DNA from: Stentor roeselii
Taxonomy: Eukaryota; Ciliophora; Heterotrichea; Heterotrichida; Stentoridae
Direction of reading: 5' to 3'
DNA: 64,000 nt
Assembly: GCA_006503475.1 (NCBI GenBank)
Contig: RSEH01000026.1
Span: 62,001-126,000 of the forward strand
Shown: positions 1 to 64,000 of the stretch, piece after piece
Position numbering within the stretch: position 1 is the first letter of the stretch
Layout of the letters: the number at the start of each line of letters is the position of its first letter
Translations under genes and position numbers: made by a program
Notes under the pieces: generated by a model
What the model was told of the DNA's origin: nothing
What the model saw: the letters and a program-made list of their open reading frames with translations, nothing else
Database searches by the model: none

Positions 1-2
1 TT

Positions 3-938
3 TTATATCGTGAAATTTCAATACAAAAAAGACTTCATCATCCTAATGTCACTCGTTTATACGACCATGTTGAGACCTCTGATAAGGTTTTACTCTTTTT
101 GGAGTACTCTGACGGCGGAAACCTCTTCAGTCATTTGAAGAGGAAGGGAAAACTCCCAGAGCAACAAGCTTGCAAAATATTTAAACAGATTTGTGAAGGT
201 GTTAAGTATTTACATGAAAATAACGTCATTCACCGTGATTTGAAACCTGATAATATTTTACTTAATCGCTCTGGACATGTCAAGATTTGTGATTTTGGAT
301 GGTGCTCTGAAGGTATTCATGAAAAAATGACCTTTTGTGGAACTTTAGATTATATGGCTCCTGAGATACTTGAAGGGATTAACTATTCTTTTCAAATTGA
401 TATCTGGGCTTTGGGTGTTATTTTATATGAACTGATTCATGGAAGTACTCCATTCGTAGGGTTAACAACTGAGCAGAAACTTTTCAATACATCGACAGGA
501 AATTTTAGTTTTTCAAAAAGTTCTTCACTCTCAGTTCGCAACTTGATAAAAAAACTTTTAAACATGGACCCAAACTTAAGACCATCAATCGAGGAGGTGT
601 TATCAGATGAATGGATTGAAAGATATAATTCATTTCCATCATCTTCTTCAAATTCCAGCATAACCGACATAAGATTTTCAGCAGGTTACTCATCCCCGAT
701 ACTAAGTCCAGTTTCATATCAAGCTTCTTTGACCCGTTTAGGGTCTCCGGACATAACAATAAAAGATGAACAAGACTCTAACTCAAACCATTCCTCTCAA
801 CTCAAAGGAAACAATTTTCAAGACTCGAAATCAGTCTCATCCTTCAAAAAACGTCCTTCAGTTCAAAAGCGTCTTAAAAGGAAAAAAGCTCCGAAGACTT
901 TTCTATCAAAATTTTTAAGTTCTTTTGGTATCAGCTAA
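3..938 (+). CDS. Aurora-like serine/threonine kinase, 5' end outside window
   Basis: The frame is open from the window edge, so the glycine loop and the ATP-binding lysine lie outside. Visible are the alpha-C region (REISIQKRLHHPNV), the catalytic HRDLKPDN, the magnesium motif DFG followed directly by W, and CGTLDYMAPE. DFGW plus CGTLDY is the signature of Aurora kinases, which drive chromosome segregation and, in protists, flagellar or ciliary disassembly. The kinase domain ends near codon 170 after the in-frame TTG at 99. A tail of about 100 residues follows, Ser/Asn-rich and then strongly basic at the end (KKRPSVQKRLKRKK). Typical Auroras end soon after the kinase domain, so the tail is unusual. 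The stop is TAA at 936-938, directly abutting the stop of the convergent WD40 gene. The Aurora assignment is inferred from motifs; another AGC-like kinase is possible. Confidence 0.85.
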   Translation, partial: LYREISIQKRLHHPNVTRLYDHVETSDKVLLFLEYSDGGNLFSHLKRKGKLPEQQACKIFKQICEGVKYLHENNVIHRDLKPDNILLNRSGHVKICDFGWCSEGIHEKMTFCGTLDYMAPEILEGINYSFQIDIWALGVILYELIHGSTPFVGLTTEQKLFNTSTGNFSFSKSSSLSVRNLIKKLLNMDPNLRPSIEEVLSDEWIERYNSFPSSSSNSSITDIRFSAGYSSPILSPVSYQASLTRLGSPDITIKDEQDSNSNHSSQLKGNNFQDSKSVSSFKKRPSVQKRLKRKKAPKTFLSKFLSSFGIS

Positions 939-2249
939 TTAATTATTAATCCTCCATACGTAGATGCTTGATTCAGTTGTACTTACGCAGTACTTACCTG
1001 AATTCATGAATTTCACTGAAAGAACACCCCAGTCGTGCTCGTCGAAACTTCGGAAAAGTTTTCGGCTTCTGAGGTTCCAGATCTTTACTGACCTGTCGAA
1101 GGAACATGAGGCCAGAAGACTTTCATCATCGTCTAAGGATATTGAGTTTACTCGAGAACGGTGACCTTGGAAGATGTGCTCTTGCACTTTGTCGTATGTG
1201 CTCCAGAGACGCACTGATGAGTCACCTGATGCTGAGGCTAGAAGTTTATCGTTTTTGAAATATCTTACACAGGTGACTTCACCTGAATGACCACTTAGTT
1301 CGATCAGCATTCTCTTAGCAAGATTCGACCAAATATACAAAGTTTTATCATATCCAGCTGAAACAATATACAAAAAATCATTCGAAATAACACATCTCGT
1401 TAAAACACATCCAAGAGTAATCGAATGAAGTTTAGCAAGATTCTCAAGTCTCCAAACTCCTAAAGTGCAATCAGCAGAGCACGATGCAAGCATAAGTCCA
1501 TTAATATGAAGATGATTGATAGAGTCCTGATGAGCATTCATAAAAACACTAGACTTGCAAATCCGATAGTTCCAAGTCCTTAAACTCCCGTCAAAAAACC
1601 CTGAAACAACAAGAAAAAGTTCAAAATTGCAAGTAGTCGTCACAGCAGGTTGCAAAAACTTCTGAAACAACGGAAGCCTTGCAAGAGTGACTTCTTTTGA
1701 CTGAATACTAACAGTCCAAAATCGAACACAACAGTCAAATGAAGAAGAAACAAGCATCGAGCAGTCTTTATCAATGTTTAAAGAGTTGATAGAAGATTCA
1801 TGAGCGATTAAAAAGTATTCTTGAAGCGATTTCTCAATGTTCCAAACTCGGATTGTTCTGTCGTCTGAGCAGGTCACGATGAATAAAGGGTCTTTCAATG
1901 AAACAATTGAATTTATTCTACTTCTGTGGCCTGAAAGTGAAGTTTTAAAGGTTTTTGAAGATGATTCGATTACTTTTATCGTCTTGTCGGCCAAGGCACA
2001 GAAGATAAACTGAGGGTTTATTGAAAGACATGTGATGAAATAAAGGAAGTCTCGGTAGTATGTTTGTCGAAGCTTCTTTAGACTCCAGATTCTTAAAGTC
2101 TTATCTTCGGAACCTGAAAGGATTTTTTTACTGTTCGGGGTTATTAATAGTGAAGTTATTGTTGTTGTATGTCCTTGAATGAAAATTCCTTGTTTTTCTA
2201 TTGAAAGTTTCAGGGATTTACTTGCGGTGTTTATTTTATTAATGTTAGA
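939..2249 (-). CDS. WD40-repeat protein, start codon unresolved
   Basis: The frame is open from 2249 down to a TAA at 939-941. About ten WD40 repeats are visible, with typical repeat ends such as SGSEDKTLRIW, CSDDRTIRVW, ASGDSSVRLW and CSFDRSVKIW, enough for one seven-blade propeller plus part of another. Such proteins are scaffolds; nothing identifies the partner. The first two repeats lie upstream of the TTG at 1994, so that TTG is not the real start. However, no in-frame ATG occurs between the upstream stop (2250-2252) and the first repeats. No 15-16 nt GT-AG intron that would supply an ATG is visible. Either a sequence error, an unusual intron or a non-ATG start is needed. The gene is convergent with the Aurora-like gene with no spacer, and about 70 bp separates it from the divergent E2-like gene. 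Confidence 0.8.
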   Translation of the reverse strand, partial: SNINKINTASKSLKLSIEKQGIFIQGHTTTITSLLITPNSKKILSGSEDKTLRIWSLKKLRQTYYRDFLYFITCLSINPQFIFCALADKTIKVIESSSKTFKTSLSGHRSRINSIVSLKDPLFIVTCSDDRTIRVWNIEKSLQEYFLIAHESSINSLNIDKDCSMLVSSSFDCCVRFWTVSIQSKEVTLARLPLFQKFLQPAVTTTCNFELFLVVSGFFDGSLRTWNYRICKSSVFMNAHQDSINHLHINGLMLASCSADCTLGVWRLENLAKLHSITLGCVLTRCVISNDFLYIVSAGYDKTLYIWSNLAKRMLIELSGHSGEVTCVRYFKNDKLLASASGDSSVRLWSTYDKVQEHIFQGHRSRVNSISLDDDESLLASCSFDRSVKIWNLRSRKLFRSFDEHDWGVLSVKFMNSGKYCVSTTESSIYVWRINN

Positions 2250-2319
2250 TTAGATTGGTTTGGTATTGGAAAATTTTGGATTGATTTTGCCCCCTTGTTT
2301 GATGAATTGATTGTAAAAC

Positions 2320-2958
2320 ATGAATCTTGCGCATCCTCTTTTAGCTGTTTCCATTCAGAGGGTTGTGAAAGATATTGAAGAACTTGTTTTGAATAGACGG
2401 ACGTCTTCTTTCACTGAATTCAAAGTGTTTTCAGTCTATCGAGAAGGCCCCAATCTGGTCATTCCGGCGACTTTCAAAGTAATCTTCAAAGATAGCAGGT
2501 ATTTCAATGCATTTTTCGAAGGCCTTATCAAATGCTCTCCAGGTTTTCCATTCAAACCTCCTGAAATGTTCATAAAAAACAGAGTCCTTCATCCAAACAT
2601 CGACATCAACACAGGTCGGGTTTATATTAAACTTCTTGACTCATTATCATGGAAGTCGGGATATTCGATTAATGAAATTTTTCTTGCTTTTGAAGAAATT
2701 TTAATTTGTCCTGACTTTGAATTTTCTGCTTTGTGCAACGTTAACCCTGAGTTTTTTGGGAATTTTTTCAAGTCTTTAGAGGACTTTTGGTATTTTGTTG
2801 GGAAAACCTTGGATGGAGGAGTATTTTTTGGGTACTTTTTTGAAGAAAATTATGGGAAAAATTTAGCTGCTAAAAGAATTAGGGAGAATATTGATGAAAA
2901 TACGAAAAGAGTTCGATTGAATGAAGACTTAGGATATTTTAAGATGAGGGTTTTTTGA
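2320..2958 (+). CDS. E2-like (UBC-fold) protein lacking the catalytic cysteine
   Basis: This is a 212-residue protein starting at an ATG. Residues about 1-140 match the ubiquitin-conjugating fold: a beta-sheet region, then PGFPFKPPEMFIKN and the HPN motif (VLHPNIDINTGRVYI). In active E2 enzymes a cysteine follows HPN by about eight residues, in G-x-[IV]-C. Here the sequence is GRVYIKLL, with tyrosine at that place and no cysteine nearby. A tryptophan follows (LSWKSGYSI), as in real E2s. The protein is therefore probably an E2 variant (UEV-like) that binds ubiquitin or a partner E2 but cannot form a thioester. The C-terminal 70 residues are charged and unassigned. The stop is TGA. The fold assignment is firm; the inactivity is inferred from the missing residue. 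Confidence 0.75.
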   Translation: MNLAHPLLAVSIQRVVKDIEELVLNRRTSSFTEFKVFSVYREGPNLVIPATFKVIFKDSRYFNAFFEGLIKCSPGFPFKPPEMFIKNRVLHPNIDINTGRVYIKLLDSLSWKSGYSINEIFLAFEEILICPDFEFSALCNVNPEFFGNFFKSLEDFWYFVGKTLDGGVFFGYFFEENYGKNLAAKRIRENIDENTKRVRLNEDLGYFKMRVF

Positions 2959-3045
2959 TTACTTTAATTAAAATTATGGATAAATAGGAAATGTATCTGA
3001 AAATGATAATAAAACAATTTTTTACATTAACCTAAGACCGGCTAT

Positions 3046-4410
3046 TTATGTTAAACCAGTAAAAATTCCAGGTATTTTGCTTTGCAAAGTTTTAAAGTCA
3101 GCTCTATCTTCCGGGTCTAATTTCAGCATTGATGATACAATATCTTGTACCCATTCAGGTCCAGGTATTTGTGTAATATATTTATTAATTTCACCAATAT
3201 CCCGAATATTTTGATTGCGAAACAAAGTCAAACAATTCAGCAAAACCAGTCCCAAGGAATAAACATCAAGCTTTTCAAAATCAACATCAGATAAAAGGTT
3301 TTCATTATTGCAAATTTCAGGTGCAGAGTAAGAGTTGAATACTCCTTTTGTCCGAAAGAGCACTGATCCAACAAAGTTGATTTTTAGTTGAAATTCTTTT
3401 GTTTGATGATTCGCTTTAGAATTATAAAAAATGCTTTCTGGGGTGATCGATCCATGAGTTATTCCATAATTCAAAGCATAAAGATATGATTCGATAAGTC
3501 CTGGAATACATGAAATAATCAACTCAGGATCATCAGACTGTTCAATAAAATCCTTAAGAGTAAAAGGAAGAAACTCTTGCACCACAACAACTTCCTGAGT
3601 ATTATAATATATCCACAAATTATCAACAAACAGTGGATTTTTTTTATTAATTTTTTCGATTTTTTCTAGATTTTCAATTTCTCTCGAAATAGCCTTTAAG
3701 TCTTGATCATCCATAGAATATAAGTACCTCCAGATCATGACTTTCCTATTCTGATCCATAAGACCATCATGCAAAAAAACTTGAATTGACTGAAAATTTT
3801 TTTCACTCAAGACCTGTCCAATCGAAACAACTTTATCATGTTCTTTTTCTCCAAACCGAGACAAAGCTTTAAAGACTTCAATTCTCGTTTCACTTAAAAC
3901 ATCAAATTCAAGAATATTTTTCAAAATTTTAAAAATTTTTATCTTCGAACTTTCTACATTTTCAACAAATTTAAATAGTTTAAGTGCAAAAATCTCAACA
4001 AAAAAATTCACATCAAATCCGAAATTTTCAATAATCCTCAGTTCTTTTAAAGTATTTTGAAAATCCTCAAGACTTTGAAATCTTTGTATTTTTTCAGGGA
4101 TCTTTGCAAGAATTTCTTCAACTTTTGACTGAATTTCAATATTGACTTTTTTTTTAGTATCTTCTGAACAGTTCAAAGATTTCATTTGTTGATGAAAAGC
4201 GAAAATTTTTTCAGTACTTTTAAAACTCATCAAGTTATAAACAAGGACAGTCCAAATCTGATCAATCACATCTTTTTGCTCAAGTGGTTCAAGTTTCATG
4301 ATCTGTTCAAATAAAGCCTGAATCTGTGAGTACTCAAGTTCAAAAGACTCAAAAACCCATGCGAATTCCAATGAAAGTTCATTAAAATCCTTTCTTCTTC
4401 CATCTTCCAT
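3046..4410 (-). CDS. Protein with C-terminal pseudokinase domain
   Basis: The first ATG in frame is at 4408-4410 (MEDGRRKDF); a TTG 12 bp upstream is not needed. The protein has about 454 residues. The first 230 or so are helical and charged, with no recognised domain. From about residue 260 a degenerate protein kinase domain follows: the HRD loop reads HGS (YGITHGSITPESIFY), DFG is replaced by NFVG, APE is present (SAPEICN), then DVYSLGLVLLNCLT and DPEDRADF. Catalytic Asp and metal-binding Asp are missing, so it should be catalytically dead. Similar divergent kinases with helical N-termini lie at 51685-53361 and 53933-55633. The start is 16 bp from the start of the divergent kelch gene. Confidence 0.75.
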   Translation of the reverse strand: MEDGRRKDFNELSLEFAWVFESFELEYSQIQALFEQIMKLEPLEQKDVIDQIWTVLVYNLMSFKSTEKIFAFHQQMKSLNCSEDTKKKVNIEIQSKVEEILAKIPEKIQRFQSLEDFQNTLKELRIIENFGFDVNFFVEIFALKLFKFVENVESSKIKIFKILKNILEFDVLSETRIEVFKALSRFGEKEHDKVVSIGQVLSEKNFQSIQVFLHDGLMDQNRKVMIWRYLYSMDDQDLKAISREIENLEKIEKINKKNPLFVDNLWIYYNTQEVVVVQEFLPFTLKDFIEQSDDPELIISCIPGLIESYLYALNYGITHGSITPESIFYNSKANHQTKEFQLKINFVGSVLFRTKGVFNSYSAPEICNNENLLSDVDFEKLDVYSLGLVLLNCLTLFRNQNIRDIGEINKYITQIPGPEWVQDIVSSMLKLDPEDRADFKTLQSKIPGIFTGLT

Positions 4411-4426
4411 GATTATAAACAAAATT
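4411..4426. promoter_or_regulatory. 16-bp divergent intergenic spacer
   Basis: These 16 AT-rich bases lie between the ATG of the minus-strand pseudokinase gene (4408-4410) and the in-frame ATG at 4427 of the plus-strand kelch gene. An upstream in-frame ATG for the kelch gene at 4409 would overlap the other start codon. Both promoters must overlap coding sequence, or initiation must be almost at the start codons. Confidence 0.5.
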
Positions 4427-5860
4427 ATGGAAGTACCTTGTTCAGCATGTTCTTCAGTAAGTTCTTACAAATGTCATGAACGAGCTTATTGCGTTACTTG
4501 CGTGACTCGTCATATTTCTTCAGACCTGTCATCAACTCACATTTTGATTCCACCTTCCAAGAAGACTGAATCAAGTTGCACTTTATGTGAAAGTCCAGGA
4601 CACCTTACTTGTTTCTGCTCTTTCAATCATCAAATATTCTGCAATACTTGTTTCTCTATTCACGTCGAGTCCAGTTTCAACAAATCTCATCCAACTGAAT
4701 TACTTTGGGAAAGTTTATCAGGAGCTAATCCTGAAACACTTGAAAAGTTTAAAAAAGTTGAACATGGAAAAAAAATTATAAAAGAAAACCTTCAAAATAT
4801 TCAACTTTTTGATGAAAGTCTTAAAAATGAAGTTGAAATAATTGAAAAAAAAATCAATGATCATTATGATCTGATTGAAAATGAAATTGAAAAAGCTCAG
4901 AATTATTTATGTGGACTTTGGAAAGAATTAGAAGAATGCAAGAGAAATACCGATGCTAGTGAACTTGCCTTTATGCAGAAACATAATTTTCAAGCTAGTA
5001 AAGGAAAAGGTATCAAGTTATTCGATGGAAATTTAGATGACGAATCTTGTTTAGGCATTTTAAAGAACTTATCAAATATTTCAGTTAAAGGCGAGACTTC
5101 CTCTAAAGATTCCATACTTTACATGATAAAACCACGAAACAAGGAAATCCAAATCTTAGACCTGAATTCCAGAAATTCCTTTAAAAAGTCTCTTGGAAAA
5201 CTTCCCTTAAAAGACAGTGGCGCCTGGTGCGACATGCCGAATAAAAAAATATTTTACTGTGGAGGGGTCCAAGGTTCAAACTTTTCCAATGAAAGTTTTG
5301 TTATCGACGCAAGAGACATGTCTTGCCAGGTGCTTCCAGTGATGCATAAAAGTCGTGCATTGAGTTCTATTATTTATTATCGAGGCAAGGTCTTTGTTTT
5401 TGGAGGATATGCTGGAAATAATCTCACTTCTTGTGAAAGCTTCGAGTTTCACTCGAAGGAATGGAAGATGATCTCTGATATGCCTGTCGCTAGAAGTGCT
5501 TTTTCTGTTGTTGAACATAAGGGACACTTTTATATGACTGGAGAATCTACTGCTATTGATCGATATGACCCGAAAAATGACTGTTTTCATACTTTTGTTA
5601 ATGTCTTAGCTAGTCCTTGCAATTATTCTACTATGGCTACTTCGGAAAACTCGCTTTTTATACAGCAGAATAATGCTTGTATTGAAATTGATTTGGAGAA
5701 AATTAAGGTTAAAGAAAGTCATCCCACTCCTCAGGGGAAATGGTGGAGCTCGTTTCCTGCTAAGGTTGTTGATGGGCAGATTTATTTTTCTAGGTATGAT
5801 GACGGGTGTCTCTGGACCTTCAACATCAAGTCAAAAGCAATAAACAAACTAAAAGTTTAG
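4427..5860 (+). CDS. B-box zinc finger and kelch-repeat protein
   Basis: About 477 residues counted from the ATG at 4427; an in-frame ATG at 4409 would add six residues. Two cysteine/histidine-rich B-box-like segments lie at about residues 5-95 (PCSACSS...YCVTC...H and CTLCESPGHLTCFC...CNTCFSIHV). A charged coiled coil follows (about 110-185). From about 240 to the end there are kelch repeats with the usual GG turns (FYCGGVQG, FVFGGYAG) and later tryptophans (EWKMI). B-box/coiled-coil proteins resemble TRIM proteins without a RING. The kelch propeller is a protein-binding module; no substrate can be named. The gene ends 7 bp before the convergent coiled-coil gene. Confidence 0.8.
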   Translation: MEVPCSACSSVSSYKCHERAYCVTCVTRHISSDLSSTHILIPPSKKTESSCTLCESPGHLTCFCSFNHQIFCNTCFSIHVESSFNKSHPTELLWESLSGANPETLEKFKKVEHGKKIIKENLQNIQLFDESLKNEVEIIEKKINDHYDLIENEIEKAQNYLCGLWKELEECKRNTDASELAFMQKHNFQASKGKGIKLFDGNLDDESCLGILKNLSNISVKGETSSKDSILYMIKPRNKEIQILDLNSRNSFKKSLGKLPLKDSGAWCDMPNKKIFYCGGVQGSNFSNESFVIDARDMSCQVLPVMHKSRALSSIIYYRGKVFVFGGYAGNNLTSCESFEFHSKEWKMISDMPVARSAFSVVEHKGHFYMTGESTAIDRYDPKNDCFHTFVNVLASPCNYSTMATSENSLFIQQNNACIEIDLEKIKVKESHPTPQGKWWSSFPAKVVDGQIYFSRYDDGCLWTFNIKSKAINKLKV

Positions 5861-5867
5861 ACTTAAA

Positions 5868-8300
5868 CTAAAAAAATCCTTTCAACTGAGGAACAAGACT
5901 ATTGATATAAGATTTGTTTTCCTTCAAAACCCTTTTTTCTTTATTCAACATCTGCATCTGAATTTCAAGTTCTTTTTGCTGTTTAGCAAACTCAATTTTC
6001 TCCCTCTCCATTTTTTCCCTTTCATCCTTCAATCTTGAAGCTTCTTCCAAGACTTTAGCCTTTTCCTCATCTAATCTTTTCCTAAAACATTCAACTTGAT
6101 TTTGCTGTTTTTCCACCTGCAGAGCATTTTCTTCAATTTGGCTAATTTTTTCAATGAATTTGCTTGTTTTCTGCATATTTGACCCTTTTTCACTACGCAA
6201 GTCTTCGAAGGATTCAGTTTCTTGGAGAAGTTTTTTCCATTGTTCGTCGATTAGCTTCTGACATCTGAGGACTTCATTTCTTTTGGAGTCGAGTCTTCCC
6301 CACTCTTCTTGAATCGCTTTTTTGAAGCATTCTTGTTTTTTTTCTTGGACTGTTAGGCGAGTTTTTCTTTCGTTTAAGGTTTCTTCTAGGTCTGAGATTT
6401 TCTTTTGACGCAGGTTTACTTTTTCGATCTTTTCTTTCAATAGATGTCGCTTTTTGTGGAACTTTTCTTGTTGTTGCTGAAAGTTAAGTCTTTCCCGAAG
6501 AAATTTCGATCGTTCTTGATCAAGGTCCGTATGATTTAACAAATTCTTCAAGTCTTCCAAAGATTTCGCAAGGACTTGATTCATTTTCCGAGCATTTTTC
6601 AATTCTTTTTCATCATTTTTCGCTATTTTCCCTTTTTTCAATTCTTTCTCAATAACCTTCAACTTACTTTCAGCATAATCAATAGATTTTTCAGTAAAAA
6701 TAAGTGCTTGTTTGGTATGAATATCATTAATTTTCTTTTTAATCCTTTTAATATTCTCTAAAATTCCTTCACAGTTATTATTTTCATTAATTTGCTCGAG
6801 TTTCGAGTAATTTTCAACAAGTTGCAGACTAAGTTCTTCAAGATTCTCACTTTCTTCCACATTCATCTCATCAGTTTGAGCCTCTTTAGATTCCTTTTCA
6901 ACAGAAACCTGAGTAGAAGCCTGAGAAGTCCTATTGTCCTTCAATCCAAACCCTTCCTGTTTATTTTCAGAATTTGTCTTTCCACATAAAAATTCAATTG
7001 TTTGTTTAACAAGTTTTTGTCTTTCCGCTTCTAATTTTTCATGACCAGTCTTTAACTTCAGTTCCTTTTCTCTAAGTTCTTGAAGTTTATCAACATAATT
7101 ATTGAACCCGATGTGATTTTTTCCATTTTTCAGTAACTTGTCCTTCACTTCTAATTGAAACATGAGGTCATCGATTTTTGACTCAAGTTCTTCAATTCTC
7201 ACCTGAGCTGAAAAATGAAGATTTTCAGAAAGTTGAGAAGAACTTAGAAGGTCTTGTTCTTGTTGTTCGACTTTTTCTTTAAGTTCTGAGATTTCAGCGA
7301 AAAGTTCTTCTTTGGAGCAACTGAGACTCTCTTCAAAGCATTTTTTAGGAAATATTTTTTTTCTTACGTTTTCTCGTGCTAAGACTTGAACAGAAACCTG
7401 AAAAAATCCAAGATTTAGAAAAAATTCTGAATCAGTCCCAGTTTCGCTTATTTCTTGCAAAAAACTCAGAACTCTTGAAAATTCTGAAAAAATCTCATCA
7501 AAAGTGACAGTAGTCTGCAGTTTTTTCATCATTTCATATGAAAATTCTCTTTGTTCCCTTAGTTCCACGTCTTTTTCACGACAGATCACATCTGAAAACG
7601 ATGATAAAATAGCTGAAACAAATTCAGGAACCTCTTGCTCAGGAAAGTTTCCAGAGAACTCAAAAGGTGTCATCGTGAGATTGCTTAAATGTTTTCCAAG
7701 ATACTTCAAATGTTTCCTATAAACCTCTAAAGCAAGACTAGGCCCTTGCAAGATCGAGCTAATATTAGGAGAGTCAATTTTAAAGCTAAAGTCAAGAACA
7801 GGTTCCGTAAAAACAAGAGAACTCTCTAAAACATCTCCTAAAAAACTCGAAAAATAATTTTTTCCGAAATTTTCTTCACTTTTTTTAATAAATTTTTGAA
7901 GAGTTTCTTGAAATTTTTGAATGAATGTTAAAAGTGAGTCAAATTTCTCTGAAAATAAAGAATTTTCTAGTTCTTTTAATCTGGACTCTTGAAAAGTTAA
8001 GGTCTGGATGTTTAAACTGGTCTGAGTCGAAGAGTCTTGGAAAAACTTTGAAGTTTCGAGGGTTTGGTCTGAAGGTTTAAGGAAACTTGAAATCTCTTCG
8101 TTGTTGATTGTGTTTAAAACTGTCTCGAGGATTGTGTTTAGCTTGTCTAGCTGAATACCTACTGTTTGATCTGCGTCTTCTCGCTTTGTGCTTGTGAATA
8201 AGTCCTCGAAGTCACTTCGGCCTGAGTTTAGATCCCAACTTTCTCTTTTGGATGATAAGGCCAAGCGCGGGATTGAATTGAATTTTTCTGTGTCCATCAT
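5868..8300 (-). CDS. Large coiled-coil protein
   Basis: An 810-residue protein starting with two ATGs at 8295-8300. Residues 1-340 are less regular and rich in Phe/Ser/Leu. From about 345 to the end it is almost continuous coiled coil rich in Glu, Lys, Gln and Leu (KEREKMEREKIEFAKQQKEL near the end). No catalytic motif is visible. Long coiled coils of this kind in ciliates are commonly basal-body, cortical or intraflagellar proteins, but coiled coil alone does not show this. The opposite strand is unusually free of stops in places because of codon bias; those frames are shadows. Confidence 0.8.
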   Translation of the reverse strand: MMDTEKFNSIPRLALSSKRESWDLNSGRSDFEDLFTSTKREDADQTVGIQLDKLNTILETVLNTINNEEISSFLKPSDQTLETSKFFQDSSTQTSLNIQTLTFQESRLKELENSLFSEKFDSLLTFIQKFQETLQKFIKKSEENFGKNYFSSFLGDVLESSLVFTEPVLDFSFKIDSPNISSILQGPSLALEVYRKHLKYLGKHLSNLTMTPFEFSGNFPEQEVPEFVSAILSSFSDVICREKDVELREQREFSYEMMKKLQTTVTFDEIFSEFSRVLSFLQEISETGTDSEFFLNLGFFQVSVQVLARENVRKKIFPKKCFEESLSCSKEELFAEISELKEKVEQQEQDLLSSSQLSENLHFSAQVRIEELESKIDDLMFQLEVKDKLLKNGKNHIGFNNYVDKLQELREKELKLKTGHEKLEAERQKLVKQTIEFLCGKTNSENKQEGFGLKDNRTSQASTQVSVEKESKEAQTDEMNVEESENLEELSLQLVENYSKLEQINENNNCEGILENIKRIKKKINDIHTKQALIFTEKSIDYAESKLKVIEKELKKGKIAKNDEKELKNARKMNQVLAKSLEDLKNLLNHTDLDQERSKFLRERLNFQQQQEKFHKKRHLLKEKIEKVNLRQKKISDLEETLNERKTRLTVQEKKQECFKKAIQEEWGRLDSKRNEVLRCQKLIDEQWKKLLQETESFEDLRSEKGSNMQKTSKFIEKISQIEENALQVEKQQNQVECFRKRLDEEKAKVLEEASRLKDEREKMEREKIEFAKQQKELEIQMQMLNKEKRVLKENKSYINSLVPQLKGFF

Positions 8301-8809
8301 TTGAATATAACGAAGTTTCGATTAGAAGATGGAAAGAGTTGAGGAGGTTATGAGATTTTAATTAAAGTTTGAGAATTGTTTAGTTTTAGAGAGACTTTTG
8401 AGGGAAGTTCATTGAATTTATTTTTTAAGGATTTAATTATTTTAGTTTGTACTTTATTTGTCATGATTAAAATCTTTTAAGGACTTCAGTATGTCTAATA
8501 TAGGACTCTCTATTTAGCTTTTGAATTTTAATTCATTTTCGATTTCTATATTAGTTAAAATATTTTGAATTAAAATGAAAAATTAAGCCTGTAATAAAAC
8601 AATCCCCAAAAAAGCCGATTTTATCAAAATCTTCTCAACTTTCAAAATTTTCCATAAAATAATTAATCCCAAACACTTTCCTAAAATAACCGAATTCTCC
8701 AATTCATTATTCTTCAACATCAAAACAGCCCAAAGAATAAAAAAGATTCATTTATCAAAACTTTTCATAATATGCAGTCCTAACATTCTGCTATAAACCA
8801 ACTAAATAA
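8301..8809. other. Intergenic region between divergent genes
   Basis: 509 bp, very AT-rich, between the divergent coiled-coil gene and the pseudokinase-kinase gene. Composition switches strand: the half next to the minus-strand gene is G/T-rich on the plus strand, and the half next to the plus-strand gene is A/C-rich. No open frame, RNA gene or repeat was recognised. It presumably holds both promoters. Confidence 0.6.
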
Positions 8810-11344
8810 ATGGAAGACTACAGCAAAGCAAACCAATTTAAACTTGTCCAGTCTTACTCTCCTGAACTTTTCTTATGTGAAAAAATCAACTCGGGACTGA
8901 TTTATACTGTTAAACACGTCGACTCACCATCTTCTATAAGAATTCAAAATTTGCGAAACGAGTTAAAATTTCTGAAAAACTCAAAACTTTACCATCCTAA
9001 CATCATTTCCTTGCTCTGGGCTGAGGAAACTGCTAATTCCTGGTCGATATTTTATGAGCATTGCAACGGTGGCCCTCTTTCTTGTTATTCAAAAATCGAA
9101 CCTTTGTATCTTTTTTCTCAGATCTGCCAAGGAGTGAGTTACCTCCACAACAAATCAATAGTGCACAAAAACCTGACGATCCACAACATCTTCCTGCACA
9201 ACAACATCCCTAAACTATCCAACTTCGAACTATCAGAAAAAACAGATCTTCAATATCCCGAAGGTTCAATACTAGAGTGCATTGAAAACAACTGGGTACC
9301 TCCAGAGGTTCAAAACTCTTCTCGATTCACAAAAGAATCCGACATCTGGAACCTCGGCCTGATCTTTTACTTCTTAGTCTATCGAGAACCCATTAAATTC
9401 CCTTTACGTGAAGATCCCCGCCCTCAATATCGAGATATTTTTTCAATGACTCTTTGTTTGGACCCTTCAAAGCGTGCCAATATCGACTCTCTTATCAAAA
9501 AAGTCAATGAAAGATTTACAAGAGAACCTCCGACTGTTGGCAGTTGCGCTTGTTTCTCTCTTTCAATTATTTCTCGAAATTCAACTACATCACTGGTCAA
9601 AAAAATCCTTTGCAATCAACTCACCTCTACGAATGACAAGCAAATTGAAAAGTTGGTGGAAAAAGTAGTTCCCAACCCGAAAAAAAGCACTAAATTTTTT
9701 ACTGAATTGATAAAACAAACAGAAGAAGCGAATCTTGTTGTTAAGATTAGAGCTTGCACTGTTCTTTTCTGCTATTTGAAAGATGTGCCTCTGGTAGTAT
9801 ACAACCAAAAGCCAGGAGTTCTTGAATTTCTCTCATCCTTAATTCACTTCAAATCAGGACAACGAGAAGTAGCGAAAGTAATTGAAGTGGTTCAGTCATT
9901 TAGCCAAGTGATTCAATGTAAATTTTACCTGATTAGATCAACTTTACCAAGACTAAGTGGCTCTTTCAAAGTAAATGAATCGACATCTGACATGAAAGTT
10001 GAAACTTTGAAACAACTTGTCTGGTACTGGGACTATCTGCTCAATTTACATGAACTTCTCTTGGCGTTTGGAAGTGCTAATGACTATCGAATCATTCGAC
10101 TTGCTGTGATTGAGGAACAGGTCAATGTTTGCAAACTACTCTTTAAGAAAAGTGGAGGCGTTCAGGATCAGACTGCGATGAGGGGTTATTTGGAAAATCT
10201 TATGAATAATGTTAATTTGGCCAAAGGACTTTTTAAAGAGGATCAGGTTGAATTTCCTGATATTGGATTTGATCCTATACCTTTGATCGTCCTTGATGAT
10301 TCAAACTCGGTTAAACCTTCTGGACCGAGACGATTACCTCCAAGGATCAAAAGAAACCCAAGCCAGAAATTCACTCCGATCCTTCTCGACGAAATCGAGG
10401 AAGACCGTCCCCCTACAATCTACGGTACTCCCCTCCGAAGCAACTCCTCATTAAACTACAGATCCCAAGAAATCGACCGTTCAGAGCTTCTTCCTCCATC
10501 ACTAAACCAAAAGTTAAAATCAACTCAAATCGACCACAAAGAGCTGAAATACGAGGAAAAAATCGGCAGCGGCAGTTCATGCGAAGTATGGCTGGGAGTA
10601 TACAAGCGTCAAAAAGTAGCGATAAAAAAGCAAAAATCATCAGAAAGACAAGCATTCACCGAGTTCTACCGCGAACTAAACATTTTAATGTCCTTAAAAC
10701 ACGAGTTCCTCATTTTTTACCTCGGGGCCTGTTTAGACCACCCACTCAGCATTGTGACTGAATACTGCGAAGGCGGCGATTTGTTTAACTTGCTTCATCG
10801 AAAGCCAGCAGTTCATTTGTCCTGGTGGCAAAAAATCGTGATTTTAAAGCAAATCGCTGAAGGGATGAAATTTCTGCATCAAGGGAATATTATTCATAGA
10901 GACTTGAAGTCACTTAATGTTTTGTTGAAAAAAGATGTGAACTGTGAAAATGATGAGGTTTTGATTAAAATTAGTGACTTTGGACTTAGCAAGGTTTTAG
11001 TTGATGATGAATTTATGACTGGACAACTTGGAACTTGTCATTGGATGGCTCCTGAAGTGCTGAAGTCTACTAATTATAGTTTGAAGGCTGATGTTTACTC
11101 GTTCGCTGTTGTTATGTTTGAGGTTTTGACAAGGAATACTCCTTATCGAGGACTTAAACAGGAAGAAATTAGGACTCAAGTTGTTAACTTTGGCTTGAGA
11201 CCTAATGTGGAACTTGTCTCGCAGGAATGCCCGAAAACTCTTAGGTCTTTGATGGTTCTTTGTTGGAGCGAAAATCCAGATGATAGACCTTGTTTTGAAA
11301 AAATTGCAGATATTCTGGATACTGTAAAATCACAGAAAAAATAG
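8810..11344 (+). CDS. Tandem pseudokinase and TKL-type protein kinase
   Basis: An 844-residue protein from an ATG preceded by AATAA. Residues about 15-235 form a kinase-like domain with HKN (119-121) instead of HRD and NFE (about 138) instead of DFG, so it is a pseudokinase. Residues 240-480 are helical, and 480-575 are a Pro/Arg/Ser-rich linker. Residues about 580-838 form a complete kinase with a glycine loop (IGSGSSCEVW), VAIKK, HRDLKS (about 696), DFG (about 723), GTCHWMAPEV and DVYSFAVVMFEVL, typical of tyrosine-kinase-like (TKL/RAF-like) enzymes. The N-terminal pseudokinase may regulate the C-terminal kinase, as JH2 does in JAKs; that is analogy, not homology. The stop is TAG. Confidence 0.88.
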   Translation: MEDYSKANQFKLVQSYSPELFLCEKINSGLIYTVKHVDSPSSIRIQNLRNELKFLKNSKLYHPNIISLLWAEETANSWSIFYEHCNGGPLSCYSKIEPLYLFSQICQGVSYLHNKSIVHKNLTIHNIFLHNNIPKLSNFELSEKTDLQYPEGSILECIENNWVPPEVQNSSRFTKESDIWNLGLIFYFLVYREPIKFPLREDPRPQYRDIFSMTLCLDPSKRANIDSLIKKVNERFTREPPTVGSCACFSLSIISRNSTTSLVKKILCNQLTSTNDKQIEKLVEKVVPNPKKSTKFFTELIKQTEEANLVVKIRACTVLFCYLKDVPLVVYNQKPGVLEFLSSLIHFKSGQREVAKVIEVVQSFSQVIQCKFYLIRSTLPRLSGSFKVNESTSDMKVETLKQLVWYWDYLLNLHELLLAFGSANDYRIIRLAVIEEQVNVCKLLFKKSGGVQDQTAMRGYLENLMNNVNLAKGLFKEDQVEFPDIGFDPIPLIVLDDSNSVKPSGPRRLPPRIKRNPSQKFTPILLDEIEEDRPPTIYGTPLRSNSSLNYRSQEIDRSELLPPSLNQKLKSTQIDHKELKYEEKIGSGSSCEVWLGVYKRQKVAIKKQKSSERQAFTEFYRELNILMSLKHEFLIFYLGACLDHPLSIVTEYCEGGDLFNLLHRKPAVHLSWWQKIVILKQIAEGMKFLHQGNIIHRDLKSLNVLLKKDVNCENDEVLIKISDFGLSKVLVDDEFMTGQLGTCHWMAPEVLKSTNYSLKADVYSFAVVMFEVLTRNTPYRGLKQEEIRTQVVNFGLRPNVELVSQECPKTLRSLMVLCWSENPDDRPCFEKIADILDTVKSQKK

Positions 11345-11449
11345 TATTTATTGAGTAGTTTAAGTGTTTAAGTAATCAAGATTTTAGATGAGGTTTAGGG
11401 AATTGATTAAAGATGATGAGATCATCAAACCATAAAATCCTTTAAACTA

Positions 11450-12421
11450 TTACTTCTTCCTCGGCGAAACCGGAGAAGATCCAATATCATAACTTCCAGG
11501 TCCAGGAACCCAAGTTTTCGACTTCATAAAATCTTCCGTAAACCTAATATCCTTACTCTTCGAAATAAAAGGCATTCTATCCCTATGCTGTAACACAAAG
11601 CTAGTAAAAGCTTTTTCCTTATCCTTATAATGTCCAACTCCAGGTACAAACTTATTCAACCCAGCGACTTCTTCACTTTTCCTGACAATCTTTCCTTTTC
11701 CAATGGTATACATAGGTGTCCTAGTGCTCAAGCTTCTTTTATGATAATTTTCCTCCAAGTCCTTTAAATATCCAGGTCCAACCGTGACTTTTTCTTCACT
11801 TTTTTTCGCTTTAGGCTGATAATACTTAAAAACAGGAAGTCTAGTCTCCATCTTCGTGAACTACTTAAAAACTACTGCTTTGTCCCTGTCTTCTAATTTC
11901 GAATAATAATGACTGGACCCTGGGCTTTGCTCGGCTTGAAAAAGTATTTCGTTGAAATACGAGGCGTCTTTGTCTTTGCTGATTAAAAACTACTCAAACT
12001 TGCCTAATAAGGCCTTTGGTAATGAACTTGATTTGCCTTTTGGCACTTGATTATAATCACTTGGCCCTGGGATTTTTCCTGCGATTTTCATGGCTTCTTC
12101 TGTGACTGTCATTCGTCTGTCTTTCTTGAACCTGCCGTTGGGAGGGTTCCAGAAGGTTTTTTGAAGTTTTTCATTTGATGGAGAGTAAAGTGTCGAGTCT
12201 GGGTCTTTTGATCGTTTGGAGATTTCGTAGATCATGTCTTTTTTCTTTTCGGTTGGGAACTTGAAGCTTCTTGGAGAGTAGTTCACTGTTGTTGGAACGT
12301 TGTAACCTTTCAGGTCTCCTTCTTTTCCTAGACCTCGAGTTATGTTGTAGATTTCTGGGATCTCCATCATTGGAGGAGAGAGATTGAAATTTGGTCTGTC
12401 AGATGAGAGGGAGATTGACAT
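11450..12421 (-). CDS. SHIPPO/STPG-repeat axonemal protein (two introns)
   Basis: Three exons, 12421-11994, 11978-11876 and 11860-11450, join through two 15-nt introns to give 942 nt, or 313 residues. Without splicing the locus looks like two separate genes. The repeated motif is PGP or PGxGxY: IPGPSDYN, SPGSSHYY, VGPGYLKD, VPGVGHYK, VPGPGSYD. This is the sperm-tail PG-rich (STPG/SHIPPO, ODF3-like) repeat, found in proteins lining the inside or seams of ciliary doublet microtubules. A ciliate with thousands of cilia is expected to carry several. The protein is basic and low in helix. Start ATG at 12419-12421 (MSISLSSDRP). Confidence 0.85.
11861..11875 (-). other. 15-nt intron, SHIPPO gene intron 2
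   Basis: Sense sequence GTAGTTTTTAAGTAG. Removal joins the KLEDRDKA exon to FTKMETRL, showing that the apparent ATG at 11851 is internal. Confidence 0.85.
11979..11993 (-). other. 15-nt intron, SHIPPO gene intron 1
   Basis: Sense sequence begins GTAG and ends TCAG, 15 nt. Removing it avoids an in-frame TAG and joins KF-D to KDKDASYF, keeping the SHIPPO frame. Confidence 0.85.
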
Positions 12422-12623
12422 TGATTATTTTATTATGTCAGAGAAAACTGATTTTATTGAAGTTTTGATGATTGGATTAAGGAATTAGAATAAGTTACAC
12501 TTTACCACAAAGGACTAGAAAATAAAGCAATTCCAGTCCTGAACTATTGAAATAAAAAGGTATTTTCTAATCCAGAGTCACTAAATCTTTTTATAATTTT
12601 TAAGCATTCTAGATTAAGACATA

Positions 12624-13397
12624 ATGAAAATTATTACTTTAACTACAGATTTCGGGATCAGTGATTGGTATGTCGCTTGTCTGAAAGGAGTTATTTATAG
12701 TATCAACCCTCAAGTTAATATAGTTGATATCACACATCAAGTTCCTAACCAAGATATACTTGCTGCTTCTTTTATTGTAAGGAACTCAGACTATTTCCCA
12801 CAAGGAACTATTCATGTGGTTGTTGTAGATCCTGAAGTTGGATCATCACGAAAGGCGATCGTTGCGCTACTAAGTAATCAGCAGATTTATGTCTGCCCTG
12901 ATAATGGAATTTTAAGTTTTATTCTAGGAAAACATTCACTTTTAAAGGCTTTTGTCATTGAAAATCAAAAGATCTGTAGAGAGACTGTTTCTTGTACTTT
13001 TCATGGAAGAGATATCTTTGCACCTGTTGCTGCCTGGCTTAGTCTTGGCTCTGAAATTGAATCAGTCGGAAGTGAAATTCGAGAACTGTGCATACTAAAG
13101 GAAAATTTAGTATTGCGGAAGGATGATGGAATTCAGGGATGCATTATTTATATTGATAAGTTCGGCAATTTGATTTCTAATATTGAAAAAACTATGCTTA
13201 GTGGAAAAGTGTTTAAAGGCTTATTAGATGGTCAATTAATTGAAAAGGTTGGAACTCGATATTCAGAGGTTCAAATCGGGGAGCCTTTAGTTTTGTTCAG
13301 TAGTGAACAGTTTGTTGAAATTTCAGTCAATCAAGGAAGTGCAGAAAGCTATTTTAAAGCACATCGGCTGAGTACTTTGGAATTATTTTATGAGTAA
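12624..13397 (+). CDS. SAM hydrolase (adenosine-forming), DUF62 / chlorinase-fluorinase family
   Basis: 257 residues, the usual length of the family. The N-terminal domain has TDFG..D.YV (8-17), KGVI, DITHQV, the run GTIHVVVVDPEVGSSRK, PDNGILS and FHGRDIFAPVAA. The C-terminal barrel has YIDKFGNLISNI, IGEPL and VNQGSAESYF. The family's conserved Asp-Arg-His triad (VDPxVG..R and FHGRD) is present. Characterised bacterial and archaeal members hydrolyse S-adenosylmethionine to adenosine and methionine. Relatives are halogenases; the halogenases' specific loop is not obvious here. The family is mainly prokaryotic, so gene transfer into the ciliate lineage is likely. Codon use and AT content look like the neighbours, so the transfer is not recent. 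No signal or targeting peptide is seen. Confidence 0.88.
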   Translation: MKIITLTTDFGISDWYVACLKGVIYSINPQVNIVDITHQVPNQDILAASFIVRNSDYFPQGTIHVVVVDPEVGSSRKAIVALLSNQQIYVCPDNGILSFILGKHSLLKAFVIENQKICRETVSCTFHGRDIFAPVAAWLSLGSEIESVGSEIRELCILKENLVLRKDDGIQGCIIYIDKFGNLISNIEKTMLSGKVFKGLLDGQLIEKVGTRYSEVQIGEPLVLFSSEQFVEISVNQGSAESYFKAHRLSTLELFYE

Positions 13398-15025
13398 ATT
13401 CTTTAAGTTCTTATCAAATATTTAATATTCAAATGATTGACTCAATATTTTAAGAAAAGTATTACTAGAATTTTTTTTTAGAGATTCACAGTTCTATAAT
13501 CTTTATTTTGTCTGATTTTTTAAGATTTCTAAAATTATTATAAATTTCGTATTGCTAAATTTTTATTTTTCATTTAAAATTCATATCATATTAAAATAAT
13601 TCTAATAAAATAAATACTATGATAATCGAGATAATTTGATCAATAAAATATCAAGTTTGTAAATATCCAGCTTATTAACTATTTATAGAACTTTGATAAA
13701 AATTTTAAGATAAATTGCTATTGGGTTGCATTCTTTGTGAAAATAATTTAATTGTAATATAATGCTATTGAGATATATTTCCAATAAAATAAAATCCTTT
13801 AGACTCATTAGCCCAAGTAATAAAATTTATGTATCCCGTAATTGGATAGGCATCAAATAGAATTTAAATCTATGATTTAGTAGATGAGTTCGATATTAAT
13901 GAAATAACACCTTGATTCAAGCATAAATTAAAGTGAACCCCTAATTATCAGTAACTCTAAGTATTATAAACACAGTTTAAAGTCCAGGGATTTTCTAATA
14001 AAGCATTTCATATTAAATTTAATGCTCAAGCATTCAGCCTTGTATTGAAATCATGTTATCTCCATTATACTTAATATAATATTTAAGCCTTGATCACGAA
14101 ATTTGTGATTCTTGATGTTTATCTTATTTAATATTTTATTTATTTAAATTCTTGACTCTTGACTGATAGTTTAAATAACTTATTTGAAAGAAAATTAAGT
14201 AAAGAAAGCTATAAAAAGTAGTAAATGAAACAACTGATAGCCCCCAGTGGTCCTTCGTTATCGATTAATCTTCTAAGATATTATCCACAAAATAAAAAGA
14301 ATAAAATTCTGTATAATTATAACTTCAATATTCATTTGATTAAAAAGCACATCTTGATCGTGTGAATTCAATTCAATAAACTGTTTATACCTTTTAACTC
14401 TATGCTATCAATCGTATTATTATATAAAATTTATTCTTTTTATTTCAATAATAGTATATTATGTACAATTACCATGCTCTCCTTAGTAATGATTGATGCT
14501 TCAAATCTTGTTGCAATTAACTTACAAATATTGCACTTGCTGAGATAAATTTCTTCATTATCAGCATTTCAGAATTTCGTAATTCTCAAAAATTTTTTTC
14601 TTACGCTAATAGCCTTTTGGTTATTTTATAAGAAAATTCAGTGAATTATCAAAAGAAATTATTTAATTACTCAAGGATATTCTATATTTAATAAATTCGT
14701 TTTTTTCAATAAATTCTAATATAAACTTTAATTTTTAATAACATTGCAGTTTTCATCAAAGCTCGAAGCATTTGAATCATATCCGGGTCTGGTCAAGATT
14801 AAACTCAAAAGACTTGTGCATAAATTGAAAGATCTTTAATTGAACTTCCAATCAAGTGATAAAAAAACTTAATTAAAGTAGTTTTCTAAACCACCCTGAT
14901 AAATAATTATTTTAATATCTAGACAATCCTAGAAATTTCCAAGCAATTAAAAATCTCCTAAATTATCCAAATAAACCCTTCACAAAAACCTAACTAACCC
15001 AAATTAAGATAATTTCTTAATCATA
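13398..15025. other. Long AT-rich intergenic region
   Basis: About 1.6 kb without an open frame worth calling and without a recognised RNA gene, transposon end or clear tandem repeat. The last 250 bp before the IF-3 gene are A/C-rich on the plus strand, as seen upstream of other genes here. I looked for tRNA B-box-like strings and found none convincing. Confidence 0.55.
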
Positions 15026-15823
15026 ATGATTTTCCTCTTCAGGTCATTCGCCCGTGGTCTAAAAAAGTCGAACCCAATCCCTCACCAAGAAAAATTCTCA
15101 TTCGAAGACGTGATAAAAGACACTGATTTTCTCCTAAGTATCGGAATCAAGCACTTTCCAATCAGTACCAAAACCGATCCAAGCGTGAAATTCAGCATCC
15201 TCTCGGAAGAAGGTTACAATCTCGGCATCAAATCACTAAAAGAAGCGATGTCTCTAACATCAAAAGATACTCCAGATCTTTTACTCCTCGAAACCGACCC
15301 TCCACTTTTACAACTAAGCCACTTCAAAAAAATCATCTTAAAAAAAACACGAGTCGCTCACGGAAAATACTTAAGAAAGCACATAAAAGAAGAGATTCGT
15401 TCAATAAAAATAAAAAACTCAATAAAATCACAGGACATCGCTTTAAAAATGATTAAAATTGAAGATTTCATCGAAGATTCAAAGAACTTGTTAATAGAAA
15501 TTCCTTTTGACAGTGATAGTTTGACTGATTTTGACAGAGCGAAAGTTTTAGCGAATGATACTTCGAACTACCTGAAGAATAAGTTTCCTGAAGGTACTTG
15601 CCAGGTGCTTGAATATGAGGAGAAGATGACTGTGGCCTTTGAGCCATGTTCGAGAAGAGAGAGGTTGATAGAAAGTATTTGCAGAAATGAAGAGCTTTTT
15701 AAAAGTCTTGGAATGGAATTTGAATATCAAAAGATTAAGAATACTTTTAACAGGTATAAATACACTTACCGCCCAGATCCAGAAGAAAATAAAGAGAATA
15801 GAAGAGAAACACCTGACCTTTGA
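15026..15823 (+). CDS. Divergent translation initiation factor IF-3, probably mitochondrial
   Basis: 265 residues from an ATG. The N-terminus (MIFLFRSFARGLKK) looks like a mitochondrial presequence: basic, hydrophobic, no acidic residues. Residues about 53-100 resemble IF3-N (FSILSEEGYNLGIKSLKEAM...DLLLLETDPPLL, compare the bacterial pattern of DG..LGI...EAL...DLV.I.P.A.PP). Residues about 115-205 resemble IF3-C: KEEIRSIKIKNSIKSQDIALKMIKIEDFIED, a strand-rich stretch, then a helix DRAKVLANDTSNYLKN. IF-3 binds the small ribosomal subunit and checks the start codon. The C-terminal 50 residues are an extra charged tail. The family call rests on the pattern across both domains, not on one strict motif. 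The gene ends 17 bp before the next, same-strand gene. Confidence 0.6.
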   Translation: MIFLFRSFARGLKKSNPIPHQEKFSFEDVIKDTDFLLSIGIKHFPISTKTDPSVKFSILSEEGYNLGIKSLKEAMSLTSKDTPDLLLLETDPPLLQLSHFKKIILKKTRVAHGKYLRKHIKEEIRSIKIKNSIKSQDIALKMIKIEDFIEDSKNLLIEIPFDSDSLTDFDRAKVLANDTSNYLKNKFPEGTCQVLEYEEKMTVAFEPCSRRERLIESICRNEELFKSLGMEFEYQKIKNTFNRYKYTYRPDPEENKENRRETPDL

Positions 15824-15840
15824 GTGGATTAGTAATAATT

Positions 15841-16980
15841 ATGGAAGTTCGTAGTGATTTTCTAGCATCTATCAATAGGGAGGTACTTGACTTTGACTTG
15901 ATTCCAAGTTGCTCTGTTTGTCTCACTCAAATAAATGTTTTCTGTTGCTTGACATGTGGAAGGTACTTTGAAGGACTTGGGGAAAGTTCTCATTGTTGGA
16001 CTCATTTTTTAGAGACTGGACACTTTTTATTTATTTGCATGAAAACTACGGAAGTCTTCGCTTTGCCTGAATGTTCGAAGCAGGAAGATCAGTCACTTCT
16101 TGATATCAGGTCGAATATTTCTCCCATCTTTCGAGAAGCTGACTTGGCAGGAATATTTTCAGCTCTGCCTCAAAGGTCTTTATCTGGAAAGTCTTTTCAA
16201 GTTGGACTTATTCCTGTCAATTACTTGAAAAGTAATGGGTTTTTTAGCACTGTTGTTTATTTGATCAACTCTATCACGGCTTTGAGGAATACTCTTATTG
16301 TTGGAAAGTTTTCGGGAATTACTGAGTCTCTTTCGATGTTGGTCAAGAAAATGCATAATCAGATGAGCTTTAAAAGTCATGTTTGTCCTCATGAGTTTAT
16401 TTATCAGGTCTCGGTTTTTAGTAAGAGTAAGTTTTCGGTTGGTGGTAAAGGTGATGCTCAAGTGTTTTTTCAGTGGCTGGTGAATCGACTAATAGATGAA
16501 AAGTACCTAAAGACTCAAATAAAGCAAACCCTCCAAGGTCGTCTCCTTCTAAAAAGAAAACCAAAAAAATTCCTCCTCCTAAAACTAGACCTTCCACCCG
16601 AGAGTCCATTTTCAGAAGACAACGAAAAAATATATCTAAAAGACCTACTTGACTCATACATTCATAAATCCGAGATCGAAATCTTAAAATACCCAAACAC
16701 TTTAATCCTGATGATAAACAAGTTCAGACACAACAAGTTTTTCCTTGAAAAAAGTAAGGCTCAAGTGATCTTTGACAGGACTTTAAAAATCGGTTTAGAA
16801 CGTTTCGAGCTTCAAAATTTGGTGAGTCTTTCTTCTTCTAAAGAAAAATCTTTTAATTCACTTGTTAAGTTCAAAGATCAATGGTTCCATATTGATGACT
16901 TGTCTGTCAGTCCTGTTGCTGAGTCCTCTATTCAGTTGTTTGATCCTTATATTCTTCTATATTTCAAATTAACTAATTAA
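15841..16980 (+). CDS. USP39: Sad1/USP39-like U4/U6.U5 tri-snRNP factor
   Basis: 379 residues from the ATG at 15841; a TTG further upstream is rejected. Residues about 18-70 are a ZnF-UBP finger (CSVCLTQINVFCCLTCGRYFEGLGESSHCWTHFLETGHFLF, split here as C..C...C..C...H...H). Residues about 115-379 are a USP-like fold. The place where active ubiquitin proteases have their Cys box reads VNYLKSNGFFSTVVYLINS, matching the cysteine-less pattern of USP39/Sad1 (NDYANAVLQALSNVPPLRN). FHIDD and the final LLYFKLTN also fit. USP39/Sad1 is a pseudo-protease needed for tri-snRNP stability and splicing. It is somewhat shorter than yeast or human homologues. Its last 8 bp overlap the convergent transporter gene. 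Confidence 0.85.
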   Translation: MEVRSDFLASINREVLDFDLIPSCSVCLTQINVFCCLTCGRYFEGLGESSHCWTHFLETGHFLFICMKTTEVFALPECSKQEDQSLLDIRSNISPIFREADLAGIFSALPQRSLSGKSFQVGLIPVNYLKSNGFFSTVVYLINSITALRNTLIVGKFSGITESLSMLVKKMHNQMSFKSHVCPHEFIYQVSVFSKSKFSVGGKGDAQVFFQWLVNRLIDEKYLKTQIKQTLQGRLLLKRKPKKFLLLKLDLPPESPFSEDNEKIYLKDLLDSYIHKSEIEILKYPNTLILMINKFRHNKFFLEKSKAQVIFDRTLKIGLERFELQNLVSLSSSKEKSFNSLVKFKDQWFHIDDLSVSPVAESSIQLFDPYILLYFKLTN

Positions 16981-18613
16981 CTTGGTCCTCGTTCATCTTT
17001 TGGAACTTTCTTGAAGAACTTCCTGCTATTGGACCTTCTGCTGAGCTTGGGTTTCTCATTTGTTCTTTTTCTTCTTCTACGTAGTCTTCCATGTTTTTTC
17101 CAAGAGTTTCTCCTAAAAGGCATGCGAAGAAACTAGCTGTCACTAGGAAAAGACCGATGAAAAATAAAGGATGAATTGTGATTATTGAACCAAGCATTAT
17201 CACCAACGGACTAAAAAGACTACCAAAAAGTGAAATCAATCCCAAGACTCCAAAAACAATACTTCGAACACTAGTAGGAAAGCATTCAACCGCATAAATA
17301 TAACTGATAAGTCTAACAGCAGCAATAGCAAACCTAGCAATAGAAATAAGAACAATCTGAAGTACTTTATTGATCTGACTGACAGCTTGACTAGAAGTAG
17401 AAGAATGAATAAAAGCCAATGCCATTAAACAACAGACGCCAGCGCCTCCCAAGTTGATGATGATTGCAAGTTGTCTTCCAATTCGATTCAACAAAAAAGA
17501 CATGGCAAGGCTGCTGCCTGTTTCCGCCAAGGCCATGATGAAGCCGTTCAAATGAGGACTTCCCATGTAATGCGGAATGCTGAAGACAACTCCGTAGTAA
17601 GACATTGAAAGCACGAACCAAATGTACATCATTACTGAGAATGTCTTTCGAAGTGATCGAAGGCGCAGCAGGTCGCAACATGTGTATCGTTTTACGTCTT
17701 TTAACTCTGATTCGGTCACTGATACTATTCCTTGGGATATTGGAACGAAGGAGTATTTTGATGCTGATGATGAACTTTCGTTGTGGGGGTTGTTTAGATT
17801 TGCTTCTTGGTAACCTATCACCTTCTCCCCCTCCAACATTTCAGTAAACGGTTGCTTTTTATTATAACTCGCAATACAGTTTAAAATAAACCTCGCCCTT
17901 GCATACCTTCCCTGATTAGACGCCAAAAACCTCGGACTTTCATGAAACCTGAGTAAAAACGGTACCCAAACCACATTGGCGATTCCAATAATAACAAAGT
18001 GAATTCTCCATTCAGAAACAACCCAATTAATAATACTCATAAAAGCCATGCCAAGTCCCCAAGCAGCAAAGATAATCCCTGCATAGATATTCCTAAATTC
18101 TCCATCAACACATTCATGAATATAAATAAACGAAGTCATCGTAGTCCCTCCAACAAAAACTCCAGAAACAAGAGTCAAAACCATGAAAACTTCAGGATTT
18201 GTACTTGTTGTTGACACGAATTGAGTAATTGAAGTCATTATCAGTCCTACTATTGTCACTGGCTTACGACCGAATCGGTTTGCCAAGTATGAGATTATGT
18301 ATGTACCGATTCCTAGACCCAAGAAATAAAATAAGTAGATCAGCGTCCGTTTGTATTGGTGACTGCAGATCAGGTTCCACTCGTATGCTGGGTTTGAAAT
18401 GTGAGAATTCTCGGAGACCTGGTTTTCGCAGTAGTCTTCGTTGTTGTAGTCGTAGTCCGGGTGCGTGAGCAGATATGGAAGATTCATCATGAACAAAGCT
18501 TGACTCATCCAAATTCCCGATACCAAGACCAGCAAATGTCGCTGATATCGGTCATGGCCTCCGATTGTCGAAAGAGCTTCGTCCAGTGTGACTGAATATA
18601 AAGAATTTCGCAT
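16973..18613 (-). CDS. SLC22-like major facilitator transporter
   Basis: 546 residues, about 12 membrane spans. The sequence begins with the typical organic-ion transporter start (TLDEALSTIGGHDRYQRHLL), a luminal loop with ICSHQYKRT, then the MFS loop motif NRFGRKPVT after TM2. ESPRFLASNQGRYARAR follows TM6, and the second-half motif is NRIGRQL. SLC22-type carriers move organic cations, anions or carnitine across the plasma membrane; the substrate cannot be read from the sequence. The C-terminus is acidic then Ser-rich. ATG at 18611-18613. The last 8 bp overlap the coding end of the Sad1/USP39 gene on the other strand. Confidence 0.88.
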   Translation of the reverse strand: MRNSLYSVTLDEALSTIGGHDRYQRHLLVLVSGIWMSQALFMMNLPYLLTHPDYDYNNEDYCENQVSENSHISNPAYEWNLICSHQYKRTLIYLFYFLGLGIGTYIISYLANRFGRKPVTIVGLIMTSITQFVSTTSTNPEVFMVLTLVSGVFVGGTTMTSFIYIHECVDGEFRNIYAGIIFAAWGLGMAFMSIINWVVSEWRIHFVIIGIANVVWVPFLLRFHESPRFLASNQGRYARARFILNCIASYNKKQPFTEMLEGEKVIGYQEANLNNPHNESSSSASKYSFVPISQGIVSVTESELKDVKRYTCCDLLRLRSLRKTFSVMMYIWFVLSMSYYGVVFSIPHYMGSPHLNGFIMALAETGSSLAMSFLLNRIGRQLAIIINLGGAGVCCLMALAFIHSSTSSQAVSQINKVLQIVLISIARFAIAAVRLISYIYAVECFPTSVRSIVFGVLGLISLFGSLFSPLVIMLGSIITIHPLFFIGLFLVTASFFACLLGETLGKNMEDYVEEEKEQMRNPSSAEGPIAGSSSRKFQKMNEDQVN

Positions 18614-18961
18614 AATATTCTTTAAGCAATTATTTCAAAATAGATAAAAAGCTCATCATTTGATAAAAGAAGATATTCTAATAAAATCTTCAAGATGATG
18701 CCTAAAGTGACTCATGATGAGTATTTAATTTAATTCATTATCAGTGATGATATTAAAGACAGAAAAGTGAATAATTTATGCAAATTAAGTGAAAATAATC
18801 AAAATTCTTTATTTCCTTGAAGAATTATAATCCTTCTTAAGCTTAGAAATTTAAAAAATCGACAAGTTTCTTACAAATTCAAAGGGATCTTAATAGGAGT
18901 TCGATAAATCATGAGAATAATGAAAAAACACAATCTTTCCAATATTATCAATAAAATTATT
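18614..18961. other. Intergenic region
   Basis: About 350 AT-rich bp between two minus-strand genes. No open frame, RNA gene or repeat recognised. Confidence 0.5.
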
Positions 18962-19660
18962 CTATTCCCTCATTTCATTACTTGTCATCAGTTCAAAATA
19001 CTCTTTCAAAGCCTTCCCGTGTTGTTTAGTGAAAACCATTCTTTGAAATGCTAAAATATGTTTACACCTCTCAGAACAAACAAAACCTTTATGCTTTATC
19101 ATCCCGTTTCCTGATAGAGCGGCGTGAAGATTAGGAAACATGTCTTCTATTTCAACGAAGTCCTTGATCATTCCACTCTTTCTGCAATATTGGAGATTTT
19201 CACACACCACTTCTTTGAAGGGACACTTGATTTCATGCTTAGCCAATGAGTCCAGATCAACAACTTCAAGGCACCCTTTATTAGTAAACAAGCAGAAGAT
19301 TTTGGACTCTCCAATCATCTTTTTCAAAATTAAGCTCGGAGTCCTCGGTTCTTTTGGGCAGGTACAAACCAGGCACTCGAACCTTCTTTTTTCAGTTTTG
19401 TGTTTGAGTTCGTTAATACAAACTTCGCAATAAAGTTGCCCACATTTCGAGCATTCTGTCGGTTTCTTAACAAAATTTGTACAAAGTCCACACAAAAACT
19501 CCTTTGGAGGTTCTTCAAGGAAACGAGATCTGGAAAATCCACCGTTGTTCTTTTGTGACTTAAACTTTGAGTTCTTGAATAAGAGGCTACTTGGAGGAAG
19601 TTCACTGTTCAAGAGATCTATTTGGATAATTTGGCTCTGGAAAACATAATCGCGTTCCAT
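18962..19660 (-). CDS. RING / TRAF-type zinc-finger protein
   Basis: 232 residues. Residues about 53-100 form a RING-like finger: FLCGLC, then ECSKCGQLYCEVC and FECLVC. The position normally held by histidine carries another residue (CGQLYC), a variant seen in protist TRAF-like RINGs. Residues about 120-155 hold a TRAF-type zinc-finger-like segment (CLFTNKGC, HEIKCPFKEVVC). The remainder is helical. Such proteins are usually E3 ubiquitin ligases or signalling adaptors; the substrate is unknown. Start ATG at 19658-19660 after AATAAAA; stop TAG. Confidence 0.75.
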   Translation of the reverse strand: MERDYVFQSQIIQIDLLNSELPPSSLLFKNSKFKSQKNNGGFSRSRFLEEPPKEFLCGLCTNFVKKPTECSKCGQLYCEVCINELKHKTEKRRFECLVCTCPKEPRTPSLILKKMIGESKIFCLFTNKGCLEVVDLDSLAKHEIKCPFKEVVCENLQYCRKSGMIKDFVEIEDMFPNLHAALSGNGMIKHKGFVCSERCKHILAFQRMVFTKQHGKALKEYFELMTSNEMRE

Positions 19661-20424
19661 TTTTATTTGGTTAGATTAGGATTGTTTATTTTGATAAGAA
19701 TTTGAATAGCTTTTATTAAAATTGCAAGGCTTTATCTAAACCTAATTGATTAGAAGGTTGAAAATATTATTTACTATTAATAAAATTTTAATTATATCCT
19801 TGATCTTAATAAATATTTGATGAATCATTCAGAAATTAATGATCAAACATGACATATTTCTTTACAAATATAATTCCCAGGTTCTGTTATTCAACAAGGC
19901 CTGCGAATTTTTTAAACCAGTAAAAAACTCAAAAATTATTAAACGAAACTATAAAGAATCCTAATCTTACCAAAGCAATCAAAAATAATTTCTGCCAGTT
20001 CAAATTACGAGCCAAACAATATATAAAATCTTCTAAAACCTCCATCTAAACCCACTTAAATACCAAACTAATCATCCCAACCCCTTCAAAACCCCAAAAT
20101 CAACCAAAACTCCAATATCCCCTAAAAATCCCCAAAAACCTCAAAGCCGAAGCATTATCTCTTAAAAAGAAAAATCAAATTCTAAAAATTAACAACTTCA
20201 AAAAACCTTCATAAAATCCCTTATAACAACCTTCTTCAAAATAATCAAAACTAAATAAAAACCCCAAACAATACCATTCCAAAAAACTTAAACTTGTAAA
20301 AATATTCACTTGATAAAAAAAAATGACTAAAAAGTAAAAATCCTTCCTCTCTTCACTTATTCACTCGATTCATTATTAATCATTAGTTTTCAACAAATCC
20401 ACTTCAAGCTCATGGTGAATATAA
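19661..20424. other. Intergenic region between divergent genes
   Basis: 764 bp. The 350 bp just before the zinc-finger gene are strikingly A/C-rich on the plus strand, with few G (runs such as CCCCTTCAAAACCCC). No open frame or RNA gene is recognised. Confidence 0.55.
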
Positions 20425-20427
20425 ATG
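20420..20427 (+). promoter_or_regulatory. TATAAATG start context, zinc-finger gene 1
   Basis: The exact string TATAAATG holds the ATG (20425-20427). An out-of-frame ATG at 20412 opens an 84-codon wrong frame, so the leader would have to start downstream of it or be scanned leakily. Confidence 0.4.
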
Positions 20428-20868
20428 AAAACTCGATTATTCCCTTGCACCCACCCGGGTTGCCATCGTTCATTCCGAGACGAGGAGAGCCAGAAGAAGC
20501 ACAGCGAAACTCACACGCAAGACGCTTTATTCTCGAAAAAAAGGTTCTGGTGTGGGAAATGTCTTCGAGAATTCTCTACCAAGCAAAGCTTAAGAGAACA
20601 CATTTACACTCATTCAGGCAAAAAGACCTTCAAGTGCCAATTTCCAGGATGTGGGAAAGCTTTTAGACAGAGCAGTCAGTTGTGCAACCATAGAAAGACT
20701 CATAAAGTTAATCGACATTTCTTGGTGAAAAAGAATGCGCATGCACCTCGCACCTGTGAAATGACGGAAGAGGTTGTCGATGAACGAATTGTTGAAACTA
20801 GTCTTTTGTTGCCTTTGATTCGAGAACCTCAGATTGGAGTCAAGTTGCCAAACTTTGATTTTTTTTAA
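20425..20868 (+). CDS. Three-finger C2H2 zinc-finger protein, copy 1
   Basis: 147 residues. Three C2H2 fingers: CTHPGCHRSFRDEESQKKH...H (C-x4-C), CGKCLREFSTKQSLREHIYTH (C-x2-C) and CQFPGCGKAFRQSSQLCNHRKTH (C-x4-C). The TFIIIA-like spacing suggests DNA binding, so a transcription factor is likely but unproven. The C-terminus ends with LPLIREPQIGVKLPNFDFF, a motif shared with the neighbouring paralogue at 21767 and likely functional. An overlapping 84-codon frame from 20412 is a shadow. Confidence 0.85.
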   Translation: MKTRLFPCTHPGCHRSFRDEESQKKHSETHTQDALFSKKRFWCGKCLREFSTKQSLREHIYTHSGKKTFKCQFPGCGKAFRQSSQLCNHRKTHKVNRHFLVKKNAHAPRTCEMTEEVVDERIVETSLLLPLIREPQIGVKLPNFDFF

Positions 20869-21766
20869 GTTAATCAGGATTCTTAGAGAGTGATTTTTTT
20901 AAAATTTTTCTGAGGATTGGGAATTTTAATTGCTTTGCATCAAATCGGGTGAATGTAAAGGAATCCAACTGGGTTCAACTTTTTTGAAAGGTTTTAATTT
21001 TAGGTTAAGGAAAATGATTTAATTTCAAGTTTGGTAAAGTCTATTTTTTTGATTTATAGAGTTTTTTAGGAGGATGGAGGTTTTGAGGGATTTGGGAGTT
21101 TTTGGGAGTTTTTTTTGGGGTAGATCTGATTGAGGGTGTTTAAAATATAGGAAAAATGTATAAGGGTTAATTTTGAAGGTAGTTTTTAGTTAAGTTTCAT
21201 TTTTCGAACTCTTGGAACTGTTAAATTATTTTTAAAAATCTTCAATTTTTGTGAAGATCTTCAATTATTTTGATGATTTCGCTTTTTGGGTTAGTCTTTT
21301 GAATAGGTTTAAAAAATTCAATCAAATTTACACTTTATTCTACCATGATTGACTTTTAATAAATCATTTGATTAGATCTAGAAAGTTCTTAAAATTTTTG
21401 TTTGAGAAATTTGTCGTATTAGAGTATCAAATTAAAGGAAAAAATTTTAGAACCCCTAAAAACGACGTAAAAAACTTCACAAATTCGAAATGCAAGTTTT
21501 ATAACAAAAATCCTTTCATCTTCAATTCTATTCATAAAGCCCCGAAATTTCAATTAAAACTTCACCAATCCTATCTATCTCTATTATTTAAAAAAACAAT
21601 CAACCCTTAATAACATTTTAATCATCCAATAAAAATCCTAAAATTCCTTCCAATTCTCATCTTCAATCCCAAATTCTATTCAAAAATCAACCCTTTCCAA
21701 AAATTCCCAATCTTTGATCCCCTGATCCAAATCCAATCCAACCCCTTCTGAACCTATTCCAACTCC
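20869..21766. other. Intergenic region between zinc-finger paralogues
   Basis: 898 bp. The first half, after the stop, is G/T-rich (many TTTTGGG, GGAGTTTT runs); the second half, before the next start, is A/C-rich. An 80-codon frame at 21368-21610 starts at TTG, has low complexity and is not called a gene. Confidence 0.55.
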
Positions 21767-22231
21767 ATGAATAAAATGAAAACCAGACATTTCTGCTGCA
21801 CCTTCAAAGGTTGTCACCGTTCATTCCGTAGCGAAGACTCTCTATCAGCCCACCTATTACATCACAGTGGTTACTTGAATGAGGGTCAGTCCTTAAAATG
21901 CCAAAAATGCGAGAGAGAATTCTCAACAAAGCAGAGTCTTAAAGAACATTCTTACACCCACCTTGAAAAAAAGCTTTTCCGTTGTCCAGAGCCCGGCTGT
22001 GGAAAGACTTTCAGTCAAAGTACTCAGTTATGCAATCATCGAAAGGTCCACAAAGGCATTCGAGCCATGGTCGCCAAGCAGTCAGTCGACACTGACCAGA
22101 CAAAAGAGTATCTTCAGAGTCTCAGTAATAAAATACTGGAAACTCGATTTCCTGAAGGCACTGGGAATAATTTGCCTTTGATTAAAGGTCCTGAAACTGG
22201 AGTTACACTTCCTAGACTAGATTTTTTCTGA
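21767..22231 (+). CDS. Three-finger C2H2 zinc-finger protein, copy 2
   Basis: 154 residues, a tandem paralogue of the gene at 20425. The fingers are CCTFKGCHRSFRSEDSLSAH...H, CQKCEREFSTKQSLKEHSYTH and CPEPGCGKTFSQSTQLCNHRKVH. The two proteins share almost the same second and third fingers and a common end (LPLIKGPETGVTLPRLDFF here). The first finger differs most, so the two may bind different sites. The start may be the ATG at 21767 or the in-frame ATG at 21776, which matches the start of copy 1 (MKTR). The stop is TGA. Confidence 0.85.
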   Translation: MNKMKTRHFCCTFKGCHRSFRSEDSLSAHLLHHSGYLNEGQSLKCQKCEREFSTKQSLKEHSYTHLEKKLFRCPEPGCGKTFSQSTQLCNHRKVHKGIRAMVAKQSVDTDQTKEYLQSLSNKILETRFPEGTGNNLPLIKGPETGVTLPRLDFF

Positions 22232-22443
22232 CAATAGGTTATGTTAAGTAGGTAGTTTTAATGAAAGAGTTTGGGACAGGTTTAGGTTCAAGAGATTTTT
22301 TTTTAGGTAAGGAAAAAATAAGGGAAGGTTTGGAGAAGATTGAAAAAACTGCGAAATGATGGAATTTGATTGAATCGTGTTGAAAGGAATGAAATTCTTC
22401 AAAGTTTCAAGTGAAAAATTTGATAGTTGAAAATCACTATAAA

Positions 22444-23154
22444 ATGATTAATAAATCACTTGAACTTCCTAGTCTCTACCTGATGCCAGAGTCGAAAAAG
22501 TCACTAGGCCAGTCTCCGAAGGTTTCAAAGGCCTGTGAAAAATGTTTGAAACATTCTTGTGTTTGTGGAGAGATGCACAGGTCACCGAAATTAAAGCTAA
22601 GGTCTCGATTAAGTCCAAATAACTTCAAACGTCATCTTCCAGACATTGAAAAATACAGAAATCCAGGAATGGGTTGCGTGATAACTCCAAGCATTTCAAG
22701 TACAAGCAAGTCTTATGTTTCTTATTCCAAGAAAAAAATACTTCATGATTCAAGCCAAGTGTCTTTGACGAGCAGTTCTTTTTCATTAGCCAGACTTAAA
22801 CAACAGTCGCCGAAGGTCTTGTTTAACTCAACGCTTATTAAAAAGTTTCAAAAGGAAGGGATGATGAAAGAAAAAATTGTTAGAATTGGTATCAGGTACT
22901 TAAGTGACCCGGAAACAAGGTATCAAAGGAAGAAACTTATTGAATTACTTTATAATTTAATACAAAAAGGAGAAAAAGGAGACTATGCTTGCTCGGTTAA
23001 AAGAAAAATTGAAGAAATTGCTGGGTTTTTGGTTAAACATAATAATGACTTGGACTTTGAGAATTTTTTGATTCGGGACTGTGAGAAAGAAGAAAAGTTT
23101 GAAAGGAGGTTTGATGAATTTTTAAAGGCTTTTAGCAGTGGGATTATTAGGTGA
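22444..23154 (+). CDS. Unknown protein with CxxC cluster
   Basis: 236 residues from the ATG at 22444 (MINKSLELPS), preceded by TATAAA; a GTG further upstream is rejected. No known domain is recognised. The N-terminal part has a cysteine/histidine cluster, CEKCLKHSCVCGEMH, that could bind one zinc. The middle is Ser/Lys-rich and probably disordered (PSISSTSKSYVSYSKKK). The C-terminal 90 residues are helical and charged (MMKEKIVRIGIRYL... FERRFDEFLKAFSSGI). It lies in the same direction as the two zinc-finger genes, about 210 bp after the second. The stop is TGA. Confidence 0.6.
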   Translation: MINKSLELPSLYLMPESKKSLGQSPKVSKACEKCLKHSCVCGEMHRSPKLKLRSRLSPNNFKRHLPDIEKYRNPGMGCVITPSISSTSKSYVSYSKKKILHDSSQVSLTSSSFSLARLKQQSPKVLFNSTLIKKFQKEGMMKEKIVRIGIRYLSDPETRYQRKKLIELLYNLIQKGEKGDYACSVKRKIEEIAGFLVKHNNDLDFENFLIRDCEKEEKFERRFDEFLKAFSSGIIR

Positions 23155-24291
23155 TTAGATTTTTTTTCTTTTTTTCTTGGAGTTGAGGGGTTTTTAGGGG
23201 GATTTAGTTAAAGGGGATTTTTTACAGGTATCAGGGGGAATATTTAGTTATTTCATGTACAGTTTAGGGAATTTTTTTTAATTTTAACTTTAGGATTCAG
23301 GAAAATATTTAATTGATGAAAATTTGTTTTTCTTTTAAGATTATTATGTCATGATTTATCATTTCTTGATTATTCAATCATGAAGATCAGAAAATTACCT
23401 TAAATAATATTCTAAATAAATTTAAAAAATTTCTGCTTATGGCTGGCTATCCCATTAATTTCCATTCATAGATTTACTATTTAAATAGCATTTCCAATAT
23501 AAATATTCGAAAAATATTTCAACAGTATAAAAGATTTATAAAACTAAAACATATATAAAATTCTTTGAAATGATTATTATGGCCTGTAAGATATTTAAAA
23601 GATAGTAAAGCTGAAAAAGATAGGAAATTATCAAGATTATGAAAATTAGCCTAAATATTACTATCAGGATGTTATTTTAACTTAGCTAAGTTTATTTTTT
23701 TTAATATTTTTGCTTTTCTTGATTTTTAAATTCAATGTTTTATGATTTATTTTTGTTCAGGCAGATCACTTGTTTTTAATTAATTTTGATACATCCCAAG
23801 CATTTAATAAATTTCATGGAAATGAATATAAATTATTGAAGGATAAGATTGATTCATTTGAGTTTTCTTTAATAGTTAATAGATGAATTAGTTTGAAACT
23901 TTAAACTAATCTTTCACCAATCTACAGTTTTTGAGATGGTTTTTAATAATATACTTGATACACCTAAGTGATAAATTTAAAGGTATTTGGTTTTGATTAT
24001 CTTGGTTTAGTGATTAATTTAAGTATTTATTATTTTTCTGACCAACTCAAGGTTATTCCTGCTGAAATATCTAATAAAAGAATGAACATTAATAAAAGGT
24101 TTTAATTTAGTAACGGAGTATAAATCAATAAAATATAAGCAGAGTATTAATCAACTTAGATTAATAGAAATACGAAGTATCAATAATTTGTATATTAATT
24201 CTTGAGTATCTATGATTTACATGTAATACTAAGACTCATATTGATATCTCAGATTTTTATCATAATATTTTTAATCTAATTCTATAAACTA
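23155..24291. other. Intergenic region, convergent gene ends
   Basis: About 1.1 kb between two converging genes. The first 150 bp are G/T-rich, as after other plus-strand genes. The rest is AT-rich without open frame, RNA gene or clear repeat. Confidence 0.5.
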
Positions 24292-27200
24292 TTATTCTGG
24301 TTGAATTTTATTCACCCAAGCAAGCTTTAAATGCTTCTTTCTTGGATTATTTACTTTGGCATTGTCTAAGCTTGTGATTTGATTATTAGAACTCGGGCTG
24401 GAGCATTCTATTGTATCTGCATCTATTTTTTGGTTATTTTTTTTAGGATTAGACTCTGAATTCTCCTCTTCAGTATTCGATTTTCCTGAAGCTATCATTT
24501 TATTGACCCAATGGGGATGTTTTCTATGAACATAGGATTTAAAGGCATTAATCTTAAGTAAACACATTGTAATATAGTATCCAAACGTATAGTAAATCCA
24601 GTAAGATATAAATAAAGCATTGATTAATACCATAAGTAAGAATAAGAAGAACTTCGCCAATGAATCCATTACATTAGTCATGAAATAAAGTCCGCAATAG
24701 ATGGTTACTCCACATACAAGAATTGACCTCGTTTCCATAGAATTCAACTGCTCAGCATTATAAGGTTTCGCTTTTAAATGAAGAGTAAAAGCAACAAGTA
24801 TCACCATAAAAGTAGTAAGAGCTTGTACATGAATAGAAATACTTCTCATAAACACAGAACAAGAAATAATCCCAATTTTTCTGAATAAAATCACGAATTC
24901 CCAATAAAAGTACTCCATATGAAACCCTTTATGCAAGAACCCAAACTTAAGTAACTCTTTAGTTGTCTTTAATTGTGTCCTTTTCTTATACAAAAGAATG
25001 ATAATAAGAATAGGAACAAAAAAACACCAGAAAACAATGCAAGGAACTGTAACACTTACAACATAAAAATAATGTTCTTTGTCCCAGCACTTAATCGTCA
25101 TATCATCCACCAAGAAAGACCCGTGATTTCCAATTTCCATGCAGTTGAACATTGAAAAGTTAACCTTTGTGATAGATGCTAGGAAAAAAAAGACTTGCAC
25201 TGTGATTGAACCGATTATCTTTGATTTTAAGTCTGGAGTTTTGAAAAGTAATGATTTTGTCAGCCAGTATAAGGTAGAGAGGATTGAAAATCCGATTGGC
25301 ATGAAGTTTATTAGCATTAGTTTTGCGAAATATGGCTCTGTGTGGGATTTTAATAGACAGTCTATTGAAAATAATCGGTCTGAGGCTCCTACTGCTTGTT
25401 TTTGAACCTCGAACATTTTTTTTACTAGAGTTGGCCACTCAAGATTAAACGAAATCGTTAGAGCAACAATTTGTGTATAATTAGTAAGTATCTTAAAATA
25501 AACAGAGGTGATTGACTGTTCCTTATACGCAGAATTAATCGTAGAAGCAGTCAATACAAAGATAGCCAAACCTCCAGTGATCATAATAAAACTGATAACA
25601 ACAATATTCGTAGTCTGATCACCGCACTGAGCGCAATGGTCTTGCCCGTCCCTTGAATATCCTTGTTCACATCCCTGACAAAGCCTTCCAGTATATCCTT
25701 TCTCACATTTCTTCTCTAATTGCACATCATTCAGCTGTTCTTCAAGACAAGCTGCTGCGAGAGGACATTCATAAAAGATTTCACTTCTGTTGTCAGTCCT
25801 CCAGTACCCCAGGGCTGAAACCATGTCTGAGCCTCCATAACATTTAGCTCCAGTCGGACACTTTTTACATTCAGTTCCTGCAATATAGTTATAAGTGCCT
25901 GCGGCACAACGAACACATGAATCATCACCTTTCAAAGCTTCTCCAATAATGCATTCCCTTAAATGAAACTCAACGATTTCGAAACTCTCTGACTTTGAAT
26001 TGCTAAATTCGAATATCGTTGAAAATGAAACGTTTAAGTCTGACCCTGGGATTCCTCGAATGACTATTTGCGAAATGTTAAATTTTCCGTTTAAAGCTTT
26101 GAATTTTAATGATCCTGCTAAGGTGAATTTTTCAGTATCAACAGAAGCAGCAGCTAAAACACTACTACTCTCAGTAGTAACCAAATTATCATAATGATCA
26201 ATAGCATCTAAAAAGAAAAACCGAGTTAAATTCGCTCCAGGTGCAGTTTCAATAGGCAAGCTTTCCCCATCAGCAATTTTCACTTTACACGCATAAGACG
26301 CCAAATCTTTTCCATAAAACGCGAAATTTTCCTGAAAATCAACATCAACAAGTAAAGGTGGAAAATCATACCATTGAATGGCTCCTCCACTGACATCAGC
26401 TTGATTTTCCCAGAACTGACTTTGATTGACAATTAAATAAGCGCCTTCAAGATTCGAAACAAGGAAAATCGCTCCTCCTTGTCCTGAAAATCTAGAAAAA
26501 TTCGACATAAAAGCGTAATTTTGACTAAAAGAAGAATTTTTTATGTTCACTTTTGAGTTTGAAAGGTATAAAGCACCTCCTGTCGATGATGCACTTGAAT
26601 TGAATGAAGAAGAATTTATTGAAATTTGAATGAGACTTTTGTCGTTGTGAGCGAAAATCGCTCCACCTTTGGAAGAACTTTCGAGATTGGAAAAAGTTGA
26701 TGAAGAGATTGAAAGGACTTTACAGTCTGTGCAGAAAATGCCTGGACTTTGACTCGCGTTTCCGTCTGTTTAGGGATTACTTTGGATCGAGGAGTTGAGG
26801 AGGCTCAGGTTTGAATTGATTCCGATGTGAAGAGCTGTTCCTTCGAAGTTTGAGATATTTACTGATGTTAGATTTAAAAAAGTGTTTGACTCTACCATAA
26901 TCAAAGCTCCTTCTAAATTTTCAGTAAATCCCTCAAATCCACTTCTCAAAAAGTTGCATTTTCTACTTAAACCTTACGAGTTTTCACAATACGCCAAACA
27001 CTCAGCAGACCCAGTCCTAAAAAAAGACCCTTCAACATTCAACCTGGAATTAAAAATCATAAGAGCCTCACAAGTCCCTCTATAAAAGTTATTTAAAAAC
27101 TTGCATCCTTTGACAGAAACTTCCGAATTCGAATCAACAAACAAACTAGTTCCTTTTCCATTCAAATTATCAAAAACAGTAGATTGAATAGAAATAAGCG

Positions 27201-30200
27201 ACTGAGAAGTAACAAACAAATCAGAAGCACTTTTTCCAGTATTCGACTTAAACATCGAATTTTTGATTATTAACAAAGACTCAACAATATTAATACATCC
27301 TGATTTTTTCGCATCATTAGAAATAAACTTAGTGTTAATGATTTGGTTTTCATTGTAAGAATAATGAGAATAAATGCAAGATCCTTGAGACCCTGAAGAC
27401 TTTTCTATTATTGAGTCAGAGATGATGAATGTCGAGTTCTCATCAGTAAACAAAAACCCTCCTTTTCCAACAGCTCTGTTATTCGAAGCAGTGATATTCT
27501 GCATGTTTACTTCAGACCGAAGCGACAAAACAATATTCCCAAACAAACTTGCAGAATTATTAACAAAAGCAGAATTCTCAAAAATAGCAGAAGCTTTATC
27601 ACAAGCTTTTAAAACTGATGCAAAAGAATTTACATTATGTCTGAAAATTGACCCGTTATCATTTAAAATCATTTTACTTAAAGTGATGCTGGTTCCTGTT
27701 GTGTACTCGAAGATGTTATTTGATAAGACCAGTTGAGAAGAGTCGTATTTTCCAACAGCTAAAATCAGTTGTTGCCCTGCATTTAGTGAAAATTTGTTAG
27801 AGTCAATCAACAGGGCCAAGTTGATGTCAGGGGACAAAACAACTGTCTCTTCATCAGAATTTCCGATAAATGAATTGTTGAATAACGTCAAGGTCCCTGT
27901 GCACTTCATGTAAAAAATCATTCTTTTGTTGTTTTTAAACTCGCTACTTTTTATTGAACTTCCAGGTGCTAAACTGATGGAGTTACTTAAAATCACTAAA
28001 ATACTGTCAAAGTTATTTACAAATTCACTTCTTGTCAATGTGAGGAAAAGAGTCATACTCGGCCCTGGAGTGACATACAAGAAATTTCCAGAGTCTTCTA
28101 GATATGCTTTGTCCACTGTTAAAAAAGCTTCAGAGTACTTTTTAGAAATGTCGAAAAAAGGAGAAAATTCTATTCCTGAAGCGATTTCTGAAGCACTGTT
28201 GATTACTCGAACACCTGTCAATTCCAAGTTCCTAACACCTGCAGTGCGAATTCCATTCGAACACCTTAAAAACTCGATATTTTCAAAAGAAACCTTTTCA
28301 AAGACCAAGGCTTGAATGATGAAAACTGAGTTGATTTTATTTTGATAGTTATTATCAGCTGCTGTTATATTAAAGAACTTGTAAACTGCAGGGACTGTTG
28401 GATCATTTGAAGTTTTCCCGTTGTCTGAAAAGGCGAAGGTGAATAAAGAGTCGTAGTAAGTAAGTGAAGAGTTCGAGATGTGACTGTTGTTGAATTCGAA
28501 GTACTTGCTGACGCTTAATGAACCAAGTCTGCAGAAGTTGCCTTCGAAATTTAAATTTGTGAAGTTGACGTATTCAGATAAAGAAATTTGGATCAGGTTC
28601 TGGTTTTCAGCCTCGAAGTAAAAAGGGTTGGTTATTGCGTATCCTTGATTTTCCCTTATTTTCGTTAAAATCGAGTTGAAGACTTGCACTGGGTAATAAG
28701 GATTGTTTAAAAAATCAACACTATCTAACAGTATATGTTTCAAGTTATAAAAAACAAGAAGGTTCTCATATGCGAAGTTTGATTCAAAAATCGTGTTTTT
28801 TAGTTTAAAGTTCTTTGGAAGGAACGGGTAAGGGATCACTGAACATTTTTCACAGTATTCTTGAAGGTCATAAATGGAAATAACTTGAGAAATCGCTTCG
28901 ATATTACTGAAGGTGTTGTTTTCCATCACGATATTCGAGTAGTCCTTTCTTGAGTAGATGTTGAAAATTCTCGTTCCGACCAGATATGAAAATTCTGAGT
29001 TCGCTATCAACAAGTTGTTGAAGTTAAAGTCAACGAACTCCAAATCTAAAAGTTCTGACTCGTGTCTTAATTCTATTTCAATCAACTCCATGTTGGAAGC
29101 TGTATGTTCCACAAGGATCTCGTTTAACTCAAGTCGAAAGAAACCGGAAAAGTAAAAAAGTCGTGAATAGGAAAACAGGTTCATGGTGAAGTTCACGTTT
29201 TGAATTATAGCTTCTTTGAAACAGCTGATGGAGAGAAAGCCTGCCAAGCCGTTCCAGTAATTCAGTTCATACCCGTTATTAATAAACTTCACAACCCCTC
29301 CTTTATATACAAACCGTGTCAGGCGATTTGTGTCTTCACAATAAGAAGTCGACGTTTTAATCACAGCTGATCCAGGAGCAACAACAATATTAATAAAATT
29401 CACATTTTCCATCAAAAGTTCTCCTTTTATCACATAAATCAAAGAGTTATACTTAAGTCTCATGTTTTTAAACTCAACATTTTTGAAACTAAGTCTTTCT
29501 CCAAATAATGTGAAAAAACTGGATTGAGAGTTAAAGTCGCAAACTTTAGAATTCAGGTATTTTTCCGTCACCTCTGAGCCTTGGTCATTGTTGATTATCC
29601 AGCCGTAGTCTATTATTGCTCTGCAGTAGTCAACTTCTTGATATGATGGGTTTCCGTGGTACGAAGTGAAAACTTGGCTTTTGAATGTGACAGATGTGTA
29701 GATGGTGAACGACATTCTCATGAAAAAACCGTAGACTGGGACTTCGTTATCTAGGAAACAACCTTCGATTAGGGATTCAGAGCAATAAAGAGGCTCGATT
29801 ATTAGGTCATCGTATATGTAGACTAGCATCTCCATCATTGTTGTGTTTAAAAAATCGTAGTTGCCTCCCAGCATATAAACTTTTAATTTTCCGTAGTTAT
29901 TGATGAATTGGAAATAAGCTTCTGGGTCTGTTGAGGACCAATCTATAGATGAACTATGTCGGTACCGGTTCTCACTAGGAAAGTAGTAAAATACCTCAGA
30001 GCAATCTCCAAAATCATATTCGCAGCTAAAAGTATTGCAAGCATTATCACAAAATTTATCACCTAGCATTGAATTAAAGCACCCAGAGTTGCATTCTCCG
30101 CATTTAAAGTAATCATAATTGCAATTCTGGTTGTCACAAGCAGGTGTACAAACATTATCAATTAGTTCTAACTCAGAGCAACCATCAGAGCAAGAACAGT

Positions 30201-31422
30201 CGCCTCCATCAAAAGAACACTGACTTATATTACAAGCAAGATCACAAATATTGTCTGCAATCATATATGGGTAGCAAAATTGTCCACAGTTACAAGCGCC
30301 TCCATCGTAACCACAGTCTTGATTAAAACACTCCAATTCGCAGATCGAATTTACTTTCATTTCTGGAGTACAGCCTAGAGAGCAATAACATTGATGATTA
30401 TCATATGAGCAGTTCTGTGTATTGCAGCCGTCATCACAAACAAAATTGTATAGCATTTCGGGTAAGCATGAATCTGAACAAAGATTATCCAGCCCATCAT
30501 ACCAACACTCAGGAACATAGCATTCAGGATTATAAACTCCATCACTAATCATATGATAACTACAACCTGGGGCACATGAACAGTCGCCCTTATCATAAAA
30601 GCAAGCAGAGTTATTACAAGCTGAGTCGCAGTTTAAATCTCCGAGCATACTATCTGTGCATTCAGGTGGGCAAATACAATTCCCCATATCAATTTGGCAG
30701 CTGGTAGTATTACACCCTGGATCACAGACTGAGTTAAATTGCATTTCATGAGTGCAATTAACATCACAATAACAATCATAATTATCAAAAAAACATAAAG
30801 TATTGTTACAAACTGTATCACATTTTCCATTACTCAACAAAGCTCCATTGCAACCTGGTGCACAGTCACAGTCTCCTCCATCAAAGCTGCACTCAGTGAC
30901 ATTGCAGGCAGTATTACAAATTCCATCTCCAACCATAGTCACCTTACAGAAATTAGCACATTCTTTCACTGAACAAACCATATTATCCCATCCACATTCA
31001 TAGTTAAAACATGAATTTTCGCACTTTAAGTTAGACTTCATCGTTGTAAAGCATCCTGAAGCACACTCTCCCTAATTGAGGATTACGCAGAAATTGTTAT
31101 CAAAAAGACACTCTTTAGTGTTGCATTCTAAGTCACATACCCAGTTAGAGAACATTTTTTTGGTACAGCCATCAGTGCAGTAGCCACAGTCTCCAAAGTC
31201 AAATCCACACACATTCGATCTGCACATCTTGTCACATACCCCATCAGCCGATGTTTTGGTACATCCAGACCAAGCGCATTCAACCAAGCAGTCGCCTAAG
31301 TCAAACTGGCAAGGCTCTGACATGCATTCTAGATTACAAATATTATTTCCAAGCCATTCACTTTTGCACGCAGGATTACATGAACTGACCCTGACTGGTG
31401 CTAAGAATAGGAAGAAAATCAT
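24292..31422 (-). CDS. LNR / beta-helix / multi-span membrane protein, paralogue A
   Basis: Four exons, 31422-31087, 31071-26978, 26962-26781 and 26765-24292, give 7,086 nt or 2,361 residues. A signal peptide (MIFFLFLAPVRVSSC) leads into 14 Lin12/Notch repeats up to about residue 470, each with six Cys and an Asp/Asn end such as CNVTECSFDGGDC. The ninth repeat has lost a Cys (DGVYNPEC). A region of about 1,300 residues follows, rich in Asn, Ser, Phe and repeated xxFxNN turns, which looks like a parallel beta-helix. A Cys-rich module comes at about 1,805-1,920 (CVRCAAGTYNY, CKKCPTGAKCYGG, CEKGYTGRLCQGC), as in GCC2/GCC3-type segments. About eight membrane spans and a charged tail of roughly 95 residues end it. 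Cell-surface adhesion or sensing is inferred. Unlike B and C, it lacks the intron at the LSFK/NVEF junction (29481/29482). Confidence 0.85.
26766..26780 (-). other. 15-nt intron, gene A intron 3
   Basis: Sense GTAATCCCTAAACAG. It lies within the SSIQ-NGNAS stretch; the same position carries introns in B (37338-37352) and C (46262-46276). Confidence 0.9.
26963..26977 (-). other. 15-nt intron, gene A intron 2
   Basis: Sense GTAAGGTTTAAGTAG after CEN. Same position as B (37535-37549) and C (46459-46473). In all three genes the exon between this intron and the next is exactly 182 nt. Confidence 0.9.
31072..31086 (-). other. 15-nt intron, gene A intron 1
   Basis: Sense GTAATCCTCAATTAG after FC in the third LNR repeat. 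The first exon is 336 nt in A, B and C alike. Confidence 0.92.
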
Positions 31423-31427
31423 TTATA
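31420..31427 (-). promoter_or_regulatory. TATAAATG start context, gene A
   Basis: Reads TATAAATG on the coding strand; the last three bases are the start codon. Genes B and C have the identical string. Confidence 0.4.
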
Positions 31428-34400
31428 TTTAAAAATTCAACAATTTTATCGAAAGTACAAATCAACAAGAATTTTAATAAAAAATATTTGAGTGAGTTGA
31501 GTTAAAAATCTACTTTAAGAAGGTTTATGAGACTATTGGAGACTTTTTGTCTTCTGGACATTCCATATTTTTAGAAGGTTTATTGATTTGGTATTTTTAT
31601 ATTTTGATAGAAATAGGATCAAGAGCTTATGGTTTACTTGAATATAGGATTTAGTTAAAAAGAGATTTTCAGGTTTAAATATTTGGAAATTTTGATAATT
31701 TTCAAATAGAAATCCAGGTTTTCTGGGAATTTTGATAAGAGAGTTGGTTAGGTTCGGTTTAGTTTAGGATGATTTTAAGAGTTAATGATTAGGATTCGTT
31801 TTTTTGAATATTTTGGAAATTCTTGATAAATAGGAAATCATTTTTTGTTTATACTTGGAAGTTGTAAAGTTATACTTTAAAGAGATTATTAATTTATGGT
31901 CAATGAACATTTCGAAGTTATTTTAATCAGAAGGAATATACCTTTAAGATCAATTTTGAGTGATTCATTATACTTTTCTGAAATTTATTCAAACAAATGA
32001 GGGTATACTCGTATTTGTAGTACTATTCTGAAAATTTAAATGGAACTTTATATATATAAGTTAATTAGTTTAGATATTTAATATACGCACCTAAGAATAA
32101 TTAATTATCTGGTTTTTTATGGAATTTGATACCATAGGAAAGATTGTTAAAAGATATAAAGAAATCATTTTGGATTCGTGACTATTTTAGTGATTGAACT
32201 AAACTTCAATTTATTATCATGTATCAAATGCGAAAAAGTATTTTTTGAGAGAAATAATTACACTAGCTTAAACATACTTAAATTTTTATAGACTAATTTT
32301 TTAGTAAGATTAATAAAACTAAAGTATTTACAGCCCAAAGGTTGTCAGCTTATTATTTAAGACTAAATCTTTTTGAAATTTTCCTTTCAAGTAGGAAATT
32401 TTTGTTAAAAATCATCTGATTTTTTTACTTTACAAAAAGAGAAAAAGATAATGAAACATTAAGATATCTTAAGTAATCTAATAATTAGTACATATGTAGA
32501 GATTATTCATTTATCGACTATAAAATATATCCAAACCACATAAAACACATCTAGGATTATGATAGTAAAAAGACTATATGAAAAATATTCAAGAAAATGT
32601 AAAAAAATTGACTAATTTCCCAATATACAGAGAATTTTAACAAAATTTGAAAGGTAAGTAAAAATATTTTTTTTCCAGAATTTTTGACTTGTAAGAACTT
32701 AAGATATTCATTTCCTTTCATAAAACTTATGAATTTAAAGATAAATTCCAAAACAATATAAATAATTCCAATGTTAAAAACTAATCTGCTAATCTTTCAA
32801 TCATTTTTCATGCACAAGTTATCCGAAATTTTTTAACTATTGCTGACAGTCCTGGTGCAAGTATCAAATCGGAAAGCTAATTTATTCTAGTAGAATAGAT
32901 AGACCATTCAAAGTTAAAAAATTCCTTTTATATAAATATCTTAATACTTTTAAATAAGTATTTGTGTTCCGAAAATATCCCACTAACACAAATGATTAGA
33001 ACAGCAATAATTTGAGTTTTTCATCATAAATCTAATGATCCTACCTCAATTTGGGAAATAGGATCTTTTATAAGAATGTGGCTATTTTGTCTTCATTTAA
33101 TCGCAGACTTTTAATCTTGTATGGACACAAGGAGATCAAATATGTCATAGACATTTAAATGATTTATAACAATTAGCAAAGTTGTTTACAATGTAAGCGG
33201 ATTGACACAAAAGATATTGTTTTGCTTTGCATCAACTGAAATTTAGTCATTTTAAATGAATAAGATTTAATGTAAATAGACTTTTTAAGATTGATTGATA
33301 AATTTTAAGATAATCTCGTAAACTAACTACACGAAAAGTTATCTGAAAAGACTTTCATTGAATTCATATAATTAAATAAAGTCTATATGTCATCTTAGGT
33401 CTCTTTCTGGAAAATATCTGTAATAATTCCATTTGATTAATCCTCCATATTGTAACCTTGATCACTGTTAAAGAATCAGCAAAGTATTTGAAATGGTTTA
33501 TTGTTTGATGATTATATCTTTCTTATGTTCATGTTTTTTAGATTTTAAAAGATAGTAAAAATATTATTTGGATAAATCTTTTAAAGGTGCAGATCACTCT
33601 GGAGATTTTAGAAGAAATAAAATTTGTATTGATATTCTAATCAACCAGTGATTGATCAGCTGATATATTTCACTGCATTCAAAATGCTTTCTTAGAAAAT
33701 AAGACCTTCTTGATAGTTTATGCTATATGTATCCATGCTATTAGCATTGATATGAAATAAGTTAAGTTTATATGGTATTTAATATTATCAGTTTCCTAGA
33801 TATCAATTATTCATTATCAATCAAAATCATAATAAATTACAAACAAAATTAAACTAATCAACATGCTTATTTGTTACTCTTTCGAAATAAGCCTGTGAAT
33901 TTCATAAATTATCAAAGCAATAGTTAAGCATGTGCATAATCCTCTCATAATTACGAAAGCTGATTCAAATCTCTATAATTCCATCCCTATTGATTCTTGT
34001 TTAGCCCCAACACAGCTTTGCTATAACAATTAACCTAAAAACTAAAAAAATTCTCCAAGTTATACAAAAAAGTTTATTTTTCAAAAAATCATCTTCACCA
34101 TAGAAAATATATTATTCACTATGGAATCCTATTTCATATATTATAGTAAATTATACTTTAAAATTTATAGCATCACTTACGATGTAACTATAAAATATAT
34201 TTCAATTAAACACCATAAAAAATCCAAATATTAAATAATTATTATTGAAATAGAAACTTAATAATATGAATTTTTCCCTTTCAGACTCTTTCCAAATACA
34301 CTCCTCCAAAAAGAGTCTAAAATTTAATTATTGATTAATTCACATCTTCTAAACTTAGAGTTTTTTGCTTAGAGGTAAAAGAACTTTCTATTCGGGCTGA

Positions 34401-34872
34401 ACAGGATTCCTTTAAGATGTTTAAAGTTTCAATTATTTTCTGATTTTATCAGTGCAATTCAATCCAAAATCATAACTCTTCAAGAAATTAAACTAAAGTA
34501 ATTAATTATCAATTTTACTTTGAAATCACTGAAATCGGAATCACTCATAAGTTCCAGAATTCTTTTCACATGAATTATTCTTATCCTTTTCCTTCAAAAG
34601 ACTTATTTTTCAAAATTCCATTTTTTGATTTGCATAAAGAAATTCCTTAAATTTTAATTTCGTGAGTTTCAGTCCTTTCGGTTTAATGCCTTCATAAACT
34701 CATCATAGAAAAAGATTTGCTTATATAATCCATAGATTCTTTAATATTTCTCTTATTCTGCAGATTACCAATTTATTCAAATGTCTGATACTATATTCAT
34801 CATTTCACCAATAAAAAACTCAAATATCAAACAACTCCAGAAATAAAAGAAAATCTTAAAACCCTAACTAAA
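31428..34872. other. Gene-poor AT-rich spacer between paralogues A and B
   Basis: About 3.4 kb, the longest gap in the window. No frame over about 65 codons, and none resembles the flanking genes. The 500 bp upstream of A are G/T-rich on the plus strand; the 300 bp downstream of B are A/C-rich. No decayed copy of the LNR family, no transposon ends and no tRNA could be seen by eye. It could hold a non-coding RNA or be an origin region, but nothing supports this directly. Confidence 0.5.
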
Positions 34873-37800
34873 CTACTTATTTTCTGGAAAGACTTTAATA
34901 GTCCAAGCACGCTTGATATTTTGATTTGTTGATTCTTTTGCATTTGTTATTCCACCTATTTTATCTGCTGCACTGTTTTTTATTGTGCTTCGTTCTTCAA
35001 CTGTATTCACTTTATCAGTAGTCACAGACATTTGCTTTACGTTATCAATACTACCCAAGTTATCAATTCTTATCATTTTATTAACCCAAGCAGGATTTTT
35101 TTTTTTGACGTATTCTCTGAAAAACTTGAACTTCAAGAGAAATGATGTGATATAGTATCCGAAGGTATAAAAAATCCAATATAAAAGGAATGCTGCATTG
35201 ATCGCAACTATTAAAACGAACAAGCAAAGTTTTCCTATTGAATTTAGAGTATTTGTCATGAAATATAGTCCTGAATAAATAGTCACTCCTGACACAAGTA
35301 TTGACCTAGTTTCCATTGAATTCAATTGTTCAAAATTATAAGGCTTCGACTTAATATGCAGTGTAAAAGCCAACAAAATAACCACAAAAGTAGTAAGAGC
35401 TTGAATATGAATTGAAATATTCCTTAAAAAGACCGTGCAAGATATAATCGCAATTTTTCTAAACAATATCATAAATTCCCAATAAAAGTACTTAACTTCA
35501 AACCCTTTATGCAAGAATCCAAACTTAAGTAGCTGATCAGTCATCTTCAACTTTGTCTTATTCCAAAACAAAACACAAATAATCAAAAAAGGAACAAAAA
35601 AGCACCAGAAAAAAATACTCGGAATAGCGACAGCGATCATGTAAAAGTAATGCTGGCCTTCCCAGCACTTAATATTCATGTCATCAATTAAATAAGATCC
35701 AGAGTCTTCAATGCTCATGCAGTTAAACATGGAGAAATTCATTTTTATTATTGAAGCCATGAAAAAAAAGACCTGAACTGTCATTGATCCGATTATCTTT
35801 GATTTCAAATCTGGCGTTTTTATGCATAAGGACTTTAACACCCAGAATAGGGTGGAAATAATTGAAAAGCCGATTGGTAGGAGGTTGATTAGAAGAAGTT
35901 TGGCGAAATATGGCTCGAAATTTTTTTGGAATAGGCAGTCTATTGAAAATAAACGATCAGAAGCTCCTACTGCTTGTTTTTGTCCGTCGAATAATTTTTG
36001 GACGAGATCTGGCCAGTCAAGCTTTAAAGAAATCGTCAAAGCAACTATTTGAGTATAATTTGTAAGTATCTTAAAATAAATCGAAGTTATCGACTGCTCC
36101 TTATAAGCTGCATTAATCGTAGATGCCGTTAAAATAAAAATAACAACCGCTCCGCCAGCAAAAACAAGACTAATAAAAATAATATTACTCGTCTCATCTC
36201 CACATTCCGCACATTTATTTTCTCCATCTCTAGAAAATCCTGCTTGACATCCTTGACACAACTTTCCCGAATATCCTCTTTCACACTTTCTTTTAAGATA
36301 GAAATCATTCAGGTTCTCTTCGAGACATGCAGAAGGAAGAAAGCATTCATAAAAAGTGTCACTCATGTTGTTTACTCTCCAATATCCTTCAGCAGAAACG
36401 ATATCTGGACCGCCAAAACATTTGGCGCCTTTTGGACACTTTTTACATGGGCCTCCTGCTTCGAGGCAGTAGGATGTTGGTGGACATCGAATGCATGAAT
36501 CATCTCCTTTAAGTGTCTCTCCAACAACACATTTCCTTAAAAAGAACTCCATAAACTCATTCGCTTCACCAACCCTATCAAATTCAAACCTAGTAGAAAA
36601 CGAAACATTAACCATCGAAGCAGGTCTTCCCTTGATGACAATCTGCGAGATATTAAACGTTCCTTGAAAAGCCTTAAACCTGACATTTCCATTGAAAGTA
36701 AACCTCTGACTATCCACAGCGGTAGCCATAACAATACTATTAGATTCAGTAGTAACAAGTTGACCATAATGATCAAGAGCATGTAAAATATAATAATTGC
36801 TAGAATTAGCCCCAGGGGCTAATTCATTCGAGAACTGTTGATGATGAGCCTTTTTCAATTTACAAGCAAAAGAAGCGAAGTCCGGTCCATAATCAGCTGA
36901 ATTTTCCTCAAATAAAACTGAATCAATCTCAGGTTTAACGTCGTACCATTGAATCGCCCCACCGCTTATCATTGCTGAGTTCTTCTTGAAAACGCTGAGG
37001 GAAATAGAAGAACGAGCACCTTTTAAACTTGATGAAAGGAATAAACCACCACCTTGGCCTGAAAAAAGACTTTCGTTAAAAAATGCCTGGCTTTTTGAAA
37101 ATGATGAGGATTTTATATCGGTTATTGAATTTTCTAGGTAAAGAGAACCGCCTGTTAAGGCTGAACAGGATTCAAAGGATGAGGAGGTTATTGAGATTTG
37201 ATTAAGGGTTTTGTGACTTTGGGAAAATATTGCACCTCCTTTAGTTGAACTGTGAAGGTTGGAGAAAAGGGAGGATTTTATTGAGAGGGAATTGCAGTCG
37301 GAGCATAAAATCCCTGAACCTTGATCAGCATTTCCATCTATTTACAATTTACTGAAAATCGAAGAATATCTTGTATTCATTTTCGAGTTACTACCAATAA
37401 AAAAAGCTGATCCTTCAAAATCTGAAATATTGGCATAGTTTATATCCAAAACAGTGTCTGACTGAGCAGTAATCAAAGCTCCATCATAACTCCCTAAAAA
37501 TTCCCCAAATCTAGATCTCGTAAACTTGCAATATCTAATTAAAACTTACGAATGATCACAAACCACAGCACATTTCGAAGACCCATTCAAAAAAACCGAG
37601 TCCTCAACATTCATAATCGAGTCATAAACAACAAATAGCCCACAATCATTTTTTCCAAAATAATTAAAAAATTTGCAATTTTTTAAAAAAACTTGACTAT
37701 TCGCTTCAACTTGAAAAGCAGTCCCTTTTCCATTAAAATTATCAAAAATTGTATCTTTCACAGTGAGTTCCGAATGAGAACTGACAAAAACATCAGAAAT

Positions 37801-40800
37801 CGATTTTCCTGAATTTTTTTCAAAAGTTGAATTTTTTATATTGAGACTAGTCTCGATTAAACTGATGCAACCTGAAAGTGAAGCAATGTTTGAGTTGAAC
37901 TTGGAGTTGATTATTTGGCTTTTTGTGTAGGAATAATGGGAAAAAATGCAAGATCCTTCAGAGGCTGATGATTTTTCGCAGGTTGAGTCGGTTATTGTGT
38001 AGGATGAGTTTTGGTCTATGAATAAAAAACCTCCTCTTCCAGAGGCCTTGTTGCTTGATGCGTTGATGTTGGATAGTCTTAGGATTGAGTTAAGGGAAAC
38101 TAACAGGTTTCCGTATTCTGTTGAAGTGTTGTTTAAAAATAAAGAGTTTTTGAAATCTGCATCTACTTTGTTATTCAAACACATTATTGAACAGATGGAG
38201 TTTTCGTTGTGTTTGAATATTGAACTTGTGTCTGAAAAGATTAGTTTACTTGAGGAGATGCATGAGCCTTTGTTGTATTCGAAAATATTTTTGTAGGAGA
38301 GGAATGATGAAACTCCTGGCAGACCAATATAAAAGATCAACTCACGACCTGAATTAAAAGAAAATTCACAGGATTTAATAACAAGATTCAAACCATTATC
38401 AGCTACTATCAAAGAAGTTTCGTTATCTGAGTTTCCCTCAAAGTAACTCCTCATGATCATCAGATCCCCTGAGCATATCATATTAAAAAGTAACCCTTTG
38501 TTATTCTCAAACTGAATATTTTCAATAAAACTGCCATCAACTAACTCAATTCGATCGTTGATATAAATTAAGTTTTTGTTAATATTTTCAATCATCTGAC
38601 TGTTAAAAAATTCAAACAATAATGTCGAACTTTGAGATGATGAAAGATGCAAAAACTGTTGAGATGATTTAAAGAGAATATTTTCGACTTTGAAATATGC
38701 TTCATTGTAAGGATTATGATCTATTCCTGATATTTCGTTTGAAATACTATTGATTATCTGGATATCGACTATTTCTAAATTTCTAACTTCGGTGGTTTTT
38801 ATTGCTTTTGAACATCTTAAAAATTTGGTATTTTTAAAGAGGATTTTTTCATAGTTTAACTTCATTATTTCGAATATGGCCTGAGTTTTATCAGTCACAT
38901 TGTTATCTTCAAGTTGCAGGTCTCTGAACACATAAACAGGTTGAATTTTCGGATCATTAAAATTTTTATTATTGTCTGCAAACTCAAAAGTAAGCATACT
39001 TTGCTTCTCAGATAATAAATTATTGAGGATATTACTATTCCTGAATTCAAAATATTTATTGGTGCTGATGTTCATCAATTTACAGAAGTTATTTTGAAAC
39101 TTTAGGTTTGTTAAGTTACTATAATAGGCTGAGGTAGCAAAAATCAAGCTATTGCACTCACTTGTTATTGGAAGAGTATTTAGACTAAGGTATCCATTGT
39201 TTTTATTGACCTTTGATATAATCACATCCATCATTGACAATGAGGAATTTCGATTTTTAAAAAAGTTGAGACTATCAAAGGCTAGTCTTCCAACATTCAT
39301 CAAGCTAATTATATGATTTCCAGCAATATTATAGGAAAAATTTGAATTTTTCACTAAAAAATAATTCGGAAACGAAGGATAAAGTATTCCATCCTTATTA
39401 GCAGGTTGCCATCCATAAACACATTTCTCCATCATCTGAGGCATCGAGTACCAGATGATGGATTGATTGACTTCGATATTGCTGAAGGTGTTTTTTTCAA
39501 TCAAAACATTCAAGCATTCGATTTCACTGGTGATACTTATGAGCTTATTCGCAACAATGTACGAGAAATTCGAGTTAGTGATGACAACATGCTCTGCATT
39601 CAAGTACTCCGGTCCTAAGTCAAGCATGCCACTTCTATCACCCAGTTCAATTTCAATAACACCATCATTTGAAGCCGCGAATTCAATACTAACTCTATTA
39701 ATTTCAAATCGATAAAACCCAGCAATTCGAATCATATTCGAAACCGAAAACAAATTCATCGTAAAGTTAACATCTTGAATAATTACTTCTTTAAAACATC
39801 TGATATCAATAAAGCCTCCAAGTTGATTCTCACTTATCACTTCAAACCCATTGTTGATAAAACTGACGATGCCAACTTTATAAATAAACCGACTCAGCAT
39901 GTTTCCTCCATTGCAGACTGAATCTGCAGTCTTTATGACAGCTGACTTATGAGAAACGACAATATTAGTAAAATTTACATTTTCTAGAAGAAGTTCGCCT
40001 TTAGTAATGTTGATCAATGTTTGATACTCCATCCTCATGTTCCTGAACTCGACGTTCTAATTAGATTTTACCTTAAAACTTAAACGGTTGCCGTTTAATG
40101 TGAAGAAACTGGTTCCTGAATTTGATTCACAGTATTTGTGATCTATGAACTTATCTGGAATATTTCCTCTGTCTGATAATAATTTGAAATTCTTGCGGAA
40201 GGTATATCGGCAGTAGTCCATTTCACCGAATGAGGGATTTTCATGATAAGAAGTAAAAATTGTGTTTCTGAATGTTAGAGATTTTAAGACATTAAAATAC
40301 ATTTTCATGAAAAAACTGTAGATTGGTCTCACACCAGTTGCAAAGCATCCATTAGTGTTGTTTAGTGTGCAATAGAGAGGCTCAACTATCATACTTGTAA
40401 AGTTATATTTAAGCATTTCCATTGTTTTATTCTTGAAGGTAAAGTCACCCCCTAGCATGTAAACTTTAGCATGTTCAGAGTCTTTAGTATCAATAAAGTA
40501 GTCTTTCCAAATATTTGCATTTCCATTGGTATTTCCATTACCATTTCCATTACCATTTCCATTACCATTTCCATTACCATTACCATTTCCATTACCATTT
40601 CCATTTCCATTACCATTACCATTTCCATTTCCATTAGCATTTCCATTTCCATTAGCATTTCCATTTCCATTAGCATTTCCATTAGCATTTCCATTTCCGT
40701 TGGCATTCCCATTCCCATTGGCATTTCCATTGGCATTTCCATTTCCATTGGCATTTCCATTGGCATTTCCATTCGCATTCCCATTGGCATTTCCATTCCC

Positions 40801-42300
40801 ATTGCTATTCGCATTAGAATTCGCAGCTAGAATTCTCATTAAATTTCCATTACTGGGCCGATAATAAAAAACATCCGAGCAATCCCCAAGTTCATACTGA
40901 CAGCTGAATTTATGACAATTCTGATTACAAACCAAATCTCCAACCATATTCTCAAAGCATCCAAAATCACAAAATCCGCACTGATAATAATCAAAAAAGC
41001 ATTTATTGCTACTACACTTCAAGTTACAAGTATAATCCTTCAACATCAAAGAGTTGCATCCTTCTCCACATAGACAGTCCCCGTTATCAAAGAAGCATTC
41101 AGTAATATTGCAAACAGGGTCACAAACGTTATTCCCAATCATATCAGGATAGCAAGATTGTGCACAGTTACAAAGTCCTCGATCGTACCAACAACTGGAG
41201 ATGTTGCAAGCGGGGTCGCAGATTGAATTTTCAAGCATTTCTGGACTACACCCTGGGGCGCAGAAACACTTCGAGTTGTCGAAGTTGCATGAAGAGGTGT
41301 TGCAGGGCAAGTCGCAAATACTGTTCGATAGCATTGAATGTAAACAGCCTTCTGAGCAGAGACAATCGTTTCCGTCGTAGTCGCAACTTGGAACGTTGCA
41401 TTCTACGTCGCAGGTACCGTCGTTTCTTATATATCCGGAACAGCCTGGAGCACAGTTACAGTCGTCTTTATCGTAAAAACATTCGGGGTTGTTGCATTCT
41501 GGGTTGCATATTGAGTTGCCTTGCATTTGGGATGTGCAGGATGACGGACAAATGCAATTTCCCATGTCGTATTGACAGCTGGTAGTGTTACATTCAAAGT
41601 TACATACTGAGTTAAATTGCATTGAAAATGTACATTCAGATTCACAATAGCAGTCGTAATTATCAAAGTTGCATGCGGATACATTGCACAGAGTGTCACA
41701 TTTTCCGTTTTCTAACAAGCCAAGATTACATCCTGCATTACAGTCACAGTCTCCACCATCATAGCTACATTTCTCGACATTACAAACCTGGTCACATTTT
41801 CCGTCTCCAACAGCAGAGATATCACAGAATTGACTACATTCATTTATATTGCACATCAGATTATCCCAGCCACATTCATAATTAAAGCACTCCAAGTTGC
41901 AAGCCAAATCAATTTTAATATCATCAAAGCATCCCGATGCACAAGTTCCCTAAGTAAAAAATACACAAAAGTTATTGTCAAAGTTGCATTCTTCTGTATC
42001 GCATTTCTTATTACAATTGCTATCCATAAACATCGATTCAGTACAGGCACCATTGCAAAAGCCACAGTCTCCAAAGTCAAATCCGCAGACATTCAAGTTG
42101 CAGGAACTGTCACAAACCCCGTCAGATGCTACTTTGTTACATCCAGTCCAAGCACATTGGGGAAGGCAGTCGCCTAAGTCGAAATCGCAAGGCTTTGACA
42201 TGCACTCAAGATTGCAAATTCCATTTCCTTTCCATGTGCTGAGACAAGCAGGGTTGCAAAAGTTCGCTCTTGCTGAAGAAAAAGTCAGAAAGAGAAGCAT
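34873..42300 (-). CDS. LNR / beta-helix / multi-span membrane protein, paralogue B
   Basis: Five exons, 42300-41965, 41949-40072, 40056-37550, 37534-37353 and 37337-34873, give 7,368 nt or 2,455 residues. Architecture is as in A: signal peptide (MLLFLTFSSARAN), 14 LNR repeats with all Cys kept, then, at the join to the beta-helix region, about 103 residues of Asn-Gly/Asn-Ala/Asn-Ser repeats (40513-40821) not found in A or C. The beta-helix-like stretch, the Cys-rich module (CIRCPPTSYCLEAGGPCKKC, CERGYSGKLCQGC) and eight membrane spans follow. The last part is highly similar to A (PDLKSKIIGSMTVQVFFF; FGFLHKGF; NSMETRSILVSGVTIYSGL). The tail carries WVNKMI just after the last span and AWTIKVFPENK at its end, matching AWVNKIQPE in A. 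Function is inferred only: cell-surface receptor or adhesion. Confidence 0.85.
37338..37352 (-). other. 15-nt intron, gene B intron 4
   Basis: Sense GTAAATTGTAAATAG, joining SIF-N to GNADQ; shared position with A and C. Confidence 0.9.
37535..37549 (-). other. 15-nt intron, gene B intron 3
   Basis: Sense GTAAGTTTTAATTAG after CDHS; shared position with A and C. Confidence 0.9.
40057..40071 (-). other. 15-nt intron, gene B intron 2
   Basis: Sense GTAAAATCTAATTAG between LSFK and NVEF. Present at the same place in C (48978-48992), absent in A. Confidence 0.9.
40513..40821. repeat. In-frame hexanucleotide repeat encoding Asn-Gly/Asn-Ala
   Basis: About 309 bp of six-base units, AATGGN and AATGCN in the coding sense (CCATTT/CCATTA/CCATTG families on the plus strand). 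They encode alternating Asn with Gly, Ala or Ser, about 103 residues. The part nearest the beta-helix is almost pure Asn-Gly; the part nearest the LNRs is mixed. The array sits between the last LNR and the beta-helix region. In A and C this place holds a short Trp-Ser linker. Other frames across it are open only because of the repeat. Confidence 0.92.
41950..41964 (-). other. 15-nt intron, gene B intron 1
   Basis: Sense GTATTTTTTACTTAG after FC; same place as in A and C, with a 336-nt first exon. Confidence 0.9.
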
Positions 42301-42305
42301 TTATA
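42298..42305 (-). promoter_or_regulatory. TATAAATG start context, gene B
   Basis: TATAAATG on the coding strand, including the start codon. Confidence 0.4.
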
Positions 42306-43613
42306 ACATATTTTTTTCAACAGAAACAAAATGACTCATTCGAATATTTCTTTAGAAAGTTATAAAAAGTTAAGAATTTTTAAAAGATTTGATATGAAGG
42401 ACCTCTGCTAGGATTATAAGAAGGTGAAAAGTTTTCATTGAATTTTAAGAGTTGGATTCGAGAACTTTGATTAGAAAATCTTTGATTTTAGAAGATTGAA
42501 TAATTGGAATTTGGAATTAATAGAAGTTAGACTTTGATTAAGGAAAAATGAATAGTTTTATATAGGACTAGGAATTTTTTGGATAAAATTTGGAAGAATT
42601 TTTTTAGAGGGCTTTAGGTACTTCGCTTATATAGGGTATTCTATCTTAAATAATTAAAATACATAAAATTTTAGAGGATTGTCTTAGAATATGAGATAAC
42701 TAGTTTATTTGATGATTATCCTTGAAAATTACTTAATTTGAAAGTATAATTAAATATAAGTCAATATGAGTAAAAATTTTTAAATAGTTTAACTTTTTAT
42801 TTTCCATAAAACATCACAGAGCTTGGATTTTCATAAAAAATATATATCAATAGATTAATCGAAGTGCATTTCGGTCAATTTCAAATCTGAAAAGTTCAAG
42901 GTTTACAATATTAATAAACTAGCAGATATTCAAAATTAGAAGCTAATCATTTAAGTATTAGTCTAATATTTAACATCTAGATTATCAGTTATCCCTGCTT
43001 CAAGTTAAAACTTACAAATATATTCAAAAGTCCTGAAATTTTCAAATTAATATGAATAGGTTATTAAAAGACTATAAAGATAATTAACTATATGGGATTG
43101 TCTCAGAGACATAAAATCTTATTGTTTATGAAGATAAAATTCGAAAGAGTTTTCATAAAATGATTCAAAATTTTATAGGAATTATTTAAGTTTATACATT
43201 TTTTACATTTTTGTACCTTTAATACTTAAAGTCAAATTTTCAAATACCTTTTATATCTTTCATATTCATATACACAAAAAATTTTTATCGATATCTAACA
43301 TTAAGCCTTTGTCAATTTTGGATATTTTATGATTGAATGTATTAAGAGTATTAGCATGTAATTTTAATGTTTGAAACCTTATATTTTATGAAATCATCTG
43401 ATTAATTTAACTGTAAGATAATAACTTTAGTATTTTCCAAAGTAGTTTTAATTAATACATCAAAGATAATAATTCTTTGAATTTCTTCGCAATCCTTATC
43501 AAGTATTCAGATTTAGACGACTCAACTTGTACAAAAAATTCGACAAAAAAAAAAAAATGATTTCCATGATTAACTCAATCCTTCAATATTAACCTACTTA
43601 AACTATTAACTCT
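42306..43613. other. Intergenic region between paralogues B and C
   Basis: About 1.3 kb, AT-rich. G/T- and G/A-rich on the plus strand next to the start of B; a 13-A run near 43545 before the end of C. No gene recognised. Confidence 0.5.
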
Positions 43614-46600
43614 CTAATCATCCTTTCTAAATAAAAAATTCCTGTTCTTAAATTTTTCAATAGTCTGTCTTGAAAGCAAACTAAGTGGAAGGATTTTATT
43701 AGAAGCTACTCTTTGATGCAAGTTAGAGTCAAATCTAGATCTTCCAGGCGATTTCTGATCGATTCTACCTTTTTCAACTGAATCAATCTCAATATCAGAC
43801 ATATCATGAAAGTTCATGTTGTTATCTGGCTTTTCATGTTGGTTTACTTCAATTTTAGACTTTCCAGGTGAGCTTTGATTGATTCTAAATCTATTTGTCG
43901 AGGTTTTGTTTATTGGAGAGTTTTTTCGATCAGAAGAAAAATCTTTTGCAATAATTGTTTGTTCGGTACTTATAAAATCTTCAACTGTTACCATTTTGTT
44001 TACCCAGCCAGGGTTTTTTCTTATGACGTATCTTTTGAAGCAGTTCATCTTTAGTAAAATGGACGTGAAATAATAACCGAAACAATATAAAATCCAGTAT
44101 AATAAAAATATTAGGTTGGCTAAAACAATTATAATGAATAGAGCAAATTTTGCTACTTCGTTTAATTTATCGGTCATAAAGTAAAGGCCTGAATAAATGG
44201 TGACTCCTGAAACAATAATCGACCGAGTTTCCATTGAATTAAGTTGATTGGCAGTATACGGCTCTGATTTAATATGAATCATAAATGCAAATAAAATAAT
44301 AGCAAAAGTAGTCAAAGCCTGTAATTGAACCGAGTAATTCCTCAAAAACACAGCACAACAAATAATCGCGATTTTTCTTATCAAAATCACGAATTCCCAA
44401 TAAAAGTACTTACTTTGAAACCCTTTATGCAAAAACCCAAACTTCAAAAGTTCAGTCTTTGAATCCAGTTGTCCATGTTTCTTAAACAACATGAAACTAA
44501 TAAGAAGAGGAACAAAAAAGCACCAAAAACATATTCCAGGAACAGCAACAAACAACAAATAAAAGAAATGCAGTCCTTCCCAGCACTTTAAATCCAAATT
44601 ATCAACTAAAAATAGTCCAGATCCTTGAATAGTCATACAATTAAACATGGAAAAGTTGATTTTAATGATCGAAGCCATGAAAAAAAAGACCTGGATTGTC
44701 ATTGAACCAATAATTTTCGATTTTAAGTCTTCAGTTTTACTGATCTTTGACTTGATCACCCAGTACAAGGTTGATAATAGAGAAAAGCCCAAGGGTGTTA
44801 AGTTAATCAAAATTAGTTTCGCGTAGTAAGGCTCCATTTTATTTCTTAATAAACAGTCGATTGAAAAAAGTCTCTCAGAAGCTCCAAAAATTAACATCTG
44901 CGCAGAAAAGAACTTCCTGACAAGATACGGCCAGTCTAAATCGAAAGAAATGGTTAAAGCTATTATTTGACAGTAGTTTGTAAGTATCTTAAAGTAAACT
45001 GATGTGATTGACTGTTCTTTGTAAGCTGAATTTATTGTTGAAGCTGTTAGGATAAAAATTATTGCTATTCCGCTCAGGATGATTAAAATGATGAAAATTA
45101 TGCTGTTTGTGTCGTTGTCACATTTTGAGCATTTATTTTCGGTGTCTTTTGAGTAGCCTATTTCACAGGTTTGACAAAGGTTGCCTTTGTGGCCTTTTTC
45201 ACATTTTTCTGATAGGTCTGAATCATTTCGGTTTTCTCGGAGACATGCAGATGAAATGAAACATTTGTAGAATATGTCACTATTGTTATCTTTTCGCCAG
45301 TAACCTTCATCTGATACTATTGATGAACCTCCATAACATATTGCACCTGTTGGGCATTTCTTGCAAGCAGCTCCAGCCTCCAAATTATACTTATTATCAG
45401 GACAAGAAATACAAGAATCATTCTGTTCCAAATACTCTCCAACCAAGCACTCTCTTAAAATAAACTCAACACTTTCATTAGCAGGTTTTTCCCACTCAGC
45501 ATATTGAAAACTAGTCGAAAAGAAAACCATAACAAAAGAATTAGGTTTTCCCTTAATCAAAATATCAGAAATATTTGCAATTCCATTAACAACCTTAAAA
45601 CGAACAGTTCCCGAAAGAGTATAATTCGGTGTTTCTATTGATGCAAACACAATTCCAGAATTTTCAGTCAAAACCAGCTGATTATAATGATCATTTGACC
45701 GAAGTTGAAAAAAAGATGAATATTTGACTCCAGGGGTTATTTTTATTGGACTTTGTGTTTCTATTGAAAGTTTTAAACTATGAGCAAAAGATGCTATATC
45801 AGGACCGTATCTTGCAAAATTTTGAATAAATTCTGATGATGAAGTCTCTGGCTGGTTGTTGTACCATTGAATCGCTCCTCCACTTACATTCGCGGAATTA
45901 TCGAAAAATCTGCTGAAGTTCAAGAAAAAAATAGAATTTTTTTTTGTTGATTTCGCAAAAATCGCACCACCTTGACCTGCGAAATCGATATTTTGTTGAC
46001 TTGGCATTGCGGAATTTCTGATGAATTTGGAGTTGTTTACTTCGATTGCGGAATTTGACAGGTATAGCGAACCTCCAACGATTGCTGAGCAGGACTTGAA
46101 ATAAGAATTTTTTATTGTAACTTTAACTTCATCGTCATTATTGTGAGTTGAAATTGCACCTCCTTTGTCGGAGCATTCAAGATTAGTAAAATTAGAATGA
46201 AGGATATTTAAAGATTCGCATTCATAGCACAAGATCCCTGCAGAAAGTTTAGAATTTCCATCTAATTGATAAATACCTCGTATAGAAGAACTTGATAAGG
46301 TCAGTTTTGAGTCTTTTCCAATATAAACTGCAGTACCTTCGAATTCGGAAATATTTACTTTGTTCAGAGTTAATTTTGAGTCTTGATCTACTTTCAGTAG
46401 TGTTGCTGAACGATCTTTGAAGAATTTTTTAAATGAACTGTTGAAAAATCCACAATTTCTAAATAATTCTTACGAATTTTCACAGAAAACTGAACAGTCA
46501 GAAGATCCTACTATGAATTTAGTGTCATAAACTTCAAGATTAGAATCCAAAACTTCGAAAATTCCTATTCCATTGTTATCATCATGATGATTATAGAACT

Positions 46601-49600
46601 GGCATTGATTAAATCGAACCTTGCTCTTACCATCAATATGAAAAGATGTAGTTTTTGATGAAAACCCGTTAAAAGTTACATTTTCTGAAGTCAGGTAGGA
46701 AGAGCTAAGATAAAAATTAGAGCTACGCCTTCCTAAATTTCCATAAAACGACGAGTTTACCAAAGAAAGTTTCGATTCAACAAGATTTATACACCCAGCA
46801 TTTCCAGCATTATTATGATGAAAAATCGTATTAGTAATTTCATTATTTTTATTAGAATAATGAGAAAAAACGCAAGATCCTTCACTTCCTGAGTTTTCAT
46901 TGATAACTGAATTTTTAATCACAAAACTAGAGTTTTGGTCAATAAACAAAAATCCTCCTTTAAACTTCGCTGTATTCAAATTAGCTGAAATATTATCTAA
47001 AGTCAATTTAGAGCTAAAAGAAACAATCAAGTTGCCGTAGTCTGTGGCTGTATTATTGAAAAAAATAGAGTTTTCAAAAGTCAGTGTCACTTTATTAGAA
47101 GCTTGCAAAATAGACCCAAATGAATTCGAGTTGTGACTGAAGTTAGAGTCTTTGTCAGTGAAAACCACTTGGCTGATACTGAAGCAGGAGCCTTTGTTAA
47201 ATAGGAAAAAGTTGCTTGAAGACATTAGAATTGAAGGAAGAGAAGGACTTAAGGCAAAAATAAGCTCTTTTCCTGTGTTGGATAAGAAATTGTTGGAGTC
47301 CATGAAGAGGTTCAACCCGAAGTCAAGGTAAATTACAGAAGTATTCGTATTTTTGTTACTTTTAAAAGTATTTCCTGAAAATATAACTTTTCCCGAGCAC
47401 ATTATATTAAATAGTAAACCTTCGTTGCCTTCAAACTCACTTGTTCTCACATGACTTCCATCTACCAGACTAAGACGATCATTTAAAAAAACCAGATTCG
47501 AAGCCTTATTTTCTTTTATTAAACTTCCAGTAATTTTCAGAAGTAGTTCAGAACGATCTGAAGTTGCAAAACTAAGAAATTGGCCTGAATTTTCAACTTT
47601 TGCATTATTTATCATCACTTCAGCTTCATACCCTGGGCTTGCATCAACTCCTGACACTGATTCCGAAGTACTGCTTAATATTTGAATCCCTTCTATTTCT
47701 AAGTATCGAACTTTATATGCCTTGATTGCAGTTCCACACATATAAAAAAGAATATTTTCAATGTAAATCGTGTCTTTTAACACTTCTGAAAATTCAATCA
47801 TTGCTTTTTTATTGGAATTTAAAGAATTGTTCTCAAATTTCAGGGATTGGAATTTTATATTTGCTTCTGAAGGATCTAATAAAGTTTGATTACTTGAAAA
47901 TTCAAAGTAAAATAAGGAGTTGTTACTGGATACTGTGGAATCTAGCATTTCACTTGATTTTAATGTGAATTTTTCGGAAATGTCGAGAAATTTTCCTAAG
48001 GGGCATTCGTTGGATTCGAATTTCAGGTTTTGGAAAGTTGAGTTGTAAGTAGATGATGAAAATATTAAACTTTTACAGTCATTTAGTACTGGAAGAGTGT
48101 TTTTTTCTGCATACCCACCGCTATTTTTAAGTTTAGACAGTATTGATTCAAAGATAATCAATGACGATTTTCTATTTCGAGTAAACTCTAAGTAACTTAA
48201 ATTCAACTTTCCAACATTCTGCATATTTATCAGGTATTCATAAGCAAGGTTCGAATAAAACTCGATATTATTTAATACGATCTGTTTCGCATAAATATTA
48301 TAAGCCAGTCCATTTTTATCAGATTCCTGATAGTTCAAAATGCAATTTTTTAAAGAAGGTGGCTGATAAAACTCTATCAAAGACGTGTTGACTTCAATTT
48401 CACTGAAGGAGTTGTTTTCAATCAAAACATTTTGACAGATGTTTGAAGATATAAGCAGAAGTCTATTCGCGACCAGGTTAGAAAAGTTGCTGTTGAGTAA
48501 AGAGATATGCTGGCTGTTTAAGTACTTTGGTCCTTGGTCTATCATTTTTTTATCTTGAGTCTGGTCTATTTCTATCAAATTACCAGTGGAAACTGCGAAC
48601 TGAATATTTATTTCATTTAACTCTAAACTGAAAAAACTTGAAAATTTCAACAATTTCGAGTATCCTGAGAAAAGATTCATTGAAAATTGAACATTTGATA
48701 TTATTATTTCTTTAAAGTTGCATAATGATAGGAAACCTGCTAAAGGGTTTTCAGTAATAACTTCAAATCCATTATTTATAAAAGACACAATCCCTCCCTT
48801 ATAAATAAATCTTGAAGACATAACACTACTCTGACATGAGCTATAAGAAGAGTTAATAACCGAAGAATCAGGATTAACCACAATATTCGTAAAATTAACA
48901 TTTTCCATCAAGACCTCTCCAGCAACAACATTAATAATCGATTTCATTCCAAGTCTCATATTCCTAAACTCAACATTCTGCATAAAACTTACCTTGAAGC
49001 TAAGTCGATTTCCATTTAAACTAAAAAAGTTGCTATTTGCATTTTCCTTACAAAAAGAGCTATCCAAGTACTTTTCATTGATTTTTACTCCCCGGTCATT
49101 GTAAAGGCCGTTACCTTTTTTCACAGTAAACCTGCAGTAGTCGATACCCTCATACATAGTCAAACCATGATCTGACTGAAAAATCATGTTTTTGAATGTT
49201 AGAGAGGTGGTAACTGAAAAAGACATTTTTACGTTAAATGTATAAACTGGACGATCATTCTGAGTAAAGCATCCAGTGATATTTTGATAATTGCAGTAAA
49301 AAGGCTCAACTAGGAAGTTGGTATATTTGAAGTCTCCTAAAATTGATTTTTGGGGATTATTGAATAAATAATTACCTCCAAACATGAAGATTTTCACTAA
49401 AATATCATTTTTTGAAAAATCGAAGTAATTGTTTGGGTTTAATGATGACCAGGATGATGATGATTCTAACTTGTAAGTTGTTGTATTTGGCCAGTAGTAA
49501 TAAATTGTTGAACAGTCTCCTAAGTCGTATTCGCATTCGAATGTGTTGCATGATTGGTCACATTTTTTATCGCCTTTCATTGATGTAAAACAACCTGAGC

Positions 49601-50933
49601 TGCAGTCTCCACATTTAAATCCATCAAACGAACATGCAAATGAATTGCATTGAGAATCGCATTGATCGTTCAATAAATTTAAATCGGTACATCCTGCTGA
49701 GCATAAACAGTCAGCTCCATCAAGCCAGCACTCGCTGATGTTACAAATAGGGTTGCAAATGTGATTGTTTATCATATCTGGAAAGCATCCTTTTGCACAA
49801 TTACAAGAACCTCCATCCCACCAGCAGTTTGAATTGTTACATGCTGGGTCGCATTTCGAATTTTCAATCATATCCGGACTGCATCCAGGTGCGCAGAAAC
49901 ATTTAGAATTATCATATCCACATGCAGAATTATTGCAAATTTCATCACATACAGAGTTATCTATTAGCTTAGGTGAACATCCACGTGCACAAAAGCAGTC
50001 TTGTCCATCATTCCAACAATCAGTAACATTACACTCTTCATTACAATGCCCATCATCTATCATATCAGGACTACACTTTCCACTGCAATTACAATCACCT
50101 CCATCATAAAAGCATGCTGACTTATTACAATCGATATCGCAAAACGAATTTCTAAATTTTTTATTCAAACATTCATCTGGACAAATACAGTCACCATTAT
50201 CATAATAGCAACTTGTTGAATTGCATTCATAATCGCATATTGAGTTGAATTGCATTGTCTTGTTACATGACTTTTCACAGAAACAGTTATAATTGTCGAA
50301 ATTGCACTCAGTTGTATTACAAACAGTATCGCACTGATCATTCATCAAAAGTTCATAATTACAACCAGGGCTACAGTCGCAGTCTCCCCCGTCAAAGCTG
50401 CAAACTGAAACATTACAAACCTTGTCACATTTTCCATCATGAACAGAAGTGATCTTACAATACTTCACACATTCTTTGCTTGAACAACTCGAATTATCCC
50501 ATCCACATTCATAATTAAAGCATTTTAAGTCACAATCTGAATCACTTACCATGTAATCAAAGCATTTAGATGCACAATCACCCTACTTAAAACTTACGCA
50601 TTTATGGTTGTCGAAGAGACATGCTTTATTATTACACTTTTCATCACAATCGTCGTTCATGAAGAGAGTTTCATTGCAGTCTTTACTGCAATAACCGCAG
50701 TCTCCAAAGTCGAATCCGCAGATGTTTGAGTTACATTCTTTATCGCAGATATCATCAGATGAATTTTTTGGACAACCTGACCAGGCACAGTCGACTAAGC
50801 AGTCACCTAAATCGAAGTCGCATGGTTTTGACATGCATTCTAAGTTGCAGACTCCATTACCCTTCCAATTAGAATTGCACTCTGGGTTGCAAGCAGTAAC
50901 TATAGCGCAAGTTAGAAGGAATAAAAAGACCAT
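43614..50933 (-). CDS. LNR / beta-helix / multi-span membrane protein, paralogue C
   Basis: Five exons, 50933-50598, 50582-48993, 48977-46474, 46458-46277 and 46261-43614, give 7,260 nt or 2,419 residues. Signal peptide MVFLFLLTCAIVTAC; 14 LNR repeats; linker YYYWPNTTTYKLESSSSWSS where B has the Asn-Gly array; beta-helix-like region; Cys-rich module (CISCPDNKYNLEAGAACKKC, CEKGHKGNLCQTC); eight membrane spans. The cytosolic tail is the longest of the three (about 160 residues) and contains an internal duplication, RINQSSPGKSK and RIDQKSPGRSR, about 40 residues apart. Intron 2 is 15 nt with no in-frame stop, so it would be read as VSFMQ if retained. Function unknown; surface receptor or adhesin inferred. 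Confidence 0.85.
46262..46276 (-). other. 15-nt intron, gene C intron 4
   Basis: Sense GTATTTATCAATTAG, joining SSIR to GNSKL; shared position with A and B. Confidence 0.9.
46459..46473 (-). other. 15-nt intron, gene C intron 3
   Basis: Sense GTAAGAATTATTTAG after CEN; shared position with A and B. Confidence 0.9.
48978..48992 (-). other. 15-nt stop-less intron, gene C intron 2
   Basis: Sense GTAAGTTTTATGCAG between LSFK and NVEFRNMRL. It contains no in-frame stop and 15 is a multiple of three, so frame alone does not reveal it. Comparison with B (intron) and A (uninterrupted LSFKNVEF) does. Confidence 0.82.
50583..50597 (-). other. 15-nt intron, gene C intron 1
   Basis: Sense GTAAGTTTTAAGTAG after KC in the third LNR repeat; shared position with A and B. 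Confidence 0.9.
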
Positions 50934-50938
50934 TTATA
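50931..50938 (-). promoter_or_regulatory. TATAAATG start context, gene C
   Basis: TATAAATG on the coding strand, including the start codon. Confidence 0.4.
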
Positions 50939-51684
50939 TTACTCTCCAGCATTGTGTATCTTATAAGCTATATAAAATCCAAAAAAGAATACTTTACGTA
51001 TACAAAATATAATGGGCTTTTCAGTTATTTCGTATTCTTACCTAAATTTCATAAAAATTTATGAAGAATAGAGATTTTCTTTGATAAAACAGTGTTTTTT
51101 TATAAAGATTTAAAAGTTGGTAAAATTTATACTTTTTGTTCAAGATTATCCTTATATGTTTTGACTAAAAATATTTTTTTCTGTTTTATTTACGTTTTAT
51201 GAACCTAAGGAATATTCTGAATGCTTAAATATAGTTATTCAATGAGATATTCAGTTTTAAGATTGTAATTTCATATAATTATTCATAAACCTATGAGATA
51301 TTATAAAATTTTTTCCTTATTAATTTGTACTGATCAGCATAAGCTCAGAGATTTTAATCCGTGAAATTCGATGTCTTAGAGATACATTCCTTAATAAAAG
51401 TAACTTATTTTTAACTATTTTCGAGAATTTAGACATAAATCAAATATTAATCAATTTATTTATTTCTAAACTCAATACACTAAAAATGAATCTTTAAGTA
51501 TCCCAAAACTATGAAAATCTTGCAAGAAATAAATAATCTCTAAAGAAAACTAAAACCGACTAATAACCCTACCAAAAAAATCCTAAAATAACAAATAAAT
51601 GAAAAAAACCAAATTCCACCAAACCAAATATCTAGATTTAATTACTTTCATTTCAAAATCCTACCAATCCAATTATCTAAAATT
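50939..51684. other. Intergenic region
   Basis: About 750 AT-rich bp between two minus-strand genes. The last 200 bp are A/C-rich on the plus strand, as expected downstream of a minus-strand gene here. No RNA gene or open frame recognised. Confidence 0.5.
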
Positions 51685-53361
51685 TTATCTACTCTCCATT
51701 TCACAAATCCTAAGATACAACTCTTCAAAAGTAGGGCGGTCACTAGGATCAAACTTGACCATATCTTGTACAAGCGACTTTGCCCAAGGATAGTTAATTT
51801 TACTAATTTCCACAGAAATTTCATCCAAACTTTCCATTCTATTCTTCCCCGACATTTTCTCATTAGTGCACATTTCAATAAAAACCAGTCCAAGCGAGTA
51901 AACATCTGACTTTTCGACATCGAACTTTAAGTGTTTAAATCCCAGTTCTTTTTTCAAACAAATATTGATTTCAGGACTTGAATATCCAGGAGTTCCTCTT
52001 ACTTTAAACTCGAAGTTTTCAAAGTCCAACCTTTCAGCAATTAAACAAATGCTAAAGTCAATAATTTTGCATTCTTTTCTTTCATTGATCATCAGATTTC
52101 CTGGTTTGAGGTCACAGTTAAAGACTCCTCTTTTTCTAAGTTCATATAAAGAAAAAATAATTTTTTTGAAATACTGAATTAAAGTCCTTTCTTCAAAGCA
52201 AGGTTTTTTATTAGACCTGTTGACGTACTCATGAAGTTGTGCCCCTCCATGTTCCATGATTAAAGAAATGCTTTTAGTTTGACTCGACACTGTGCACCCG
52301 AAGTATCTGATAAAACAAGTATGTTCCGGGTACTGCTGACTGATGATTTCACTAGTTTCAGACCCGATGATTTCACAATAGTACTTCTCTATCGCCTGGT
52401 TTCCATTGTTCAACACATAAGTCTTTATCACTCCATAATTATTGCCTTCTAAAGCCACTTCTTTCACTGATAGTTGAGCCTCGTTGGTCTTTAAGGCGTG
52501 AATCGCGAATCTTTTGGTTTCTCCTAAAATTCCTGGAAAAATCATCACAAATTTGATTAGATCGTTCAATGTTAAGTTTTTTATTTTTTTGTAAGTTGTT
52601 GAAGCGGTTTGGCTTGAAGTTGAATATTTGAAGATTCCTTGGAAGTATTGGTAAAAGTTTGATTGGACTTCTGGACTTGCTGAGAACATAAAATCGTGTA
52701 AATCGTTGAAAATTGATAGAAGGACTCGCTTTAATGTTGGAGTTAGTTGGCCTGTTAGGAAATTGTAGACTATTTGGATCACGTTTGAATAGAGATGGTT
52801 TATGTTTAGAGGGTGTTGGACATTTTTTATTGTTTCGAAAAGATGGTGGCTTATTAGCTTGCCTGAGTAGGTCTCAGCAGTTATATAGCTTTCTGTCCTC
52901 AGAAGGAATATATTAATGAAATCATTCAAAATCGAGCCTTTCAATTCGATAAACTCAGGGTCAGAGTTTATTTCTGGAATACCATGACCTGCTTGAATAA
53001 TGAACAATTTTTCGGCAGACGGTTTAGGAATCCTCAGTCTTCTTAAAAAATAACTCTTAAGCTCATTTAAAAGTAAATCCTTCTTCGAAACATAAAGCTG
53101 GCAAACATAAGCCCAGATTGCGACTAAAGAATCCACCTGAGCACATGAGTAGCCTATTGTAAAGTAAAATTTCAAGACAAGGAGATAAGCGAATTCAGCT
53201 ACTACTAGAGGAGTGTCCTGAGTCAAAATCCTGTCAGTGATATTTAAAGAGGCAAAGCCTCCAAGTGACTGAAGTTTGAAGAAAGCAGAGTCATTAATGT
53301 TCAAACTTTTCACCTCTTCCTCCTTGCGAATGGTTTCCTGCTTTAAAAACTCAGCAGCCAT
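51685..53361 (-). CDS. Divergent protein kinase with helical N-terminal half
   Basis: 558 residues. Residues 1-300 are helical with no named domain. Residues about 300-555 are kinase-like: FNCDLKPGNLMIN replaces the HRD loop (His and Arg lost, catalytic Asp and the Asn kept), DFS replaces DFG (Asp kept), then VRGTPGYSSPEI, SDVYSLGLVFIEM and DPSDRPTFEEL. The glycine loop is not recognisable (YGVIKTYV). Activity is therefore uncertain; the key acidic residues remain. It is related to the next gene upstream (53933-55633): both share CD[LI]KPxN, VRGT and D-[VF]-SLGL. Start ATG at 53359-53361. Confidence 0.78.
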   Translation of the reverse strand: MAAEFLKQETIRKEEEVKSLNINDSAFFKLQSLGGFASLNITDRILTQDTPLVVAEFAYLLVLKFYFTIGYSCAQVDSLVAIWAYVCQLYVSKKDLLLNELKSYFLRRLRIPKPSAEKLFIIQAGHGIPEINSDPEFIELKGSILNDFINIFLLRTESYITAETYSGKLISHHLFETIKNVQHPLNINHLYSNVIQIVYNFLTGQLTPTLKRVLLSIFNDLHDFMFSASPEVQSNFYQYFQGIFKYSTSSQTASTTYKKIKNLTLNDLIKFVMIFPGILGETKRFAIHALKTNEAQLSVKEVALEGNNYGVIKTYVLNNGNQAIEKYYCEIIGSETSEIISQQYPEHTCFIRYFGCTVSSQTKSISLIMEHGGAQLHEYVNRSNKKPCFEERTLIQYFKKIIFSLYELRKRGVFNCDLKPGNLMINERKECKIIDFSICLIAERLDFENFEFKVRGTPGYSSPEINICLKKELGFKHLKFDVEKSDVYSLGLVFIEMCTNEKMSGKNRMESLDEISVEISKINYPWAKSLVQDMVKFDPSDRPTFEELYLRICEMESR

Positions 53362-53932
53362 AATTATGTAGAAGAAAGTTCAAGAGTTTAGAATCCTTTC
53401 ATATAAAAAATTAAACAGTTCCAAGTGAGTATTTAATGATTACTTGAAGGGTGCAATTATTATTACTAAGAATACTTCAAAACAATAGACTTATCCAAGT
53501 TCCTATAAATCTTCATAATAAAATCTCTGTCTTGACTCTAAAATCTCAGTCTTGAATATAAAATCTCAGTCTTCATAAAAAATTTTAGTCTTGACTATAA
53601 ATCTCAACCTTTTTTCAGTCTTCATCATAAAATCTAGTCTACATAATAAAACTTAGTCTTCACCATGAAATCTAAACCTTTATAAAATTTAAATATTCAC
53701 TTTAAAATCAAAACTTCATAATAAAACTTATTATTCACTATAAAATCTAAGTCTTCATAAAATCCCAATCTTCACTTAAATCAAAATCTTCATAATAAAA
53801 CTTAATCTTCACTCTAAAATCCAAGTCTTCATAAAATTTCAATGTTCACTCTACCTAAATATAAATCTCATCTCTATAAAATACTCATCATTTAAAATCA
53901 CTTTTAAATTAAATCCTAATTCATATAAAAAT
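53362..53932. repeat. Intergenic region with degenerate tandem repeat
   Basis: About 570 bp. From about 53505 to 53860, imperfect copies of a roughly 18-30 bp unit follow each other, built around CTTCATAATAAAA-CT and AAAATCTNAGTCTT. At least ten copies are recognisable by eye, with TCTTCACT/TCTTCATA variants. The flanks are plain AT-rich. The region lies between two same-strand kinase genes, so it holds the 3' end of one and the promoter of the other. Confidence 0.65.
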
Positions 53933-55633
53933 CTAAAAACTCCTCAATTTTTTTGTAATTTCCTCAAATTCCGGCCTTTCAACAGGATCCAAACAAACCA
54001 TATTCCTAACCAACTCCTTTATCTTGTTCAAGCGAATTTTTTGAATCGAAGAAATTAAATCCTGATGTTTTTCTGGAGTATTAAATCCTTTAAAGCTTTT
54101 TTTCAGAGCTAATTCCGCGAAAATCAAGCCTAAAGAAAAGACATCAGCTTTTTCAGGGTCATAACAAAGCTTGGTAGGAGAAATATCGCTTCCAACGCAA
54201 TCCTTTACATTGACTTCTGACCTAAGACACTGATAAATCTGAGGACTGCAGTAAGAAACAGTTCCTCTTACTTTAAACATCGAGTTTCGATAGTCTTGTC
54301 CAGGTTTCAGAAGAAGACTCACGCCGTAGTCAATGATTTTCACTTGAAGCGTTTCTGGATTCAGAAGAATGTTGTTTGGCTTGATGTCACAATGGAAAAT
54401 ATTCAGAAATTTTAATCGAGTCAAGGCACTTGCTAGGTTTTGCATTATTTGTATATAGGAATTTTCGGTTTTAGGTAAATTTAGTAATTGGGATTCTAGA
54501 GTGTCTCCTCCGTATTCTAGAACTAGGACTAAACTTGTGTTGGTTATGAAAGTACCGAAGCATTTTATGAAGGCCGGTTCTGTGTCGCTGATTTTGCTGG
54601 TCTCTTCATAGCATTTGATTTCATTATAAATAGATTGCAATTTCTTGTTTTTGAATTCAATAAATTCTTTAAATACAAAGTTCGAATATAGATGTAAACC
54701 TCTTTTAAGCAAAATATCTTTATGTGATAAAATAATATACCACGAGCTACTATCAAAAGGTTCATAAGGCTCTAGCATTGTGATAGAATTAATCAAATCA
54801 TCAAATGTGTTAATGACTCCTTCTTTGTTCTCTTTCACAGGACTATAAGTTGAAATTTGCAACTTTTTTTCAGGATTAATCTTTTGTATTGACTGTTCAA
54901 ATAAAAATTGAGATAAACAATCAATATTTCCCTGAAGACCTGCTGAGAATATGATATTCTTCGGAATAGAAGAAATAAAAGAAAGGGAATTTCGAAGTAA
55001 ATTCGCTTTATTAGAACTTTTCGCATAATATTTCAGTATTCGAGTTACATAATCATCTATAATTTTTTCTATTTCTATAATAACTTTAAAATCTGGAAGA
55101 ACGATATCGAAAAGCTTTTGAAAGATGAAAAAACCGATGCTTGTACTCATATCCTGATCATAAATAAAATATTCTTCTTTAATTTTTTCCTCAATCAATA
55201 TTTTTATAACATTTTTCGCCTCTTCACTAAATTCCTCAGATACAATTCCGATTTCTCTCAATTTTTTTACAATTAAAACAATTTCTACTTTTTCTTTGCA
55301 ATTTTTCGAGTTTTTCAGTCTAAATATCAGAAATTCTATAAAATCATTCTGAATCTCTTGCTTGTACTCTTGATATTCTTCATATATTTCTAAAAAAATC
55401 ATAAACAAAACTTGTAAATTTGCGTAAATTCTTTTTGAGCAGTGAGTTCTGAGTGTTAGAATAAAAGAGTAATGAACTAAAATTTTTTGAACGATTTTCA
55501 GTTGTTCTAAAAAGTTTACTTCTAAATGAGAGGAAACTGCTGATAAGATTTTATACTGGGCATTGTTTGCTCCTTTAAAAGGGTTGGTCAAAGTGTTTAA
55601 TCTGTTGAAGACTTGCTGGAAGTTTCCATTCAT
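53933..55633 (-). CDS. Divergent protein kinase with helical N-terminal half
   Basis: 566 residues. Residues 1-310 are helical and charged (runs such as EEIYEEYQEYKQEIQ on the coding strand). Residues about 310-566 form a kinase domain: a candidate lysine (FVFKEFIEF) and helix C (SIYNEIKCYEE), FHCDIKPNNILLN with Arg of HRD replaced by Cys, DYG for DFG, VRGTVSYCSPQIYQ, ADVFSLGLIFAEL and DPVERPEFEEI. Most catalytic residues remain, so it may be active. It is the closest relative of the next gene (51685-53361). It starts 34 bp from the divergent gene at 55668. Substrate unknown. Confidence 0.78.
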   Translation of the reverse strand: MNGNFQQVFNRLNTLTNPFKGANNAQYKILSAVSSHLEVNFLEQLKIVQKILVHYSFILTLRTHCSKRIYANLQVLFMIFLEIYEEYQEYKQEIQNDFIEFLIFRLKNSKNCKEKVEIVLIVKKLREIGIVSEEFSEEAKNVIKILIEEKIKEEYFIYDQDMSTSIGFFIFQKLFDIVLPDFKVIIEIEKIIDDYVTRILKYYAKSSNKANLLRNSLSFISSIPKNIIFSAGLQGNIDCLSQFLFEQSIQKINPEKKLQISTYSPVKENKEGVINTFDDLINSITMLEPYEPFDSSSWYIILSHKDILLKRGLHLYSNFVFKEFIEFKNKKLQSIYNEIKCYEETSKISDTEPAFIKCFGTFITNTSLVLVLEYGGDTLESQLLNLPKTENSYIQIMQNLASALTRLKFLNIFHCDIKPNNILLNPETLQVKIIDYGVSLLLKPGQDYRNSMFKVRGTVSYCSPQIYQCLRSEVNVKDCVGSDISPTKLCYDPEKADVFSLGLIFAELALKKSFKGFNTPEKHQDLISSIQKIRLNKIKELVRNMVCLDPVERPEFEEITKKLRSF

Positions 55634-55667
55634 GGCTGAAATTATTGAAATTTCTTAACATGTAATA
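55634..55667. promoter_or_regulatory. 34-bp divergent spacer
   Basis: The only sequence between the ATG of the minus-strand kinase (55631-55633) and the ATG of the plus-strand gene (55668-55670). AT-rich. It must serve two divergent starts. Confidence 0.45.
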
Positions 55668-57164
55668 ATGGACAAAAGATTTGACTTGATACTCAATACA
55701 AGGGACCGTGATGAAAAAGTCTACACTCAGAAAGCCGAATTCAAGGCAAAAGAAATGCAAGAACTCACTGGAAGTCCTTCTATCGACCCTCTCAGTAGGA
55801 AAATGGCAGAAGTTATCACCCAACGAGAATTAGCATCTCTCGGAATAACTCCAGAGCCAGTTCAAAAAAAGCAGTTCTTTAAGATTCCTGATAAGAAAAA
55901 AAAAATTTCCAGTCTTCCGACTCTTGAAAAGTCTCCAGAAGGGCTTGAACCTGTACTCGAACTTCAAATGGAAGAGCCCGTTGCAAGTCCAGTAACCGAA
56001 AGATTCAATTCTCAAGACCCGATCCACCAACCTCCAAAGCCAGTCCTCGAGCCAGAGCCAAAAACTCCAGACGTTCCTAAAGAGCGAAGATCGCTAGACC
56101 AAAGAGACGAAATATTAAAAGACGCTGAAAACATCCAAGCCTTTCAAGACGAGCTCCAAAGAGAATACCCTGAACTTATCTTAAACGAAGACGGTGAAGG
56201 TTCCAGTTTCCATACAAATGAACTAAACGAACTCGAAGAAGCCTGCAAAGATTTCGAACTTGAAGAAAAAAAACCTTTAAAAAACGACTTCAACATAAAA
56301 GAACCTCCTGAAAACTCTTACAATGAAAAAAAAAATCTTAAGGAACTTGATATCTCTGCAGCAAAGACTGATAAGGAAACTATTGAAACTACGAAAACCC
56401 CTCAAAAAAAACAGTCGATAAGAGTAGTCAAGACAAGCATTTCTTCCAGTTCTAATCTCCACTCAAAGAAATCTTCTGTCTTCAGCGTCGTTAATTTACT
56501 TGGAAATGAAGTTACTGCGAATTTGAAAGGAAAAACTGAAGCTTCTACTTTCGCTAGTCGAACTCCTGAAATAGTGAAAAAAGAAAATTTTAAACAAAAA
56601 AACGCAGTTTTTTTGCATTCTTTTAAAGGAAAAATCTCGAAATTTACTCCGAGGTGTCATATTAACCTTGAGAATTGCAAGTCTAGTCCTATTTATTTCA
56701 ATCAACTTGTTCCTTTAGGTGCTAAGATGAAGGCTCGATGTGGAATCACCAGTGTTGAAGGACTTAGGTTTTTTTTAATACAAGAAGTTGAAGAGCCTCA
56801 GGAGATGAAGAATGATTTTTTTAGCAGAAATTCGAAATGGTTGATGGAAAAAGAGAAAAAGTTGAAGAATAAGAGAAAAGAACTTGAAAAAGAATTAATT
56901 TCTTGCACTTTTGACCCTTTTTTCAAGAAACATCAGAAAAATAGAGAAAGTGAGCCTTTTATCTACAAAGCTTGTGTTCCAAATGAGTTAAAAAAACGAC
57001 AGGAAAAAGAGTTTAAAGTAGTAGTTCCTAGAAATATCATTCAATATCAAGCACTTTCTCCTTCTGATCAGAAAATTTCGTATAACTGTGGGTTTAATTT
57101 GGTGAATATTGAAAGGGTTGCAAAGCCGATGATTAACTATAGACAGACTAACTTGTTGAGATAA
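55668..57164 (+). CDS. Unknown charged, mostly disordered protein
   Basis: 498 residues, no known domain recognised. Residues 1-50 are charged and probably helical (MDKRFDLILNTRDRDEKVYT). Residues 60-300 are rich in Glu, Lys, Pro and Ser and look disordered. Residues about 305-390 may be folded (RCHINLENCKSSPIYFNQLV, KMKARCGITSVEGLRFFL). A basic helix then precedes a conserved-looking segment, ELISCTFDPFFKKHQKN, whose CTFxP pattern recurs in ciliate ciliary coiled-coil proteins, and VPRNIIQYQALSPSDQKISY near the end. A ciliary or cortical role is only a guess. Confidence 0.6.
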   Translation: MDKRFDLILNTRDRDEKVYTQKAEFKAKEMQELTGSPSIDPLSRKMAEVITQRELASLGITPEPVQKKQFFKIPDKKKKISSLPTLEKSPEGLEPVLELQMEEPVASPVTERFNSQDPIHQPPKPVLEPEPKTPDVPKERRSLDQRDEILKDAENIQAFQDELQREYPELILNEDGEGSSFHTNELNELEEACKDFELEEKKPLKNDFNIKEPPENSYNEKKNLKELDISAAKTDKETIETTKTPQKKQSIRVVKTSISSSSNLHSKKSSVFSVVNLLGNEVTANLKGKTEASTFASRTPEIVKKENFKQKNAVFLHSFKGKISKFTPRCHINLENCKSSPIYFNQLVPLGAKMKARCGITSVEGLRFFLIQEVEEPQEMKNDFFSRNSKWLMEKEKKLKNKRKELEKELISCTFDPFFKKHQKNRESEPFIYKACVPNELKKRQEKEFKVVVPRNIIQYQALSPSDQKISYNCGFNLVNIERVAKPMINYRQTNLLR

Positions 57165-57529
57165 GGTATAAATAGAATTAGTTGGTAGGGATTAAGTTTT
57201 TGGGTTGTTGAAGGTTAGGAGGTTTATTATGGGAAAATTGATTTATGTCTTGGTTTATTGAAATTTTGAAGGATTTTATGAAGTTTAGGGTTTTTGGAAA
57301 AGGTTTATGGATTTTGGGATTAGATTCTTTTAGTGAATTTTAGGTTTTGTTGTAATTAGATGATTTTTTTGGGATTTTTAGGTTTTTGGAGAATTCGAGC
57401 AGAATCGAGGGTTTATGTTGACTGATCTAGTTCAGATAAATTTAAGGAAAAAAATTGAATGAAGTTCAAGTGATTTGGAAAATTATTTATGAAAACTTTA
57501 ACAATATCATGTTAAAATATAGAATATAA
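57165..57529. other. Intergenic region
   Basis: 365 bp, markedly G/T-rich on the plus strand after the stop (TTTTGGG, GGTTTTTGG runs), then AT-rich before the next start. Short out-of-frame ATGs at 57490 and 57509 open uORFs of eight and six codons. Confidence 0.5.
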
Positions 57530-57532
57530 ATG
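57525..57532 (+). promoter_or_regulatory. TATAAATG start context, double pseudokinase gene
   Basis: TATAAATG including the start codon at 57530; short upstream uORFs end just before it. Confidence 0.4.
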
Positions 57533-59770
57533 AGTACATATCATAATGAAACTAGTCTTTCTTGGCCAGGGTCTGATTACTATAAAGACCATTCTTATCA
57601 TCAAGAAAATCCAGACCCGGCAAGAATCCAGAACATTTCCTTCAGTAATTCAAAAGAAACTTTTATAAAATCAAGTTATTCTACAACTCAAAACACTTTA
57701 GAGTCAAAATATTTACCATATGAGGAATATACTAATGAATCTTCAGGAATTCAATTAACTATAGAAAAAATTCAATACAATAATCGCTGCATTTTAAAAA
57801 GAACCTACAAAGGAAACATAAAACATAATGCAAATTATAAGTTTTGCATTGATACTGAACTCTTTTTAGGCCAAATTTTTCAACCTTATAAATCATTTTA
57901 TTCATATTCAAGGAATTATAGAGATAATTCAATGGAATTGAACTATGAATATTCTAACCATAACTTGACAGCTTTTTTGCAATCATTATCAACTGGACAG
58001 AATCTTTCAAATTCACCAATCAAAGACATTCGAAAAATTAAAAATAAGTCAAAAATTTTCATTCATTCTTTCTATAATTTACTGGAAGGCCTGAAAATTT
58101 TGCATTTACAAAATTATTATCATGGAAATATCTGCAGTTCTCAAATAGTAATTGATGAGTTTTTGAAATTCGCACCTTTTATTCCAAAAAAACTCGAAAA
58201 TACTTTGGCTTTACTTATTCAAAACCAGAAAATATCAATAGCGACTCTTTATTGTGACCAGAGTTATCGAGAATATAATTTTGATAATATTGAAAGAAAT
58301 CAAAATTCTGATATTTTTGCACTTGGAATGGTTTTTTTCCAAATTCTTGCTCCAGAGCTGAGTGCTATTGAAATAAGAAAACTGATTAACGTCCAAAATT
58401 ATAAAGAAATTTCTAAATTCATTGAGTATCCTTTATTCTCTGAATTAGTAATTGGGATGACTCTGCAAAACCATTCTCAGAGGCTAAATATAGACCAATG
58501 TCTAGAAAAATTGCAAGAAGCGATTAAAGAAGTAACTTATTGTACCATACTTGGCTTTGATCTTTATGCTAATGGAAAAAATCCATTCATAAAAAGTCAG
58601 TTTCATTTTTACTATCCTTTAAATAAGACAACAATCATACTATTCAAGTTGTTTAACGAATACGACAAACAAAAAACTAGAAAAGCAAACTTTTTATTAC
58701 ATTCACTAAAAAATTTAAATGAAATCAAATTTATTCCATTCAATTATTATAATTCTACAGAAAATGAAATATTAATAAAATGTGACATACCTGAACAGCT
58801 TTATCCTTTAAAATTTGATCAACTTGAAGGAAGATATATTATCATGAGAGACCTTCTTTATTTGATCATGAAACTTTATGAACAGAACTATATTCATACC
58901 ATGCTTACAATTGATATGATTTACCAGGACAATCAAAATAATTATTACTTCTCTGGAGCAGAATATTTAAGAGAAATTCAATTTATTTCGAAAAAAAAAA
59001 TACCAAGATGTGAAGAATTCAAAGAATACCTTCCTCCTGAAGTTGGTGAATGTCCATCTTATACTTATGGAACATTTGATTATTTTAAAGTCTTTTCTTA
59101 TACTTTAGGAGTGATTTTAGCGAAGATTTATTATATGGACCCAAATCGTTCTATTTCCTCGCTAGATGGAAATTATATTTACGATGATTTAAACAAATTA
59201 GGACATACTCATTTAGGGTATTTAATATATTTTCTTCTCACTGATTTTGAAAAAAGACTTAACTTCCATGAATTAATATCGCAAAATTTACCTTATATAG
59301 ACCAAAAACTAAAAATTTATTCACCTAATCTGAATACAGAGAGTCCTTCAGATATATCCAAACAGCTACAAAACTCAAACAACGAAAGTAAATATTCAAA
59401 TACAGAAGAAAAAACCCACCAATTTCCACAATTTAATTCAAACGAAAAGAACATTAAATCTACTCAAAACAGTCTGAACCTCTCAAACAACTATGAAAAT
59501 TTAGACCCACCTCCTCAACTTCACCAATACTATTCAGACCCCGCAATCCACACTCCCTCTCTACCCCAACCTGAAGGATCAAAAAGAACACCTTTCAATC
59601 AATATGAAATATATTCAGAACTAAAGGAATATCCCGAAATTCCCCAAAATAACCCTTCTTTCTTCACTCCATTATCAATGCCTATTCCTTCCAACCTCTC
59701 TTCAAGCGCCTTCCCAATACCTCCTCACCCAAGCCTTTCCGATTCTTCCTCCTACGATACCATTCACTAG
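57530..59770 (+). CDS. Tandem double pseudokinase protein
   Basis: 746 residues. Residues 1-70 are Ser/Tyr/Asn-rich. A first kinase-like domain spans about 75-335: HGNICSSQIVID replaces HRDxxxxN, DFG is lost, and NSDIFALGMVFFQIL corresponds to the D-x-W-SxG helix. A second spans about 345-605: helix ...YEQNYIHTMLTIDMIYQDNQ at the catalytic loop, then EYLPPEV at the APE site, FSYTLGVILAKIYY and KRLNFHELI. Both lack catalytic Asp and metal-binding Asp, so both should be dead. The last 140 residues are Asn/Ser/Pro/Gln-rich and disordered. Two pseudokinase domains with no active one in the same protein is unusual; it may act as a scaffold. Confidence 0.7.
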   Translation: MSTYHNETSLSWPGSDYYKDHSYHQENPDPARIQNISFSNSKETFIKSSYSTTQNTLESKYLPYEEYTNESSGIQLTIEKIQYNNRCILKRTYKGNIKHNANYKFCIDTELFLGQIFQPYKSFYSYSRNYRDNSMELNYEYSNHNLTAFLQSLSTGQNLSNSPIKDIRKIKNKSKIFIHSFYNLLEGLKILHLQNYYHGNICSSQIVIDEFLKFAPFIPKKLENTLALLIQNQKISIATLYCDQSYREYNFDNIERNQNSDIFALGMVFFQILAPELSAIEIRKLINVQNYKEISKFIEYPLFSELVIGMTLQNHSQRLNIDQCLEKLQEAIKEVTYCTILGFDLYANGKNPFIKSQFHFYYPLNKTTIILFKLFNEYDKQKTRKANFLLHSLKNLNEIKFIPFNYYNSTENEILIKCDIPEQLYPLKFDQLEGRYIIMRDLLYLIMKLYEQNYIHTMLTIDMIYQDNQNNYYFSGAEYLREIQFISKKKIPRCEEFKEYLPPEVGECPSYTYGTFDYFKVFSYTLGVILAKIYYMDPNRSISSLDGNYIYDDLNKLGHTHLGYLIYFLLTDFEKRLNFHELISQNLPYIDQKLKIYSPNLNTESPSDISKQLQNSNNESKYSNTEEKTHQFPQFNSNEKNIKSTQNSLNLSNNYENLDPPPQLHQYYSDPAIHTPSLPQPEGSKRTPFNQYEIYSELKEYPEIPQNNPSFFTPLSMPIPSNLSSSAFPIPPHPSLSDSSSYDTIH

Positions 59771-59808
59771 TAACCCTTCTCTAACCCTCTTTCTCACCCT
59801 TTTAAACA

Positions 59809-59838
59809 ATGGCTTATAAATGTCTTACCTCGCCTTAA
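59809..59838 (+). other. Out-of-frame 10-codon uORF overlapping a start codon
   Basis: The ATG at 59809 opens MAYKCLTSP and a TAA at 59836-59838, spanning the real start at 59820 in another frame. If the transcript included it, the main start would be disfavoured. Confidence 0.35.
59815..59822 (+). promoter_or_regulatory. TATAAATG start context, membrane protein gene
   Basis: TATAAATG including the start codon at 59820. Confidence 0.4.
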
Positions 59839-60818
59839 TAACCTTATTGAGTCTCTCATTCGCGGCAACGGTTCTAGAAGGCCGAAATATTCTTCTTGAA
59901 AACGGAAAAACAGTCAAACTTCGGTCAGTTGACAGTTCCGAATTAGCTGACATCGAGGCGAACGTAGGCTGCAGCACCCGATGCGCATCTGCCTGCTTGT
60001 CCTTCTCCGAGGGCCAGGCAGCTGTTCAGTGTGCGAAGCACTGTGGGTGCTCCTCGCTTATTGAACCAGTACCAGTGGTCAAGACTTCTAGTCTTTATGA
60101 GGCTGACGTGTCAATTGAAGTTTATTTCCCCCAGTCAGAAACTGGAACCACTGAGATTTTCGCTGAAGTGATGGATGAAGACGTCAGAGTCAGCATCAGC
60201 AATTCCAAGGATAAGGAAACAGGAGATGTTTATACTGATGCAACAGTGAATATTGAAGATGGAAGCAAGAAGAAGGATGAGTTGACTGTCAGCGGATATC
60301 ATCATAGTGGAGAGAATGAACATGAAGTTGTGGTTACTGTTGAAGACCCTGATGGAAATTCAGCTTCTTTAGAGGTTTCGAATTCGGAGAGCTATGGGAA
60401 TAATAGTTATTCTTCGAGTAACTCCGCTTCTGTTAGTGTTACTGACTCGAGAGGAGGGACGAAGGAGAATTATGTGGAGAATAATTATACTGAAGGTACC
60501 TCTGGGAATACGACTGTCTACGTTCAAAACACTTCAGCAACTGTTGGAGAAGTGCATTACGAAGAAACTGAAGTAGGAGCCGTAGAAGTCGACCCTACAA
60601 CAGGAGACGCAGAAGGTGTATCAGTGACTACAATGGAATGGACAAGTGCTTCACTCGTATTTTCAGGTATTTACGATTCCCTGATGCCGTTTTTCTTAGC
60701 AGCAGCTTTCTTGCTCTTCGCTTTCTTCGCTTACCGAAAACTTTCATCAGAGCGTGTTGTGATGTACAAGACTTCAGTTCTTCCAGTAGAAAGTTCCGCT
60801 GATTACATCAGGATTTAG
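59820..60818 (+). CDS. Single-pass surface membrane protein, unknown
   Basis: 332 residues. A signal peptide (MSYLALITLLSLSFAATVLEG) leads to a short Cys cluster, GCSTRCASACLSFSEGQAAVQCAKHCGCSS, residues about 50-80, with eight cysteine/histidine positions. A long acidic Ser/Thr/Val/Glu-rich ectodomain follows, about 90-275, with alternating patterns suited to beta strands and likely glycosylation (NNSYSSSNS, NNYTEGTSGNTTVY). One membrane span (SLMPFFLAAAFLLFAFFAY) at about 285-305 and a short basic-then-acidic tail end it. A type I topology follows. GC content is higher than in the neighbours in the 5' half (59940-60070). No family recognised; possibly a coat or pellicle protein. Confidence 0.7.
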   Translation: MSYLALITLLSLSFAATVLEGRNILLENGKTVKLRSVDSSELADIEANVGCSTRCASACLSFSEGQAAVQCAKHCGCSSLIEPVPVVKTSSLYEADVSIEVYFPQSETGTTEIFAEVMDEDVRVSISNSKDKETGDVYTDATVNIEDGSKKKDELTVSGYHHSGENEHEVVVTVEDPDGNSASLEVSNSESYGNNSYSSSNSASVSVTDSRGGTKENYVENNYTEGTSGNTTVYVQNTSATVGEVHYEETEVGAVEVDPTTGDAEGVSVTTMEWTSASLVFSGIYDSLMPFFLAAAFLLFAFFAYRKLSSERVVMYKTSVLPVESSADYIRI

Positions 60819-61778
60819 TTAGTTAATCACAATTTCATAGTCAAGAATAAATAACGGCTAAGAGACTTCTGAGGATTTTAAGAAGTTTAGAAGAATTATT
60901 ACAATCAGAGTAGTTTAACTCTAAGGGTTGTTGATAAAGTGGAAGATTTTAATGAATTTTTTTAGATGATGTTTTTGAGGTAATGAAGGAAGTTTTAGAG
61001 GTTTTTGGAAGAAGATTTTCTTGAGTTTTCGTCAGATTGTTTTATGAGGAATGATATTTATTTATGCTGGGAATTTGGATTGCTTTGAAAAATTATAAAT
61101 AATCTTTATCAAAATCTACAAGGACAGTGTTTTAATATAATTGTTAATATTTCTTCATCGCTTTAAACTTTTCTAGCTCGGTAACCTTCTTGATGGTGGA
61201 AATTTTTATAATGCTTGCTCGTTTTGAAAAGTCTTAAATTTTATGGAATACTTTTGAAAGAATAATTTTACACAATAAAATCTTTCGATTAGTATGATTG
61301 GAATCAAAGTTCATTGGTCTATCAATTTATTGATAAATATGAATCAATTAACATATCAAATGATTGAACCTTTTTAATAAAACATCATTTTTGGAATTAT
61401 TTAATTCTAATTACCTTAATGAAATTTTCTATATGATTTTAGCATGAGAAAATCAATCTTTATATCATATTGTCTTGTAAAAATCTCTTAATTTCATATA
61501 AAGAGTTTTAAACTTGCTTCAATTGCAAGCTAAAAAGTCATATTTCGAAATCTGTGAAGCCTTCCATATAAAAAAAGATCCAAGTATACAATTCAAAAGC
61601 TTTTAATAATAAAAGCTACCAAAAAGTATTAGTCTTCTTTATCTACCTTACTTAAATAATAACATACCTAATTCCAAGTCCCAAAATTAAAAACCATTCA
61701 AATAATTCACTTTTCCAGCACCTAAAACCTGATTAAAATTCACTAATATTCTAAAATAACCTAAAACTCCAAAACACT
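60819..61778. other. Intergenic region, convergent gene ends
   Basis: About 960 bp; G/A/T-rich after the plus-strand stop, then AT-rich, then A/C-rich before the end of the minus-strand gene. No gene or RNA recognised. Confidence 0.5.
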
Positions 61779-62855
61779 CTAACCTCGATTAAAACATTTA
61801 CAAAAAATACTTTTAAATGAGTATTTTTTATATCCTTTAAACCAGAACAAAGACGACCCATTGATCATCAAACATGCGTCACCAGATCTGATTTTAACAT
61901 GTTTTTTTATCAGAACAGAAACTGAAATCTTTTTAGTATAGTTCATCAGAGCAACTCTTTCATTGATAATCATCAAACTATGAGATATTTTCTCATAACT
62001 CAACATAAACCGAGCATCAGAGCTTATAAAAAATCTTTCAATATTTTCAAGGTCGATAATAAGAACTTCATTTTTCAAAGTCAGATTATTTTTCATCTTT
62101 TCAAGAACGAGGAATCTTCCATCTGGGTAAAAGGATGAAAGTTGGTCGTAGTTATATTCACAGTAGGTGAAGGATTCTGGGATACTTTGCTGGCAGATTT
62201 CACAGGAAATGTCATTCCAGGTTATTGTTTTATAAAAGTCGTAGATACTTACTTGAAATTTTTCTTGCATCCAACGTTTGAAGCATGAGATGTGGATGCT
62301 ACCCATTGTTCCTGAGCAAGCACAAGGTGTGATAAAAGCATCATCTAAAGTTTCATCAGTACCAAAACAAATCCTGCAAAAGTTTTCCCTCTCCGAAAGT
62401 CCACCTTCCAGAGTTTTTTCATACTTTCTAATCTTTTTTCCAATCCCTCCATTTTTCAAGTCAGGTACAGATAAAGTTTTCATATGCATTTGGTGACTAT
62501 TCTCCAATTTCCCAATTCTCCTAACTCTAAAAACTTGACCAAAAACCCTAAAAACATCATTTTCTGATAAAAAGTACTGAGAAACCCCTTTCGAGTTTAT
62601 AACAAGCCAGAATTCATCTCCAGTTACGAGATTCTTCCCAGTTTTGAATATAAAAGACTCAGTTTTTCTAATAATCTCAGCGATTTGACGTTGATATTGA
62701 GTTCGGGAAGATGATAAAAGAGATGAGATTTGAAATGTTGAATTTAATTTTCGAAGAATCATGGAAGTTGAAAAGGAGTTTACAGATTTTCGGGCTTTTA
62801 ACTTTTTCCAGGTGGATGTTGAGATTTCTTTTTTCTGCATTCGGATACGGAACAT
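61779..62855 (-). CDS. RING-CH (MARCH-type) protein with flanking FHA-like regions
   Basis: 358 residues. The core, about residues 158-222, is a RING-CH finger: FCRICFG, TPCACSGTMGSIHISCFKRWM, CEICQQ, with the C4HC3 order (His in HISC). RING-CH proteins are E3 ubiquitin ligases, usually membrane-bound; no membrane span is obvious here. A region before it (about 65-125, FIFKTGKNLVTGDEFWLVIN) and one after it (about 250-350, FISSDARFMLSYEKISHSLMI, then KHVKIRSGDACLM) have FHA-like strand patterns, with the S/H and GD positions of that phospho-Thr-binding fold. If right, the protein could join phosphorylation to ubiquitylation. The RING-CH call is firm, the FHA call weaker. Confidence 0.78.
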   Translation of the reverse strand: MFRIRMQKKEISTSTWKKLKARKSVNSFSTSMILRKLNSTFQISSLLSSSRTQYQRQIAEIIRKTESFIFKTGKNLVTGDEFWLVINSKGVSQYFLSENDVFRVFGQVFRVRRIGKLENSHQMHMKTLSVPDLKNGGIGKKIRKYEKTLEGGLSERENFCRICFGTDETLDDAFITPCACSGTMGSIHISCFKRWMQEKFQVSIYDFYKTITWNDISCEICQQSIPESFTYCEYNYDQLSSFYPDGRFLVLEKMKNNLTLKNEVLIIDLENIERFFISSDARFMLSYEKISHSLMIINERVALMNYTKKISVSVLIKKHVKIRSGDACLMINGSSLFWFKGYKKYSFKSIFCKCFNRG

Positions 62856-63750
62856 TTATGAAAATGAATATATTAGTAATTCTACCATTACAGATAAATT
62901 CTTGAGGTATAAGATTTTATGATAATTTATTGATTGAAGGAATATTTGGATATTTGAGGATTTTAGAAGATATTTTTATAGTTGATTTTTATTGTTTTTA
63001 GTTAAAATTTTTGAGAATAGAAGGTTAAAGATCATTTTGGTTGAAGATTACATGTTATAAATTTAAAAAGGATTATTTAAAGTCCTTAATTCTAAATTTT
63101 TGTTAATTATATAGAAGATAAACTAGTAAATTAATAATCATAAAATATAGAATTCACAATCATTTCAGTGACGTCATTGAGATATTTCATAATGAAAAAG
63201 GAATTAAATTATTCTTTTGAGTGATTTGAAGCAAAGTTATAAAAATTTCTAGACGATTTTAGAATTTCATCTAAAATATAAAATTATGATAATAGATCAC
63301 ATGAGGCAAAATTTTTTATTATTTCAGGCATTTAAACTTAACTTATTTGAAAAAATTTAAAAATTTAAACTATTTAAGTACTTTCATTAGCTCTAATTTA
63401 AGAATGATTAAATCTTTATAAGTATTCATTTACTTATAAGCAAATATTACAAAGTAGGAAATATTTCTGATTTAATTCTCAAATATCACCTCTCATCCTG
63501 AGTACTTATATTTTTGCCAATATGGAAGAGATATTTAAAGAATTTCTAATTATTTAATTTAAAACTGGAAATTTAAACCAGAACCAGAGAAAAAACTGCA
63601 TTTTGGCCGAAGAATGACAATATGAGCCATAGATCTAAAAATTATTCCCTTTATTGTAGGATTTGTGTTCTTTAAGTTTTATGATGAAAAGTCCTTTAAA
63701 TAATTCCAAATCCTTTCTTACAAAATAACATAATTCTATCTTTGGTTATA
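62856..63750. other. Intergenic region between divergent genes
   Basis: About 895 AT-rich bp between the RING-CH gene and the inverted LNR gene D. G/T-rich next to the RING-CH start. No RNA gene recognised. A minus-strand frame at 63696-63959 overlaps gene D and is a shadow. Confidence 0.5.
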
Positions 63751-64000
63751 ATGTTTTTTTTAATCATGGCTTTAATCAAGCTCTCTAGATCCTTTACTAG
63801 AAACTGTCCTGATTCATGGAGTAATAACTCAATTTGCAACCTGGAATGTATGAATGAGGTCAATGGATTTGACGGAGGAGACTGTGACTGGCTGTGCTCA
63901 CTCACAGGATGCAATCGAACTACATCAGATGGCATTTGCGATTTGGAATGCAACACCACAGTTTGTGCCTTTGACTATGGAGACTGTGGCTATTGCAGGC
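63751..64000 (+). CDS. LNR-repeat membrane protein, paralogue D (5' part)
   Basis: An ATG at 63751 after GGTTATA opens a frame running off the window. It encodes MFFLIMALIKLSRSF, a weak signal peptide, then Lin12/Notch repeats: CPDSWSNNSICNLECMNEVNGFDGGDC, then CSLTGCNRTTSDGICDLECNTTVCAFDYGDC and YC. Spacing and residues match repeats 1 and 2 of A-C (SICNLECM; TSDGICD; FDYGDCGYC). D is on the opposite strand to A, B and C, with kinase and RING-CH genes between. The first repeat lacks the Cys in NxxxC present in A-C (NEVNGFDGGDC). The rest of the gene is outside. Confidence 0.85.
   Translation, partial: MFFLIMALIKLSRSFTRNCPDSWSNNSICNLECMNEVNGFDGGDCDWLCSLTGCNRTTSDGICDLECNTTVCAFDYGDCGYCR

Follow-up and report, generated by a model that had tools for sequence, protein, structure and literature searches.

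The window (the whole stretch of DNA analysed, 64,000 nucleotides, corresponding to positions 62001-126000 of the 213,673-base contig C178) carries three paralogous genes, G1, G2 and G3, which lie head to tail on the minus strand with intergenic gaps of 3450 and 1313 bases (Table 1). As the first-pass annotation had proposed, the three are collinear, and the spliced models, the Pfam scans and the cysteine pattern bear out the common order of signal peptide, 14 LNRs, beta-helix stalk, Cys module, multi-helix membrane domain and tail. The stalk extends for ~1200 residues after the LNR array and is followed by a putatively Ig-like stretch, so called from the strands in an otherwise unusable model, then by the Cys module, the membrane domain and a charged tail. 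Every frame break in the trio is a stop within a 15-nt GT..AG intron; the intron at offset 336 is common to the three genes, as is one near 4450 (4751 in G2, after the insert of that gene), one near 4640 is found in G1 and G2, and one at 2229 in G2 only. Introns recur at similar offsets in further family members according to automatic gene models. The sequence CCCTAACA, present at 6 of the 56 contig ends tested, is the telomere repeat given for the heterotrich Blepharisma (PMC9942806). Together with the 15-nt introns and the absence of TGA from all 7245 codons of G1-G3, its presence at some contig ends points to a standard-code heterotrich ciliate; a code with UGA as Trp was ruled out, given the lack of TGA and the fact that the reading frames become no longer under it.

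Table 1. Positions in the window of the three genes, their main parts and a fourth paralogue
Feature	Positions	Strand	Remarks
G1	24292..31422	-	2361 aa; 15-nt introns at gene offsets 336, 4445, 4642
G1 LNR array	29998..31380	-	Residues 15 to ~470; 14 repeats, one without a cysteine; Pfam PF00066 and cysteine pattern
G1 beta-helix stalk	26278..29490	-	~Residues 640-1700, predicted; modelled to residue 1476 only; AlphaFold, PDB fold alignment, Chlam_PMP
G1 Cys module	25618..25959	-	~Residues 1807-1920; DUF7630, weakly ephrin-receptor-like
G1 membrane domain	24538..25617	-	~Residues 1921-2280; nine helices by hydropathy and charge
G2	34873..42300	-	2455 aa; 15-nt introns at offsets 336, 2229, 4751, 4948
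G2 Ig-like (putative), Cys and membrane region	35086..36849	-	Aligned in A1 and A3
G3	43614..50933	-	2429 aa; 15-nt introns at offsets 336, 4460
G3 Ig-like (putative), Cys and membrane region	44004..45776	-	Aligned in A1 and A3
L009, fourth paralogue, 5' end	63751..64000	+	Runs beyond the window end; ectodomain partner of mosaic L018

The LNR assignment holds under the Pfam scan, in which PF00066 matched each first exon and each later array-holding exon of the trio, with scores of 59.5-166 bits over these six exon pieces against a curated cut-off of 21.2. By cysteine pattern, G1-G3 have 13-14 cores, mostly spaced at 32 residues, and a chance origin of these patterns was ruled out. Two further matches were discarded: TrAA12 in G2 (Pfam, 31.0 bits, just above cut-off), which lies mostly in an Asn-Gly low-complexity insert, and a single NCBIfam match that was taken as chance. 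In Notch, three LNRs stand near a single-pass membrane helix and are accompanied by EGF repeats. A Notch-like proteolytic receptor, whose LNRs would mask a cleavage site, is suggested by repeats that are canonical by Pfam, but we consider it the most improbable of the readings, since the 13-14 cores (24 in L011 and none in several members) are N-terminal and more than 1000 residues from the membrane, the protein is polytopic and the Pfam scans gave no EGF match. The LDPGs of the copepod Oithona have at most five LNR and 13 LNR-like domains and are for the most part secreted (49 of 75) and built of LNRs only or of LNRs with proteases (PMC8301441), unlike the 13-14 LNRs carried here on a beta-helix stalk with a polytopic anchor.

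The stalk is predicted to form a parallel beta-helix of the pectin-lyase-like type in the AlphaFold model of G1, and alignment to PDB structures backs this fold, as the first-pass annotation had foreseen. The Chlam_PMP repeat was slightly above cut-off in G1 and G3, recalling chlamydial Pmp-type proteins, from which the trio differs in that its membrane helices are C-terminal and the Pfam scan showed no match to an autotransporter. Among the best fold matches, lyases, epimerases and glycosidases are frequent, and a carbohydrate-modification role was suggested for the Tetrahymena protein MRC2 by the authors who described it (PMC10901506); G1-G3 might on these grounds be surface enzymes that cleave or modify glycans. 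We find this very improbable, because the fold by itself shows no function, adhesins and phage fibres match equally well, and the stalk is the least conserved large part of the trio (42-46% identity, against 58% for the LNR array, 60% for the Cys module, 68% for the membrane domain, which is the most conserved part, and 33% for the tail).

The Cys module was recognised as DUF7630 at E<=0.1 in 21 of the 22 family members compared (below cut-off in G2 and in G3 by Pfam) and as Ephrin_rec_like in 6/22, below its cut-off in the tables examined, while a profile of the module matched the Cys-rich region of EphA2 at E 0.011; a search of the open-licence literature found no mention of DUF7630. For the membrane domain, an AlphaFold prediction of the Cys and membrane part of three sequences reached a pLDDT of just 36.5, and the helix borders used in the alignment of 22 family sequences (A3) were taken from that model. 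Nine hydrophobic helices can be drawn across A3; two are weak, with a mean best 19-residue hydropathy of 1.03 and 1.19, and for these, helices 2 and 8, hydropathy exceeds 1.0 in 13/22 and 12/22 members. In the nine-helix layout the net loop charges are -1.6, -1.6, +0.6 and -1.0 outside and +0.3, +0.4, +3.6, +0.2 and +2.6 inside, and with the N-terminus outside an odd number of helices puts the positively charged tail inside, a topology with which most of the loop charges accord. The first-pass annotation was right about a polytopic domain; its count of about eight spans fits hydropathy and loop charge less well than nine, N-out and C-in, which we prefer on borders that come from a low-confidence model.

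Two of the outside loops have invariant cysteines in A3, and several charged or polar residues are invariant in the 22 members (e.g., K263, N267, Q270, E461, K468 and Q486). These residues bear on the view that the proteins are purely structural adhesins or coat proteins, in which the polytopic part anchors without signalling. A long stalk, 34-50 N-glycosylation motifs per window protein and a large family would suit such a role; a mere anchor, however, would not need invariant charged and polar residues, nor is a membrane domain conserved at 68%, above a stalk at 42-46%, what it predicts, and we hold a structural role to be unlikely.

A kinship of the membrane domain with TRP channels is a lead from profile matches. 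PF06011, a TRP channel family that we take to be of the fungal type, matched four of the 22 members of A3 at E<=0.1 (L013, L018, L020 and L028; best 2.9e-6), and at the same threshold a search of the whole genome returned 26 matches, of which 12 fall in family loci (12/51) and 14 outside the family. All 12 family matches cover profile positions 278-359, the C-terminal helices, a shared register that proves little because 14 of the 26 matches fall outside the family, several of them over the same stretch. The curated cut-off of 28.5 bits was passed by none of the 51 loci (best 27.8, or 26.8 by hmmscan), and G1-G3 had no PF06011 match in the Pfam scan at E<=1 or in the scan of A3 members at E<=0.1. 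Consensus sequences scored 24.3 bits for the whole family and 17.8 for clade A, with nothing for clade B, and when A3 was compared by profile with two TRP-like proteins of the same genome that match more strongly, the probability was 4.4% and E 0.0092. Searches of PDB sequences returned no match for the membrane domain or for the TRP-like protein of L051.

The trio is real as a tandem array, but calling it a three-gene array, as the first-pass annotation did, understated the family, whose membrane domain is found at 51 loci spread over 37 contigs of the 44.4-Mb assembly (522 contigs). Two membrane-domain queries gave 58 matches each, which were reduced to 51 loci by merging gene pieces (C22, C119, C332 and C40) and dropping a contig-end fragment (C63:114702) and a 51-residue match (C472); further queries recovered the same loci except C472, plus a degenerate copy on C407. 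At least 39 of the 51 have an LNR upstream on the same strand within 9 kb. The 12 loci for which none was found among the best candidates scored (C146, C506, C515 twice, C215, C53, C170, C332, C47, C119, C316 and C102) include several that are degenerate or near a contig end. Searches for relatives in viral and prokaryotic contigs gave 79 and 191 pattern matches, respectively, of which none was confirmed. A tree of 22 membrane domains split 14 intron-bearing from eight intronless members at 100/100 and grouped the window trio at 100/100; clade labels of unfetched loci follow open-frame length and identity instead of the tree.

The number of LNR cores varies from 0 to 24 across the modelled genes, with 24 in L011, 14 in L010, 12 each in L009, L018 and L012, one in L013, 2-4 in the eight modelled intronless members and none in L014, L017, L019 and L020, or in the incomplete L015 and L016. 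The family models were made automatically by script, and three of them (L015, L016 and L022) are partial or uncertain: L015 breaks off at a contig end and L022 at the end of the fetched stretch, and the 16-nt introns called there are probably false. L015 was excluded from A3, from the mosaic and pair comparisons and from the nearest-relative bootstrap, L022 entered the pair comparison with just 270 aligned membrane columns, and L016 with part of its ectodomain.

Among the 231 pairs formed by 22 members, the membrane domain is more alike than the stalk stretch in 230 (mean difference +12.4, SD 7.3), and the sole pair with the more similar ectodomain is that of L009 and L018, the latter on contig C85, which has the telomere repeat at its left end. 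These two share 72.0% of 1162 aligned stalk residues and 43.6% of the membrane domain. Measured in 150-base steps, their DNA is 67-90% identical across the ectodomain coding region, 46-62% beyond it and 52-69% ahead of the start, and dS is 0.89 for the ectodomain and saturated for the membrane domain. Genome-wide, the stalk exon of L009 is nearest to L018 (73%), then to C178:181857 (43%), and the membrane domain of L018 is nearest to C515:159134 (68%), C146 (65%), C506 (57%) and C515:11567 (55%), with L009 at 44%. When the nearest membrane domain was sought among 11 clade A members, L018 went to L016 in 499 of 500 bootstraps and L009 to L010 in 500/500. Over the last 700 residues, informative sites favour L009 by 90 to 14 on the left and L016 by 106 to 21 on the right, with the switch at about residue 1895 of L018, the end of the Cys module and ~20 residues before helix 1. 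By these sequence comparisons L018 is a mosaic of an L009-like ectodomain and the membrane domain of another subgroup; as L016 (incomplete), L017 and L013 have 0-1 LNR core, it looks like an LNR head on the membrane domain of an LNR-poor subgroup. An assembly join is possible, but a membrane sequence at most 68% like any copy found argues against it. This was the one mosaic among the 22 members compared (31 of the 51 loci were not fetched), and it shows, at the level of aligned sequence, that ectodomain and membrane domain can be exchanged.

The mosaic recalls the mating-type system of Tetrahymena, in which MTA and MTB combine type-specific ectodomains with terminal exons that encode TM helices and a Cys-rich GFR domain, and MRC2, with eight TM and a pectin-lyase fold, belongs to the mating-type recognition complex (PMC10901506). 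That the Stentor genes encode mating or self-recognition receptors of this kind, with conserved membrane ends and variable outer parts, would agree with that arrangement and with the MTA/MTB-like form of L018. Against it are the ~51 dispersed loci and the estimates of selection on the ectodomains, nor was a paired cassette locus noticed in passing, and we judge it unlikely. We tried dN/dS on seven pairs, with several dS values >1 that make the ratios rough; five were computable for the ectodomain (0.13-0.34; L009/L018, L019/L020, L024/L027, G1/G2 and G1/G3) and five for the membrane domain (0.05-0.14; L019/L020, L024/L027, L024/L025, G1/G2 and G1/G3). By these ratios the genes tested appear to be kept by purifying selection, with no sign of an average arms race.

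Purifying selection also speaks against variable surface antigens encoded at chromosome ends, with a single one active at any time, an idea raised by the position of 22/51 loci, and of 13/26 clade B loci, within 10 kb of a contig end, where at most 23.5% are expected, and by the degenerate copies and the one mosaic. However, few of the tested ends have the telomere repeat, so many may be assembly breaks, just 4/51 loci lie within 30 kb of an end that has it, and clade A, which holds the window genes, is not enriched at contig ends (4/15). Most tested ends being without the repeat, we do not count the clustering as evidence for subtelomeric antigens, which seem to us quite improbable.

The closest parallels in layout are the alveolate CRMPs (T. 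gondii CRMPA/B, Plasmodium CRMP1-4 and Tetrahymena CRMP1/2), large proteins in which Cys-rich ephrin/EGF-receptor-like modules precede a C-terminal polytopic domain. They are described as having nine C-terminal TM in Apicomplexa and five predicted in Tetrahymena; rhoptry secretion in Toxoplasma and the release of mucocysts in Tetrahymena depend on them, and they have been proposed to be contact sensors (PMC9815656, PMC9670195); a parallel beta-helix repeat stands in the domain list of a figure key. In the Stentor family, too, a Cys-rich receptor-like module lies directly before the C-terminal polytopic domain. The likeness is one of layout, and in those descriptions, as far as available, there is no LNR array and 2-4 copies per genome are named (Toxoplasma, Plasmodium), against ~51 loci here. 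MRC2, again compared by layout, shares a polytopic domain and a pectin-lyase-fold domain; it is one protein and not a family, has eight predicted TM where nine are favoured here, and the accessible text mentions no LNR. The first-pass annotation could name no such family, and this stands for the LNR-headed polytopic beta-helix form, of which the open-licence literature, covered in part, yielded no description (none of the papers covered mentions both Stentor and LNR); the remaining layout is paralleled by the CRMPs and MRC2. By analogy, the proteins are in their general plan a variant of a type already described in alveolates, and an LNR array this long on a polytopic beta-helix protein was not met in that part of the literature.

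The conservation of the LNR array, Cys module and membrane domain, beside a variable stalk and tail, leads us to read the trio, tentatively and with rather less than even confidence, as belonging to a modular family of very large contact receptors on the cell surface, possibly channels. The surface receptor-like system of the first-pass annotation is upheld in its LNR array, beta-helix, Cys module and polytopic membrane domain, and adhesion, mechanosensing and self recognition are possible roles. The LNR stack and stalk would project off the cell and bind a surface, whether of prey, a partner, a substrate or self. The Cys module might then relay strain or a change of conformation to the nine-helix domain. 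This domain could open as a TRP-like channel or signal as proposed for the alveolate CRMPs, and the output would be a calcium-dependent response (e.g., contraction, ciliary reversal or exocytosis). The membrane engines may be few in comparison with the many outer variants that they carry. In a bolder form, which we think rather unlikely, the family would be a head-swapping system of about fifty sensors, with LNR/beta-helix heads of varied length recombined just outside the membrane onto a few TRP/CRMP-like nine-helix engines; if true, the cell would have a repertoire of head and engine combinations with which to recognise touch, prey or partners. To our knowledge, few of the molecules behind contact sensing and the choice of response in large ciliates have been identified. 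The family would extend the CRMP/MRC2-type layout to a heterotrich ciliate and use LNRs, up to 24 cores per protein, in a manner unlike Notch or proteases, and with a conserved membrane engine and apparently exchangeable heads it may offer concrete candidates for contact sensing.

The family member L018 (contig C85, positions 1-9200), when compared with L009, a further member on the contig that holds the window, displays a mosaic pattern of ectodomain and membrane domain, and the switch point lies approximately 20 residues ahead of the first membrane helix. Within the window trio, G2 carries an insert of approximately 100 residues past the LNR array, with no counterpart in G1 and G3.

Features located in or reaching into the window
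Feature	Position	Strand	Details
SAM hydroxide adenosyltransferase gene	window 12624-13397	+	Pfam PF01887 (E 1.6e-52), plus PF20257
Asn-Gly/Asn-Ala low-complexity insert in G2	window ~40522-40824	-	G2 residues ~488-588
Protein kinase gene 1	window 51685-53361	-	Pfam
Protein kinase gene 2	window 53933-55633	-	Pfam
L009	C178:123338-133337		starts at window 63751

Beside the G1-G3 array, the two kinase genes are neighbours and are alike in size and Pfam score, and are perhaps a tandem duplicate. Since SAM hydroxide adenosyltransferases are a mainly prokaryotic family, it is possible that the gene in the window was gained horizontally.

The best matches of the genome search to the TRP channel model PF06011, which exceed its cut-off, come from three Cys-rich proteins that do not belong to the family, L049 (C254), L050 (C86) and L051 (C53); scored as proteins, L049 and L051 fall slightly under that cut-off. 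LNR matches lacking a membrane-domain locus downstream occur on ten contigs (C116, C324, C207, C405, C466, C191, C206, C151, C196 and C376); the open frames that hold them reach 3991 aa. Perhaps these matches belong to LNR proteins with a different domain layout, or to genes with a membrane part that escaped detection.

Throughout the assembly, contig ends are closer to the intronless clade B members, 13/26 of which lie within 10 kb of one, than to intron-bearing members (4/15). Membrane-domain copies on C22, C102, C119 and C407 contain internal stops and are probably degenerate genes.
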